Source: Terebella lapidaria (taxonomy: Eukaryota; Annelida; Polychaeta; Terebellida; Terebellidae). From it: DNA of 64,000 nucleotides. Below, piece after piece: positions 1 to 64,000 of the stretch (within the stretch, counting starts at the first letter, position 1; each line of letters begins with the position of its first letter). Under the pieces are notes generated by a model, which was not told the origin of the DNA, searched no databases, and saw only the letters and a list, made by a program, of their open reading frames with translations. The DNA is taken from contig OX424560.1 in the NCBI GenBank assembly GCA_949152475.1, positions 42,920,719-42,984,718 on the forward strand, in the 5' to 3' direction. The position numbers were made by a program, and so were the translations under genes.

Positions 1-1923
1 CATGTCTGCAAAAGCTTGCAATATCACATTATCACCCCAGAGGCTTCCATTTTCAAGCTCATCAAGATATCTGACCCACTGTACTTCTCTTTGTGAATCT
101 CGGTCATCTATAGCATTGATAACCAGGTCTTCTACAGTTGGTTGTTCTGTGTCAGCATTTGACAAATCCTGATTTGCAATTCTTGCTGCTATGAAATCTA
201 TGTAGTGTTCTCGATTTTGCCGCATGAATTCAGAAACCTGGAAGCGCAACAAAGTAGCATTTGTATTGGTGATACCAAGCTTTTCGAGGTGGTGCCAAAT
301 TGCATAAAACATACAATTCCCATCTCCAGGTACATCGATAATATTCATATCGTTTTGTCTTGCCATAGTCGCTAGTTTTTCATATTCATTCCGATTGGAC
401 CTACTTATATCGGACATAGACACAACTTCAAATGTGTTGTTGTCTGACGTTATTTGACGATCGTCTCCTTTGACTATATTGGGTGTGCTTTCCTGCAGAT
501 TTTGGTTTTGGTCTTTGTCCTTTGCTTCTTGTTCTTTTGCGTTGTTAACTTGTCCTGTACCCAAACTGATTGCTTGCCACAGCTCATTATCATCATTTTC
601 AGCGTCTTCAACCCAATGGTCATTTATCTCGACTGAGCTATAATGTGGATTATTTTTTTTCAGCCACCTTAATGCATTCATCAGCACATCGGGTCTTACA
701 TGTTCATGTATGTAATGGGAAGAATGTTTCAGCTGTCTCTTGAGCTTCATCGGGACAATTTGTGATTCTGATGGAAGCCGTGGCAATAACTGACAAACTG
801 CATCTAGTTTTGATGGCACATTTACTGCTGGTCCATGAATTCCATGTTGTTTGCCCCTTGGTAATGCAACCATTTTCATGAACGGAATTCTCTGACAGAG
901 GAGTCTCAATTCTAACGGATTCAGGTCTTTCAGTTCCTGTGGTTGTTCAACTAATGTCAAATTATTAGCTTTGGACTGAGCAGGTAACTTTCCCCTTTTT
1001 AGTGTCAAATGGCATGTTCTGCAAATCCATTCATGATCATCATATGATTTCAGTCGAAATGAAAGCACCTCACTCAAGAGAGTTTTGGAACACTTCTTGT
1101 ATTTTTCATCATTCAGGCGAATGACTGTCATCCTGTACAGCAATCTATGGCATGAACAACATACATAATTAGCAGAGTCCTTAACTTTTGTCAGGAAGCT
1201 ACATACTACATTCTCAGCTGTATTATTATTTTTCTTACGCAAAGTTCTCTGACGCTTCTGCTGTTCAACAGTTCTTAACCTTTTCTGTACTGGCGTTTCT
1301 TTTTCTATCTTATCCTTCTGAATTTTAATTTGTTTGTCAAGCCTAAATCTTTTTTGTTGAGGCGTTTCATTTTCAAGCCTTTCTGTTTCATGGCAACGTT
1401 TTCTGTCAAGTCTTAGCGTCTTTTGTCCTGTTGTTTCTCTGTTTCGCAAATCCCTCTGAATTTTTGATTGTGTATCTAATCTTTGCCGTTTTTGTTCTGT
1501 TGTTTCTTTAACTCGCAAGTCCCTCTGAATTTTGGATTTTGTATCCAGTCTTTGCCGTTTTTGTTCTGCTGTTTCTCTGTTTCGCAGGTCTCTCTGAATT
1601 TTTGATTGTGTATCTAGTCTTTCCTGTTTTTGTTCTGTTGTTTCTTTAACTCGTAAGTCCCTCTGAATTTTTGATTGTGTATCTAGTCTTTGCTGTTTCT
1701 GTTCTCTCGTTTCATTAATTCGCAACTCTCTCTGACATTTCGATTGTCTCGCTAGTCTCTGTTTTTTCTCCTCTGGCATTTCAGTTTGTCTAATTGCTGA
1801 ACGTCGTTTTCGGTCTTTCTCAATTCTTTCATATTTTTCACTCGATGTTTCATTTTCCCGCAATGCCCTCACTCTAAGCTTTGCTTCTTTTCTTTTTTGG
1901 TCTGCACTCTTTCGCCTGGCCAT
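1..1923 (-). CDS. Helitron protein, N-terminal part with OTU domain (runs off window)
   Basis: I translated the minus strand from the ATG at 1923-1921 and found 641 codons with no stop up to base 1. Residues 1-230 are highly charged. Around residues 79-180 a 23-residue repeat recurs (core RLDTQSKIQRDL, spaced by R-x-ETTEQK). CxxC pairs lie at 255-258 and 301-304. The block from about 330 to 440 (LNPLELRL, then MVALPRGKQHGIHGPAVNVP) looks like the DUF6570-type region of animal Helitron proteins. Residues 525-641 look like an OTU cysteine protease: VPGDGNCMFYAIWHHL with catalytic-type Asp534 and Cys537, then WGDN near the edge. The family continues with a Rep/HUH nuclease and a PIF1-like helicase, which would lie left of base 1. 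A Helitron moves by rolling-circle replication. The open frame suggests a young copy. Family call is strong; whether it is Helitron or Helentron is not decided by this part. Confidence 0.85.
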   Translation of the reverse strand, partial: MARRKSADQKRKEAKLRVRALRENETSSEKYERIEKDRKRRSAIRQTEMPEEKKQRLARQSKCQRELRINETREQKQQRLDTQSKIQRDLRVKETTEQKQERLDTQSKIQRDLRNRETAEQKRQRLDTKSKIQRDLRVKETTEQKRQRLDTQSKIQRDLRNRETTGQKTLRLDRKRCHETERLENETPQQKRFRLDKQIKIQKDKIEKETPVQKRLRTVEQQKRQRTLRKKNNNTAENVVCSFLTKVKDSANYVCCSCHRLLYRMTVIRLNDEKYKKCSKTLLSEVLSFRLKSYDDHEWICRTCHLTLKRGKLPAQSKANNLTLVEQPQELKDLNPLELRLLCQRIPFMKMVALPRGKQHGIHGPAVNVPSKLDAVCQLLPRLPSESQIVPMKLKRQLKHSSHYIHEHVRPDVLMNALRWLKKNNPHYSSVEINDHWVEDAENDDNELWQAISLGTGQVNNAKEQEAKDKDQNQNLQESTPNIVKGDDRQITSDNNTFEVVSMSDISRSNRNEYEKLATMARQNDMNIIDVPGDGNCMFYAIWHHLEKLGITNTNATLLRFQVSEFMRQNREHYIDFIAARIANQDLSNADTEQPTVEDLVINAIDDRDSQREVQWVRYLDELENGSLWGDNVILQAFADM

Positions 1924-2266
1924 TTTCACTGTATGTATACAAAATAAACACTGCTCATACGATTCCCAAATTTATGTACAGTGGAAGCACACTTATTTAT
2001 ATAATGTTTTAGTCAAAATCTATCAATTGAGAAGTTGATCTGAAAATTCACAGTACCGATTGTCACACGAAATATCACTTTCCTATCCGTATCGGTAGAA
2101 GCTTTTGAAGATGATCCAAGAATATCAAATGTTGTTCGTTGTTTACTCTGAGATATTATCAGGTTATGTTCACACGGACTATCAGTGAATGTAGTCAATC
2201 AATCACAGAATGCAGTAGAATTCTTTATTCTGCACGAGATAGATACAAATAGTCGAATAATTCACA
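1924..2266. other. 5' flank of the Helitron ORF
   Basis: This is AT-rich sequence directly upstream of the ORF on its strand. It should hold the element's 5' leader and perhaps its 5' terminus, but I could not place a convincing TC terminus. The stretch near 2217-2265 reappears in diverged form near 3281-3345. Confidence 0.3.
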
Positions 2267-3211
2267 AGTTATATACAAAAGTCCCCAGCTACAATATTTA
2301 TGGAACGTTATGATCGTAATATAAATGGGACCGAGTCTGACCAATGTCTAATGAATTTATTAATCTTTTCAACACAAGTCGATCAATATGTCACAACCAA
2401 AAATTTTAGTTTTAAAACTGTTTAAAAATCTTCCACTATACTAGTATGCCTGACGACTTCCGTTTATTCAAATCAGAATGGATATAATTGCCCTACTGAT
2501 CACTCACAAAACGTAAACGCAAATATTTATTGGCAAAAATACAATATCCTGTATGACAGTCAACTTAAATACACTAAATTAATTCGAGTATTTTGTTGTC
2601 CCTCTAACGAGTTGCAGATCACTTGTCTACAGCCAGCAGGTTATGCACTTTGCACAGTTGTCTACTGCACTATACACTCAAATACTAACTAATATACAAC
2701 ATATAATGAAAATCAACACAAGCTTATATCAGTCAAAGTCAAAGTCAAAGTTATGTACAAAAGTCCCCAGCTATAATATTCAGGGAACGTTATGATCGTA
2801 ATATAAAAGGGACAGAGTCTGACGAATGTTGGATGAATTTAATAATATTTTCAACACCAGTCAATCAATATGACACAATAAAAAATTTGAGTTTTAAAAA
2901 TGTTCAAAGCTTCCACTATATGTCTGAAGACTTCCGTTTATTAAAATCAGAATGGATTCAGTTGCCACTATTGATCACTCACGAAACGTAAACACAAATA
3001 TTTATTGGCAAAAATACAATATCCTGAATAATATGACAGTCAACACAAATACACTAAAGAATTTCCAGTATTTTTGTGTTCCTCTGACGAGATGCAGATC
3101 ACTTGTCCACAGCCAGCAGATTATGCACTTCGCACGGTTGTCTACTGCACTGTACACTCAAATACTAACTAATATACAACATATAATGAAAATCAACACA
3201 AGCTTATATCA
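2267..3211. repeat. Tandem duplication, about 482-bp period
   Basis: Copy 1 (about 2267-2731) and copy 2 (about 2749-3211) share a start at the motif acaaaagtccccagct and an end at aaaatcaacacaagctta. A short gtcaaa triplet repeat separates them at 2732-2750. By eye the copies are roughly 85-90% alike with small indels. A third, partial and more diverged piece lies at about 3281-3345. They lie upstream of the Helitron ORF and could be repeats of that element's 5' region. Confidence 0.75.
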
Positions 3212-3726
3212 ATATTTCTTCTTAGTGCAGAGATAACAAGGTTAGTTTTATATTTATATATTTTCACTATATTATTATTATTATCTTTATTTTGCACGAT
3301 TTAGATACACAGTTGAATAATTCAAACAATTTTGTACGTCGAATAATTCACACTATTTTATAAATTCAGATTTCCCAGATAACTAAAAATGTGTAGTTCA
3401 ATTTAATCTTGTTGACAGATTAAATGGAACAATCTTGGTGTCTGTATCACAAAAATATCAGATACCAAGGAAAAACTTCACTGCCAAGGTTTGCAAAATA
3501 TTTTGACACGAAATCTCAGTGAAGTTATAATTTTTCGAGGTCAGAATTTTTTCAGTGGTGTTTTTACTGGACCAAATGCACACAACGTAGTGCTATATAG
3601 AGTTCAACCACTTCTGTGATAATGATACGAGAAATGAGACAATGAACAATGGTCAATGAGTGATCAATCAGCATGAAAAGATGGACTATTACAGGATGGA
3701 CTATAACAGGATGAGTAAGACAGCAC
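3212..3726. other. No recognised feature
   Basis: AT-rich sequence with a weak third piece of the preceding duplication at 3281-3345. Otherwise I see nothing. Confidence 0.4.
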
Positions 3727-3853
3727 GGGTTTCCAAATTAAGGCAAGTGTTTCCAAATTAAGGCAAGTGTTTCCAAAGTAAGGCAAGTGTTTCCAAAGTA
3801 AGGCAAGTGTTTCCAAAGTAAGGCAAATGTTTCCAAAGTTATGCAAGTAGTGT
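3727..3853. repeat. Minisatellite, 20-bp unit
   Basis: About six head-to-tail copies of the unit aaggcaagtgtttccaaagt, with the first copies carrying ...aaatt instead of ...aaagt. The last copy is degenerate. The repeat leaves a minus-strand frame open; that frame is only the repeat read as protein. Confidence 0.85.
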
Positions 3854-4252
3854 TTCCAAAGTGTTTCAGATTGAGTATCAGTATTTAATTTGTAGTTCAG
3901 CAGGACCTGAAAGACAAAAAAAAAACATTAAAGGAAAAATCATACATAATATGAACAAACTATTTGTGCAGGGCCTATTAAGTTTTGTAATGTATATGTG
4001 TTTTGCAAGGATTTATATTTGTGATCCATACAGAATACAACTTTACTATAGAATATAATTTCACGTGAATTTGATTTAGTTTTTTTATGCTACCACAAAA
4101 TCAACAAATAACTGTCCTGCAAGAATAGTTTGTTCACAGTATAGTAACTCAATCAAACTTGTGTTCGAGATACTGCCAAAATACTGAGTTCCGTACACAC
4201 ATTTATAATTAGTTCTTAACTGTAGCAAGACTTTATTGTCCAAATATTTTCC
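3854..4252. other. No recognised feature
   Basis: AT-rich single-copy-looking sequence between the minisatellite and the MITE candidate. I see no coding or RNA signal. Confidence 0.4.
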
Positions 4253-4851
4253 TTAAAGGTAGGGTCTAACATGTAAGATTATTGCAGTATTGCACAGATG
4301 TTGTTCTCGATCGAATTGTCCTCGAGATATGATTTCAGACTGATATCTGGTACCTTATTAACTATTATAAGAAGTGTTCATGGCGCGAACCATGTAGCAA
4401 GATGCTTTTATTTAGCTTTGCAAATTACAGTATATTTGAGTTGATGTATTTAACCAATCATTGGATAATAGAATCCCGGCAGCTGATTGGAAAATCAACC
4501 GTTGACAATGTTTCCGTCAAATTTAGCAGTGTCCCTAGCAATGGGGAACATTGTCCTGCCATGAAATATTGTTTAAAATATTGCCTACTGCAACTGGAAA
4601 CTTCCAAATTTTCACGAGTTGAACTCTCTGATTTTTACCTCTTTCGCATGCTTGATATTGCACGAAACATGATCACTCGAAAAAATAAATTGACTTAAGC
4701 TGACTTTACTGAGCTGCAAACCTTCAAACCTGGTTCCAGACACTAACATGTGTATATCTCGAAAACTAATCTCGTTATGTAAAAGCCAAGCTGCTTCTCT
4801 GTAGCTCTATGTAATGGGACAATTATCCTACATGGTTGACACTACCTTTAA
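4253..4851. mobile_element. MITE candidate with TTAA ends (599 bp)
   Basis: The left end TTAAAGGTAGGGTCTAAC is matched in inverse by the right end GTTGACACTACCTTTAA, about 15 of 18 positions. TTAA is present at both outer edges, as expected for a TTAA target-site duplication or a TTAA-containing terminus (piggyBac-like style). The 98-codon frame inside (4402-4698) resembles nothing I know and is probably chance. The right end is followed by a second near copy of its last bases (acccttaact), which makes the exact edge slightly uncertain. Confidence 0.5.
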
Positions 4852-5128
4852 CCCTTAACTGCCACAGGAGATTTTGGACAAATTAGGTACTAGAACAGTT
4901 ATGTTTGTAGTATGGATCAGAAATACAATGAATATTATTCCTATATGCAAATTTTTAATTTATCTAAAATTGTATACAGTTTGATAAATACACTAATAGA
5001 TCTGTCAAAAGTAAAACAAAATCTACAACGTGTAATGGTGGTTGTACTTTCCTAAAAAAAATTGAGTTAAAATTTCCAATTCATAGTGAAAGGGTCAACA
5101 AATTTTTAACACCTACAGCAAGTGAGAA
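4852..5128. other. No recognised feature
   Basis: AT-rich spacer with nothing identifiable. Confidence 0.35.
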
Positions 5129-5705
5129 AACGGTATCTTTCGACAGCCGAACAATCTGCCTCCAGGACTGTAGTCGGACTGGGAAGGACCAGGACTGTAG
5201 TCAGACTGGAAGCTAAGGCTGGCTCCTGCAACAATGAAACAAGATATGCTTTCATCATCACCATAATAATTGGTTATAACTTACTAAGGGTAACATGATA
5301 CAATGATAATGGCACTTACTTATATGAACTTTATTGAAATTAAAATTGCTTAAACTGTCCAAGATAATGCTGAAAATGTTGACGGTGCTCCATACAAACA
5401 TTTTATAATAATACTGTATTGTAACAAAACTTTGTGTGAACGATTCCCACAACACAACGCTACTACAAACAGTAAATTCGAGCAAGGTATCTTACAACAG
5501 AGGCACTGGAAATACGCCCACAGGACTGGAGTGGACCAGGACTGCAGTCAGCTAAGGCTGGAACTCCTGCAACAATGACACAAGATATGTTGTCATCATC
5601 ACCATTACCAGTTAACAACTTTTTTATAATGGTTGTACCTCAGTACTGAATAACATAAAATTATATTTCTACTTACTTATACTTCATTAAAATTATACTA
5701 CTTGC
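5129..5705. repeat. Tandem duplication, about 346-bp period
   Basis: Copy a (5129-5484) and copy b (5485-about 5705) share an ordered set of blocks: ggtatctt, ggaccaggactg(t/c)agtcag, ctaaggctgg, ctcctgcaacaatga, acaagatatg and acttacttat. The copies are clearly diverged, so the duplication is old. Inside copy a there is a further short duplication of the ggactgtagtc motif. I see no open frame in common. Confidence 0.65.
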
Positions 5706-6209
5706 TCAGAATTGATTAATGAGGTCACCATAGGAAACATAAATTATAACCATACACAATTGTTCATTTCCTGATGTTTTTATAAAATGTGAGATGACAA
5801 TGATAGCAAACAATTTATAGAGTGCTTCAACAAGACCAGTCAAGCAAGAACTCACGCGACACGCACAAAACAGCACCAGAAAAGCCTGGGACAGTGACCT
5901 GTAAAAAGAACAAAGCAAAACTCCATTGCATCAGCCAACTTGGGGGAACTGAACTAAACGGTAAACTAGTGAATATATAAAGTTATCACATTCAAATGTT
6001 CTATTTGTGTAGCAAAATACCTAGGTATGCATATTTTCCAAGGAATAGGTCGTAGACAACCACATGGGTGATATCCCCAAATGAATTCATTGCACTCACG
6101 ACTGCATTATGATCATTCTAGTCATATCATAAAGTCACCATGTTTTCACCTCTATCAGGTGACAACATTCACCAAATGTCATGGGTATGCGTGTTTGAGT
6201 GTATGCGCT
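5706..6209. other. No recognised feature
   Basis: AT-rich sequence. A 70-codon minus-strand frame (5706-5918) has no recognisable domain. Confidence 0.35.
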
Positions 6210-6425
6210 ATGCTGCCAAAATGGCTGCCACGTGCAGATCGACGACTCAAGGGCAATGAAACTTACGCACATAGTGAAGGTATATAAAAGGAATTTTTTG
6301 AAAAAGTATGATAGCGGATCCCACAGCTTTCGAGAAAATGGTTGCCAAAGTCCAAAAATAAGAAAACCAAAACAAACAAAAATTAGGCCAAGGGCCAAAG
6401 ATAGGTTACCGGAAAATGTTTAATA
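6210..6425 (+). repeat. Diverged copy of the 360-bp unit
   Basis: The order of motifs (aaaatggc, then caagggcaatgaaac, then gagaaaatggttgcc, then aaagtccaaaa) parallels the much better copies at 7677-7810 and 8034-8170. It ends in gataggttaccgg, which is the same terminal motif as one arm of the hairpin at 8351-8381. It therefore looks like the left boundary of, or an older member of, the 6.4-8.9 kb repeat element. Confidence 0.55.
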
Positions 6426-7600
6426 TTTCAGATCTTAGCCAAGTCACTGGTTAAATTCAATATTGAGCATATATAATATTAAGCATATATCATGTCCACA
6501 GTTGATTGCTAAGCTGTAATTTCAATAATCAGAGAGATATTAGCAATTTTGTGCTGTGGCCTTGAAAAAGAAGGCAAAAGTCGAATTCAAGGTCATCAAA
6601 ATATTCAGTATATATCGTTTTCTATATGCACACAATTGATTCTCAAGCCATACAGTCAATAGAGGAGCAAGATATGAGCCAGTTTGTCCTTGGACCGTGA
6701 AAATGAGGTCAGAGGTCATATTCAAGATCACCAGAATATTCAGCATATATCATATATGTCAACAATTGACTCATAAGCTGATAGTGAGTGAGATATTAGC
6801 CATTTTGTCCTGTGACTTTGAAAATGAGGTCAAAGGTCAAATTTAAGGTCATCAGAATATTCAGCATATATCACTTCCCATATGTCCACAATTGATTCTT
6901 TAGCTGTAGAGTCGATAATAAGCAAGATATAAGCCATTTTGTCCTATGACCTTGAAAATGGGGTCAAAGGTCAAATTCAAGGTCACGAGAATATTCAGCA
7001 TATATCATTTCCTATATGTTCACAATTGATTCCTAAGCTGTAAAGTCGATAATAAGCGAGATATTAGCAATTTTGTCCTGTGACCTTGGAAATGAGGTCA
7101 AAGGTCAAACTGAAGGTCACGAGAATATTCAGCATATATCATTTCCTATATGTTCACAATTGATTCCTAAGCTGAAAGTCGATAAGCGAGATATTAGCCA
7201 TTTTGTCATGTGACCTTGAAAATGAGGTCAAAGGTCAAATTCAAGGTCACGAGAATATTCAGCATATATCATTTCCTATATGTCCACATTTGATTCCTAA
7301 GCTGTAAAGTCGATAGTAAGTGAGATATTAGCAATTTTGTCCTGTGACCTTGGAAATGAGGTCAAAGGTCAAATTCAAGGTCACGAGAATATTCAGTATA
7401 TATCATTTCCTATATGTCCACAATTGATTCCTAAGCTGTAAAGTCGATGATAAGCGAGATATTAGCCATTTTGTCCTGTGACCTTGAAAATGAGGTCAAA
7501 GGTCAAATTCAAGGTCACGAGAATATTTCAGCATATATCATTTCCTATATGTCCACAATTGATTCCTAGTCTCTAATCTCAATATTAAGTGAGATATTAG
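6426..7600 (+). repeat. Tandem array of about 134-bp units
   Basis: At least eight units. The motif tgaccttgaaaatgaggtca recurs near 6554, 6690, 6814, 6947, 7081, 7211, 7345 and 7479, most spacings being 130-136 bp. Each unit has the same order: attgattcctaagctgtaa, gagatattagcc, the motif above, aaaggtcaaattcaaggtca, then cagcatatatcatttcc. The right-hand units are the most alike and the left-hand units are more worn. Each unit carries a direct repeat AGGTCAAAGGTCA and a TCAAGGTCA half-site. Confidence 0.9.
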
Positions 7601-8280
7601 GCTTAATGTGTTCCATTATAAAGCATAGGAAAATTTAACATGGGAAAGTCACATTTGGGCCGAGTTTGGGCCCAAAATGGCCCACTTCGAGCAATTGAAG
7701 GGCAACGAAATTTATACATGTCACAGGGGTACATATGAGTAGTGTTATGCATCAATAAGAAAAAAAGTTACTGAACAGATTTTGAGAAAACGACCGTCAA
7801 AGTCCAAAATTGGCCATTTTTCGACGAAAACGGCCGCTCTGACCTTGAAACCAAGGTCGGAGGTCAAATTCAAGGTCACGACAATATTCAGCACATATCA
7901 TTTCCTATAGGTCCACAATTGATTCCTAGTCTCTAATCTCAATATTAAGTGAGATATTAGGCTTAATGTGTCCCATTATAAAGCATAGGAAAATTTAACA
8001 TGGGAAAGTCCCATTTGGGCGGAGTTTGGGCCCAAAATGGCCCACTTCGAGCGATTCAAAGGCAAAGAAATTTATACATGTCACAGAGGTACATATGAGG
8101 AGTGTTATGCATCAATAAGTCAAAAAGTTACTGAACAGATTTTGAGAAAACGACAGCCAAAGTCCAAAATGCACCATTTTTCAACGAAAACGGCGGTCAT
8201 TTTGAAAAAAATGCGAAAATCAAAAAACTAAAAAAAAGCTTTTCTGGAAATATTTTTAGGTATTTTTGTGCAAAATTTCA
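7561..8280 (+). repeat. 360-bp direct duplication
   Basis: The blocks starting at 7561 and 7921 are offset by exactly 360 bp and are very alike for about 300 bp. Both run from gattcctagtctctaatctc through tttgggcccaaaatggccca to gagaaaacga. The second copy runs on into the tail that leads to the terminal hairpin. Confidence 0.85.
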
Positions 8281-8319
8281 GAAAGATTCGACCGTAAAAT
8301 TTAAAGATAAAAATGTGAA

Positions 8320-8381
8320 CGGACGGACGACGGACGCAACGCCACGGCAATAGGTTATCGGACCAAAGGTCCGGTAACCTA
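8320..8381 (+). mobile_element. Hairpin terminus of the repeat element
   Basis: The GC-rich tail (ggacggacgacggacgcaac) is followed by a near-perfect hairpin: arm 8351-8364, loop AAA, arm 8368-8381, with one G/T pair. Its apex is GGACCAAAGGTCC and the run ends in CTAA. A terminal hairpin and a CTRR-like end fit a Helitron-type 3' terminus, but the hairpin reaches the end itself, where Helitrons usually have a short spacer. The family is therefore not settled. Confidence 0.55.
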
Positions 8382-8865
8382 AAAATAGGTCCAAGTTAAA
8401 ATTCAAGATCAAGAAAATATTCACAATATATCATTTTCTTTATGTCCACAATTGATTTCTAATCTCTAATCTCAATAATAAGCAATACATTTGCATTTTG
8501 TACTCTGACCTTGAAAATATCGAAGGTCAAGTTCAGGGTCATAAGAATATTATGCATATATCATTTCTTAAAAGTGAACAATTAGTTCTTAAGATGTAAA
8601 GTCGATAATAAGCGAAATATTAACCATTTTGTTCTCTGACTTCGAAAATGAGGTCAAAGGTCGAATTCAATGTCACCAGAATATTCAGCATATATCATTT
8701 CATATAATTATGTTCACTATGGATTCCTACGCTGTAAAGTCCATAATAAGTGAAAAATCTGCGATATATTAATCATTTTGTTCTCTGACCTTGAAAATGA
8801 GACCTAAAAACGTTGACAACGGCGGACGGACGACGGACGCAATGCCACGGCAATAGGTTATCCGC
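8382..8865 (+). repeat. Older 134-bp units and a second terminus
   Basis: About three worn 134-bp units occur (anchors near 8510, 8637 and 8787), then a second copy of the ggacggacgacggacgcaa tail at 8830-8850, ending in caataggttatccgc without the right hairpin arm. This looks like an older element into which, or beside which, the 6.4-8.38 kb copy was placed. Confidence 0.6.
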
Positions 8866-9786
8866 CGAATAGCAATGTCAATTCACAATCAAATACTTCA
8901 TCCAGGAGAAACAACAAGACAAATTGTAGCCCATCACATTTATTTTCTGACAATGAGTACATTATCGACACTGTACACAACAAGAGGGCAACCACAGTGT
9001 GAAAGTTGGGGGGTGGTCTGTTCAATGAGAGTCTCGAAAGCTCCTCTCCAAATTAACATTTTGGAAATACACATGATAAATGATAGTATTGGCAAGCATT
9101 TGATTTGTCCCGAAGTTATGGGGAGAGGAGGGGGCAGGGGGGTTACGCCGCTCACCAGTAGATCTATGATAGTCGCACCCTTGTATTACACAGTTCAAAC
9201 ATCGACATCAATTTACTGTAAATCTATTTACCCGACGTCACCTCGAGGCCAGAGGTATTTCCATTTCCCAAATATATCTATAGATTCGACATGTGCTCCG
9301 AGCGAAAGTGAACGGACGCGCTGGTAAAATGGGGGCAACGAGCCAGGCAGTGCCTGCACGCGGCCTCACGCATGGCGGTGATGGCCCCACATGCGGTCGG
9401 AAATTACGCATTTTTTTTCAATGTTTACATACCTAAAACGTTCGAATTTCAAATTCCAATACGGGAACATGATCTATGATACTTACGCACCCATACTGTG
9501 TTTGTATTAATACTACAAATGACAAATTTAATGCATGATAACTCGAAGTTTGTGACCAAAACAAAACAAAAAGTTCCCTACCGAAAGAAGTCTCGTGCTC
9601 ACTGCTGACAATCTGTTTCGAGGGCTGCTGCTTTCGTTCAAGCATTCATGTCATGAGTCCCAATACGTGAACAGTTCTAAACGACTCAGTCCCCACGCAG
9701 TGATTACTAAGCCGTAGCCAAGGCAACACCACAGTGTATAATCGATAGGCGCTCTGTGGAGGAGAGACGTTCTTTGGGACTAAATT
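8866..9786. other. Non-repetitive island, nothing recognised
   Basis: This stretch shares nothing with the repeat families around it. It contains a 150-codon plus-strand frame (8875-9327) with no recognisable domain and irregular composition. A short GC- and CpG-rich patch lies at 9300-9410. I cannot tell whether this is an exon, a promoter or chance. Confidence 0.35.
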
Positions 9787-10350
9787 CTTGTTCATCCATC
9801 AGTGAAACACGCTTTTTGGCCGTGTTTTTGCTTTAAATGCTCGGATCGCCTTGAAAATTTGTGTGTATTAATTGGACATCATGTCGTAATTTTTCACCAA
9901 ATTTCAGAGCTCTACCTCAATAATTGAGAAAGTTGGCAATCTAACCCAATGTTAAATTTCGGCTCCAATATGGAATTTCAGAGTCTACACGAAAAACAAC
10001 AACTTTTATTTGATGTAGGAGTTATATATTGCTTCAGAATAAACATATTTAATTAATATACACCGACTATGCCTTCTGACTCTAAATCAACGCAATGGGT
10101 TCATTCTGTATGGACATAAACACTATTAAAGCCCTGAATTTGTTGAAATGTACTTGATCCCATTTCCGATGAAATTTAACATTGGCTTAGATTGTCAACT
10201 TTCTCAATTTTTGAGATAGAGCTCTGAAATTTGGTGAAAAATTACGACATGACGCCCAATTAATACATACAGAATATCAAGTTGATCCGATTATTTCAAA
10301 CAAAACTACGGCCAAAAAGCGTGTTTCACTGCACAATGGATGAACTTGAA
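9787..10350. mobile_element. Fold-back element: 175-bp inverted arms, 210-bp spacer
   Basis: The left arm (about 9787-9960) matches the right arm (about 10171-10350) in inverse along its whole length, roughly 80-85% by eye. Shared landmarks are gttcatccat, gtgaaacacgctttttggcc, catgtcgtaatttttcacc, atttcagagctctacctcaa (atctcaa in the partner) and caatgttaaattt. There is no coding capacity, so this is a MITE or fold-back element. The outer edges are not sharp and I could not identify a target-site duplication. Confidence 0.75.
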
Positions 10351-10467
10351 TATAGGCCTACTTTGCGCTCTTTTGGGAAAAATCAGACCGGATACATCTT
10401 TTAGGTATAACAATCGCATTATACAGATCTAGTAGATCTACGCCTACTACTGCATGAAAGGTCAGTC

Positions 10468-10499
10468 ATTCCGGCAAGTGTGTGGCCTATGGCCTCTCG
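10468..10499 (+). mobile_element. Orphan HINE-like 3' terminus
   Basis: ATTCCGGCAAGT is followed by the hairpin stem GGCC-TAT-GGCC and the end TCTCG, then a T. The sequence to its left is not part of this family, so this is the left border of the nested region. Its own 5' tip has been lost or lies outside the window. Confidence 0.7.
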
Positions 10500-11775
10500 T
10501 GTGTTTGTTTGTCTGTTCGCACTCTAGCGTCCACAGTTCTTGATTGAAACCTTTCAAAATTCGTGTGCACAATCTGTAGGACACTGGGCAGAAAACGTCC
10601 TATTTTGGTGTGTCTAGGTCAAAAGTCAAGGTCAAGGTCACGCAAAATGTCGAAAACATGTAAGTGCCCATAACTCCGGTTCTAATCATCATAGAGACTT
10701 CAGGTTAAGTGCATATTGTAGATATACTCGAGTTCTATCTTTTGTGAACTTGACCTTGACATTTGACCTTGACCTTGAGAAGTTCGCCTGAGGTCGAATA
10801 TTTGACCTTGGAGGTCACCACCTCCGATTTTCGATCTGATGCTTGGAAACGATGTGGGACCGGTCCCTCATGCTCAATGTCAATTTTTAGCCCGATCGGC
10901 CAATTCGTTATGACGTAATTGACGTTTCTATGGCAACGAAATCGGTCCCATTATAAGCAAAATTGCATGTTTCAAGCTGTCCATGCTGATAAAAGCGTCA
11001 ATAATGTGCGTAAAAATCCAAAATTACACCTGTTCGTAGCCAAGGATAAGTTCTTTTGTTCCACGAAGTTTCAAGGTCAAAGGTCGAAAGTCAAGGTCAA
11101 TATTGACCCGCAAGTGAAAACCATGTAGGTCACTATATCTCAGGAAGTAAGCAAGATAGAGACACGAAAGTAAATCCACAGTATTGCACTCACTTAGCCT
11201 AACAACTTTTGTATTTACACCTAAGGCATATGACCGATAGCCTTTGCAAGCGCCTGAGCTCGAAGTTGACCTCGAAAATGACCTTGAGCTTGACCTTTTG
11301 CAGAAATATCGAGTAGTAGCTCGTTTGAAATGTCTTCAAGAGTACTTTCCAAATCTGTTGTCATTTTCGGAATCGGATGTCAATTGACGTCACAATGACG
11401 TCAGTCGTGATTTCAGACTGACATTTAGGCCTTTTGAGTGTCAGATGTGCAAAGTTATAACATTTACTGCAGATCTAACAGATGCGAACGATGTGGAATT
11501 TTTCTATGATGGTCTCTATAAATTTTTAGCTCAATCGATATATCCGTTTCGACGTAATTGACGTTTTTGTGACAACAAATCAGTGAAATTTCAAAGGAAA
11601 CTCATTATTTGAAGATCTTATGATCTTGTCCGGTTATGATATAACTCATATAAACACGATTTTATCATGCATAGTCAAAAACTCAATTCACAGTAAGTTT
11701 GCAGTATAGAATTGACAACAAATGACGTCATAATTACGTAATCTTTCCGGCAAGTGTGTGGCCTATGGCCTCTCG
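10500..11775 (+). mobile_element. HINE-like element, body A, without its own 5' tip
   Basis: It starts in the (TTTG)n tract, followed by the conserved GTTCGCACTCTAGCGTCCAC. Body A has blocks of AGGTCAAGGTCA at 10617-10640 and of its complement at 10743-10775, and paired TGACGTCA palindromes at 11388-11405. It ends at 11743-11775 with the subterminal copy TTCCGGCAAGT, the GGCC-TAT-GGCC stem and CTCG. The frames inside are translations of the AGGTCA blocks (strings such as GQRSKVKVN), not genes. Confidence 0.8.
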
Positions 11776-11781
11776 TTTGTT

Positions 11782-11939
11782 ACTTGCCGGAATCTAAAGA
11801 TTTCGGCAAGTATGTTGGTTCGTTCGTGGTTTTGTTTGATTGTGTGTTTGTGTGTTTGTGTGTTTGTTACTTGCCGGAATCTAAAGATTTCGGCAAGTAT
11901 GTTGGTTCGTTCGTGGTTTTGTTTGATTGTGTGTTTGTT
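11782..11939 (+). mobile_element. Two stacked HINE-like 5' tips
   Basis: Tips start at 11782 and 11869. Each is ACTTGCCGGAATC, a short loop and GATTTCGGCAAGT, followed by ATGTTGGTTCGTTCGTGG and a (TTTG/TGTG)n tract. Each tip is interrupted inside its tract by the next one, as expected if each later insertion lands in the tract of the earlier element. Confidence 0.8.
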
Positions 11940-13576
11940 ACTTGCCGGAATCTACGATTTCGGCAAGTATATTGGTCTTCTCGTTTGTTTGGATGTTTGG
12001 ATGTTTGTTTGTTCGCCCTCTAGCGTCCACAATTCTTGACTGAATTCTATCAAAAATCGTGTGCGAATTCTCTAGGATACTGGGCAGAAAACGTCCTATT
12101 TTGGCTTGTCTAGGTCAAAGGTCAAGGTCAAGGTCACGCAAAATGTTAAAAACACATAAGTGGCCATAACTCCGGTTCTATTCGTTATAGAGACTTCAAA
12201 CCAAGTTCATATTGTAGATAAACTCCAGTTCTATCTTCTGTGACCTTGACCTTGACATTTGACCTTGGCCTTGAGAAGTTCGCCATGAGGTGAATGTCAA
12301 GGTCAAGTACAAAGGTCAGCGGATCATATCGAGTAGTATATCGTTGGAAAGGTCTTGACCCCCTGATTGCAGTGATACCTTACTTTTGGCGCTGCGACGT
12401 ACACTGACGTCACAATGACGTCATAAACGTCAAATTTCCGAAATTTCAAAAGGCCATAACATCGTCAATACTGTATGGAATCTCTTGAAACTTGATATGC
12501 ATATTGACAGCAATAACCTCTACGAATTTAAGTGCAAAGGTCAAAGGTCAAGGTCAAGGTCATCAAAATCCCAGAAAAACACGTTTCCTATAATAACATC
12601 CGTTTGAATTGTCGTAGGTTCATGAAATTTGAACCATATCATTCAGAAGAGGTATAGCAATCGGACGTATATGTCAATTTCATGATTGACCTTGATTTTG
12701 GTGAGGAAAAAAGGTCATATTAGGGAAACTTCAAGGTCAAATTTTAAAACTAACTGAAACCTATCAAGTAGTATATCAAATGAAAGGTCTTGACTCCCTG
12801 GTACATACTTTCTCATCAGTTTTGAGATGTGACGTTTATTGACGTCACAGTGACGTCATAAACGTTAATTTTTTGAAATTTCAAATGGTCATAGTGTCTA
12901 CAAATCTTGTTAGATTCTGATGAAACTATACAGGTAAAATATATGTCTTCACGTACAGGCAATGCACAATTTTCGTGACTTAAGGTCGAAGGTCGAGGTC
13001 AAGGGAAAGGTCAAAAGCACATAAATGGCTATAACTTCAAAACTAATCATCGCAGAGAGTTCAAACTAAGACCATATTGTGGCATATCAAAAGGCCTTTC
13101 ATGAGTGACCTCAAATGTGACCTTTGACCTTGACCTTGAGAAGTTCGCCACAAGTCAATATCAAGGTCAAGTACAAAGTTCAGTGCACCATATTGAATAG
13201 GATACAGTTGGAAAGGTCTCGGTCTCCTGAGTATAGTGATGTCTTAATTTTGGTGCTATGATGTTCAGTGACGTCACAATGACGACATAAATGTCAAATA
13301 TCTGAAATTTCAAATGGTCATAACAACATCAATACTGGAGGGAGGTCAAGGTCATCAAAATCCCAGAAAAAAACATTACTGGTAATAACTTCTTCTCGAA
13401 TTGTCGTAAGTTCATGAAATTTGAATCATATTCAGAATATGGAAAGGCATGCAAACTTATATGTTAAATCCATGAAATCACATGAGTAAATTTTCAAGGT
13501 CAAGTTTTCAAACTCATTGAAACCTGTCAAGTATCATGAGTATGCGTTCCGGCAAGTGGGTGCCCTAGGGGCTCTT
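11940..13576 (+). mobile_element. Complete HINE-like element, body B (class alpha)
   Basis: The 5' tip ACTTGCCGGAATC at 11940 is matched by TTCCGGCAAGT at 13547-13558, followed by the palindromic stem GCCC-TAG-GGGC. Body B contains the DR1-type string AGGTCAAAGGTCA at 12112-12124, several AGGTCAAGGTCA runs, and TGACGTCA near 12410 and 12840. The body resumes as body A immediately after its end, so the whole element is an insertion in an A-type element. Confidence 0.75.
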
Positions 13577-14853
13577 GTGTGTTTGTTTGTCTGTTCGCAC
13601 TCTAGCGTCCACAGTTCTTGATTGAAACCTTTCAAAATTCGTGTGCACAATCTGTAGGATACTGGGCAGAAAACGTCCTATTTTGGTGTGTCTAGGTCGA
13701 AGGTCAAGCTCAAGGTCACGCAAAATGTCGAAAACACGTAAGTGCCCATAACTCCGGTTCTAATCATCATAGAGACTTCAGGTTAAGTGCATATTGTAGA
13801 TATACTCGAGTTCTATCTTTTGTGACCTTGACCTTGACCTTTGACCTTGACCTTGAGAAGTTCGCCTGAGGTCGAATATTTGACCTTGGAGGTCACCTCC
13901 TCCGATTTTCGATCTGTTGCTTGGAAACGATGTGGGACCGGTCCCTTATGGTCAATATCAATTTTTAGCGCGATCGGTCACTTCGTTATGACGTAATTGA
14001 CGTTTCTATGGCAACGAAATCGGTCCCATTATAAGCAAAATTGCAGGTTTCAAGTTGTCCATACTGATAAAAGCGTCAATAATGTGCGTAAAATTCCAAA
14101 ATTACACCGGTTCGTAGCCAAGGATAAGTTCTTTTATTCCACGAAATTTCAAGGTCAAAGGCCGAACGTCAAGGTCAATATTGACCCGCAAGTGAAAACC
14201 ATGTAGGTCACTATATCTCAGGAAGTAAGCAAGATAGAGACACGAAAGTAAATCCACAGTATTGCACTCACTTAGCCTAACAACTTTTGTATTTACACCT
14301 AAGGCGTATGACCGATAGCCTTTGCAAGCGCCTGAGGTCGAAGTTGACCTCGAAAATGACCTTGACCTTGACTTTTTGCAAAAATATCGAGTAGTAGCTC
14401 GTTTGAAAGGTCTTCAAAAGTACTTTCCAAATCTGTTGTCATTTTCGGAATCGGACGTCAATTGACGTCACAATGACGTCAGTCGTGATTTCAGACTGAC
14501 ATTTCGGCCTTTTGAGTGTCAGATGTGCAAAGTTATAACATTTACTGCAGATCTAACAGATGCAAACGATGTGGAATTTTTCTATGATGGTCTCTATCAA
14601 TTTTTAGCTCAATTCATATATCCGTTTTGACGTAATTGACGTTTTTGTGACAACAAATCAGTGAAATTTCGAAGGAAACTCATTATTTGAAGATCTTATG
14701 ATCTTGTCCGGTTATGATATAACTCATATAAACACGATTTTATCATGCATAGTCAAAAACTCAATTCACAGTAAGTTTGCAGTATAGAATTGACAACAAA
14801 TGACGTCATAATTACGTAATCTTTCCGGCAAGTGTGTGGCCTATGGCCTCTCG
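13577..14853 (+). mobile_element. HINE-like body A, array unit 1
   Basis: This is the first of four nearly identical body A units. It has no tip of its own directly upstream; by bracket order its tip is the one at 11869. It ends at 14822-14853 with TTCCGGCAAGT, the GGCC-TAT-GGCC stem and CTCG. Confidence 0.8.
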
Positions 14854-14859
14854 TTTGTT

Positions 14860-16295
14860 ACTTGCCGGAATCTAAAGATTTCGGCAAGTATGTTGGTTCG
14901 TTCGTGGTTTTGTTTGATTGTGTGTTTGTGTGTTTGTGTGTTTGTTACTTGCCGGAATCTAAAGATTTCGGCAAGTATGTTGGTTCGTTCGTGGTTTTGT
15001 TTGTGTGTTTGTGTGTTTGTGTGTTTGTTTGTCTGTTCGCACTCTAGCGTCCACAGTTCTTGATTGAAACCTTTCAAAATTCGTGTGCACAATCTGTAGG
15101 ATACTGGGCAGAAAACGTCCTATTTTGGTGTGTCTAGGTCGAAGGTCAAGCTCAAGGTCACGCAAAATGTCGAAAACACGTAAGTGCCCATAACTCCGGT
15201 TCTAATCATCATAGAGACTTCAGGTTAAGTGCATATTGTAGATATACTCGAGTTCTATCTTTTGTGACCTTGACCTTGACCTTTGACCTTGACCTTGAGA
15301 AGTTCGCCTGAGGTCGAATATTTGACCTTGGAGGTCACCTCCTCCGATTTTCGATCTGTTGCTTGGAAACGATGTGGGACCGGTCCCTTATGGTCAATAT
15401 CAATTTTTAGCGCGATCGGTCACTTCGTTATGACGTAATTGACGTTTCTATGGCAACGAAATCGGTCCCATTATAAGCAAAATTGCAGGTTTCAAGTTGT
15501 CCATACTGATAAAAGCGTCAATAATGTGCGTAAAATTCCAAAATTACACCGGTTCGTAGCCAAGGATAAGTTCTTTTGTTCCACGAAATTTCAAGGTCAA
15601 AGGCCGAACGTCAAGGTCAATATTGACCCGCAAGTGAAAACCATGTAGGTCACTATATCTCAGGAAGTAAGCAAGATAGAGACACGAAAGTAAATCCACA
15701 GTATTGCACTCACTTAGCCTAACAACTTTTGTATTTACACCTAAGGCGTATGACCGATAGCCTTTGCAAGCGCCTGAGGTCGAAGTTGACCTCGAAAATG
15801 ACCTTGACCTTGACTTTTTGCAAAAATATCGAGTAGTAGCTCGTTTGAAAGGTCTTCAAAAGTACTTTCCAAATCTGTTGTCATTTTCGGAATCGGACGT
15901 CAATTGACGTCACAATGACGTCAGTCGTGATTTCAGACTGACATTTCGGCCTTTTGAGTGTCAGATGTGCAAAGTTATAACATTTACTGCAGATCTAACA
16001 GATGCAAACGATGTGGAATTTTTCTATGATGGTCTCTATCAATTTTTAGCTCAATTCATATATCCGTTTTGACGTAATTGACGTTTTTGTGACAACAAAT
16101 CAGTGAAATTTCGAAGGAAACTCATTATTTGAAGATCTTATGATCTTGTCCGGTTATGATATAACTCATATAAACACGATTTTATCATGCATAGTCAAAA
16201 ACTCAATTCACAGTAAGTTTGCAGTATAGAATTGACAACAAATGACGTCATAATTACGTAATCTTTCCGGCAAGTGTGTGGCCTATGGCCTCTCG
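14860..16295 (+). mobile_element. HINE-like array unit 2 with two 5' tips
   Basis: Tips at 14860 and 14947, then body A and a 3' terminus at 16264-16295. The unit is offset from unit 1 by 1442 bp. It differs from unit 1 by only a few bases that I can see (for example ttcttttg in place of ttctttta near 15573). Confidence 0.8.
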
Positions 16296-16301
16296 TTTGT
16301 T

Positions 16302-17737
16302 ACTTGCCGGAATCTAAAGATTTCGGCAAGTATGTTGGTTCGTTCGTGGTTTTGTTTGATTGTGTGTTTGTGTGTTTGTGTGTTTGTTACTTGCCGGAAT
16401 CTAAAGATTTCGGCAAGTATGTTGGTTCGTTCGTGGTTTTGTTTGTGTGTTTGTGTGTTTGTGTGTTTGTTTGTCTGTTCGCACTCTAGCGTCCACAGTT
16501 CTTGATTGAAACCTTTCAAAATTCGTGTGCACAATCTGTAGGATACTGGGCAGAAAACGTCCTATTTTGGTGTGTCTAGGTCGAAGGTCAAGCTCAAGGT
16601 CACGCAAAATGTCGAAAACACGTAAGTGCCCATAACTCCGGTTCTAATCATCATAGAGACTTCAGGTTAAGTGCATATTGTAGATATACTCGAGTTCTAT
16701 CTTTTGTGACCTTGACCTTGACCTTTGACCTTGACCTTGAGAAGTTCGCCTGAGGTCGAATATTTGACCTTGGAGGTCACCTCCTCCGATTTTCGATCTG
16801 TTGCTTGGAAACGATGTGGGACCGGTCCCTTATGGTCAATATCAATTTTTAGCGCGATCGGTCACTTCGTTATGACGTAATTGACGTTTCTATGGCAACG
16901 AAATCGGTCCCATTATAAGCAAAATTGCAGGTTTCAAGTTGTCCATACTGATAAAAGCGTCAATAATGTGCGTAAAATTCCAAAATTACACCGGTTCGTA
17001 GCCAAGGATAAGTTCTTTTATTCCACGAAATTTCAAGGTCAAAGGCCGAACGTCAAGGTCAATATTGACCCGCAAGTGAAAACCATGTAGGTCACTATAT
17101 CTCAGGAAGTAAGCAAGATAGAGACACGAAAGTAAATCCACAGTATTGCACTCACTTAGCCTAACAACTTTTGTATTTACACCTAAGGCGTATGACCGAT
17201 AGCCTTTGCAAGCGCCTGAGGTCGAAGTTGACCTCGAAAATGACCTTGACCTTGACTTTTTGCAAAAATATCGAGTAGTAGCTCGTTTGAAAGGTCTTCA
17301 AAAGTACTTTCCAAATCTGTTGTCATTTTCGGAATCGGACGTCAATTGACGTCACAATGACGTCAGTCGTGATTTCAGACTGACATTTCGGCCTTTTGAG
17401 TGTCAGATGTGCAAAGTTATAACATTTACTGCAGATCTAACAGATGCAAACGATGTGGAATTTTTCTATGATGGTCTCTATCAATTTTTAGCTCAATTCA
17501 TATATCCGTTTTGACGTAATTGACGTTTTTGTGACAACAAATCAGTGAAATTTCGAAGGAAACTCATTATTTGAAGATCTTATGATCTTGTCCGGTTATG
17601 ATATAACTCATATAAACACGATTGTATCATGCATAGTCAAAAACTCAATTCACAGTAAGTTTGCAGTATAGAATTGACGACAAATGACGTCATAATTACG
17701 TAATCATTCCGGCAAGTGTGTGGCCTATGGCCTCTCG
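16302..17737 (+). mobile_element. HINE-like array unit 3 with two 5' tips
   Basis: Tips at 16302 and 16389, body A, and a 3' terminus at 17706-17737. The offset from unit 2 is again 1442 bp. In the first half it shares the variant ttctttta with unit 1, but in the last 150 bp it shares variants with unit 4 (acgattgtatc, gaattgacgac, aatcattccgg). It is a mosaic. Confidence 0.8.
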
Positions 17738-19005
17738 TTTGTCTGTTCGCACTCTAGCGTCCACAGTTCTTGATTGAAACCTTTCAAAATTCGTGTGCAC
17801 AATCTGTAGGATACTGGGCAGAAAACGTCCTATTTTGGTGTGTCTAGGTCGAAGGTCAAGCTCAAGGTCACGCAAAATGTCGAAAACACGTAAGTGCCCA
17901 TAACTCCGGTTCTAATCATCATAGAGACTTCAGGTTAAGTGCATATTGTAGATATACTCGAGTTCTATCTTTTGTGACCTTGACCTCGACCTTTGACCTT
18001 GACCTTGAGAAGTTCGCCTGAGGTCGAATATTTGACCTTGGAGGTCACCTCCTCCGATTTTCGATCTGTTGCTTGGAAACGATGTGGGACCGGTCCCTTA
18101 TGGTCAATATCAATTTTTAGCGCGATCGGTCACTTCGTTATGACGTAATTGACGTTTCTATGGCAACGAAATCGGTCCCATTATAAGCAAAATTGCAGGT
18201 TTCAAGTTGTCCATACTGATAAAAGCGTCAATAATGTGCGTAAAATTCCAAAATTACACCGGTTCGTAGCCAAGGATAAGTTCTTTTGTTCCACGAAATT
18301 TCAAGGTCAAAGGCCGAACGTCAAGGTCAATATTGACCCGCAAGTGAAAACCATGTAGGTCACTATATCTCAGGAAGTAAGCAAGATAGAGACACGAAAG
18401 TAAATCCACAGTATTGCACTCACTTAGCCTAACAACTTTTGTATTTACACCTAAGGCGTATGACCGATAGCCTTTGCAAGCGCCTGAGGTCGAAGTTGAC
18501 CTCGAAAATGACCTTGACCTTGACTTTTTGCAAAAATATCGAGTAGTAGCTCGTTTGAAAGGTCTTCAAGAGTACTTTCCAAATCTGTTGTCATTTTCGG
18601 AATCGGACGTCAATTGACGTCACAATGACGTCAGTCGTGATTTCAGACTGACATTTCGGCCTTTTGAGTGTCAGATGTGCAAAGTTATAACATTTACTGC
18701 AGATCTAACAGATGCAAACGATGTGGAATTTTTCTATGATGGTCTCTATCAATTTTTAGCTCAATTCATATATCCGTTTTGACGTAATTGACGTTTTTGT
18801 GACAACAAATCAGTGAAATTTCGAAGGAAACTCATTATTTGAAGATCTTATGATCTTGTCCGGTTATGATATAACTCATATAAACACGATTGTATCATGC
18901 ATAGTCAAAAACTCAATTCACAGTAAGTTTGCAGTATAGAATTGACGACAAATGACGTCATAATTACGTAATCATTCCGGCAAGTGTGTGGCCTATGGCC
19001 TCTCG
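17738..19005 (+). mobile_element. HINE-like array unit 4, no tip
   Basis: Body A follows directly on the 3' end of unit 3, with offset 1268 bp, so the two-tip block (174 bp) is missing. It ends at 18974-19005. It has a private change in the tgacctcgacc block near 17984. Confidence 0.8.
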
Positions 19006-20277
19006 TTTGTTTGTCTGTTCGCACTCTAGCGTCCACAGTTCTTGATTAAAAGCTTCCAAAATTCGTGTGCAGAATCTGTAGTATACCGCGCAGGCACCGC
19101 ACTATTTTGGTGTGTCTAGGTCAAAGGTCAAGGTCAAGGTCAAGCAAAACGTTGAAAACACATAAGTGGCCATAACTTCGGTTCTAATGGTCCTAGAGAC
19201 TTCAAATTAGGTTCATATTGTAGATAAACTCGAGTTCTATCTTCTGAGACCTTGACCTTGACATTTGACCTTGACCTTGAGAAGTTCGCCCGAGGTCGAA
19301 TGTTTGACCTTGGAGGTCACCTCCTCCGATTTTCGATCTGATGCTTGGAAACGATGTGGGACCGGTCCCTCATGCTCAATGTCAATTTTTAGCCCGATCG
19401 GCCTATTCGTTATGACGTAATTGACGTTTCTATGGCAACGAAATCGGCCCCATTATAAGCGAAATTGCATGTTTCAAGCTTTCGATGCTGATGAACGCGT
19501 CAATAATGTGCGTAAAACTCTGATAATACACCAGTTTATAGTCAAGGATATGTTCTTTTGTTCCAGAAAATTTCAAGGTCAAAGGTCGAAAGTCAAGGTC
19601 AATATTGACCTGCAAATGAAAACCATGTGGGTCACTATATCTCAGGAAGTATGCAAGATAGAGACACGAAAGTAAATCCACAGCATTGCACTCACTTAGC
19701 CTAACAACTTTTGCATTTACACCTAAGGCGTATGACCGATAGCCTTTGCAAGCGCCTGAGGTCGAAGTTGACCTCAAAAATGACCTTGACCTTGACCTTT
19801 TGCAAAAATATCGAGTAGTAGCTCGTTTGAAAGGTCTTGGAGAGTACTCTCCAAATATGTTATCATTTTCGGAATCGGACGTCAATTGACGTCATAATGA
19901 CGTCAAACGTGATTTCAGACTTACATTTTGGCCTTTTGAGTGTCAGATGTGCAAAGTTATAACATTTACTGCATATTTAGCCCATGCAAACGATATGGAG
20001 TCGTCCTGTGATGGTCTCTGTCAATTTTTAGCACAATTGATATATCCGTTTTGACGTAATTGACGTTTTTGTGGCAACAAATCGGTAATATTTCAAAGGA
20101 AACTCATCATTTGAAGATATTATGATCTTGTCTGGTTATAATATAACATGTATAAACACGATTATATCATGCATATTTAAAAACTCCATTCACAGTAAGT
20201 TAGCAGTATAGAATTGACGACAAATGACGTCATAATTGCATACTTAGTCCGGCAAGTGTGTGGCCTATGGCCTCTCG
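19006..20277 (+). mobile_element. HINE-like body A, diverged copy
   Basis: The same body A layout at 1272-bp spacing but visibly more diverged from units 1-4; it is closer to the copies at 41206-43749 (shared tgataatacacca, gcgcaggcaccgcac). The 3' terminus lies at 20248-20277. A 151-codon minus-strand frame (19430-19885) recurs in those copies, but it crosses repeated motifs and looks like chance. Confidence 0.75.
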
Positions 20278-21811
20278 TTTGTATGTTTGTCTGTTAGCAT
20301 GATACAGGCCACAGTTTTGACCGGATCATCACCAAATTGCACGAGTACAATGCTTATGTATAGATCTGGAAATAGTTATATTTTGGTGACCCTAGCTCCA
20401 AGGTCAAGGTCAAGGTCACACAAAAGGTCAAAATCGAAAAATCGCAATAACTGACGTTCTACATAGGATTATTTTTTCTAACTATTTCTGTATTTTTATT
20501 TGGTCAATTACACATCATATGGTACATGTCTGATGGTCCTACGACCAAAACTCACGATTTGCGCCCGAGGTCGAAAATTTGGGGGTCACGAATTTGATTC
20601 TTTTTCATGTCTCTTATCATCGGCGAGTTTTCAAAATTTCACACAGCAGTCATATTTGAATCGATACCTCTGAAACTTAGAACACCAATATATGTTGATA
20701 TCATCCATCATACTGCAAAGTTTTACTTGCATCGGTTGAACGTCAATGACGTCATGACGTAAAACGTCAATTTTCGAAAAGGGGCTATATATCGGAAAGT
20801 ATTTGTCGTACAGAGAAGCGAATTGCACTATTGGAAAGCTCGTTGAATTCTGGTTTAGAACGGTACTGTCCGATACTTTTCCGCCATGATAGATTTTCCG
20901 CTATGACGTCATAAACGTAAAGCCTGTCATACCAATTTTTCGACTTTCAGCAAACTTTCAAACATCCACAGTGCACTCAAATTTGAAGATATTGGACTGT
21001 AATTATCAGAAGGTATGTGAAATAATGATGCCCAGCTATATGTCAAGTTTCAACACGCTACGTGCAACGTCAATGACGTCATGACGTAAAACGTCAATTT
21101 TCGAAATGGAGCTATATATCAAAAAGTATTTGTCATACAGAGAAGCGAATTGCACCATTGGAAAGCTCGTTGAATTCTGGTTCAAAAGGGTACTGTCCGA
21201 TACTTTTCCGCCATGATAGATTTTCCGCTATGACGTCATAAACGTAAGGCCTGTCATACAAGATTTACAGCTTTTCAGCAAACTTCCAAACAAGCACTGT
21301 CCACTCAATTTTGAAGGTAATAGGCTGTTATTATGAGAACGTATGTGGAGCGTTATTTTTCAGCCACGTACCGAGTTTCAAAACACTACGTGCAACGTCA
21401 ATGACGTCATCACGTAAAACGTCAATTTTAAAAATGGAGCTATATATCGAGAGATATTTGTCGTACAGGGAAGCAGATTGCACCATTGGAAAGCTCGTTG
21501 AATTCTGGTGTAGGAGGGTACTGTGTGATCTTTTTCCGCCGTGATAGATTTTCCGCTATGACGTCATAAACGTAATGCCTGTCATACCAATTTTTTTACT
21601 TTTCAGCAAACTTTCAAACATCCACAGTGTACTTAAATTTGAAGCTATTGGACTGTAATCTTGAGGACTTATTTGGAATATTAATACCCAGTCATGTACT
21701 GAGTTTCAAGACGTTAAGTGCAACGACAATGACGTCAGGACGTCAGCTTCTCCTTTTGACATCATTGCAATTTCTATGACAATTCGTCAACTGCGGGCCT
21801 ATGGCCCCTCG
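20278..21811 (+). mobile_element. HINE-like element, body C plus 328-bp satellite (class delta end)
   Basis: It starts in the TTTG tract with the variant TTAGCATGATACAGGCCACAG, then a body with AGGTCAAGGTCA and AAAGGTCAAAATCG, then about three 328-bp satellite units from 20741. The 3' terminus at 21781-21811 is AATTCGTCAACT with the stem GGGCC-TAT-GGCCC and CTCG. No matching 5' tip lies directly upstream. Confidence 0.75.
20741..21770 (+). repeat. 328-bp satellite array
   Basis: Three units with starts at 20741, 21068 and 21396 (spacing 327-328 bp). The last is cut by the 3' terminus that begins at 21781. Confidence 0.85.
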
Positions 21812-21813
21812 TT

Positions 21814-23537
21814 AGTTGACGAATTAAAAATTCGTCAACTATGTTGGTCAGTTCCGTTGGTTTGTCTGTCTGTCTGTCTGTTAGCACGATACAGGCCACA
21901 ATTTTCGAGCTAGCATCCCGAAACTTTTTTGATAGATAGGTATCCGCCCTGGGACGGCACCGAACGTTTTTGAAAGAAATTGGTTTGTTGATGACGTCAT
22001 CAAAAATCATTGAAAATCCACCAATGATGAGAGATAGGGATTTTTCGATTTTTCAAAAATTCACACAGCAGTCACATTTGGACCGATATCTCTGAAATTC
22101 AACACACCAATATATAATGGTATTTTCCATCGAACTGCGAAGTTTTACTCGGATTGTTCAAACGTCAATGACGTCACGACGTGAAACGTCATTTTTCGAA
22201 ATCGGGCTATATATCGGAAAGTATTTGTCGTACAGAGAAGCGAATTGCACCATTGGAAAGCTCGTTGAATTCTGGTTTAGAAGGGTACTGTCCGATACTT
22301 TTCCGCCATGATAAATTTTCCGCTATGACGTCATAAACGTAAGGCCTGTCATACCAATTTTTCGACTTTTCAGCAAACTTTCAAACATCTACAATGCACT
22401 CAAATTTGAAGTTATTGAACTGTAATTATCAGAACGTATGTGAAATAATGATATCCAGCCACGTACCAAGTTTCAACACGCTACGTGCAACGTCAATGAC
22501 GTCATGACGTAAAACGTCAATTTTCGAAATGGGGCTATATATCAAAAAGTATTTGTTGTAGAGAGAAGCGGATTGCACCATTGAAAAGGTCGTTGAATTT
22601 TGGTTTAGGAGGGTACTGTCCGATACTTTTCCGCCATGATAGATTTTCCGCTATGACGTCATAAACGTAAGGCCTGTCATACGAATTTTTCGACTTTTCA
22701 GCAAACTTTCAAACATCCAAAGTGCACTCAATTTTGAAGATATTAGGCTGTAATTATCAGAACGTAAGTGGAATAATGATACTCAGCCATACACCAAGTT
22801 TCAACACGCTACGTGCAACGTCAATGACGTCATCACGTAAAACGTCAATTTGCGAAATTGAGCTATATATCAAAAAGTATTCGTCGTACAGAGGAGCGAA
22901 TTGCACCATTGGAAAGCCCGTTGAATTCTGGTTTAGAAGGGTACTGTCCGATACTTTTCCGCCATGATGGATTTTCCGCTATGACGTCATAAACGTATGG
23001 CCTGTCATACCAATTTTTCGACTTTTCAGCAAACTTTCAAACATTTACAGTGCACTCAAATTTGAAGGTATTGAACTGTAATTATCAGAACGTATGTGAA
23101 ATAATAATATCCAGCCACATGCCCAGTTTCAACACGCTACGTGCAACGTCAATGACGTCATGACGTAAAACGTCAATTTTAAAAATGGAGCTACATATCG
23201 AGAGGTATTTGTCGTACAGAAAAGCGGATTGCACCATTAGAAAGCTCGTTGAATTCTGGTTTGGAAGGGTACTATCCGATACTTTTCCGCCATGATAGAT
23301 TTTCCGCTATGACGTCATAAACATATGGCCTGTCATACAAGATTTACGGCTTTTCAGCAAACATTCAAACAGGCACAGTGCACTCAATTTTGAAGGCAAT
23401 AGGCTGTAATTATGAGAACGTATGTGGAGCGTTATTGTTCAGCCACGTAACGAATTTCAACACGCTACATGCAACGTCGATGACGTAATTGACGTTTCTA
23501 TGGCAAATTCGTCAACTGCCGGGCCTATGGCCCCTCG
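21814..23537 (+). mobile_element. Complete HINE-like element, class delta (1724 bp)
   Basis: This is the clearest uninterrupted copy. The 5' tip hairpin is AGTTGACGAATT-AAA-AATTCGTCAACT, followed by a (GTCT)n tract and the conserved GCACGATACAGGCCAC. After a 300-bp leader come about four 328-bp satellite units (22161-23480), then GACGTAATTGACGTTTC. The 3' terminus at 23506-23537 has AATTCGTCAACT, the GGGCC-TAT-GGCCC stem and CTCG. Outer flanks are T on both sides, so removing it restores TTTGATTG. Tip and 3' copy match in all 12 positions. No protein is encoded. Confidence 0.85.
22161..23480 (+). repeat. 328-bp satellite array in the class delta element
   Basis: Four units inside the element at 21814-23537, beginning caaacgtcaatgacgtcacg and ending in aacgtcgatgacgtaattga, where the element's own 3' part takes over. 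Confidence 0.85.
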
Positions 23538-24585
23538 TGATTGTATGTCCATCAGTAAGATGTCTGTTAGCACGATAGCGACCACAATTCTGAAGATATT
23601 TTCACGAAAATTCACACGGTTATTCTTTATGTTAAAGACTAGAAATGGTTCAATTTTCGTGAAAATCGGTTGAGTGAAGACGTCACAAAAATATCTAAAA
23701 AATTCCTCACGCTGCCGCCACAGTAGCCACACCAGTGCCCAGCCATGGGATATACCAGCATTTATTCTGAGCACGGTCTCTCGTACGCTATATACTTCAC
23801 ACGCAGCAACTTCAAGCGACAGATTGGCTCAGTCAGTAAAGGCGTTAGGTGTTGCTGCGCGGGGTCCCGGGTTCGATTCCTATTGTCTTTTTTTTTTTAA
23901 ATTCCGACTAAATGACTTTTTCTGTTTCTGAGTGTTTTTTTTTTGTATTAATTCTGATATGTTTTCCACAGTCACCCTTTTATCTAATTCTATTGTTTCG
24001 CGATATTAAATCAAAATCAAGCCTGAAGCAGAAAACACAAAGAATCCACTACTTGGTGCCTTTATCACTGTTTATGGAATTTGAAAAAATAAAAACGTTT
24101 CATGAATATGCATGAGTGGAATATTTCAGTGTGTCTTCGGATGAATTATTTGATCCAGCTACAATTTTCATTGCAAAATGTTGTATTTTACGTTTGTTTC
24201 TGGCATCATCAAAATCTGATTGCATCCTACACGTAGGCCAACGTTTAATTTCCGAAATTTCAAAAGGCAATAACAGCGTCAATACTGTATGGAGTATCTT
24301 GAAACTTGATATACCCATGCATTGATAGTATTGACCTCTACGAATTGTAGTACAAAGGTCAAAGATCAAGGTCAAAGTCATCGAAATCCCAGAAAAAACA
24401 CCTGTCCAGTAATAACATTTGCTTGAATCGTCGGAGTCTCATCAATTTTGAACCACTTCATTCGGAAGCGGCAAAACAATCAAATGTGTATGTCATTTCC
24501 AGATAATAACAATACTATGACCTTGACCTTTCACATTGAGATGAAAGTTTGCGAATTCGTCAACTGCCGGGCCTATGGCCCCTCG
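23538..24585 (+). mobile_element. HINE-like element remnant carrying a tRNA-like insert
   Basis: The left part (23538-23700) is a body resembling that of class delta (TTAGCACGATAGCGACCAC). A stretch unrelated to the family follows (about 23700-24235), including the tRNA-like unit. From about 24236 body B resumes in mid-sequence (ttccgaaatttcaaaagg, caaaggtcaaagatcaaggt). The 3' terminus at 24554-24585 is class delta. It is therefore a chimera or a heavily rearranged copy. Confidence 0.65.
23816..23898 (+). ncRNA. tRNA-like sequence, probable SINE head or tRNA pseudogene
   Basis: An A-box-like TGGCTCAGTCAGT lies at 23825-23837 and a B-box GGTTCGATTCC at 23870-23880, with spacing normal for a tRNA. 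A run of T at 23888-23898 could end Pol III transcription. Acceptor and T stems pair poorly, so it does not look like a working tRNA. A tRNA-derived SINE head is the best reading; I cannot define a SINE tail. Confidence 0.55.
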
Positions 24586-24587
24586 TT

Positions 24588-24784
24588 ACTTGCCGGAATC
24601 CAAAGATTTCGGCAAGTATGTTGCTCTGTTCGTGGATGTGTTTGTGTGTTTGTTTGTTACTTGCCGGAATCTACGATTTCGGCAAGTATGTTGGTCTGTT
24701 CGTGGTTTTGTTACTTGACGAAATCAAAGATTTTGTCAAGTATGTTGATCGGTTCCGTTTGTTTGTTTTTTGTTTGTTTGTTTG
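24588..24784 (+). mobile_element. Three stacked 5' tips (alpha, alpha, beta)
   Basis: Tips start at 24588 (ACTTGCCGGAATC), 24659 (ACTTGCCGGAATC) and 24713 (ACTTGACGAAATC with partner GATTTTGTCAAGT). The last one runs through an undisturbed TTTG tract straight into its body, which makes it the empty-site reference for the copy at 26082. Confidence 0.8.
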
Positions 24785-26081
24785 TTAGCGCTCTACAGGC
24801 CATGGTTTTTATTGGAAATTCATGAAATTTGGTGGGAAGGTTCAGGGATGGAAAAGGACGGTCGCTAGTCATTTGGTAAGCTCAAGGTCAAATAACAAGG
24901 TCAAGGTCACGCAAAACGTCGAAAACACATAAGTGCTCATAACTCCAGTTCTAATCGTCGTAGAGACTTCAAATTAAGTGCATATTGTAGATATACTCGA
25001 GTTCTATCTTTTCTGATCTTGACCTTGACCTTTGACCTTGACCTTGAGAAGTTCGCCTCAGGTCGAAATCAAGGTCAAGTACGAAGGTCGGCGCAGCATA
25101 TCGAGTAGTATATCTTTGGAAAGGTCTCGAGCCTCTGATTCCAGTGATATCTCATTTTTGGCGCTGCGACGTAAACTGACGTCAAAATGACGTCATAAAC
25201 GTCAAAAATCCGAAATTTCAAAGGGCCATTACACCGTCAATAGTGAATGGAATCCTTTGAAATTTGATATGCACTTTGACAGCATTGACTTCTACGAATT
25301 TAAGTGCAAAGGTCAAAGGTCAAGGTCAAGGTCATCGAAATCCCAGAAAAACACGTTTCCGGTAATAACATCTGTTTGAATCATTGTGGGATCATGAAAT
25401 TTGAACCATGTCATTCAGAAGAGGTATATCAATCAGACAAATATGTCAAATCCATGATTGACCTCGAATTTTGTCTATAATCTGACAAAGCTTAATCAGA
25501 ATCTTATGAGGATTCTGGACTTTACAGATATTTTTAATGTTTTCATGGCTCCAATTTTCAAAAATTTACTGAACATTCAATTCTGAAGCATTTCATACAG
25601 TCAGGTGCAGTGTTATTTCTAGTTTATAATGCACTTTTCACATTTGGAATAAATTGAAAACTCGCCGAGATATCAAAGTAGAAAGAGCAGTGGGGTGAAT
25701 CTGATTCTCAATCCGTTCACACAACAATAAGCTGCAGAAACGATTACCCCCTGTGGGCATGTCCCCTTCTAAATATACACACTCGGTTGAGCAGTAGTAC
25801 AGTATATCATATATGTATCCAAGTGCACATTTCAAACAACAAAACAATTCCTTTGTTTTCAGACTCAGAGGTGTCCAACTGATATAATAAAGCCTAAAAC
25901 TCATGTCTAAATACAGTCTGGGTCAAGCCACAGGCCACTTTATATCAGAACTATTGGGGATGACGAACAGGGGTTTGTGAGCACCGGGTTTGTGAGCATT
26001 GTGAGCACTGTTACAGGTTTATAGTACATGTAGGGCATTGCCTAAGGCCCAATAGCTTGTATATATGCACCAGATATTATT
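24785..26081 (+). mobile_element. HINE-like body F plus module G (copy X1)
   Basis: Body F opens with TTAGCGCTCTACAGGCCATGG and carries AGGTCAAGGTCA and its complement, TGACGTCA at about 25195, and the DR1 string near 25313. From about 25470 it passes into module G, a repeated 600-bp block marked by aattgaaaactcgccgagat, cgattaccccctgtg and acacactcggt. Module G ends in a weak hairpin (ATTGCCTAAGGCCCAAT) and tgcaccagatattatt. The same block recurs at 35790-36965 nearly unchanged. Confidence 0.75.
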
Positions 26082-26139
26082 ACTTGACGAAATCAAAGAT
26101 TTTGTCAAGTATGTTGATCGGTTCCGTTTGTTTGTTTTT
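26082..26139 (+). mobile_element. HINE-like 5' tip, class beta, interrupted
   Basis: ACTTGACGAAATC, loop and GATTTTGTCAAGT, then ATGTTGATCGGTTCCG and a TTTG tract that stops where the class gamma element begins. Its tract and body F continue at 30491 on the other side of that element. Confidence 0.8.
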
Positions 26140-26502
26140 ACTTGGCGAAATCTTCGATTTTCGCCAAGTATGTTGGTCACTCGCGGATGTTTGTCTGTTT
26201 GTTTGTATGTTTGTATGTCTGTGTGCGCTCTAGCGGCCACAGTTTTAACGCTAACTTCTCGAAACTTTTTCTATGGAAAGATATTCGCCCAAGGACGGAA
26301 CCGCACGTTTTTGAAAAAAATCGGTCCATTGATGACGTCACCAAAAATCATTGAAAAATCGAAAAATCCCTATCTCTCATCATTGGCGAATTTTAAAAAA
26401 TTCGCACAGCAGTCAAATTTGAACCGATTGTTCTGAAATTTGGTACACTGATATAAGTTCATATTATACATCAAACAACAAAGTTATACGTAGATCGGTT
26501 GA

Positions 26503-28860
26503 ACGTCAATGACGTCATGACGTAAAATGTCAATTTTTTAAATGGGACCATATATCGGAAAGTATTTGTCGTAGAGAGAAGCGGATTGCACCATTAAAAG
26601 GCTCGTTGAATTCTGGTTCAGGAGGGTACTGTCCGATACTTTTCCGCCCTGATAGATTTTCCGCTATGACGTCATAAACGTAAGGCCTGTCATTCAAAAC
26701 TTTGGACTTTTCAGCAAACATTCAAACATCCACAGTGCACTCAAATTTGAAGGTTTTGAATTGTAATTATGAGAACCTATGTGAAACATCAATATACAGC
26801 CACATACCAAGTTTCAACGCGCTACGTTCAACGTCAATGACGTCATGACGTAAAACGTCAATTTTAAAAATGGAGCTATATCTCGGAAACTATTCGTCGT
26901 ACAGAGAAGCGGATTGCACCACTGGAAAGCTCGTTGAATTCTGGTTTAGGAGGGTACTGTCCGATACGTTTCCGCCCTGATAGATTTTCCGCTATGACGT
27001 CATAAACGTAAGGCCTGTCATAAAATTTTTTCGACTTTTCAGCAAACTTTCAAATATCCATAGTGCACTCAAATTTGAAGGTATTGAACTGTAATTATGA
27101 GAACCTCTGTGAAATATTAATATACAGCCATATACCAAGTTTCAACGCGCTACGTCCAACGTCAATGACGTCATGACGTAAAACGTCAATTTTAAAAATG
27201 GGGTTATATATCTGAAAGTATTCGTCGCACAGAGAAGCGGATTGCACCACTCGAAAGCTCGTTGAATTCTGGTTTAGGAAGGTACTGTCCGATACGTTTC
27301 CACCCTGATAGATTTTCCGCTATGACGTCATTAACGTAAGGCCTGTCATAAAATTTGTTCGACTTTTCAGCAAACATTCAAATATTCACAGTGCACTCAA
27401 ATTTAAAGGTATTCAACTGTAATTATGAGAACCTATGTGAAATATCAATATACAGCCATATACCAAGTTTCAACGCGCTACGTGCAACGTCAATGACGTC
27501 ATGACGTAAAACGTCAATTTTCATAATGGAGCTATATATCGATAGGTATTTGTCGTACAGAAAAGCGGATTGCACCATTGGAAAGCTCGTTGAATTCTGG
27601 TTTAGAAGGGTACTGTCCGATACTTTTCCGCGATGATAGATTTTCCGCTATGACGTCATAAACGGAAGGCCTGTCATACAAGTTTTTCGGCTTTTCAGCA
27701 AACTTTCAAACAACCACAGTGCACTCAATTTTGAAGGCAATAGACTGTAATCATGAGAACGTATGTGGAACTTTATAACACAGCCATACACCGAGTTTCA
27801 ACACGCTACGTGCAACGTCAATGACGTTATGACGTAAAACGTCAATTTTAAAAATGGAGCTATATATCGAGAGGTATTTGTCGTACAGAAAAGCGGATTG
27901 CACCATTGGAAAGCTCGTTGAATTCTGGTTCAGGGGGGCACTGTCCGATACGTTTCCGCCCTGATAGATTTTCCGCTATGACGTCATAAACGTAAGGCCT
28001 GTCATAAATTTTTTTCGACTTTTCAGCAAACTTTCAAATATCCACAGTGCACTCAAATTTGAAGGTATTGAACTGTAATTATGAGAACCTATGTGAAATA
28101 TTAATATACAGCCATATACCAAGTTTCAACGCGCTACGTTCAACGTCAATGACGTCACGACGTAAAACGTCAATTTTAAAAATGGGTTATATATCTGAAA
28201 GTATTCGTCGCACAGAGAAGCGGATTGCACCACTCGAAAGCTCGTTGAATTCTGGTTTAGGAGGGTACTGTCCGATACTTTTCCGCCATGATAGATTTTC
28301 CGCTATGACGTCATAAACGGAAGGCCTGTCATACAAGTTTTTCGGCTTTTCAGCAAACTTTCAAACAACCACAGTGCACTCAATTTTGAAGGCAATAGAC
28401 TGTAATCATGAGAACGTATGTGGAACTTTATTACACAGCCATACACCGAGTTTCAACACGCTACGTGCAACGTCAATGACGTTATGACGCAAAACGTCAA
28501 TTTTAAAAATGGAGCTATATATCGAGAGGTATTTGTCGTACAGAAAAGCGGATTGCACCATTGGAAAGCTCGTTGAATTCTGGTTTAGAAGGGTACTGTC
28601 CGATACTTTTCCGCCATGATAGATTTTCCGCTATGACGTCATAAACGTAAGGCCTGTCATACAAGTTTTTCGGCTTTTCAGCAAACTTTCAAACAACCAC
28701 AGTGCACTCAATTTTGAAGGCAATAGACTGTAATCATGACAACGTATGTGGAACTTTATTACACAGCCATACACCGAGTTTCAACACGCTACGTGCAACG
28801 TCAATGACGTCATGACGTAAAACGTCAATTTTCAAAATGGAGCTATATATCGAGAGGTAT
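26503..28860 (+). repeat. 328-bp satellite array
   Basis: Roughly seven to eight head-to-tail units, spaced 325-337 bp, recognisable by gtcgtacagagaagcggatt, ggaaagctcgttgaattctgg, tgatagattttccgctatga and cttttcagcaaac. Every unit has two perfect TGACGTCA palindromes, one in aatgacgtcatgacgt and one in tatgacgtcataa, apart from a few mutated ones. Units in this array fall into two alternating flavours (…ctgtaattatgagaacc… with tatacagcc and …ctgtaatcatgagaacg… with cacagcc). Confidence 0.9.
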
Positions 28861-30043
28861 AGACGTGGAATCAATACCCAGTATCAAGTATTCCGAGCAA
28901 ACAAAACAGGGTCCGTTATCCAATCTCATAGTCCGGGGACAGAAAGTCATATCAGGCATACGAAGTGAGAGAAAACAAAAATGACAGGGAAACTCATGAA
29001 CCCCCGTAAATGGCCATCAGGAGGTGAAATCAGGTGTTCCGGAAAGAGTGAGCATTTCCTGCCCCACTAGTGGCACCCGTCATGAATTCCCCAAAATTAA
29101 CATGAAAATAGATCTAGTTGCATGGCAGACATGGATTTGCTGTATTTATCAACCAGATCATGATGACGTCCATAGAATTTCTTAAACGCAGCGATAAGTC
29201 TTGGTAAAACATATCCTTGTCGTAGCAGTTTAGAGACTAGCTGGGCACTTCGATAGACAAAGTCCTCATATTTGCAACTAGCTCTGGAATAGCGTATAAG
29301 TTGAGAAACAAACACACCATATGCCGGTGACATAGGAATGTTGCTGCTTAGAAAAGGGAAATTGACTATGGAAAAATTGAAATCATCGCGTTTGTCATAT
29401 AATCTAGTTGACAGGTTAGAATCATTATCAATCTCCAACCTCAGGTCTAGATAGTTGGAAAAATTAGCGGATTCTGTAGTATCCTTAATTTCAAGTTCCT
29501 TAGGATATATGATATCCAAATAATCACCAAACTTGGGATTATTTAGCGACAATACATCATCTATGTATCGGAAAGTGAAATTAAAATTACATGTTAGTTT
29601 CTTAGAACCTCCTCTTTGTAAATGTTGGATAAAATCTGATTCATATGAGTATAAAAACAGGTCTGCCAATAATGGTGCACAGTTTGTACCCATGGGAATA
29701 CCAATAGTTTGTTGAAATATTCGACCACCAAATTCCACAAAAATATTATCAATCAGAAAATTAACCATATTTACCACATCTATTTCAGTATATTTGTATG
29801 GGGCATCAGAGTCGCCTTTAACAAAATAAGCGGTATTATATTTAACTACAATATAGTGGTACCGACGTTGTCCCTTTTTAGAGAAAAATGAATTATTGAT
29901 TAGTTTTTTAAGCTGAGATTTCAGTTCAGAATGAGGTATAGTTGTGTACAAAGTGGAGAAATCAAATGTTTTGATAGACGTTACTTTTGAAAGTGTGTGC
30001 GCATGTAGATATTCCAATAAAGATTTGGAATTTTTTGTACATA
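28861..30043 (-). mobile_element. Penelope-like retroelement fragment inserted in the satellite
   Basis: The satellite unit is split at gaggtat / tatttgtcg, with at most a 3-bp overlap (tat), so there is no long target-site duplication. On the minus strand the insert begins inside the RT domain and ends with a 235-bp 3' flank containing ggggaattcatgacgggtgc and aggaaatgctcactc, a type of 3' region I associate with abundant mollusc PLE-like elements. It is therefore a 5'-truncated copy. No GIY-YIG endonuclease domain is visible. Confidence 0.7.
29097..30017 (-). CDS. Reverse transcriptase fragment, Penelope-like
   Basis: A 307-codon frame, no ATG at its left: position 1 is TTG and the frame is open beyond it up to the insert edge (reading KNSKSLLEYL). 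Motif A is FDFSTLYTTIP (residues 18-28, catalytic-type Asp19). Motif B' is IGIPMGTNCAP (105-115) and motif C is RYIDD (150-154, Asp153/Asp154). Downstream, NYLDLRLEI (188-196) and LYDKRDDFNFSIVNFPF are typical of this RT group. All three key Asp are kept and there is no stop within it. The RT would copy RNA into DNA, but this copy lacks the upstream part of its ORF and cannot be complete. I favour PLE over a non-LTR element from the MGT-CAP motif B'. Confidence 0.75.
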   Translation of the reverse strand: MEYLHAHTLSKVTSIKTFDFSTLYTTIPHSELKSQLKKLINNSFFSKKGQRRYHYIVVKYNTAYFVKGDSDAPYKYTEIDVVNMVNFLIDNIFVEFGGRIFQQTIGIPMGTNCAPLLADLFLYSYESDFIQHLQRGGSKKLTCNFNFTFRYIDDVLSLNNPKFGDYLDIIYPKELEIKDTTESANFSNYLDLRLEIDNDSNLSTRLYDKRDDFNFSIVNFPFLSSNIPMSPAYGVFVSQLIRYSRASCKYEDFVYRSAQLVSKLLRQGYVLPRLIAAFKKFYGRHHDLVDKYSKSMSAMQLDLFSC

Positions 30044-30490
30044 TATTTGTCGTACAGAAAAGCGGATTGCACCATTGGAAAGCTCGTTGAATTCTGGTTT
30101 AGGAGGGTACTGTCCAATACTTTTCCGCCATGATAGACTTTCCGCAAAGACGTAATAAACGTAATGCCTGCCATACCAATTTTTCGACTTTTCAGCAAAC
30201 ATTGAAACATCCACAGTGCACTCAAATTTGAAGTTATTAGACTGTAATTATGGGAACCTATATCGAATATTAATACCAAGCCATGTACAGAGTTTAAACA
30301 CGTTACATTCAACAACAATGACGTCATGATGTCAAACGTCCATTTTCGAAATAGGATTGTATCTGGCTAAGTATTAATTCTTAATGAAATGGATTACACC
30401 CTCGGAAACCTCATTCAATTATAGTTAAAGTAGGCCACGCATGTAGAAAAAGATTTCGACAAGTTTGGCCTTTAGGCCAATGGTATCTCG

Positions 30491-31417
30491 TTTGTTTGTT
30501 TGTTTGTTAGCGCTCTACAGGCCATGGTTTTTATTGGAAATTCATGAAATTTGGTGGGAAGGTTCAGGGATGGAAAAGGACGGTCGCTAGTTATTTGGTA
30601 AGCTCAAGGTCAAATAACAAGGTCAAGGTCACGCAAAACGTCGAAAACACATAAGTGCTCATAACTCCAGTTCTAATCGTCGTAGAGACTTCAAATTAAG
30701 TGCATATTGTAGATATACTCGAGTTCTATCTTTTCTGATCTTGACCTTGACCTTTGACCTTGACCTTGAGAAGTTCGCCTCAGGTCGAAATCAAGGTCAA
30801 GTACGAAGGTCGGCGCAGCATATCGAGTAGTATATCTTTGGAAAGGTCTCGAGCCTCTGATTCCAGTGATATCTCATTTTTGGCGCTGCGACGTAAACTG
30901 ACGTCAAAATGACGTCATAAACGTCAAAAATCCGAAATTTCAAAGGGCCATTACACCGTCAATAGTGAATGGAATCCTTTGAAATTTGATATGCACTTTG
31001 ACAGCATTGACTTCTACGAATTTAAGTGCAAAGGTCAAAGGTCAAGGTCAAGGTCATCGAAATCCCAGAAAAACACGTTTCCGGTAATAACATCTGTTTG
31101 AATCATTGTGGGATCATGAAATTTGAACCATGTCATTCAGAAGAGGTATATCAATCAGACAAATATGTCAAATCCATGATTGACCTCGAATTTTGTCTAT
31201 AATCTGACAAAGCTTAATCAGAATCTTATGAGGATTCTGGACTTTACAGATATTTTTAATGTTTTCATGGCTCCAATTTTCAAAAATTTACTGAACATTC
31301 AATTCTGAAGCATTTCATACAGTCAGGTGCAGTGTTATTTCTAGTTTATAATGCACTTTTCACATTTGGAATAAATTGAAAACTCGCCGAGATATCAAAG
31401 TAGAAAGAGCAGTGGGG
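30491..31417 (+). mobile_element. HINE-like body F, copy X2, lacking most of module G
   Basis: It resumes the TTTG tract and body F interrupted at 26139. It matches 24785-25695 base for base except single differences (ctagttattt here, ctagtcattt there). It stops at gcagtgggg, inside module G, and joins directly to the tract before the next gamma tip. Compared with X1 to Y1, 439 bp are missing at this join. Confidence 0.8.
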
Positions 31418-31785
31418 TTTTTACTTGGCGAAATCTTCGATTTTCGCCAAGTATGTTGGTCACTCGCGGATGTTTGTCTGTTTGTTTGTATGTTTGTATG
31501 TCTGTGTGCGCTCTAGCGGCCACAGTTTTAACGCTAACTTCTCGAAACTTTTTCTATGGAAAGATATTCGCCCAAGGACGGAACCGCACGTTTTTGAAAA
31601 AAATCGGTCCATTGATGACGTCACCAAAAATCATTGAAAAATCGAAAAATCCCTATCTCTCATCATTGGCGAATTTTAAAAAATTCGCACAGCAGTCAAA
31701 TTTGAACCGATTGTTCTGAAATTTGGTACACTGATATAAGTTCATATTATACATCAAACAACAAAGTTATACGTAGATCGGTTGA

Positions 31786-34143
31786 ACGTCAATGACGTCA
31801 TGACGTAAAATGTCAATTTTTTAAATGGGACCATATATCGGAAAGTATTTGTCGTAGAGAGAAGCGGATTGCACCATTAAAAGGCTCGTTGAATTCTGGT
31901 TCAGGAGGGTACTGTCCGATACTTTTCCGCCCTGATAGATTTTCCGCTATGACGTCATAAACGTAAGGCCTGTCATTCAAAACTTTGGACTTTTCAGCAA
32001 ACATTCAAACATCCACAGTGCACTCAAATTTGAAGGTTTTGAATTGTAATTATGAGAACCTATGTGAAACATCAATATACAGCCACATACCAAGTTTCAA
32101 CGCGCTACGTTCAACGTCAATGACGTCATGACGTAAAACGTCAATTTTAAAAATGGAGCTATATCTCGGAAACTATTCGTCGTACAGAGAAGCGGATTGC
32201 ACCACTGGAAAGCTCGTTGAATTCTGGTTTAGGAGGGTACTGTCCGATACGTTTCCGCCCTGATAGATTTTCCGCTATGACGTCATAAACGTAAGGCCTG
32301 TCATAAAATTTTTTCGACTTTTCAGCAAACTTTCAAATATCCATAGTGCACTCAAATTTGAAGGTATTGAACTGTAATTATGAGAACCTCTGTGAAATAT
32401 TAATATACAGCCATATACCAAGTTTCAACGCGCTACGTCCAACGTCAATGACGTCATGACGTAAAACGTCAATTTTAAAAATGGGGTTATATATCTGAAA
32501 GTATTCGTCGCACAGAGAAGCGGATTGCACCACTCGAAAGCTCGTTGAATTCTGGTTTAGGAAGGTACTGTCCGATACGTTTCCACCCTGATAGATTTTC
32601 CGCTATGACGTCATTAACGTAAGGCCTGTCATAAAATTTGTTCGACTTTTCAGCAAACATTCAAATATTCACAGTGCACTCAAATTTAAAGGTATTCAAC
32701 TGTAATTATGAGAACCTATGTGAAATATCAATATACAGCCATATACCAAGTTTCAACGCGCTACGTGCAACGTCAATGACGTCATGACGTAAAACGTCAA
32801 TTTTCATAATGGAGCTATATATCGATAGGTATTTGTCGTACAGAAAAGCGGATTGCACCATTGGAAAGCTCGTTGAATTCTGGTTTAGAAGGGTACTGTC
32901 CGATACTTTTCCGCGATGATAGATTTTCCGCTATGACGTCATAAACGGAAGGCCTGTCATACAAGTTTTTCGGCTTTTCAGCAAACTTTCAAACAACCAC
33001 AGTGCACTCAATTTTGAAGGCAATAGACTGTAATCATGAGAACGTATGTGGAACTTTATAACACAGCCATACACCGAGTTTCAACACGCTACGTGCAACG
33101 TCAATGACGTTATGACGTAAAACGTCAATTTTAAAAATGGAGCTATATATCGAGAGGTATTTGTCGTACAGAAAAGCGGATTGCACCATTGGAAAGCTCG
33201 TTGAATTCTGGTTCAGGGGGGCACTGTCCGATACGTTTCCGCCCTGATAGATTTTCCGCTATGACGTCATAAACGTAAGGCCTGTCATAAATTTTTTTCG
33301 ACTTTTCAGCAAACTTTCAAATATCCACAGTGCACTCAAATTTGAAGGTATTGAACTGTAATTATGAGAACCTATGTGAAATATTAATATACAGCCATAT
33401 ACCAAGTTTCAACGCGCTACGTTCAACGTCAATGACGTCACGACGTAAAACGTCAATTTTAAAAATGGGTTATATATCTGAAAGTATTCGTCGCACAGAG
33501 AAGCGGATTGCACCACTCGAAAGCTCGTTGAATTCTGGTTTAGGAGGGTACTGTCCGATACTTTTCCGCCATGATAGATTTTCCGCTATGACGTCATAAA
33601 CGGAAGGCCTGTCATACAAGTTTTTCGGCTTTTCAGCAAACTTTCAAACAACCACAGTGCACTCAATTTTGAAGGCAATAGACTGTAATCATGAGAACGT
33701 ATGTGGAACTTTATTACACAGCCATACACCGAGTTTCAACACGCTACGTGCAACGTCAATGACGTTATGACGCAAAACGTCAATTTTAAAAATGGAGCTA
33801 TATATCGAGAGGTATTTGTCGTACAGAAAAGCGGATTGCACCATTGGAAAGCTCGTTGAATTCTGGTTTAGAAGGGTACTGTCCGATACTTTTCCGCCAT
33901 GATAGATTTTCCGCTATGACGTCATAAACGTAAGGCCTGTCATACAAGTTTTTCGGCTTTTCAGCAAACTTTCAAACAACCACAGTGCACTCAATTTTGA
34001 AGGCAATAGACTGTAATCATGACAACGTATGTGGAACTTTATTACACAGCCATACACCGAGTTTCAACACGCTACGTGCAACGTCAATGACGTCATGACG
34101 TAAAACGTCAATTTTCAAAATGGAGCTATATATCGAGAGGTAT
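31786..34143 (+). repeat. 328-bp satellite array, second copy
   Basis: Unit-for-unit duplicate of the array at 26503-28860, at +5283 bp. Confidence 0.9.
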
Positions 34144-35326
34144 AGACGTGGAATCAATACCCAGTATCAAGTATTCCGAGCAAACAAAACAGGGTCCGTT
34201 ATCCAATCTCATAGTCCGGGGACAGAAAGTCATATCAGGCATACGAAGTGAGAGAAAACAAAAATGACAGGGAAACTCATGAACCCCCGTAAATGGCCAT
34301 CAGGAGGTGAAATCAGGTGTTCCGGAAAGAGTGAGCATTTCCTGCCCCACTAGTGGCACCCGTCATGAATTCCCCAAAATTAACATGAAAATAGATCTAG
34401 TTGCATGGCAGACATGGATTTGCTGTATTTATCAACCAGATCATGATGACGTCCATAGAATTTCTTAAACGCAGCGATAAGTCTTGGTAAAACATATCCT
34501 TGTCGTAGCAGTTTAGAGACTAGCTGGGCACTTCGATAGACAAAGTCCTCATATTTGCAACTAGCTCTGGAATAGCGTATAAGTTGAGAAACAAACACAC
34601 CATATGCCGGTGACATAGGAATGTTGCTGCTTAGAAAAGGGAAATTGACTATGGAAAAATTGAAATCATCGCGTTTGTCATATAATCTAGTTGACAGGTT
34701 AGAATCATTATCAATCTCCAACCTCAGGTCTAGATAGTTGGAAAAATTAGCGGATTCTGTAGTATCCTTAATTTCAAGTTCCTTAGGATATATGATATCC
34801 AAATAATCACCAAACTTGGGATTATTTAGCGACAATACATCATCTATGTATCGGAAAGTGAAATTAAAATTACATGTTAGTTTCTTAGAACCTCCTCTTT
34901 GTAAATGTTGGATAAAATCTGATTCATATGAGTATAAAAACAGGTCTGCCAATAATGGTGCACAGTTTGTACCCATGGGAATACCAATAGTTTGTTGAAA
35001 TATTCGACCACCAAATTCCACAAAAATATTATCAATCAGAAAATTAACCATATTTACCACATCTATTTCAGTATATTTGTATGGGGCATCAGAGTCGCCT
35101 TTAACAAAATAAGCGGTATTATATTTAACTACAATATAGTGGTACCGACGTTGTCCCTTTTTAGAGAAAAATGAATTATTGATTAGTTTTTTAAGCTGAG
35201 ATTTCAGTTCAGAATGAGGTATAGTTGTGTACAAAGTGGAGAAATCAAATGTTTTGATAGACGTTACTTTTGAAAGTGTGTGCGCATGTAGATATTCCAA
35301 TAAAGATTTGGAATTTTTTGTACATA
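34144..35326 (-). mobile_element. Penelope-like fragment, second copy
   Basis: Duplicate of the insert at 28861-30043 with the same edges in the same satellite unit, so it was copied with the surrounding block. Confidence 0.7.
34380..35300 (-). CDS. Reverse transcriptase fragment, Penelope-like, duplicate
   Basis: The translation is identical over all 306 residues to the frame at 29097-30017, including motif A (DFSTLY), motif B' (GIPMGTNCAP) and motif C (YIDD). It lacks an ATG and the upstream part of the ORF in the same way. Identity says the duplication is recent, or that the assembly has repeated the segment; it does not show that the frame is under selection. Confidence 0.75.
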   Translation of the reverse strand: MEYLHAHTLSKVTSIKTFDFSTLYTTIPHSELKSQLKKLINNSFFSKKGQRRYHYIVVKYNTAYFVKGDSDAPYKYTEIDVVNMVNFLIDNIFVEFGGRIFQQTIGIPMGTNCAPLLADLFLYSYESDFIQHLQRGGSKKLTCNFNFTFRYIDDVLSLNNPKFGDYLDIIYPKELEIKDTTESANFSNYLDLRLEIDNDSNLSTRLYDKRDDFNFSIVNFPFLSSNIPMSPAYGVFVSQLIRYSRASCKYEDFVYRSAQLVSKLLRQGYVLPRLIAAFKKFYGRHHDLVDKYSKSMSAMQLDLFSC

Positions 35327-35773
35327 TATTTGTCGTACAGAAAAGCGGATTGCACCATTGGAAAGCTCGTTGAATTCTGGTTTAGGAGGGTACTGTCCAA
35401 TACTTTTCCGCCATGATAGACTTTCCGCAAAGACGTAATAAACGTAATGCCTGCCATACCAATTTTTCGACTTTTCAGCAAACATTGAAACATCCACAGT
35501 GCACTCAAATTTGAAGTTATTAGACTGTAATTATGGGAACCTATATCGAATATTAATACCAAGCCATGTACAGAGTTTAAACACGTTACATTCAACAACA
35601 ATGACGTCATGATGTCAAACGTCCATTTTCGAAATAGGATTGTATCTGGCTAAGTATTAATTCTTAATGAAATGGATTACACCCTCGGAAACCTCATTCA
35701 ATTATAGTTAAAGTAGGCCACGCATGTAGAAAAAGATTTCGACAAGTTTGGCCTTTAGGCCAATGGTATCTCG

Positions 35774-36965
35774 TTTGTTTGTTTGTTTGTTAGCGCTCTA
35801 CAGGCCATGGTTTTTATTGGAAATTCATGAAATTTGGTGGGAAGGTTCAGGGATGGAAAAGGACGGTCGCTAGTTATTTGGTAAGCTCAAGGTCAAATAA
35901 CAAGGTCAAGGTCACGCAAAACGTCGAAAACACATAAGTGCTCATAACTCCAGTTCTAATCGTCGTAGAGACTTCAAATTAAGTGCATATTGTAGATATA
36001 CTCGAGTTCTATCTTTTCTGATCTTGACCTTGACCTTTGACCTTGACCTTGAGAAGTTCGCCTCAGGTCGAAATCAAGGTCAAGTACGAAGGTCGGCGCA
36101 GCATATCGAGTAGTATATCTTTGGAAAGGTCTCGAGCCTCTGATTCCAGTGATATCTCATTTTTGGCGCTGCGACGTAAACTGACGTCAAAATGACGTCA
36201 TAAACGTCAAAAATCCGAAATTTCAAAGGGCCATTACACCGTCAATAGTGAATGGAATCCTTTGAAATTTGATATGCACTTTGACAGCATTGACTTCTAC
36301 GAATTTAAGTGCAAAGGTCAAAGGTCAAGGTCAAGGTCATCGAAATCCCAGAAAAACACGTTTCCGGTAATAACATCTGTTTGAATCATTGTGGGATCAT
36401 GAAATTTGAACCATGTCATTCAGAAGAGGTATATCAATCAGACAAATATGTCAAATCCATGATTGACCTCGAATTTTGTCTATAATCTGACAAAGCTTAA
36501 TCAGAATCTTATGAGGATTCTGGACTTTACAGATATTTTTAATGTTTTCATGGCTCCAATTTTCAAAAATTTACTGAACATTCAATTCTGAAGCATTTCA
36601 TACAGTCAGGTGCAGTGTTATTTCTAGTTTATAATGCACTTTTCACATTTGGAATAAATTGAAAACTCGCCGAGATATCAAAGTAGAAAGAGCAGTGGGG
36701 TGAATCTGATTCTCAATCCGTTCACACAACAATAAGCTGCAGAAACGATTACCCCCTGTGGGCATGTCCCCTTCTAAATATACACACTCGGTTGAGCAGT
36801 AGTACAGTATATCATATATGTATCCAAGTGCACATTTCAAACAACAAAACAATTCCTTTGTTTTCAGACTCAGAGGTGTCCAACTGATATAATAAAGCCT
36901 AAAACTCATGTCTAAATACAGTCTGGGTCAAGCCACAGGCCACTTTATATCAGAACTATTGGGGA
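35774..36965 (+). mobile_element. HINE-like body F plus module G, copy X3
   Basis: A near-identical third copy of 24785-25960. It keeps the part of module G that X2 lacks and departs from X1 at tattgggga(c/t)gacgaac, near 36965. This marks the right edge of the duplicated block. Confidence 0.8.
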
Positions 36966-37058
36966 CGACGAACCGGCGGATGTATCAGTCCCATTCCCGG
37001 TTTTTAGCGGTAATTTGTCTCAGGACCAAAGGTCCTGTGCATGCACCAGATATCCGTT
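36966..37058 (+). mobile_element. Alternative 3' end of module G
   Basis: Instead of the GCCTAAGGC end of X1, this copy ends with the hairpin AGGACCAAAGGTCCT, then tgcatgcaccagatatccg and a TTTG tract. Similar ends occur at 54395-54428 and 57170-57205. Confidence 0.6.
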
Positions 37059-38397
37059 TGTTACTTGTTTGTTTGTCACCTCTCTAGCGGCCACAGTTTT
37101 TGTGCTAGCATCTCAAAACCTTTTTGATGGATAGGTATTCGCCCAAGGACGGAACAGCACGTTTTTGAAATAATTCGGTTCATTGATGACGTCACCAAAA
37201 ATTCCTGAAAACTCGAAAAATCCCTATCTCTCATCATTAGCGAATTTTCAAAAGTTCACACAGGAGTCATATTTAGTCCGATACCTCTGAAATTTGACAC
37301 ATCGATAAATGATGACATCGTCCATCTAACCACGAAGTTTTGTTTGGATCTATCTAACGTCAATGACGTCACGACGTAAAACGTCAATTTTTGAAATGGG
37401 GCTATATCTCAAAAAGTATTTGTCGTACAGAGAAGCGGATTGCACCACTGGAAAGCTCGTTGAATTCTGGTTTAGGAGGGTGCTGTCCGATACTTTTCCG
37501 CCATGATAGATTTTTCGCTATGACGTCATAAACGTAAGGCCGGTCATATCAATTTTTCGACTTTTCAGCGAACATTCAAACCTACACTGTGCACTCAAAT
37601 TTGAAGGTATTGGACTGTGATTATGAGAACATATGTGGCATATTATTACCCAGTCATATACCGAGTCTCAACATGTCACGTGCAACGTCAATGACGTCAT
37701 GACGTAAAACGTCAATTTTCAAAATGGAGCTATATATTGAAAAGTATTCGTCGCACAGAGAAGCGCATCACACCACTGGAAAGCTCGTTGAATTCTGGTT
37801 TAGGAGGGTGCTGTTAGATACTTTCTGCTATAATAGATTTTTCGCTATGACGTCATAAACATAAAGCCAGTCATATAAATTTTTCGATATTTCAGCAAAC
37901 ATTCAAACCTACACCGTGCACTCACTGTTGAAGGTATTGGACTGTGATTATGAGCATATATGTGGCATATTAATACCCAGTCACATACTGAGTTTCAACA
38001 CGCTACGGGCAACGTCAATGACGTCATGACGTATACCGTCAATTTTCAAAATGGAACTATACATTGAAAAGTATTTGTCATACAGAGAAGCGGATTGAAC
38101 CACTGGAGAGCTCGTTGAATTCTGGTTTGAGAGGGAGCTGTCCGAGACTTTTCCGCCATGATAGATTTTTCGCTATGACGTCATAAACGTAAGGCCGGTC
38201 ATATAAATTTTTCGACATTCCAGCAAACATTCAAACCTACATCTTGAACTCAAATTTGAAGGTATTGGACTGAATGTCTATGCCTAAATAGCATGTTGTC
38301 TAATATAACCTGCAAAATTTCAGGGTCACATCTCGGAGGTCAAGGTCAGGATCAGTTCAGTAAACATTTCGTCAAGCTTACGACCTATGGTCGCTGG
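37059..38397 (+). mobile_element. HINE-like element part with three satellite units (class beta 3' end)
   Basis: The leader has TAGCGGCCACAG and TATTCGCCCAAGGACGG, like the gamma body, then three worn 328-bp units (37352-38270). A fragment of AGGTCA body leads to a 3' terminus at 38366-38397: ATTTCGTCAAGC, stem CGACC-TAT-GGTCG, CTGG. That terminus is the inverse of the class beta tip ACTTGACGAAAT (11 of 12), so it is the expected closing end for the beta tips upstream. Confidence 0.7.
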
Positions 38398-41205
38398 TTT
38401 GTGTGTTTGTTTGTTTGTTTGTTTGTCTGTTCGCACTCTAGCGTCCAGAGTTTTTGTTCTAAAGCTTCGAAACTTCGTGTGCACATTGGCTGACGTTATG
38501 GGAAGAAAACGTCCTATTTTGGTGTGTCTAGGTCAAAGGTCAAGGTCAAGGTCACGCAAAAGGTCAAAATCGAAAAATCGCAATTACTGACGTTCTACAT
38601 AGAATTATTTTTTCTAATTATTTTTGTATTTTTATTTGGTCAATTACACATCATATGGTGTATGTCCGATGGTCCTACGACCAAAACTCGCGATTTGCGC
38701 CCCAGGTCGAAAAATTGGGGGTCACGAATTTGATTCTTTTTCCTGTCTCTCATCATCGGCGAATTTTCAAAATTTCACACAGCAGTCATATTTAAATCGA
38801 TACCTCTGAAACTTAGCACACCGATATATGTTGATATCGTGCATCATACTGCAAAGTTTTACTTGGATCGGTTGAACGTCAATGACGTCACGACGTGAAA
38901 CGTCAATTTTTAAAATGGGGCTATATATCGGAAAGTATTTGTCGTACAGAGCAGCGAATTGCACCATTGAAAAGCTCGTTGAATTCTGGTTTAGGAGGGT
39001 ACTGTTTGATATTTTTCCGCCATGATAGATTTTCCGCTATGACGTCACAAACGTAAGGCCGGTCATACCAATTTTTCGACTTTTCAACAAACTTTCAAGC
39101 ATCCACAGTGTTCTCAAATTTGGAGTTATTTGAATGTAGTCATGAGGACATGTTTGGAATATTAATACCCAGTCATATATTGAGTTTCAAGACGTTACGT
39201 GCAACGACGATGACGTCATGACGTCAAACGTCAATTTTCAAAATGGGGCTCTATATTGGAAGTTATTTGTCGTACAGAGAAGCAGATTGCACCATTGGAA
39301 AGCTCGTTGAATTCCGGTTTAGGAGAGTACTGTTTGATACTTTTCCGCCATGATAGATTTCCCGCTATGACGTCACAAACGTAAGGCCTGTCATTCGAAT
39401 TTTCGACTTTTCAGCAAACTTTCAAGCATCCAGTGTTATCAAATTTCAACTCATTTGACTTTAGTAATGAGGAAATATTTGGAATATTAATACCCAGTCA
39501 TATATTGAGTTTCAAGTCTTTACGTGCAACGACGATGACGTCACGACGTCAAACGTCACTTTCGAAATAAGGTTGTATCTCGGTAAGTATTTATCCTAGA
39601 GTGGAACGGAATGCACCGCCTGAAAGCTCATTCAATTCTGCTTAAATGAGGCCACGTGTGGTTCTTTTCCATCAAGATAGATTTTTCGGTATGACGTCAT
39701 AAACGTAAGGCCAGTCATACATTTCGGCATACTTTCTAGTATCCACATTGCATTGAAGCTATTCGGCTATAACTTTGACAACATATGTGGAATATCAATA
39801 CTCAGGCATTTACCGAGTTTCGACATGCTACGTAGAACGTCAATGACGTCATAACGCCGAACATCAATTTTTCGAAATACGGCTGTATCTCGGTAAGTAT
39901 TTATCCTAGAGAAGAATGCATTACACCACTGGAAAGCTCATTCAATTCTGCTCAAGGGATGTCATACAGTGATATCCAGTGATATTTTATTTTTGGCGCT
40001 GCGACGTACACTGACGTCGCAATGACGTGATAGACGTCAAATTTCCGAAATTTCAAAAGGCCATAACATCTTCAATACTGTATGGAATCTCTTGAAACTT
40101 GATATGCATATTGACAGCAATGACCTCTACGAATTTAAGTACAAACGTCAAAGGTCAACGTCAAGGTCATCGAAATCCCAGAAAAGCACGTTTCCGGTAA
40201 TAACATCCGTTTAAATTGTCGTAAGTTCATGAAATTTAAACCATATCATTCAGAAGAGGTATAGCAATCGGACTTATATGTCAATTTCATGATTGACCTT
40301 GAACTTGGTCAGGAAAATAAGGTCATATGAGGAGAACTTCAAGGTCAAATTTTCAAACTGACTAAAACCTATCAAGTAGTATATCAAATGAAAGGTCTTG
40401 ATTCCCTGGTACATACTTTCTCATCAGTTTTGAGGTGTGACGTTTATTGACGTCACAGTGACGTCATAAACGTTAATTTTTCACAATTTCAAACAATCAT
40501 AGTGTCCACAAACCTTGTTCGATTCTGATGAAATTATACATGTATAATATCTGTCTTCATGCACAGGCAATGCACAATTTTTGTGACTCAAGGTCGAAGG
40601 TCAAGATCAAGGTCACGCAAAATGTTAAAAATACATAAGTGGCCATAACTTCTGGTCTAATTGTCCTGGATACTTCAAATCAAGTGCATATCGTAGATAA
40701 ACTCGAGTTCTATTTTTTGTGACCTTGACCTTGACTTTTGACCTTGACTTTGAGAAGTTTGTATGCGGTCGAAGTCAAGGTCAAATACGAAGTTCAGTGC
40801 ACCATATCGAGTAGTATATCATTTGAAAGGTCTTGAGCCCATGATTCCAATGGTACCTTATTTTCGGCGCTGCGACGTAAACTGACGTTACAATGACGTC
40901 ATAAACGTCAAATTTCCGAAATTTCAAAAGGCCATAACATCGTCAATACTGTATAGAATCTCCTGAAACTTGATATGCATATTGACAGCAATGACCTCTA
41001 CGAAATTGAGTACAAAGGTCAAGGTCAAGGTCAAGGTCAAGAAAAAGGGCAAAATAACATAAATGACAATAACTTCGGAACTAATCGTCACAGAGAGTTC
41101 AAACTAGGACCATATTGTAGCATATCAAAAGGCGGTTCTTAGGTGACCTTGAATGTGACATTTGACCTTCAGAATTCCGGCAAGTGCGTCGACTATGTCG
41201 TCTCG
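38398..41205 (+). mobile_element. HINE-like composite: body C, diverged satellite, body B
   Basis: Body C (DR1 string at 38532-38544) leads to three to four diverged 328-bp-type units (38876-39960). At about 39960 the sequence changes abruptly into body B, in the middle of a unit (gctcaagggatgtcatac), and continues with AGGTCAAGGTCA runs. The 3' terminus at 41174-41205 is ATTCCGGCAAGT with the stem CGAC-TAT-GTCG and CTCG. The abrupt join points to recombination between members. Confidence 0.7.
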
Positions 41206-42477
41206 TTTGTTTGTTTGTTCGCACTCTAGCGTCCACAGTTCTTGCCCGATTTTCTCCAAATTTCGTGTGATTATTCTCTAGAATACCGCGCAGGCACCGC
41301 ACTATTTTGGTGAAGCTAGGTCAAAGGTCAAGGTCAAGGTCAAGCAAAACGTTGAAAACACATAAGTGGCCATAACTTCGGTTCTAATGGTCCTAGAGAC
41401 TTCAAATTAAGTTCATATTGTAGATAAACTCGAGTTCTATCTTCTGTGACCTTGACCTTGACCCTTGACCTTGACCTTGAGAAGTTCGCCCGAGGTCGAA
41501 CATTTCACCTTGGAGGTCACTTCCTCCGATTTTCGATCTGATGCTTGGAAACGATGTGGGACCGGTCCCTCATGCTCAATGTCAATTTTTAGCCCGATCG
41601 GCCAATTCGTTATGACGTAATTGACGTTTCTATGGCAACGAAATCGGCCCCATTATAAGCAAAATTGCATGTTTCAAGCTGTCGATGCCGATAAAAGCGT
41701 CAATAATGTGCGTAAAAATCTGATAATACACCATTTTATAGTCAAGGATAAGTTCTTTTGTTCCAGAAAATTTCAAGGTCAAAGGTCGAAATTCAAGGTC
41801 AATATTGACCTGCAAGTGAAAACCATGTGGGTCACTATATCTCAGGAAGTAAGCAAGATAGAGACACGAATGGAAATCCACAGTATTGCACTCACTTAGC
41901 CTAACAACTTTTGCATTTACACCTAAGGCGTATGGCCGATAGCCTTTGCAAGCGCCTGAGGTCGAAGTTGACCTCAAAAATGACCTTGACCTTGACCTTT
42001 TGCAAAAATATCGAGTAGTAGCTCGTTTGAAAGGTCTTAGAGAGTACTTTCCAAATATGTTATCATTTTCAGAATCGGACGTCAATTGACGTCATAATGA
42101 CGTCAAACGTGATTTCAGACTGACATTTTGGCCTTTTGAGTGTCAGATGTGCAAAGCTATAACATTTACTGCATATTTAGCATACGCAAACGACGTGGAG
42201 TCGTCCTGTGATGGTCTCTGTCAATTTTTAGCACAATTGATATATCCGTTTTGACGTAATTGACGTTTTTGTGGCAACAAATCGGTAAAATTTCAAAGGA
42301 AACTCATCATTTGAAGATATTATGATCTTGTCTGGTTATAATATAACATATATAAACACGATTATATCATGCATATTTGAAAACTCCATGCACAGTAAGT
42401 TAGCAGTATAGAATTGACGACAAATGACGTCATAATTGCGTACTTAGTCCGGCAAGTGTGTGGCCTATGGCCTCTCG
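41206..42477 (+). mobile_element. HINE-like body A, tandem copy 1
   Basis: Starts in the TTTG tract with no tip; ends at 42448-42477 with the GGCC-TAT-GGCC stem. It is nearly identical to the next unit: landmarks are offset by exactly 1272 bp. Confidence 0.8.
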
Positions 42478-43749
42478 TTTGTTTGTTTGTTCGCACTCTA
42501 GCGTCCACAGTTCTTGCCCAATTTTCTCCAAATTTCGTGTGATTATTCTCTAGAATACCGCGCAGGCACCGCACTATTTTGGTGAAGCTAGGTCAAAGGT
42601 CAAGGTCAAGGTCAAGCAAAACGTTGAAAACACATAAGTGGCCATAACTTCGGTTCTAATGGTCCTAGAGACTTCAAATTAAGTTCATATTGTAGATAAA
42701 CTCGAGTTCTATCTTCTGTGACCTTGACCTTGACCCTTGACCTTGACCTTGAGAAGTTCGCCCGAGGTCGAACATTTCACCTTGGAGGTCACCTCCTCCG
42801 ATTTTCGATCTGATGCTTGGAAACGATGTGGGACCGGTCCCTCATGCTCAATGTCAATTTTTAGCCCGATCGGCCAATTCGTTATGACGTAATTGACGTT
42901 TCTATGGCAACGAAATCGGCCCCATTATAAGCAAAATTGCATGTTTCAAGCTGTCGATGCCGATAAAAGCGTCAATAATGTGCGTAAAAATCTGATAATA
43001 CACCATTTTATAGTCAAGGATAAGTTCTTTTGTTCCAGAAAATTTCAAGGTCAAAGGTCGAAATTCAAGGTCAATATTGACCTGCAAGTGAAAACCATGT
43101 GGGTCACTATATCTCAGGAAGTAAGCAAGATAGAGACACGAATGGAAATCCACAGTATTGCACTCACTTAGCCTAACAACTTTTGCATTTACACCTAAGG
43201 CGTATGGCCGATAGCCTTTGCAAGCGCCTGAGGTCGAAGTTGACCTCAAAAATGACCTTGACCTTGACCTTTTGCAAAAATATCGAGTAGTAGCTCGTTT
43301 GAAAGGTCTTAGAGAGTACTTTCCAAATATGTTATCATTTTCAGAATCGGACGTCAATTGACGTCATAATGACGTCAAACGTGATTTCAGACTGACATTT
43401 TGGCCTTTTGAGTGTCAGATGTGCAAAGCTATAACATTTACTGCATATTTAGCATACGCAAACGATGTGGAGTCGTCCTGTGATGGTCTCTGTCAATTTT
43501 TAGCACAATTGATATATCCGTTTTGACGTAATTGACGTTTTTGTGGCAACAAATCGGTAAAATTTCAAAGGAAACTCATCATTTGAAGATATTATGATCT
43601 TGTCTGGTTATAATATAACATATATAAACACGATTATATCATGCATATTTGAAAACTCCATGCACAGTAAGTTAGCAGTATAGAATTGACGACAAATGAC
43701 GTCATAATTGCGTACTTAGTCCGGCAAGTGTGTGGCCTATGGCCTCTCG
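42478..43749 (+). mobile_element. HINE-like body A, tandem copy 2
   Basis: Near-perfect repeat of the previous unit (one difference I noticed: cgatgtgg against cgacgtgg near 43464). The first unit's 3' terminus runs straight into this unit's TTTG tract, giving a head-to-tail dimer without an internal 5' tip. It ends at 43719-43749. Confidence 0.8.
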
Positions 43750-43755
43750 TTTGTT

Positions 43756-45649
43756 ACTTGCCGGAATCTCCGATTTCGGCAAGTATGTTGGTCTGTTCGT
43801 GGATGGATGGATGGATGGGTTTGTGATGTGTTTGTTTGTTTGTTTGTTTTCACTCTAGCGTCCACAGTTCTAGGTCGAATCCGTTCATATTACATACTCA
43901 ATATTGGTAGGATACTGGGCAGGCACCGCACTATTTTGGTGGATCTAGGTCGAAGGTCAAGGTCAAGGTCAAGCAAAACGTCGAAAACACATAAGGGGCC
44001 ATAACTCCGGTTCTAATCGTCCTAGAGACTTCAAACCAAGTTCATATTGTAGATATACTCGAGTTCTATCTTTTGTGACCTTGACCTTGACCTTTGACCT
44101 TGACCTTGAGAAGTTCGCCCGAAATCAAATATTTGACCTTGGAGGTCACCTCCTCCGATTTTCGATCTGATGCTCGGAAACGATGTGGGACTGGTCCCTT
44201 ATGGTCAGTATCAATTTTTAGGGCGATCGGTCAATCCGTTATGACGTAATTGACGTTTCTATGGCAACGAAATCGGTCCCATTATAAGTGAAATTGCACG
44301 TTTCTAGCTGTCCATGCTGATAAAAGCGTCAATAATGTGCGTAAAAATCTAATGATACAACCTTTTATAGCCAAGGATGAGTTCTTTTGTTCCACGAAGT
44401 TTCAAGGTCAAAGGTCGAAAGCCAAGGTCAATATTGACCCGCAAGCGAAAACCATGTAGGTCACTATATCTCAGGAAGTAAGCAAGATAGAGACACGAAA
44501 GTAAATCCACAGTATTGCACTCACTTCGCCTAACAACTTTTGCATTTACACCTAAGGCGTATGACCGATAGCCTTTGCAAGCGCCTGAGGTCGAAATTGA
44601 CCTAAAAAATGACCTTGACCTTGACCTTTTGCAAAAATATCGAGTAGTAGCTCGTTTGAAAGGTCTTTGAAAGTAGTTTCCAAATCTGTTGTTATTTTTG
44701 GAATCGGACGTCAATTGACGTCATAATGACGTCAAACGTGATTTCAGTCTGACACTCAGGCCTTTTGAGTGTCAGATGTGCAAAGTTATAACATTTACTG
44801 CAGATCTAACAGATGCAAACGATGTGGATTTTTTCTGTGATGGTCTCTGTCAATTTTTAGCTCAATTGATATATCCGTTTTGACGTAATTGACGTTTTTG
44901 TGGCAACAAATCGGTGAAATTTCAAAGGAATCTCATTATTTGAAGATATTATGAATTTGTACGGTGATAATATAACATATAGAGACAGACTTTTATCATG
45001 CATATTCAAAAACTCCATTCACAGTATGTTCGCAGCATAGAATTGATGACAAATGACGAAAGTCAAGGTCATGCAAAATGTCTAAAACACATAGGTGGCC
45101 ATAACTCCGGTTCTAATCGTCCCAGAGTCTTCAAATCAAGTGCATATTTTAGATAAACTCGAGTTCTATCTTCTGTGACCTTGACCTTGACATTTGACCT
45201 TGAACTTGAGAAGTTCGCCTAAGGTGAAATTCAAGGTCAAGTACGAAGGTCAGCGCACCACATTGAGTAGTATATCGTTGGAAAGGCCTTGAGCCTCTGA
45301 TTCCAATGATATTTTATTTTTGGCGCTATAACGTACACTGACGTCACAGGGACGTCATAAAGGTCAAATTCCCGAAATTTCAAAAGGCCACAACATCGTC
45401 AATAGTGTATGGAATCCCTTGAAACTTGGTATGCATATTGACAGCATTGACCTCTACGAATAGAAGTACAAAGGTCCAAGTCAAGAAAAAGGTCAAAATA
45501 TCATAAATGACAATAACTTCGGAACTAATCATCGTAGAGACTTCAAACTAGGACCATATTGTAACGTATCAAAAGGCCGTTCTTATGCGACCTTGAATGT
45601 GACCTTTGACCTTCACAATTCCGGCAAGTGCGTCGCCTATGGCGTCTCG
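43756..45649 (+). mobile_element. Complete HINE-like element, body A' (class alpha, 1894 bp)
   Basis: Tip ACTTGCCGGAATC (43756) with partner GATTTCGGCAAGT, then GGATGGATGGATGG before the TTTG tract, body A', a join near 45060 into body B, and a 3' terminus at 45618-45649 with ATTCCGGCAAGT, stem CGCC-TAT-GGCG and CTCG. Tip and terminus match perfectly over 12 bases. Confidence 0.8.
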
Positions 45650-47448
45650 TTTGTTTGTTTGTTTGTTCACCCTCTACAGGCCACAGTTCTCATTGGAAAT
45701 TCATGAAATTTAGTAGAAATTTTCTAGGCTGAAAAAGGAAGGTCGCTAATTCTTTGTTAAGCTCAAGGTCAAATAGCAAGGTCAAGGTCATGCAAAACGT
45801 CGAAAACACATAAGTGCTCATAACTCCAGTTCTAATCGTCATAGAGACTTCAAATCAAGTGCATATTGTAGATATACTCGAGTTCTATTTTCCGTGATCT
45901 TGACCTTGACCTTTGACCTTGACCTTGAGAAGTTCGCCTGAGGTCGAATATTTGACCTTGGAGGTCACCTCCTCCGATTTTCGATCTGATGCTTGGAAAC
46001 GATGTAGGACCGGTCCCTCATGGTCAATATCAATTTTTAGCGCGATCGGTCAATTCGTTATGACGTAATTGACGTTTCTATGGCAACGAAATCAGTCCCA
46101 TTATAAGCGAAATTGCATGTTTCAAGCTGTCCATGCTGATAAAAGCGTCAATAATGTGCTTAAAAATCTAATGATAAACTCGTTTATAGTCAAGGATAAG
46201 TTCTTGTGTTCCAAAAAATTTCAAGGTCAAAGGTCGAAAGCCAAGGTCAATATTGACCTGCAAGTGAAAACCATGTAGGTCCCTACATCTCAGGAACTAA
46301 GAAAGATAGAAACGCGGAAGTAAATCCAAAGTATTGCACTCACTTAGTCTATCAACTTTTGTATTTACACCTAAGGCGTATGGCCGATAGCCTTTGCAAG
46401 CGCCTGAGGTCGAAGTTGACCCAAAAAATGACCTTGACCTTGACCTTTCGCGAAAATATCGAGTAGTAACTCGTTTGAAAGGTCTTCGGGAGTAGTTTCG
46501 ATATATGTTCTTATTTTTGGAATCTGACGTCATAATGACGTGAAACGTGATTTTATCATACTTCATTTGATTGTTTACATGAGATGCATAAACCATTCAT
46601 GATTATTGTTGATCCGGTGCTCTGGGAAGTATTGGGGATACCTACTGAAGCTATTTGACAAATATCAGTTCAATAATTGCAGTGGTAATGGCCTAATTGA
46701 CCTTTTTATGACGGAAAATTGGAGAAAATTTCATTTGTTTGTCTTTTCATACTCATAGCGTCCACATTTGTTGCTTGATTCTTTTCAAATTTGATGTAGA
46801 TATTCTGTAGGATAATGGCTCTTGACAGAATGATTTTGAGAAAAATAGCTCTATTGATGACGTCACAAAAGATCCGAATCCTATCAGTCTTTGGGTCTTT
46901 CAAATACATTTTATGTGTCAATGGTTCCAATTTTCAAAAATTTACTGAACTTTCAATTACGAAGCTTTTCATGCAGTCAGTGGCAGTGTTAATTCTACTT
47001 TATGGTCCACTTTTCACATTTGGAATAAATTGAAAACTCGCCGAGATATCAAAGTAGAACGAGCAGTGGGGTGAATCTGATTCTCAATCCGTTCACACGC
47101 CAATAAGCTGCAGAAACGATTACCCCCTGTGGACATGTCCCCTTCTAAATATACACACTCGGTTGCATAGTAGTACAGTATATCATATATGTATCCAAGT
47201 GCACATCTCAAACAACAAAACAATTCTTTTGTTTTCAGACTCAGAGGTGTCCAACTGATATAATAAAGCCTAAAACTCTAGTCTAAATACAGTCTGGGTC
47301 AAGCGACAGGCCACTTTATATCAGAACTATTGGGGATGACGAACCGGGGTTTGTGAGCACCGGGTTTGTGAGCACTGTTTCAGGTTCATAGTACATGTAG
47401 TGCATTGCCTAAGGCCCAATAGCTTGTATATGTGCACCGGATATTATT
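45650..47448 (+). mobile_element. HINE-like composite: body F start, body A, module G
   Basis: It opens like body F (CTCTACAGGCCACAG), switches to body A near 45940, and breaks at about 46735 into a third body start (TTTGTTTGTC, then CATAGCGTCCAC). Module G follows (about 46890-47448), ending tgcaccggatattatt. I see no 3' terminus of the CTCG type for these parts. Confidence 0.6.
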
Positions 47449-47511
47449 ACTTGACGAAATCAAAGATTTTGTCAAGTATGTTGATCGGTTCCGTTTGTTT
47501 GTATGTTTGTT
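47449..47511 (+). mobile_element. HINE-like 5' tip, class beta, interrupted
   Basis: ACTTGACGAAATC and partner GATTTTGTCAAGT, then a short TTTG tract, interrupted by the next tip at 47512. The join gatattatt/ACTTGACG on its left is the same as at 26082, 59713 and 63572. Confidence 0.8.
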
Positions 47512-49398
47512 ACTTGCCGGAATCTACGATTTCGGCAAGTATGTTGGTCTGTTCGTGGATGGATGGATGGATGTGTTTGTTTGTTTGTTTGTTTTCACTC
47601 TAGCGTCCACAGTTCTAAGTCGAATCCGTTCATATTACATATTCAATATCGGTAGGTTACTGGGCAGGCACCGCACTATTTTGGTGAATCTAGGTCAAAG
47701 GTCAAGGTCAAGGTCAAGCAAAACGTCGAAAACACATAAGGGACCATAAGTCCGGTTCTAATCGTCCCAGAGACTTCAAACCAAGTTCATATTGTAGATA
47801 TACTCGAGTTCTATCTTTTGTGACCTTGACCTTGACGTTTGATTTTGACCTTGAGAAGTTCGCCCGAGGTCGAATATTTGACCTTGGAGGTCACCTCCTC
47901 CGATTTTCGATCTGATGCTTGGAAACGATGTGGGACTGGTCCCTTATGGTCAGTATCAATTTTGAGCGCGATCGGTCAATCCGTTATGACGTAATTGACG
48001 TTTCTATGGCAAAAAAACAGTCCCATTATAAGTGAAATTGCATGTTTGAAGCTGTCCATGCTGATAAAAGCGTCAATAATGTGCGTAAAAATCTATTGAT
48101 ATACCTATTTATAGCCAAGGACGAGTTCTTTTGTTCCACTAAATTTCAAGGTCAGAGGTCGAAAGACAAGGTCAATATTGACCCACAAGCGAAAACCATG
48201 TAGGTCACTATATCTCAAGAAGTAAGCAAGATAAAGACACGAAAGTAAATCCATAGTATTGCACTCACTTAGCCTAACAACTTTTATATTTACACCTAAA
48301 GCGTATGACCGATAGCCTTTGCAAGCGCCTGAGGTCGAAGTTGACCTAAAAAATGACCTTGACCTTGACCTTTTGCAAAAATATCAAGTAGTAGCTCGTT
48401 TGAAAGGTCTTTGAGAGTAGTTTCCAAATATGTTGTTATTTTTGGAATCGGACGTCAATTGACGTCATAATGACGTCAAACGTGATTTCAGACTGATATT
48501 CAGGCCTTTTGAGTGTCAGATGTGCAAAGTTATAACATTTACTGCAGATCTAACAGATGCAAACGATGTGGTTTTTTCTGTGATGGTCTCAATCAATTTT
48601 TAGCTCAATCGATATATCCGTTTTGACGTCATTGACGTTTTTGTGGCAACAAAAAGGTGAAATTTCAAAGGAAACTCATTATTTGAAGATATTATGAATT
48701 TGTACGGTGATAATATAACATATATAAACAGACTTTTATCATGCATATTCAAAAACTCCATTCACATTATGTTTGCATCATAGAATTGATGACAAATGAC
48801 GAAAGTCAAGGTCATGCAAAATGTCTAAAACACAGAGGTGGCCATAACTTCGGTTCTAATCATCCCAGAGTCTTCAAATCAAGTGCATATTTTAGATAAA
48901 CTCGAGTTCTATCTTCTGTGACCTTGACCTTGACATTTGACCTTGACCTTGAGAAGTTCGCCTAAGGTGAAATTCAAGGTCAAGTAGGAAGGTCAGCGCA
49001 CCAAATTGAGTAGTATATCGTTGGAAAGGCCTTGAGCCTCTGATTCCAATGATATTTTATTTTTGGCGCTATAACGTACACTGACGTCACAGTGACGTCA
49101 CAAACGTCAACTTCCCGAAATTTCAAAAGGCCACAACATAGTCAATAGTGTATGGAATCCCTTGAAACTTGGTATGCATATTGACAGCATTGACCTCTAC
49201 GAATAGAAGTACAAAGGTCAAGGTCAAAGTCAAGAAAAAGGTGAAAATATCATAAATGACAATAACTTCGGAACTAATCATCGTAGAGACTTCAAACTAA
49301 GACCATAGTGTAACGTATCAAAAGGCCGTTCTTATGGGACCTTGAATGTGACCTTTGACCTTCAAAATTCCGGCAAGTGCGTCGCCTATGGCGTCTCG
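47512..49398 (+). mobile_element. Complete HINE-like element, body A' (class alpha, 1887 bp)
   Basis: Sister of 43756-45649: the same tip, the same GGATGG tract, the same A'-to-B join and the same CGCC-TAT-GGCG stem at 49367-49398. The two copies are diverged by scattered changes, so they are separate insertions or an older duplication. Confidence 0.8.
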
Positions 49399-51692
49399 TT
49401 TGTTTGTCTGTTTGTTTGTCTGTTTGCACGTTACAGGCCGCAGTTTTTGCCGGATCATCACCAAATCGTACGGATACAATGCCTAGGTATATACCTGGAA
49501 ACCGGTGAATTTTGGTGACCCTAGGTCAAAGGTCAAGGTCAAGGTCACACAAAACGTTGAAAACACATAAGTGGTCATAACTCCGGTTCTAATCGTTCTA
49601 GAGACTTCTGACCAAGTGCATATTGTAGATACACTCGAGTTCTATCGTCTGTGACCTTGACCTTGACATTTGACTTTGACCTTGAGAAGTTCGCCCCAGG
49701 TCGAAGTCAAGGTCAAGTACGAAGGTCAACGCAGCATATTGAGTAGTATATCGTTTGAAAGGTCTTGACCCCCTGATCGCAGTGATACCCTATTTTCGGC
49801 ACTGCGACGTACACTGACGTCACAATGACGTCATAAACGTCAAATTCCCGAAATTTCAAAAGGCCATCACATCGTCAATACTATATGGAATCTCTTGAAA
49901 CTTGATATGCATACTGACAGCAATGACCTCTACGAATTTAAGTGCAAAGGTCAAAGGTCAAGGTCAAGGTCATCGAAATCCCAGAAAAACACGTTTCCGG
50001 TAATAACATCCGTTTGAATTGTCGTAGGTTCATGAAATTTGAACCATATCGTTCAGAAGAGGTATAGCAATCGAACCTATATGTCAATTTCATGATTGAC
50101 CTTGAACTTGGTCAGGAAAATAAGGTCATATGAGGAGAACTTCAAGGTCAAATTTTAAAACTAACTGAAACCTATCAAGTAGTACATCAAATGAAAGGTC
50201 TTGATTCTCTGGTACATACCTTTTCATCAGTTTTGAGCTGTGACGTTTATTGACGTCACAGTGACGTCATAAACGTTAATTTTTCAAAATTTCAAACGGT
50301 CATAGTGTCCACAAATTTTGTTTGATTCTGATGAAATTTTACAGATACAATATATATATTCATGCACAGACAATGCACAATTTTTGTGACTCAAGGTCCA
50401 AAGTCAAGGTCAAGGTCACGCAAAATGTTAAAAACACATAAGTGGCCATAACTCCGGTTCTATTTGTGCTAGAGACTTCAAACCAAGTTCATATTGTAGA
50501 TAAATTGAGTTCTATCTTCTGTGACCTTGACCTCGGCATTTGAGCTTGACCTTGAGAGTTTGCCATGAGGTGATATCAAGGTCAGGTACGAAGGTCAGCG
50601 AATCATATCGAGTAGTATATCGTTGGAAAGGTCTTGGGCCCCTGATTGCAGTGATACCTTATTTTCGGCGCTGCGACGTACACTCACGTCACAATGACGT
50701 CATAAACGTCAAATTACCGAAATTTCAAAAGGCCATAACAGCGTCAATACTGTATGGAATATCTTGAAACTTGACATGCATATTAATAGCATTGACCTCT
50801 ACGAATTGAAATATAAAGGTCAAAGGTCAAGGTCAAGGTCATCGAAATCCTAGAAAAACACCTTTTCGGTTATAACATCTGCTTGAATCATTGTAGTCTC
50901 ATAAAATTTGAACCATATCATTCAGAAGAGGCATGGTAACCATATGTACATGTCAATTTTATAATTGACCTTGAACTTGGTTGCAAAAATGAGGACACAT
51001 TCAAAACTTCAAGGTCAAATTTTCAAACTAACTGAAACATATCACAGTTTAGGTCGGATCATCACCAAACTTTATGGGAACACTTTTTAGGCTCAAAGCC
51101 AGGCACCCATTGATTTTAGTCAAATTCGCCTGAAAAATGTTGCCATGGCAACGGAAAAACTGCTTTGCATTCTATTGTTATCATCAAAATCTAGTTTGTT
51201 CTTCGTATATTACCGCTCTACAAGCCACAGTTTTGGACGTATCATGACCAAATTGTACGTATAAAATGCTTATGTATATACTTGCAAATGGGTGAAATTT
51301 GGGGACCCTAGGTCAAAGGTCAAGGTCAAGGTCACATAAAGTGTCGAAAACACATAAATGGCCATAACTTCGGTTCTAATCGCCCTAGAGACTTCAAACC
51401 AAGTTCATATTGTAGATTAACTCGAGTTCTATCTTCTGTGACCTTGACCTTGACATTTGACCTTCGACCTCATTTTCAAGGTCAGAGCACAATGTGGCTA
51501 ATATATCGCTTTTTATCGCCTTCACAGCTTTGGACATACATGTATAGGAAATGATATATGTTATATCTTCTCATGATATGAAAATTGAGGTCAGAGCACA
51601 AAATGGCTAATATCTCACTAAAACATATATCTAAAACATATATTGTCCGGTAACCTTCCTAATTCGTCAACTGCCGGGCCTATGGCCCCTCG
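49399..51692 (+). mobile_element. HINE-like composite with several truncated bodies (class delta end)
   Basis: It starts with GCACGTTACAGGCCGCAG, then a long body B. Two short pieces of other members follow, at 51050-51190 (ggtcggatcatcaccaaac) and 51215-51655 (ccgctctacaagccacag). It ends at 51661-51692 with AATTCGTCAACT, the GGGCC-TAT-GGCCC stem and CTCG. The DR1 string lies near 49527, 49949 and 51311. Confidence 0.65.
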
Positions 51693-52548
51693 TTTTTTGT
51701 TTGTCTGTCTGTCTGTCTGTCTGTTTGCACGATACAGGCCACAGTTTTAGTGCGAGCATCACGAAATTTTTCTGATAGGTAGGTATTCACCCAGGAAGGA
51801 CACCGAAAGTTTTTGAAGAAAATCGGTTTATTGATGACGTCATCAAAAATTCTTGAAAACTCGAAAAATCCCTATCTTTAACATGGGGCGATTTTTCAAA
51901 AATTCATAACTCGTTTAATTTTTATTGAATTCTCTTGAAATTTTAGTCACATGTGTAGAATGACAACCTCTACAGACATTGCAAGTTTGATCCGGATCGG
52001 ATCCGGATTCCGGATTCTACGGATACATTTCATTTTCTTCTGGATCCAATTTTAAAAAAATCATTGGATATTGAATTTTGAAGCTGTTTATGTAGAAAAA
52101 TGCAGTGTTATTTCTAGTTTAAGGTGCACTTTTTATTTTCAAAATAACTTGAAAACTCGCTGAGATATTAAGACTTAAAGAGACCTGGGGTAAAACTGTT
52201 GGTCAGCCCGTTCACAATTCAATAAGATGTGGAAACGATTACCCCCTGTGCACACGTACCGTCTCTAATATCAACACTCGGTAGCGTAGTAATACAATAT
52301 ACCTTGTATGCATCTGAATACTGGTCTAAAGCAACATTTCTGTGGTTTTCCAACTCAGTGATGCACAAGTGATGTAACAAAGCCTAAAACCCTTGTCTAA
52401 ATACAATCTGTGGCAAGCGAGGGGATCTTTTATATCAGCACTATCGGGGGTGACGAAAACGCGTAGGGAGCACCATTCATCTAAAAACCAAAGATCCTGT
52501 ACATGAAACGGATATACGCAGGGTCTCTTCTACTTGCGGAGCTTTATT
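51693..52548 (+). mobile_element. HINE-like body J with module G variant
   Basis: A TTTG/(GTCT)n tract, GCACGATACAGGCCACAG, then a diverged module G (cgattaccccctgtg kept at about 52238). Its first 755 bp (51701-52455) are repeated without visible change at 56369-57123. It ends in a poor hairpin near 52485-52500 and then meets a new tip. Confidence 0.7.
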
Positions 52549-52601
52549 AGTTGACGAATTGAAAATTCGACAACTATGTTGGTCAGTTCCGTTTGTTTGT
52601 T

Positions 52602-55600
52602 ACTTGCCAGAATCTTCGATTTTGGCAAGTATGTTGGTTCGTTCGTGGATGTGTTTGTTTGTTTGTCTGTTTACAAAACAACGTCCACATTTCTTACCTG
52701 ATTTCTTCCAAATTTAGTGCACATATTCTCTAGAATACCGCGCAGAAAACGTCCTATTTTGGTGTATCTAGGTCAAAGGTCAAGGTCAAGGTCATGCAAA
52801 ACGTCGAAAACACATAAGTGGCCATAACTTCGGTTCTAATGGTCCTAGAGACTTCAAATCAAGTTCATATTGTAGATAAAATCGAGTTCTATCTTTCGTG
52901 ACCTTGACCTTGACATTTGATCTTGACCTTGAGAAGTTCGCCTGAGGTCGAATATTTGACCTTGGAGGTCACCTCATCCGATTTTCGATCTGATGCTTGG
53001 AAACGATGTGGGACCGGTCCCTTATGCTCGATGTCAATTTTTAGCCCAATCGGCCAATTCGTTATGACGTAATTGACGTTTCTATGGCAACGAAATCGGT
53101 CCCATTATAAGCCAAATTGCATTTTTCAAGCTGTCCATGCTGATAAAAGCGTCAATAATGTGCGTAAAAATCCAATGATAAACCTGTAAATAAGTAAGGA
53201 TGACTTCTTTTGATCCACGAAATTTCAAGGTCGTAGGTTGAAAGTCAAGGTCAATATTGACCCGCAAGTGAAAACCATGTAGGTCACTATATCTCAGGAA
53301 CTAAGCAAGATAGAGACACGAAAGTAAATTCACAGTATTGCACTCACTTAGCTCAACAACTTTTGCATTTACACCTAAGGCGTATAACCAATAGCCTTTA
53401 CAAGCGCCTGAGGTCGAAGTTGACCTCAAAAATGACCTTGACCTTGACCTTTTGCAAAAATATCGAGTAGTAGCTCGTTTGAAAGGTCTTCGAGAGTACT
53501 TTCAAAATATGTTGTCATTTTTGGAATCGGACGTCAGTTGACGTCATAATGACGTCAAATGTGATTTCAGACCAACATTTAGGCCTTTTGAGTGTCAGAT
53601 GTTCAAAGTTATACCATTTACTGCAGATCTAACAGATGCAAACGATGTGGAGTCGTCCTGTGATGGTTTCTACCAATTTTCAGCTCAATCGATATATCCG
53701 TTTCGACGTAATTGACGTTTTTGTGCCAACAAATTGGTAAAATTTCAAAGGAAACTCATCATTTGTAGATATTATGATCTTGTCCGGTTATAATATAACA
53801 TATATACACGATTTAATCATGCATATTTAAAAAAATTATTGACAGCAAGTTTGAACTATAGAATTGACAAAACTTAATCAGAATCCTATGAAAATTATTC
53901 ATTTAACATATACTTTTTATGTTTTCATGGTTCCGATTTTCACAAATTTACTGAACATTAAATTCTAAAGCATTTCATGCAGTCAGTTGCAGTGTTACTT
54001 CTAGTTTATGGTCCACTTTTCATATTTGGAATAAATTGAAAACTCGCCGAGATATCAAAGTAGAAAGAGCAGTGGGGTGAATCTGATTCTCAATCCATTC
54101 ACACAACAATAAGCTGCAGAAACGATTACCCCCTGTGGACATGTCCCCTTCTAAATATACACACTCGGTCGCGTATTAGTACAGTATATCATATATATAT
54201 ATATCCGAATGCAGATCAAACAATATTTCTTTTGTTTTCCGACTCAGAGGTGTCAAACTGGTATAATAACGTCTAAAACTCATGTCTAAATACAGTCTGG
54301 GTCAAGCGACAGGCCACTTTATATCAGAACTTTTGGGGGTGACGGACCGGCGGAGGGATCAGCTCAATTCCCGGTTTTTGGTGGTAATTTGTCTCATGAC
54401 CAAAGGTCCTGTACATGCACCAGACATCTCTCATTTTTTTCGAATTTTCAGAAATTCACACAGCAGTCACATTTGAACCGATACCTCTGAAATTCAACAC
54501 ACGGATATATAATGGTATCCTCCATCGAACTGCGAAGTTTTACGCGGATTGTTCGAACGTCAATGACGTCACGACGTGAAACGTCATTTTTCGAAATGGG
54601 GCTATATATCGGAAAGTATTTGTCGTACAGAGAAGCGGATTGCACTGTTGGAAAGCTCGTTGAATTCTGGTTTAGGAGGGTACTATCCTATACTTTTCCG
54701 CCATGATAGATTTTCCGCTATGACGTCATAAACGTATGACCTGTCATACCAATTTTTCGACTTTTCAGCAAACTTTCAAACATCCACAGTGCACTCAAAA
54801 TGGAAGCTATCGGATTGTAATCGTTAGGACGTATGTGGAATATTAATACCCAGCCATTCACTGAGTTTCAAGATGTTACGTCCAACGACAATGACGTCAT
54901 GACGTCAAACGTCAACTTTCGAAATAAGGTAGTATCTCGGTAAGTATTCATCCTAGAGTTGAACGAATTACACCTTCGGAAAGCTCGTTCAATTCTGCTT
55001 AAAGTGGGCCACGTGTGGTTCTTTGCTGTCATGATAAATTTCTCGATATGACGTCATAAACGTAAGGCCAGTCATACTTTTTAGCAACATTTCAAGCATC
55101 CACATTGCATTCTAATTTGAAGCTATTCGACTGTAATTCTGACAACATATGTGGAATAATAATACTCAGTAATTTTCATCGTAGAGACTTCAAACCAAGT
55201 GCAATTGAGGTACAAAGGTCGAAGGTCAAGTTCAAGGTCATCAAAATCCCAGAAAACACCTTTTTGGTAATAACATCTGCCTGAATCATCGTAGGCTCAT
55301 GGAATTTACATCATACCATTCAGAAGGGATATGGCGTTCATACGAATATGTCATTGGTATGAATGACCTTGAACTTGGTCGGAAAATTGAGGTCACATGA
55401 GCAAAATCTCAAGGTCAAATTTTCAAACTAACTGAAATCTATCAAGTAGTATATCAAATGGAAGGTCATGATCGCTTGATACATACTATTCCATTAGTTT
55501 TAATATGTGACGTTTATTGACGTCACAGTGACGTTATAAACGTCAATTTTTCGAAGATTCTAAAGGCCATAGTGTCCACAATTGTTATTCGACTCTGATG

Positions 55601-56363
55601 AAATTGTTCAAGTATATTCCGCATCTCCATGCACAGGCAATGCACAATTTTCGTGACCCAAGGTCAAAGGTCAAGGTCAAGGAAAAGGTCAAAATTACAT
55701 AAATGCCCATAACTTTGGTAAAAATCGTCATAGAGAGTTCAAACTAGGCACATATTATAGCATATCAAAAGGCCTTCCTTAAATCAGTTTGAATGTCACT
55801 TTTGACCTTGATGCCTGAGGTCAAAGTTGATCACAAAAATGACCTTGACCTTGACCTTTTGCGAATATATCGAGCAGTACCTTTTTTGAAAGGTCTTTGG
55901 AAGTACTTTCCAAATATGTTTTTATTTTCAAAATCTGATGTCATACAACGTCATAATGACGTGTTTTAATGAACAAATTTGGTGAAATTTCAAAGAAACT
56001 CATTTGTTTTTTCGCCCTCTAGCATCCACAATTCTCGCTGGATTTCTTTCAATGTTAGTGTGCATATCCTGTAGTCTCATTTCTCGCGACTGCACACTTT
56101 TGGTGATTCTAGGTCAAAGGCCAAGGTCATGGAAAAGGTCAAAATCACATAAACGGCTATAACTTAAAAACTAATCATTGAAAACAGTTTGATCTCGAAA
56201 AGATTGTAGCATATTAAAAGCCCTCCCTTGAGGGACCTTGGTCGTGTCATTTGACCTTGACATTACAGATCAAGGTAGAAGTTCTCTTTTTTCCATTCTG
56301 GCAAGTACTCGCTGTACCAGCGAAGGCTTTCAGCCGTCAAGTCAGCGGCAGCGAGCGATTTCA
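52602..56363 (+). mobile_element. Class epsilon HINE-like element, composite (about 3760 bp)
   Basis: The tip ACTTGCCAGAATC (52602, partner GATTTTGGCAAGT) differs from class alpha by an A. The 3' copy at 56295-56306 is ATTCTGGCAAGT, the exact inverse including that difference. Its hairpin is TCGCTG-TAC-CAGCGA, unlike any other. Between them are body A (to 53870), module G (53870-54424), two satellite units (54557-55160), body B and a small second body start at 56005. The end at 56363 is set by the TTTG tract; there is no CTCG. Confidence 0.65.
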
Positions 56364-57225
56364 TTTGTTTGTCTGTCTGTCTGTCTGTCTGTTTGCACGA
56401 TACAGGCCACAGTTTTAGTGCGAGCATCACGAAATTTTTCTGATAGGTAGGTATTCACCCAGGAAGGACACCGAAAGTTTTTGAAGAAAATCGGTTTATT
56501 GATGACGTCATCAAAAATTCTTGAAAACTCGAAAAATCCCTATCTTTAACATGGGGCGATTTTTCAAAAATTCATAACTCGTTTAATTTTTATTGAATTC
56601 TCTTGAAATTTTAGTCACATGTGTAGAATGACAACCTCTACAGACATTGCAAGTTTGATCCGGATCGGATCCGGATTCCGGATTCTACGGATACATTTCA
56701 TTTTCTTCTGGATCCAATTTTAAAAAAATCATTGGATATTGAATTTTGAAGCTGTTTATGTAGAAAAATGCAGTGTTATTTCTAGTTTAAGGTGCACTTT
56801 TTATTTTCAAAATAACTTGAAAACTCGCTGAGATATTAAGACTTAAAGAGACCTGGGGTAAAACTGTTGGTCAGCCCGTTCACAATTCAATAAGATGTGG
56901 AAACGATTACCCCCTGTGCACACGTACCGTCTCTAATATCAACACTCGGTAGCGTAGTAATACAATATACCTTGTATGCATCTGAATACTGGTCTAAAGC
57001 AACATTTCTGTGGTTTTCCAACTCAGTGATGCACAAGTGATGTAACAAAGCCTAAAACCCTTGTCTAAATACAATCTGTGGCAAGCGAGGGGATCTTTTA
57101 TATCAGCACTATCGGGGGTGACGGCGTATGAATCAATACTGTTGCCGGGTTTTAGCAGTAATTTGGCCGAGGACCAAAGGTTCTGTTCATGCACCAGATA
57201 TATTTTTTCTTGAGTTTCTTCTGTT
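56364..57225 (+). repeat. Duplicate of body J and module G variant
   Basis: From 56369 to 57123 it repeats 51701-52455 at +4668 bp without visible change. It then departs and ends with GAGGACCAAAGGTTCT and tgcaccagatata, the hairpin-type module G end. Confidence 0.75.
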
Positions 57226-58257
57226 ACTTGGCGAAATCATTGTTCGCAACAATGCAGCCACAATTTGCGTGTGATCCAAACCACGCTCACCACATGTAAC
57301 AATCTGCCTCCAACCTAAAGCAGCCCAATTACGAGGGCCGAATGGTGATGTCACTAGACACTGCCAAACATTGGCAAAATCCTCATCTCTCATCATTGCC
57401 AAAGTACAAAACAAATTTAAAAATTCAAAAAGCATTCAAATTGAGACCGACTTCCTTCAAATTTGGTATGCCTCTACATGTTAACATTTTTCATCAATGT
57501 ATGAAGTTTTGACTGGATCATTTAAACGCCAATGACGTCATGACGTCAAATGTCAATTTTCGAAATATGGCTGTATCTCGGTAAATATTTCTCCCAGAAT
57601 GGATCGGATTACACCATTGGAAAGCTTGTTCAATTCTGCTTGAGGCAGGTGATGTGTGATTCTATCCCGCCATGACAAATTTTCAGTATGACGACATAAA
57701 CGTAGTTCCCATAATGCCAGTGTTTCAAAATGTCAATGTTCTATGAAAGCCTATCATTTTCACATTCAATTTTGCTGCAAATGAATTGTAATTGTCTGCG
57801 AATGTGTAGCACTATCAATCGTATGTCATGTTTCAACTGATTGGTGAAATGCCATTGACGTCATAAATATTATCTTAAGATATTATTATAATGTTTTCCA
57901 ACCTGAATATAACATTTGACCTTGGTAACTATAATAAATGATACTATATCAAATCAGTAAAAATTTATAAACATAATATTAACAGGTATATTTAGAAACA
58001 CCAGTATATCAGGTTTGTAGCATGCCATTGACGTTATATGACGTCATAATAACATAAGATTTCCAGCATGGGTGTGACCTGTAGCCTCTGGTTCGCTTTT
58101 TTTTTCATTAGCACTTGACCGTCCATATTTCTAGCTTGAATTCTTCTAAGCTTGGAGGATGTATTCTGCAGAACGAGCGCTCCAGGCCACGTGATTTTGG
58201 TGCTCCTAATATGAAGAAAAATTTTGACAAGTTTGGCCTTTAGGCCAATGGTATCTG
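57226..58257 (+). mobile_element. Small class gamma element with foreign insert (1032 bp)
   Basis: The tip ACTTGGCGAAATC (57226) lacks its usual hairpin partner and runs into foreign sequence (57240-57400). Worn satellite-like units follow (57520-57860). The end is ATTTTGACAAGT (58221), stem TTGGCC-TTTA-GGCCAA and TATCTG. Tip and 3' copy match at 10 of 12 positions. At 58085-58115 there is another weak terminus-like string (ccagcatgggtgtgacctg). Confidence 0.55.
57240..57410 (-). other. Foreign GC-richer insert, possible captured gene piece
   Basis: The composition is clearly richer in G and C than the surroundings, and no other copy in the window has it. On the minus strand a frame is open across it (57435-57187), containing VWQCLVTSPFGPRNWAALGW, then IVTCGERGLDHTQIVAALL. 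I do not recognise the protein. It could be a captured host exon or an unknown repeat. Confidence 0.35.
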
Positions 58258-58419
58258 CTTGACAAAATTAAGATTTCGACTTCCGGAGATGTATTTATCT
58301 CGGATCATTTATCCACGACATGTACAATGTCTAAAGGGTGGCCCCATTACTATAACCTTGACCTTTACATTAAAACGAAAGTTTGCGAATTCGTCAACTG
58401 CCGGGCCTATGGCCCCTCG

Positions 58420-59712
58420 TTTGTATGTTTGTTTGTTTGTGTGCGCTCTACAGGCCACAGTTCTCATTGGAAATTCATGGAATTTGATAGAAAGGTTTTA
58501 GGCTGAAACAGGAAGGTCCCAGACTCTTTGTTAAGCTCAAGGTCAAATAACAAGGTCAAGGTCATGAAAACACGTAAGTGGCCACAACTCTTGTTCTAAT
58601 CGTCGTAGAGACTTCAAATCAAGTGCATATTGTAGATATACTCGAGTTCTATCTTCCGTGACCTTGACCTTGAACTTTGACCTTGACCTTGAGAAGTTCG
58701 CCTGAGGTCGAAGTCAAGGTCAAGTACGAAGGTCAGCGCAGCATATCGAGTAGTATATCGTTGGAAAGGTCTTAAGCCCCTGATTCCAGTGATATCTCAT
58801 TTTTGGCGCTGCGACGTAAACTGACGTCACAATGACGTATTAAACGTCAATAATCCGAAATTTCAAAATGTCATAACATCGTCAATAGTGTATGGAATCC
58901 CTTGAAACTTATTATGCATTTTGACAGCATTGACCTCTACGAACTGAAGTACAAAGGTCAAAGGTCAAGGTCAAGGTCATCGAAATCCCAGAAAAACACG
59001 TTTTCTGTAATAGCATCCGTTTGAATCATCGTGGGCTCATGAAATGTGAACCATGTCATTTAGAAGGGGTATGGCAATCAGATAAATATGTCAATTCCAT
59101 GATTGACCTCGGACTTTGTCTATAATCTGACAAAACTTAATCAGAATCCTATGAGTTTTTTGGATTTTACAGATATTTTTTATGTTTTCATGGCTCCAAT
59201 TTTCACACATTTACTGAACATTAATTTTAAAGAATTTCCTTACAGTCAGTTGCAGTGTTATTTCTAGTTTATGGTCCACTTTTCACATTTGGAATAACTT
59301 GAAAACTCGCCGAGATATCAAAGTAGAAAGAGCAGTGGGGTGAATTTGATTCTCAATCCGTTCAGATGCTAATAAGCTGTAGAAACGATTACCCCCTGTG
59401 GACATGTCCCCTTCTAAATATACACACTCGGTTGCGAAGTAGTACAGTATATCATATATGTATCCAAGTGCACATCTCAAACAACATTTCTTTTGTTTTT
59501 TGACTCAGAGGTGTCCAACTGGTATGATAAAGTCTAAAACTCATGTCTAAATACAGTCTGGGTCAAGCAACAGGCCACTTTATATCAGAAATTTTGGGCA
59601 TGACGAACCGGGGTTTGTGAGCACCGGGTTTGTGAGCACTGTTACAGGTTCATAGTACATGTAGTGCATTGCCTAAGGCCCAATAGCTTGTATATATGCA
59701 CCGGATATTATT
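58420..59712 (+). mobile_element. HINE-like body F plus module G
   Basis: The TTTG tract, GCGCTCTACAGGCCACAG, AGGTCA blocks (DR1 string near 58954), then module G from about 59115 to 59712, ending tgcaccggatattatt. The same layout, moderately diverged, is found at 24785-26081 and 62269-63571. Confidence 0.75.
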
Positions 59713-59814
59713 ACTTGACGAAATCAAAGATTTTGTCAAGTATGTTGATCGGTTCCGTTTGTTACTTGACGAAATCAAAGATTTTGTCAAGTATGTTGAT
59801 CGGTTCCGTTTGTT
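59713..59814 (+). mobile_element. Two stacked class beta 5' tips
   Basis: ACTTGACGAAATC tips at 59713 and 59764, both with partner GATTTTGTCAAGT and TTGATCGGTTCCGTTTG. The two are identical over 51 bp, so the second may be a tandem slip and not a separate insertion. Confidence 0.75.
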
Positions 59815-62268
59815 ACTTGCCGGAATCTTCGATTTCGGCAAGTATGTTGGTCAGTTCGTTTGTTTGTGTGTCCTGTTGTTTGTTTGTTTGGTTGTGCGCC
59901 CTCTAGCGTCCACAGTTTTTGAGCTAGCATCATGAATTTTTTTTTATAGATAGGTATTCGCCCAAGGACGAGACCGCACGTTTTTGGAAAAAATCGGTCC
60001 ATTGATGACGTCACCAAAATTTTTTAAAAACTCGAAAAATCCCTATCTCTCATCATTAGCGAATTTTTAAAAATTCACACAGGAGTCATATTTAGTCCGA
60101 TACCTCTGAAATGTAACACATCGATATATGATGATATCGTCCATCAAACTGCGAAGCTTTGTTTGGATCCAACGAACGTCAATGACGTCACGACGTAAAA
60201 CGTCAATTTTTGAAATGGGACTATATCTCAGAAAATATTCGTCGTACAGAGAAGCGGATTGCACCACTGGAAAGCTCGTTGAATTCTGGTTTAGGAGGAT
60301 GCTGTCCGATACTTTTCCGCCATGATAAATTTTCCGCTATGACGTCATAAACGTAAGGCCTGTCATACCAATTTTTCGACTTTTCAGCAAACTTTCAAAC
60401 ATCCACAGTGCACTCAAATTTGAAGATATTGGACTGTAATTATCAGAACATGTGTGAAATAATATTACCCAGCCACGTAAAAAGTTTCAATACGCTACGT
60501 GCAACATTGATGACGTCATGACGTAAAACGTCAATTTTAAAAATGGGGCTATATATCAAAATGTATTCGTCGTACAGAGAAGCGGATTGCACCACTGGAA
60601 AGCTCGTTGAATTCTGGTTTAGGAGGGTGCTGTCCGATACCTTTCCGCCATGATAGATTTTCCGCTATGACGTCATAAACGTAAGGCCTGTCATAACAAT
60701 TTTTCGACTTTTCAGCAAACATCCAAACATCCACAGTGCACTCAAATTTGAAGATATTAGACTGTAATTATCAGAACATGTGTGAAATAATATTACCCAG
60801 CCACCTAAAAAGTTTCAACACGCTAGGTCCAACGTTGATGACGTCATGACGTAAAACGTCAATTTTTAAAATGGGGCTATATATCAAAAAGTATTCGTCG
60901 TACAGAGAAGCGGATTGCACCACAGGGAAGCTCGTTGAATTCTGGTTTAGAAGGGTGCTGTCCGATACTTTTCCGCCATGATAGATTTTCCGCTATGACG
61001 TCATAAACGTAAGGCCTGTCATACCAATTTTTCGACTTTTCAGCAAACATCCAAACATCCACAGTGCACTCAAATTTGAAGATATTGAACTGTAATTATC
61101 AGAAAGTATGTGAAATGATAATACCCCGTCACATACCAAGTTTCAACACGCTACGTGCAACGTCAATGACGTCATGACGTAAAACGTCACTTTTGAAAAT
61201 GGGGCTATATATCAAAAAGTATTTGTCGTACAGAGAAGCGAATTGCACCATTGCAAAGCTCTTTGAATTCTGGTTTAGAAGGGTGCTGTCCGATACTTTT
61301 CCGCCATGATAGATTTTCCGCTATGACGTCATAAACGTAAGGCCTGTCATAACAATTTTTCGACTTTTCAGCAAACATCCAAACATCCACAGTGCACTCA
61401 AATTTGAAGATATTGAACTGTAATTATCAGAAAGTATGTGAAATAATAATACCCCGTCACATATTAAGTTTCAACACGCTACGTGCAACGTCAATGACGT
61501 CATGACGTAAAACGTCACTTTTGAAAATGGGGCTATATATCAAAAAGTATTTGTCGTACAGAGAAGCGAATTGCACCATTGGAAAGCTCGTTGAATTCTG
61601 GTTTAGGAGAGTACTGTCCGATACTTTTCCGCCATGATAGATTTTCCGCTATGACGTCATAAACGTAAAGCCTGTCATACCAAATTTTCGACTTTTCAGG
61701 AAACTTTCAAACATCCACAGTGTTCTCAAATTTGAAGTAATTTGACCGTAATCATGAGGACATACGTGGAATATTATTACCCAGCAATATATTGAGTTTC
61801 AAGACGTTACGCACAACGACAATGACGTCATAACGTCAAACGTCAATTTCGCAAATGGGGCTATATATCGTAAAGTATTTGTCGTTAAGAAAAGCGGATT
61901 GTACCATTGGAAAGCTCGTTGAATTCTGGTTTAGGAGAGTACTGTCCGATACTTTTCCGCCATGATAGATTTTCCGCTATGACGTCATAAACGTAACGCC
62001 TGTTATACCAAATTTTCGACTTTTCAGCAAACTTTCAAACAGCTACAGTGCACTCAAATTTGAAGATATTGGACTGTATTTGTGAACAGGTATGCGGAAT
62101 ATTAATACCCAGCCATATACCGAGTTTCGACACGCTACATGCAACATAAATGACGTCATGACGTAAAACGTCAATTTTCAAAATGGGGCTATATATATCG
62201 GAAAGTATTAGTCGTACAGAAGTATCATGAGTATGCATTCCGGCAAGTGGGTGCCCTAGGGGCTCTCG
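59815..62268 (+). mobile_element. Complete HINE-like element with six satellite units (class alpha, 2454 bp)
   Basis: Tip ACTTGCCGGAATC (59815), partner GATTTCGGCAAGT, TTTG tract, leader with TCTAGCGTCCACAG, satellite array 60177-62220, and a 3' terminus at 62237-62268: ATTCCGGCAAGT, stem GCCC-TAG-GGGC, CTCG. Just before the terminus it shares gtatcatgagtatgc with the end of 11940-13576, which has the same stem. No protein is encoded. Confidence 0.8.
60177..62220 (+). repeat. 328-bp satellite array
   Basis: Six full units; the landmark gtcgtacagagaagcg recurs at about 60241, 60568, 60897, 61226 and 61553, then in mutated form at 61882, a spacing of 327-330 bp. Each unit has two TGACGTCA sites. 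Adjacent units 2-4 are the most alike, as in arrays that grow by unequal exchange. Confidence 0.9.
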
Positions 62269-63571
62269 TTTGTATGTTTGTTTGTTTGTTTGTTTGTGTG
62301 CCCTCTACAGGCCACAATTCTCATTGGAAATTCATGAAATTTGGTAGAAATTTTCTAGGCTGAAACAGGAAGGTCCCAGACTCTTTGTTAAGCTCAAGGT
62401 CAAATAACAAGGTCAAGGTCACGCAAAACGTTGAAAACACATAAGTGCTCATAACTCCAGTTCTAATCGTCGTAGAGACTTCAAATCAAGTGCATATTGT
62501 AGATATACTCGAGTTCTATCTTCCGTGTCCTTGATCTTGACCTTTGACCTTGACCTTGAGAAGTTCGCCTGAGGTCGAAGTCAAGGTCAAGTACAAAGGT
62601 CGGCGCAGCATATCGAGTAGTATATCGTTGGAAAGGTCTTGGGCCCCTGATTCCAGTGATATCTTATTTTTGGCGCTGCGACGTAAACTGACGTCACAAT
62701 GACGTCATAAACGTCAAAAATCCGAAATTTCAAAGGGTCATAACATCTTCAATAGTGTATGGAATCCCTTGAAATTTGATATGCATTTTGACAGCATTGA
62801 CCTCTACGAACTCAAGTACAAAGGTCAAAGGTCAAGGTCAAGGTCATCGAAATCCCAGAAAAACATGTGTTATGTAATAAAATCCATTTGAATCATCGTG
62901 GGCTCATGAAATTTGAACCATATCATCCAGAAGAGGTATATCAATCAGATAAATATGTCAATTCCATGATTGACCTCGAACTTTGTCTATAATCTGACAA
63001 AACTTAATCAGAATCCTGAGGATTTTGGATTTTACAGATATTTTTTATGTTTTCATGGCTCCAATTTTCACTAATTTACTGAACATTAATTTTAAAGCAT
63101 TTCCTTGCAGTCAGTTGCAGTGTTATTTCTAGTTTATGGTCCACTTTTCACATTTGGAATAAATTGAAAACTCGCCGAGATATCAAAGTAGAAAGAGCAG
63201 TGGGGTGAATTTGATTCTCAATCCGTTCAGATGCTAATAAGCTGTAGAAACGATTACCCCCTGTGGACATGTCCCCTTCTAAATATACACACTCGGTTGC
63301 GAAGTAGTACAGTATATCATATATGTATCCAAGTGCACATCTCAAACAACATTTCTTTTGTTTTTTGACTCAGAGGTGTCCAACTGGTATGATAAAGTCT
63401 AAAACTCATGTCTAAATACAGTCTGGGTCAAGCAACAGGCCACTTTATATCAGAACTATTGGGGATGACGAACCGGGGTTTGTGAGCATTGTGAGCACTG
63501 TTACAGGTTTATAGTACATGTAGTGCATTGCCTAAGGCCCAATAGCTTGTTTATATGCACCGGATATTATT
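62269..63571 (+). mobile_element. HINE-like body F plus module G
   Basis: Long TTTG tract, GTGCCCTCTACAGGCCAC, AGGTCA blocks, TGACGTCA near 62690, the DR1 string near 62821, then module G (about 62990-63571) ending tgcaccggatattatt. Close to 58420-59712 along its length. Confidence 0.75.
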
Positions 63572-63830
63572 ACTTGACGAAATCAAAGATTTTGTCAAGT
63601 ATGTTGATCGGTTCCGTTTGTTACTTGACGAAATCAAAGATTTTGTCAAGTATGTTGATCGGTTCCGTTTGTTTGTTACTTGCCGGAATCTACGATTTCG
63701 GCAAGTATGTTGGTCTGTTCGTGGTTTTGTTTGTGTGTTTGTTACTTGCCGGAATCTACGATTTCGGCAAGTATGTTGGTCAGTTCGTTTGTATATGTGT
63801 TTGTCTGTTTGTCTGTTTGTCTGTTTGTCT
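63572..63830 (+). mobile_element. Four stacked 5' tips (beta, beta, alpha, alpha)
   Basis: Tips at 63572 and 63623 (ACTTGACGAAATC), 63678 and 63744 (ACTTGCCGGAATC). This is the deepest tip stack in the window. A (GTCTGTTT)n tract follows. The closing 3' ends must lie beyond the right edge. Confidence 0.8.
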
Positions 63831-64000
63831 GTTCGCCCTCTAGCGTCCACAATTCTACATGAATTACTTTCAAAATTATTGTGCACATTCTCTAGGATAA
63901 TGGCCCAAAAACGTCCTATTTTGGTGTGTCTAGGTCAAAGGTCAAGGTCAAGGTCACACAAAATGTTCAAAACACATCAGTGGCCATAACTCCGATTCTA
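63831..64000 (+). mobile_element. HINE-like body B, start (cut by window edge)
   Basis: CGCCCTCTAGCGTCCAC, then the DR1 string AGGTCAAAGGTCA and AGGTCAAGGTCA near 63930, continuing off the edge. Confidence 0.75.

Follow-up and report, generated by a model that had tools for sequence, protein, structure and literature searches.

Stacked hairpin tips in Terebella lapidaria are probably for the most part nested insertions of Helentron and HINE families into (GTTT)n tracts

The repeated 13-nt ends in the analysed window, a stretch of 64,000 nucleotides of the Terebella lapidaria genome, are those of several families of Helentrons and their short non-autonomous HINE derivatives. The 5' tips are stacked largely because elements have inserted, one inside another, into the (GTTT)n tract that follows the previous tip, a nesting that a sequence-only reading of the same DNA had missed. 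We put the probability at about 0.83 that HINEs and Helentrons of related families nest in (GTTT)n tracts in a bracket-like manner, their ends matching through their own family's Rep and common descent.

A HINE in the window begins with a 13-nt 5' subTIR (the tip) and its hairpin partner, continues with a (GTTT)n tract and a body, and closes with a 3' subTIR and palindrome, an anatomy that bears out the earlier assignment to the Helentron/HINE type. All ten motifs quoted in that assignment are present in the window (10/10). Tips with a partner arm and ATGTTG or ATATTG behind it were found 26 times between 11782 and 63744, all on the plus strand, and the identical scan of the minus strand of the window gave none. 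The 24 3' ends extend from 10467 to 62236, of which 22 were identified by the palindrome and a CTCGT-like tail and the other two (56294, 58220) by the palindrome. The candidate at 57226 (ACTTGGCGAAATC) has no hairpin partner and was rejected as a tip. As in Helentrons and HINEs, the 5' subTIR of the elements is a palindrome or lies close to a complementary IR, a palindrome follows the 3' subTIR towards the 3' end (24 window ends), and a microsatellite is located behind the 5' module ((GTTT)n after the tip, GTCC type in class 6). They insert at TT without target duplication, as seen also, to within the exact number of Ts in the repeat, from an empty site, and TT precedes 61 of the 63 sampled tips. 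Helitron_like_N, PIF1, and Exo_endo_phos are found in one ORF, as in Helentrons, in which Rep/helicase is fused to an endonuclease. A canonical Helitron (Helitron1: 5'-TC, 3'-CTRR, A/T insertion) was rejected, given that the elements start with T-ACTTG/AGTTG and end CTCGT-like. In the genome of 761.6 Mb, ACTTGCCGGAATC occurs 1,591 times compared to once in the reversed control, and the class 1 motif is therefore not due to chance. In three (L003, L007, L008) of eight loci sampled from these matches no hairpin tip was found under the rule used. The tip-hairpin pattern with free class positions has 2,821 matches genome-wide and the AGTTG-type tip pattern 1,271, with 0 in the control in both cases. 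The features are, with their positions in the window:

1..1929, minus strand: N-terminal part (DUF6570, OTU; Pfam domains) of a Helentron Rep/helicase/endonuclease ORF.
6383..8382 (left boundary approximate), minus strand: class 6 HINE with tip AGGTTACCGGACC, partner GGTCCGATAACCT, and GTCC-type microsatellite; read from 8382 to about 6400, its 3' end is TTTCCGGTAACCT and GGCCCTTGGCC with palindrome GGCC-CTT-GGCC.
10467..10500, plus strand: class 1 3' end, probably the 3' terminus of an autonomous Helentron, the one with the Rep ORF that begins at 1929 (minus).
11782..11811, plus strand: class 1 tip hairpin ACTTGCCGGAATC-TAAA-GATTTCGGCAAGT, first of a three-tip stack (11782, 11869, 11940).
11940..11968, plus strand: class 1 tip, innermost of this first stack, paired by order with the end at 13545.
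13545..13590, plus strand: class 1 3' subTIR CGTTCCGGCAAGT and palindrome GCCC-TAG-GGGC, by order closing 11940; elsewhere this palindrome goes with 1b tips.
14821..14860, plus strand: class 1 3' end (GGCC-TAT-GGCC, CTCGT), by order closing 11869, with a tip directly after it at 14860.
14821..17704, plus strand: two tandem 1,442-bp units (14821, 16263), each comprising a pair of class 1 tips with a single body and end; their 87-bp tip pairs are identical.
21814..21840, plus strand: class 4 tip AGTTGACGAATTA-A-AAATTCGTCAACT, by order closed at 23505.
23505..23540, plus strand: class 4 3' end AAATTCGTCAACT and GGGCC-TAT-GGCCC, paired by order with 21814.
24588..24741, plus strand: tip stack of class 1 (24588), class 1 (24659), and class 2 (24713).
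26082..26169, plus strand: class 2 tip (26082), then class 3 tip (26140).
26140..30490, plus strand: class 3 HINE with tip at 26140, 328-bp repeats at 26502-28852, and end GATTTCGACAAGT at 30452; tandem-duplicated as 31423-35773 (unit of 5,283 bp at 26140 and 31423).
38365..38398, plus strand: class 2 3' end CATTTCGTCAAGC and CGACC-TAT-GGTCG, by order closing the class 2 tip 26082.
41173..41207, plus strand: class 1 3' end, to which order alone gives the class 2 tip 24713, a mismatched pair.
42445..43756, plus strand: class 1 3' ends 42445 and 43717, by order closing 24659 and 24588; next tip at 43756.
52549..52630, plus strand: class 4 tip (52549), then class 5 tip ACTTGCCAGAATC (52602).
56294..56325, plus strand: class 5 3' end CATTCTGGCAAGT and TCGCTG-TAC-CAGCGA, by order closing 52602.
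58387..58422, plus strand: class 4 3' end, which would close 52549 if the false end 56642 and the end 58220 are ignored.
59713..59843, plus strand: tip stack of classes 2, 2, 1, the innermost by order closed at 62236.
63572..63772, plus strand: tip stack of classes 2, 2, 1, 1, with no end before the window stops.

In the samples examined, new copies enter (GTTT)n tracts immediately behind the tip of another element and with its orientation, so that tips stack and the 3' ends come in reverse order like brackets. For two stacks the end order was set down before their DNA was looked up. At C1:8.62 Mb the tips are of classes 1b, 3, 1, 1b, and the ends are 1b, which was known beforehand, and then 1, 3, 1b as predicted. 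At C2:49.38 Mb the tips are 2b, 4, 1b, 1b, 1, 1, 2c, and the automatic scan detected the ends 1, 1, 1b, 1b, 4 in the predicted places, to which a directed look added 2c, likewise where predicted, the seventh end being outside the retrieved DNA. With 1 and 1b split, such fits correspond to 1 of 12 orders (C1) and 1 of 180 (C2). Because ends 1 and 1b are separated by the palindrome only, the order test is weaker than it looks. Order assigns class 1 tips to two window ends that have the 1b palindrome (13545, 62236), and with 1 and 1b pooled the fits are 1 of 4 orders for C1 (1 of 3 counting the three new ends) and, for C2, 1 of 30 (1 of 5 counting the five blind ends). In addition, a filled and an empty site were observed, at the 3' side, in two near-identical autonomous copies (C130 and C14) that are 99.8% identical over 1 kb behind the site. 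Genome-wide, tips have same-orientation tip neighbours at 1,402 places, 913 of them with a full second hairpin, and the stacks reach about eight tips. Inverted neighbours, counted as pairs of tips facing each other, number four, which is the control level.

The tip stacks and arrays could also be the product of tandem duplication of one element by slippage or unequal crossing-over, the matching ends being mere duplicates. Tandem duplication would explain the 87-bp tip pairs, the 1,442-bp units at 14821-17704, the 5,283-bp unit at 26140 and 31423, long arrays of near-constant spacing such as that of class 4 near C3:24.93-24.98 Mb (about 908 bp), the class 2 array near C1:38.54-38.64 Mb, and the loci in which tips exceed ends (L066 with four tips and L071 with two, both without an end). 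However, both mixed-class stacks have an end per tip within reach, in reverse order, and a filled and an empty site exist. The two mixed-class nests rule out noise or pure slippage as the sole cause of the stacks, and we regard duplication as an improbable account of them. Somewhat less improbable, but still unlikely, are composite elements, in which several 5' tips and one 3' end move as a unit after self-insertion, as has been proposed for the Helitrons of Fusarium. The units at 14821-17704 with two tips and one end are a composite or duplicated element, but the end per tip within reach in both tested nests speaks against a general role, while coexistence with nesting is possible. Tandem duplication and composite elements also act beside nesting.

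The sequence-only reading had proposed comparing the co-variation of tips and ends with a shuffled control, and the outcome on a sample supports the claim. The sample comprised the window, the two nests, and 26 loci, in total 167,104 bases (L067 and L004 being counted solely as parts of the nests, as were L068 and L069, the two loci used from L068-L074). It yielded 63 tips, 50 ends, and 41 pairs formed by order only, with 22 tips left open and nine ends without a match, and the reversed sequence gave 0 tips and nine ends. Exact over 11 bases were 25 of the 41 pairs compared to 14.7 after shuffling, and the mean tip-end distance was 0.88 versus 1.77 (p = 5e-5, 41 pairs). Taking one pair per tip and end type, the distance of the 22 pairs was 1.45 versus 2.34 shuffled (p = 8e-4). 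Seven of the 41 pairs differ by at least two bases: two involve false ends (56642 in the window and 2848 in L050), two result from a one-step shift in the C2 nest, and three have window tips (11782, 24713, 47449) explicable only by duplication or by truncation at the 3' side. Because the 2c end was missed, all five C2 pairs are displaced by one position, and those scored exact there are therefore not true partners.

Tip, partner, and 3' copy were earlier described as changing together in five classes. The classes do co-vary overall, with class 3 and the fixed G.T mismatches of the hairpins as exceptions, but there are more than five: a sixth class lies on the minus strand of the window, and the variants 1b, 2b, and 2c, whose tips are perfect or nearly perfect palindromes, are found elsewhere in the genome. 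Several window copies are tandem duplicates and not independent. Over its 12 bases the quoted 3' copy is identical to the tip arm in classes 1 and 5 and, except for the last base, in class 2, whose end terminates in GC, not GT. The partners of classes 1, 2, and 5 contain a single fixed G.T wobble relative to the tip. In class 3 the window end (GATTTCGACAAGT) departs from its own tip at position 6, in the window pairs as well as in the C1 nest, and some class 1 ends carry a one-base change (20245, 42445, 43717; TAGTCCGG). Class 5 tips have 312 genome matches versus 42 exact class 5 ends; all 100 among the 100 tips listed carry the matching partner, and nine class 1 tips bear the class 5 partner. 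Within one end lineage with a common palindrome, a class 5 tip is located at most 6 kb upstream of 8/12 CTGG versus 2/12 CCGG ends (p = 0.018), with 6/12 versus 1/12 at 4 kb (p = 0.034) and 10/12 versus 4/12 at 15 kb (p = 0.018). This comparison covers contigs C1-C4, with 100 of the 312 class 5 tip matches and 100 of 128 matches used; some class 5 tips on the minus strand of C4 (28.092-28.111 Mb) were omitted, which altered no nearest distance.

It had also been suggested that the tip hairpin is the template of the 3' copy, so that all three copies would be rewritten together. The quoted 3' copies of classes 1 and 5 are indeed exact tip arms, but the class 1 copy thereby corresponds to the tip arm and not to the partner. 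In addition, single copies have changed on their own, namely the end but not tip and partner in L055 and L058, and the partner but not the tip in L002 and L005 (ends not reached), and in class 3 tip and end remain different both in the window and in the C1 nest. The template idea is hence highly improbable, and templating of one of the three copies from another is not supported as the cause of their agreement. They would rather agree because the family's own Rep must read both ends and because of shared descent. The sequence-only reading had conceded that one ancestral copy per class might account for the match, and this is partly so, as one lineage per class can explain much. The tip strand carries its sole mismatch as G.T in classes 1, 2, 5, and one class 3 variant and there folds more stably than its complement, by 1.2 to 2.3 kcal/mol. 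For the window form of class 3 the tip strand is the worse folder by 0.3, the two strands do not differ in classes 4, 1b, and 2b, and a class 4 variant has an A.A mismatch. G.T polarity as a sign of strand choice was dropped because the classes are too few and related. Compensatory hairpin changes may pass through the G.T wobble.

The Rep ORF of the window extends to the left to C6:42915961 (L039:3243), where the Rep N domain, PIF1 helicase, and Exo_endo_phos are located. The body left of the window is in the orientation opposite to the Rep ORF, and scanning the adjoining 10 kb on the left for hairpins revealed no class tip for this autonomous Helentron. Genome-wide, 150 Rep N matches were scored among 234 candidates. 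Clade A goes with class 1, through tip and end at C1:41.18 Mb and, beside the window, presumably through the end only; clade B with a class 3 tip, present in one member of a near-identical pair of copies; and clade C with class 4 tip and end. No 3' end was found in the 7 kb upstream of each autonomous clade B copy. The three clades are about 50-57% identical (local BLASTP), and a fourth clade (L009 group) stands outside these class assignments. Set against a mark of more than 95% identity between HINEs and an autonomous partner, the one HINE compared, of class 3 in the window, is 88.5-89.0% identical to the autonomous copies over 1.2 kb. The Rep ORF is antisense in four distinct class-assigned loci (three classes, one locus by inference). 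Because three Rep clades track three terminal classes, family-specific Reps, each serving its own class, are plausible; the earlier proposal that classes go with different Rep proteins stands as an association, not as recognition.

In the samples studied, a new copy starts behind TT with its self-folding 13-nt subTIR, carries (GTTT)n, and ends with a 3' subTIR and palindrome that usually fit the class of the tip. The Rep/helicase/endonuclease of the same family would nick at the tip, peel off one strand, and stop at the 3' subTIR and palindrome, while the T-rich strand of the tract may dictate the orientation of insertion. More tentatively, and with the odds rather against it, there could be at least three separate terminal codes, each recognised by no Rep clade but its own, with the common (GTTT)n landing pad as an evolved safe target and the nests as ordered records of transposition.

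The anatomy and element-specific end changes are already published for Drosophila, mite, and oyster, and stacked 5' termini for Fusarium. The self-folding tip had been thought to be undescribed, but palindromic subTIRs/IRs and element-specific end changes are described in the available parts of PMC4067079 and PMC7492417. In the former, which covers HINE-Mo, DINE-1, and Helentrons, palindromic subTIRs of 12-15 bp are described, and for DINE-1 an IR near the 5' subTIR; the 3' palindrome, TT/T-rich target, and Rep/helicase/endonuclease are likewise shared. One Drosophila Helentron there has a minus-orientation Rep, compared to the four loci here, and the HINEs here differ in nesting in one another's microsatellite. 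Cg_HINE of Crassostrea gigas (PMC7492417, available part) has in common the 5' subTIR, complementary IR, microsatellite, central tandem repeats, 3' subTIR, and palindrome, with diagnostic element-specific changes in subTIR, IR, and stem-loops. Several oyster elements have GTC-type tracts, whereas classes 1-5 here have GTTT, and deep class-ordered nests are not described in that part. FoHeli of Fusarium oxysporum (PMC5148889, available part) shares hairpin termini, asymmetric inverted repeats, self-insertion, and multiple 5' termini with one 3' terminus. Unlike here, it is stated there that no fungal putative Helitron with an endonuclease domain was found, and one non-autonomous element is nested in an autonomous one, compared to stacks of about eight tips. 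A deep, class-ordered HINE nest was not found in the Helentron/HINE literature searched, as far as available and outside subscription journals, and searching by motif letters returned only unrelated papers. The Terebella elements are unusually well ordered for their kind. The depth and order of nesting are striking, though matching ends are expected of such elements.

To our knowledge, recognition of both ends by Helentron Reps has been deduced but not demonstrated. The presence together of several families, each with its own tips, partners, 3' copies, palindromes, and Rep clade, provides a natural swap set for tests of end recognition. From the sequence alone, the bracket-like nests reveal which insertions preceded which, and they suggest how head-to-tail HINE arrays, which are often called satellites, can begin. 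If the tract is indeed a safe target, a copy landing in it, oriented by the tract, would spare both the host element and the genes.

According to excerpts of PMC4067079 and PMC7492417, HINEs are non-autonomous relatives of Helentrons and consist of a 5' subTIR, a complementary arm, a microsatellite, a body, a 3' subTIR, and a palindrome. The elements in the window share this order with the HINEs of these excerpts and are therefore read as HINEs. The Helentron/HINE family, already guessed in the sequence-only reading, is borne out by this layout and by autonomous Helentrons in the genome: the Rep N-domain has at least 150 matches (the scored part of 234 candidates), and by hand count some 130 of these lie in open frames of at least 1,000 aa. 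The motifs which that reading had quoted for its element classes are real, as a motif search finds all ten in the window. Tips (5' subTIR hairpins) were defined as a 13-mer followed by one to four bases, the partner arm, and ATGTTG or ATATTG, and ends as a 3' copy with a palindrome behind it and, in most cases, a CTCGT-like tail. With the patterns used, the genome (761.6 Mb) contains 2,821 tip hairpins of the ACTTG type and 1,271 of the AGTTG type, and the reversed controls gave zero for both. The window, part of contig C6, contains 26 tips by the tip rule, every one on the plus strand, and the following features:

1929, minus strand, extending left: start of an autonomous Helentron ORF encoding DUF6570, OTU, Helitron_like_N, PIF1, and Exo_endo_phos
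6492-7600: dense TGACCT/AAGGTC repeats, also found in element bodies
10467-62236: span of the 24 ends
14821-17704: tandem units of 1,442 bp
26082, 47449, 59713, 63572: class 2 tips with nearly identical upstream sequence of the AATAGCTTGT...GCACC-GATATT type
26140 and 31423: duplicated unit of 5,283 bp
29097-30017 and 34380-35300, minus strand: identical 306-aa ORFs within duplicated class 3 elements
51974 and 56642: AGACATTGCAAGT at both places, each time followed by a long palindrome ATCCGGAT-CGG-ATCCGGAT, not counted as HINE ends

The TGACCT/AAGGTC repeats, which we take to be similar to nuclear-receptor half-sites, are also present in the 134-bp tandem array of the minus-strand class 6 HINE. 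The ORF at 29097-30017 weakly matches the reverse-transcriptase model RVT_1 (23.9 bits versus a cut-off of 29.6), and the 306-aa ORF is perhaps a captured fragment.

The order of tips, bodies, and ends in the window, where tips are stacked and then followed by repeated body-end units, suggests a bracket structure. For two stacks outside the window the order of the ends was written down before their DNA was fetched. At C1:8.62 Mb the tips 1b, 3, 1, 1b are followed by the ends 1b, 1, 3, 1b, of which the first was known beforehand and the other three came in the predicted order. At C2:49.38 Mb the tips 2b, 4, 1b, 1b, 1, 1, 2c are followed by the ends 2c, 1, 1, 1b, 1b, 4, where the fetched DNA stops inside the last body; the 2c end has no CTCGT-like tail and was found only through a directed look, and is identical to the 2c tip in 13 of 13 bases. 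With ends 1 and 1b separated by their palindromes, the fit is one of 12 orders in the first nest and one of 180 in the second, and with both classes pooled it is one of 4 and one of 30, respectively. If the stacks were merely duplicated tips, a single end would be expected for each, but both stacks have several. In the autonomous Helentron copy on contig C130, a class 3 HINE is located inside a (GTTT)n tract that is unbroken in the C14 copy, the filled and empty sites being 99.8% identical over 1 kb behind the site. The C130 copy also contains a Helentron-like insertion (L041:511-3967, tip AGGGCATTTC, end GAAATGCCC plus palindrome) that is absent from C14. Genome-wide, a second tip follows TATGTTG within 10-40 bases at 1,402 places (control 2), a narrower pattern that demands the whole second hairpin matches 913 times (control 0), and facing tips occur four times (control 3). 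The orientation of inserted copies would be fixed by the T-rich strand of the (GTTT)n tract.

Tandem duplication and composite elements act alongside nesting. Tandem duplication is found in the window and elsewhere in the genome, where long head-to-tail tip arrays are present at C3:24.93-24.98 Mb (class 4 variant, spacing of about 908 bp) and C1:38.54-38.64 Mb (class 2, about 1.36-1.4 kb). The common upstream sequence of the four class 2 tips is what tandem 3'-truncated class 2 units would be expected to show, and units with two tips and one end match the composite-element model proposed in PMC5148889. These processes may account for unmatched tips: loci L066 and L071 have more tips than ends, and class 5 has 312 tips and 42 exact ends genome-wide.

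The sequence-only reading had further claimed that tip and 3' copy change together, and this holds beyond chance. When each end was joined to the last still-open tip, irrespective of class, the 63 tips and 50 ends yielded 41 pairs. Over 11 bases, 25 pairs are exact (14.7 under shuffled pairing), nine have one difference, and seven have two or more. Some of the pairs counted as exact join wrong partners, because a missed 2c end displaces all five C2 pairs and because classes 1 and 1b are identical over the bases compared. The mean distance is 0.88 versus 1.77 in shuffled pairs (p = 5e-5), and 1.45 versus 2.34 (p = 8e-4) if each tip and end type is represented by a single pair (n=22). Among the seven poor pairs, two include a false end and two stem from the missed 2c end, leaving the window tips 11782, 24713, and 47449. 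A finer comparison turns on one base: among the matches listed on contigs C1-C4, ends with the common palindrome TCGCTG-TAC-CAGCGA and one different 3'-copy base have a class 5 tip within 4 kb upstream in 6/12 CTGG versus 1/12 CCGG cases (p = 0.034), within 6 kb in 8/12 versus 2/12 (p = 0.018), and within 15 kb in 10/12 versus 4/12 (p = 0.018). The partner GATTTTGG is present on 100 of 100 class 5 tips among the matches listed (of 312). The nine class 1 tips with this partner, five of them within one array, look like intermediates between both classes.

The agreement could result from the hairpin serving as template for the 3' copy, as had been proposed. This was not borne out. In class 1, the end is altered at L055 and L058 with tip and partner intact, and at L002 and L005 the partner is altered and the tip intact, the ends lying beyond the sequence covered. 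In class 3, tip and end differ at position 6 both within the window and in the C1 nest; at L060 they match exactly. The single-segment changes and the position-6 difference therefore argue against copying from segment to segment, and speak for common descent within each family together with selection on both ends. In classes 1, 2, 5, and one class 3 variant the sole hairpin mismatch is a G.T on the tip strand, which folds 1.2-2.3 kcal/mol better than the opposite strand; this advantage was not seen in the other classes folded.

Judged by gene position, three Rep clades are associated with three terminal classes at four distinct loci, one by inference. At C1:41.18 Mb, examined without 41183310-41188499 and 41191500-41193499, a clade A Rep is located between a tip and an end of class 1, the end lying 21.3 kb beyond the tip; this Rep is 78.5% identical to the ORF adjoining the window, the locus placed by inference, which has a class 1 body to its left and the class 1 end at 10467 on the other side. 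At C1:47.13 Mb, a clade C Rep lies in a 22-kb interval bounded by a tip and an end of class 4, and no further tip or end was found in all but about 0.6 kb of the interior. For clade B, a class 3 tip is present at the autonomous copy at C14:4.39 Mb, which is 99.6-99.8% identical to the C130 copy in the main fetched blocks, the two being separate insertions or a segmental duplication. In HINE orientation, both have a 328-bp repeat body and an antisense Rep ORF. Clades A, B, and C share about 50-57% identity (local BLASTP), and the association covers these three only; a fourth clade comprises L009-L011 and L013. The shorter Reps of L015 and L023, with no class attached, are 60-62% identical to the L072 Rep.

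The observation of the sequence-only reading is thus largely right, and its core is of a kind already described. The present analysis contributes nesting in bracket order, for which a prediction came true, the pair of filled and empty sites, the constant orientation, and the association of three classes with one Rep clade each.
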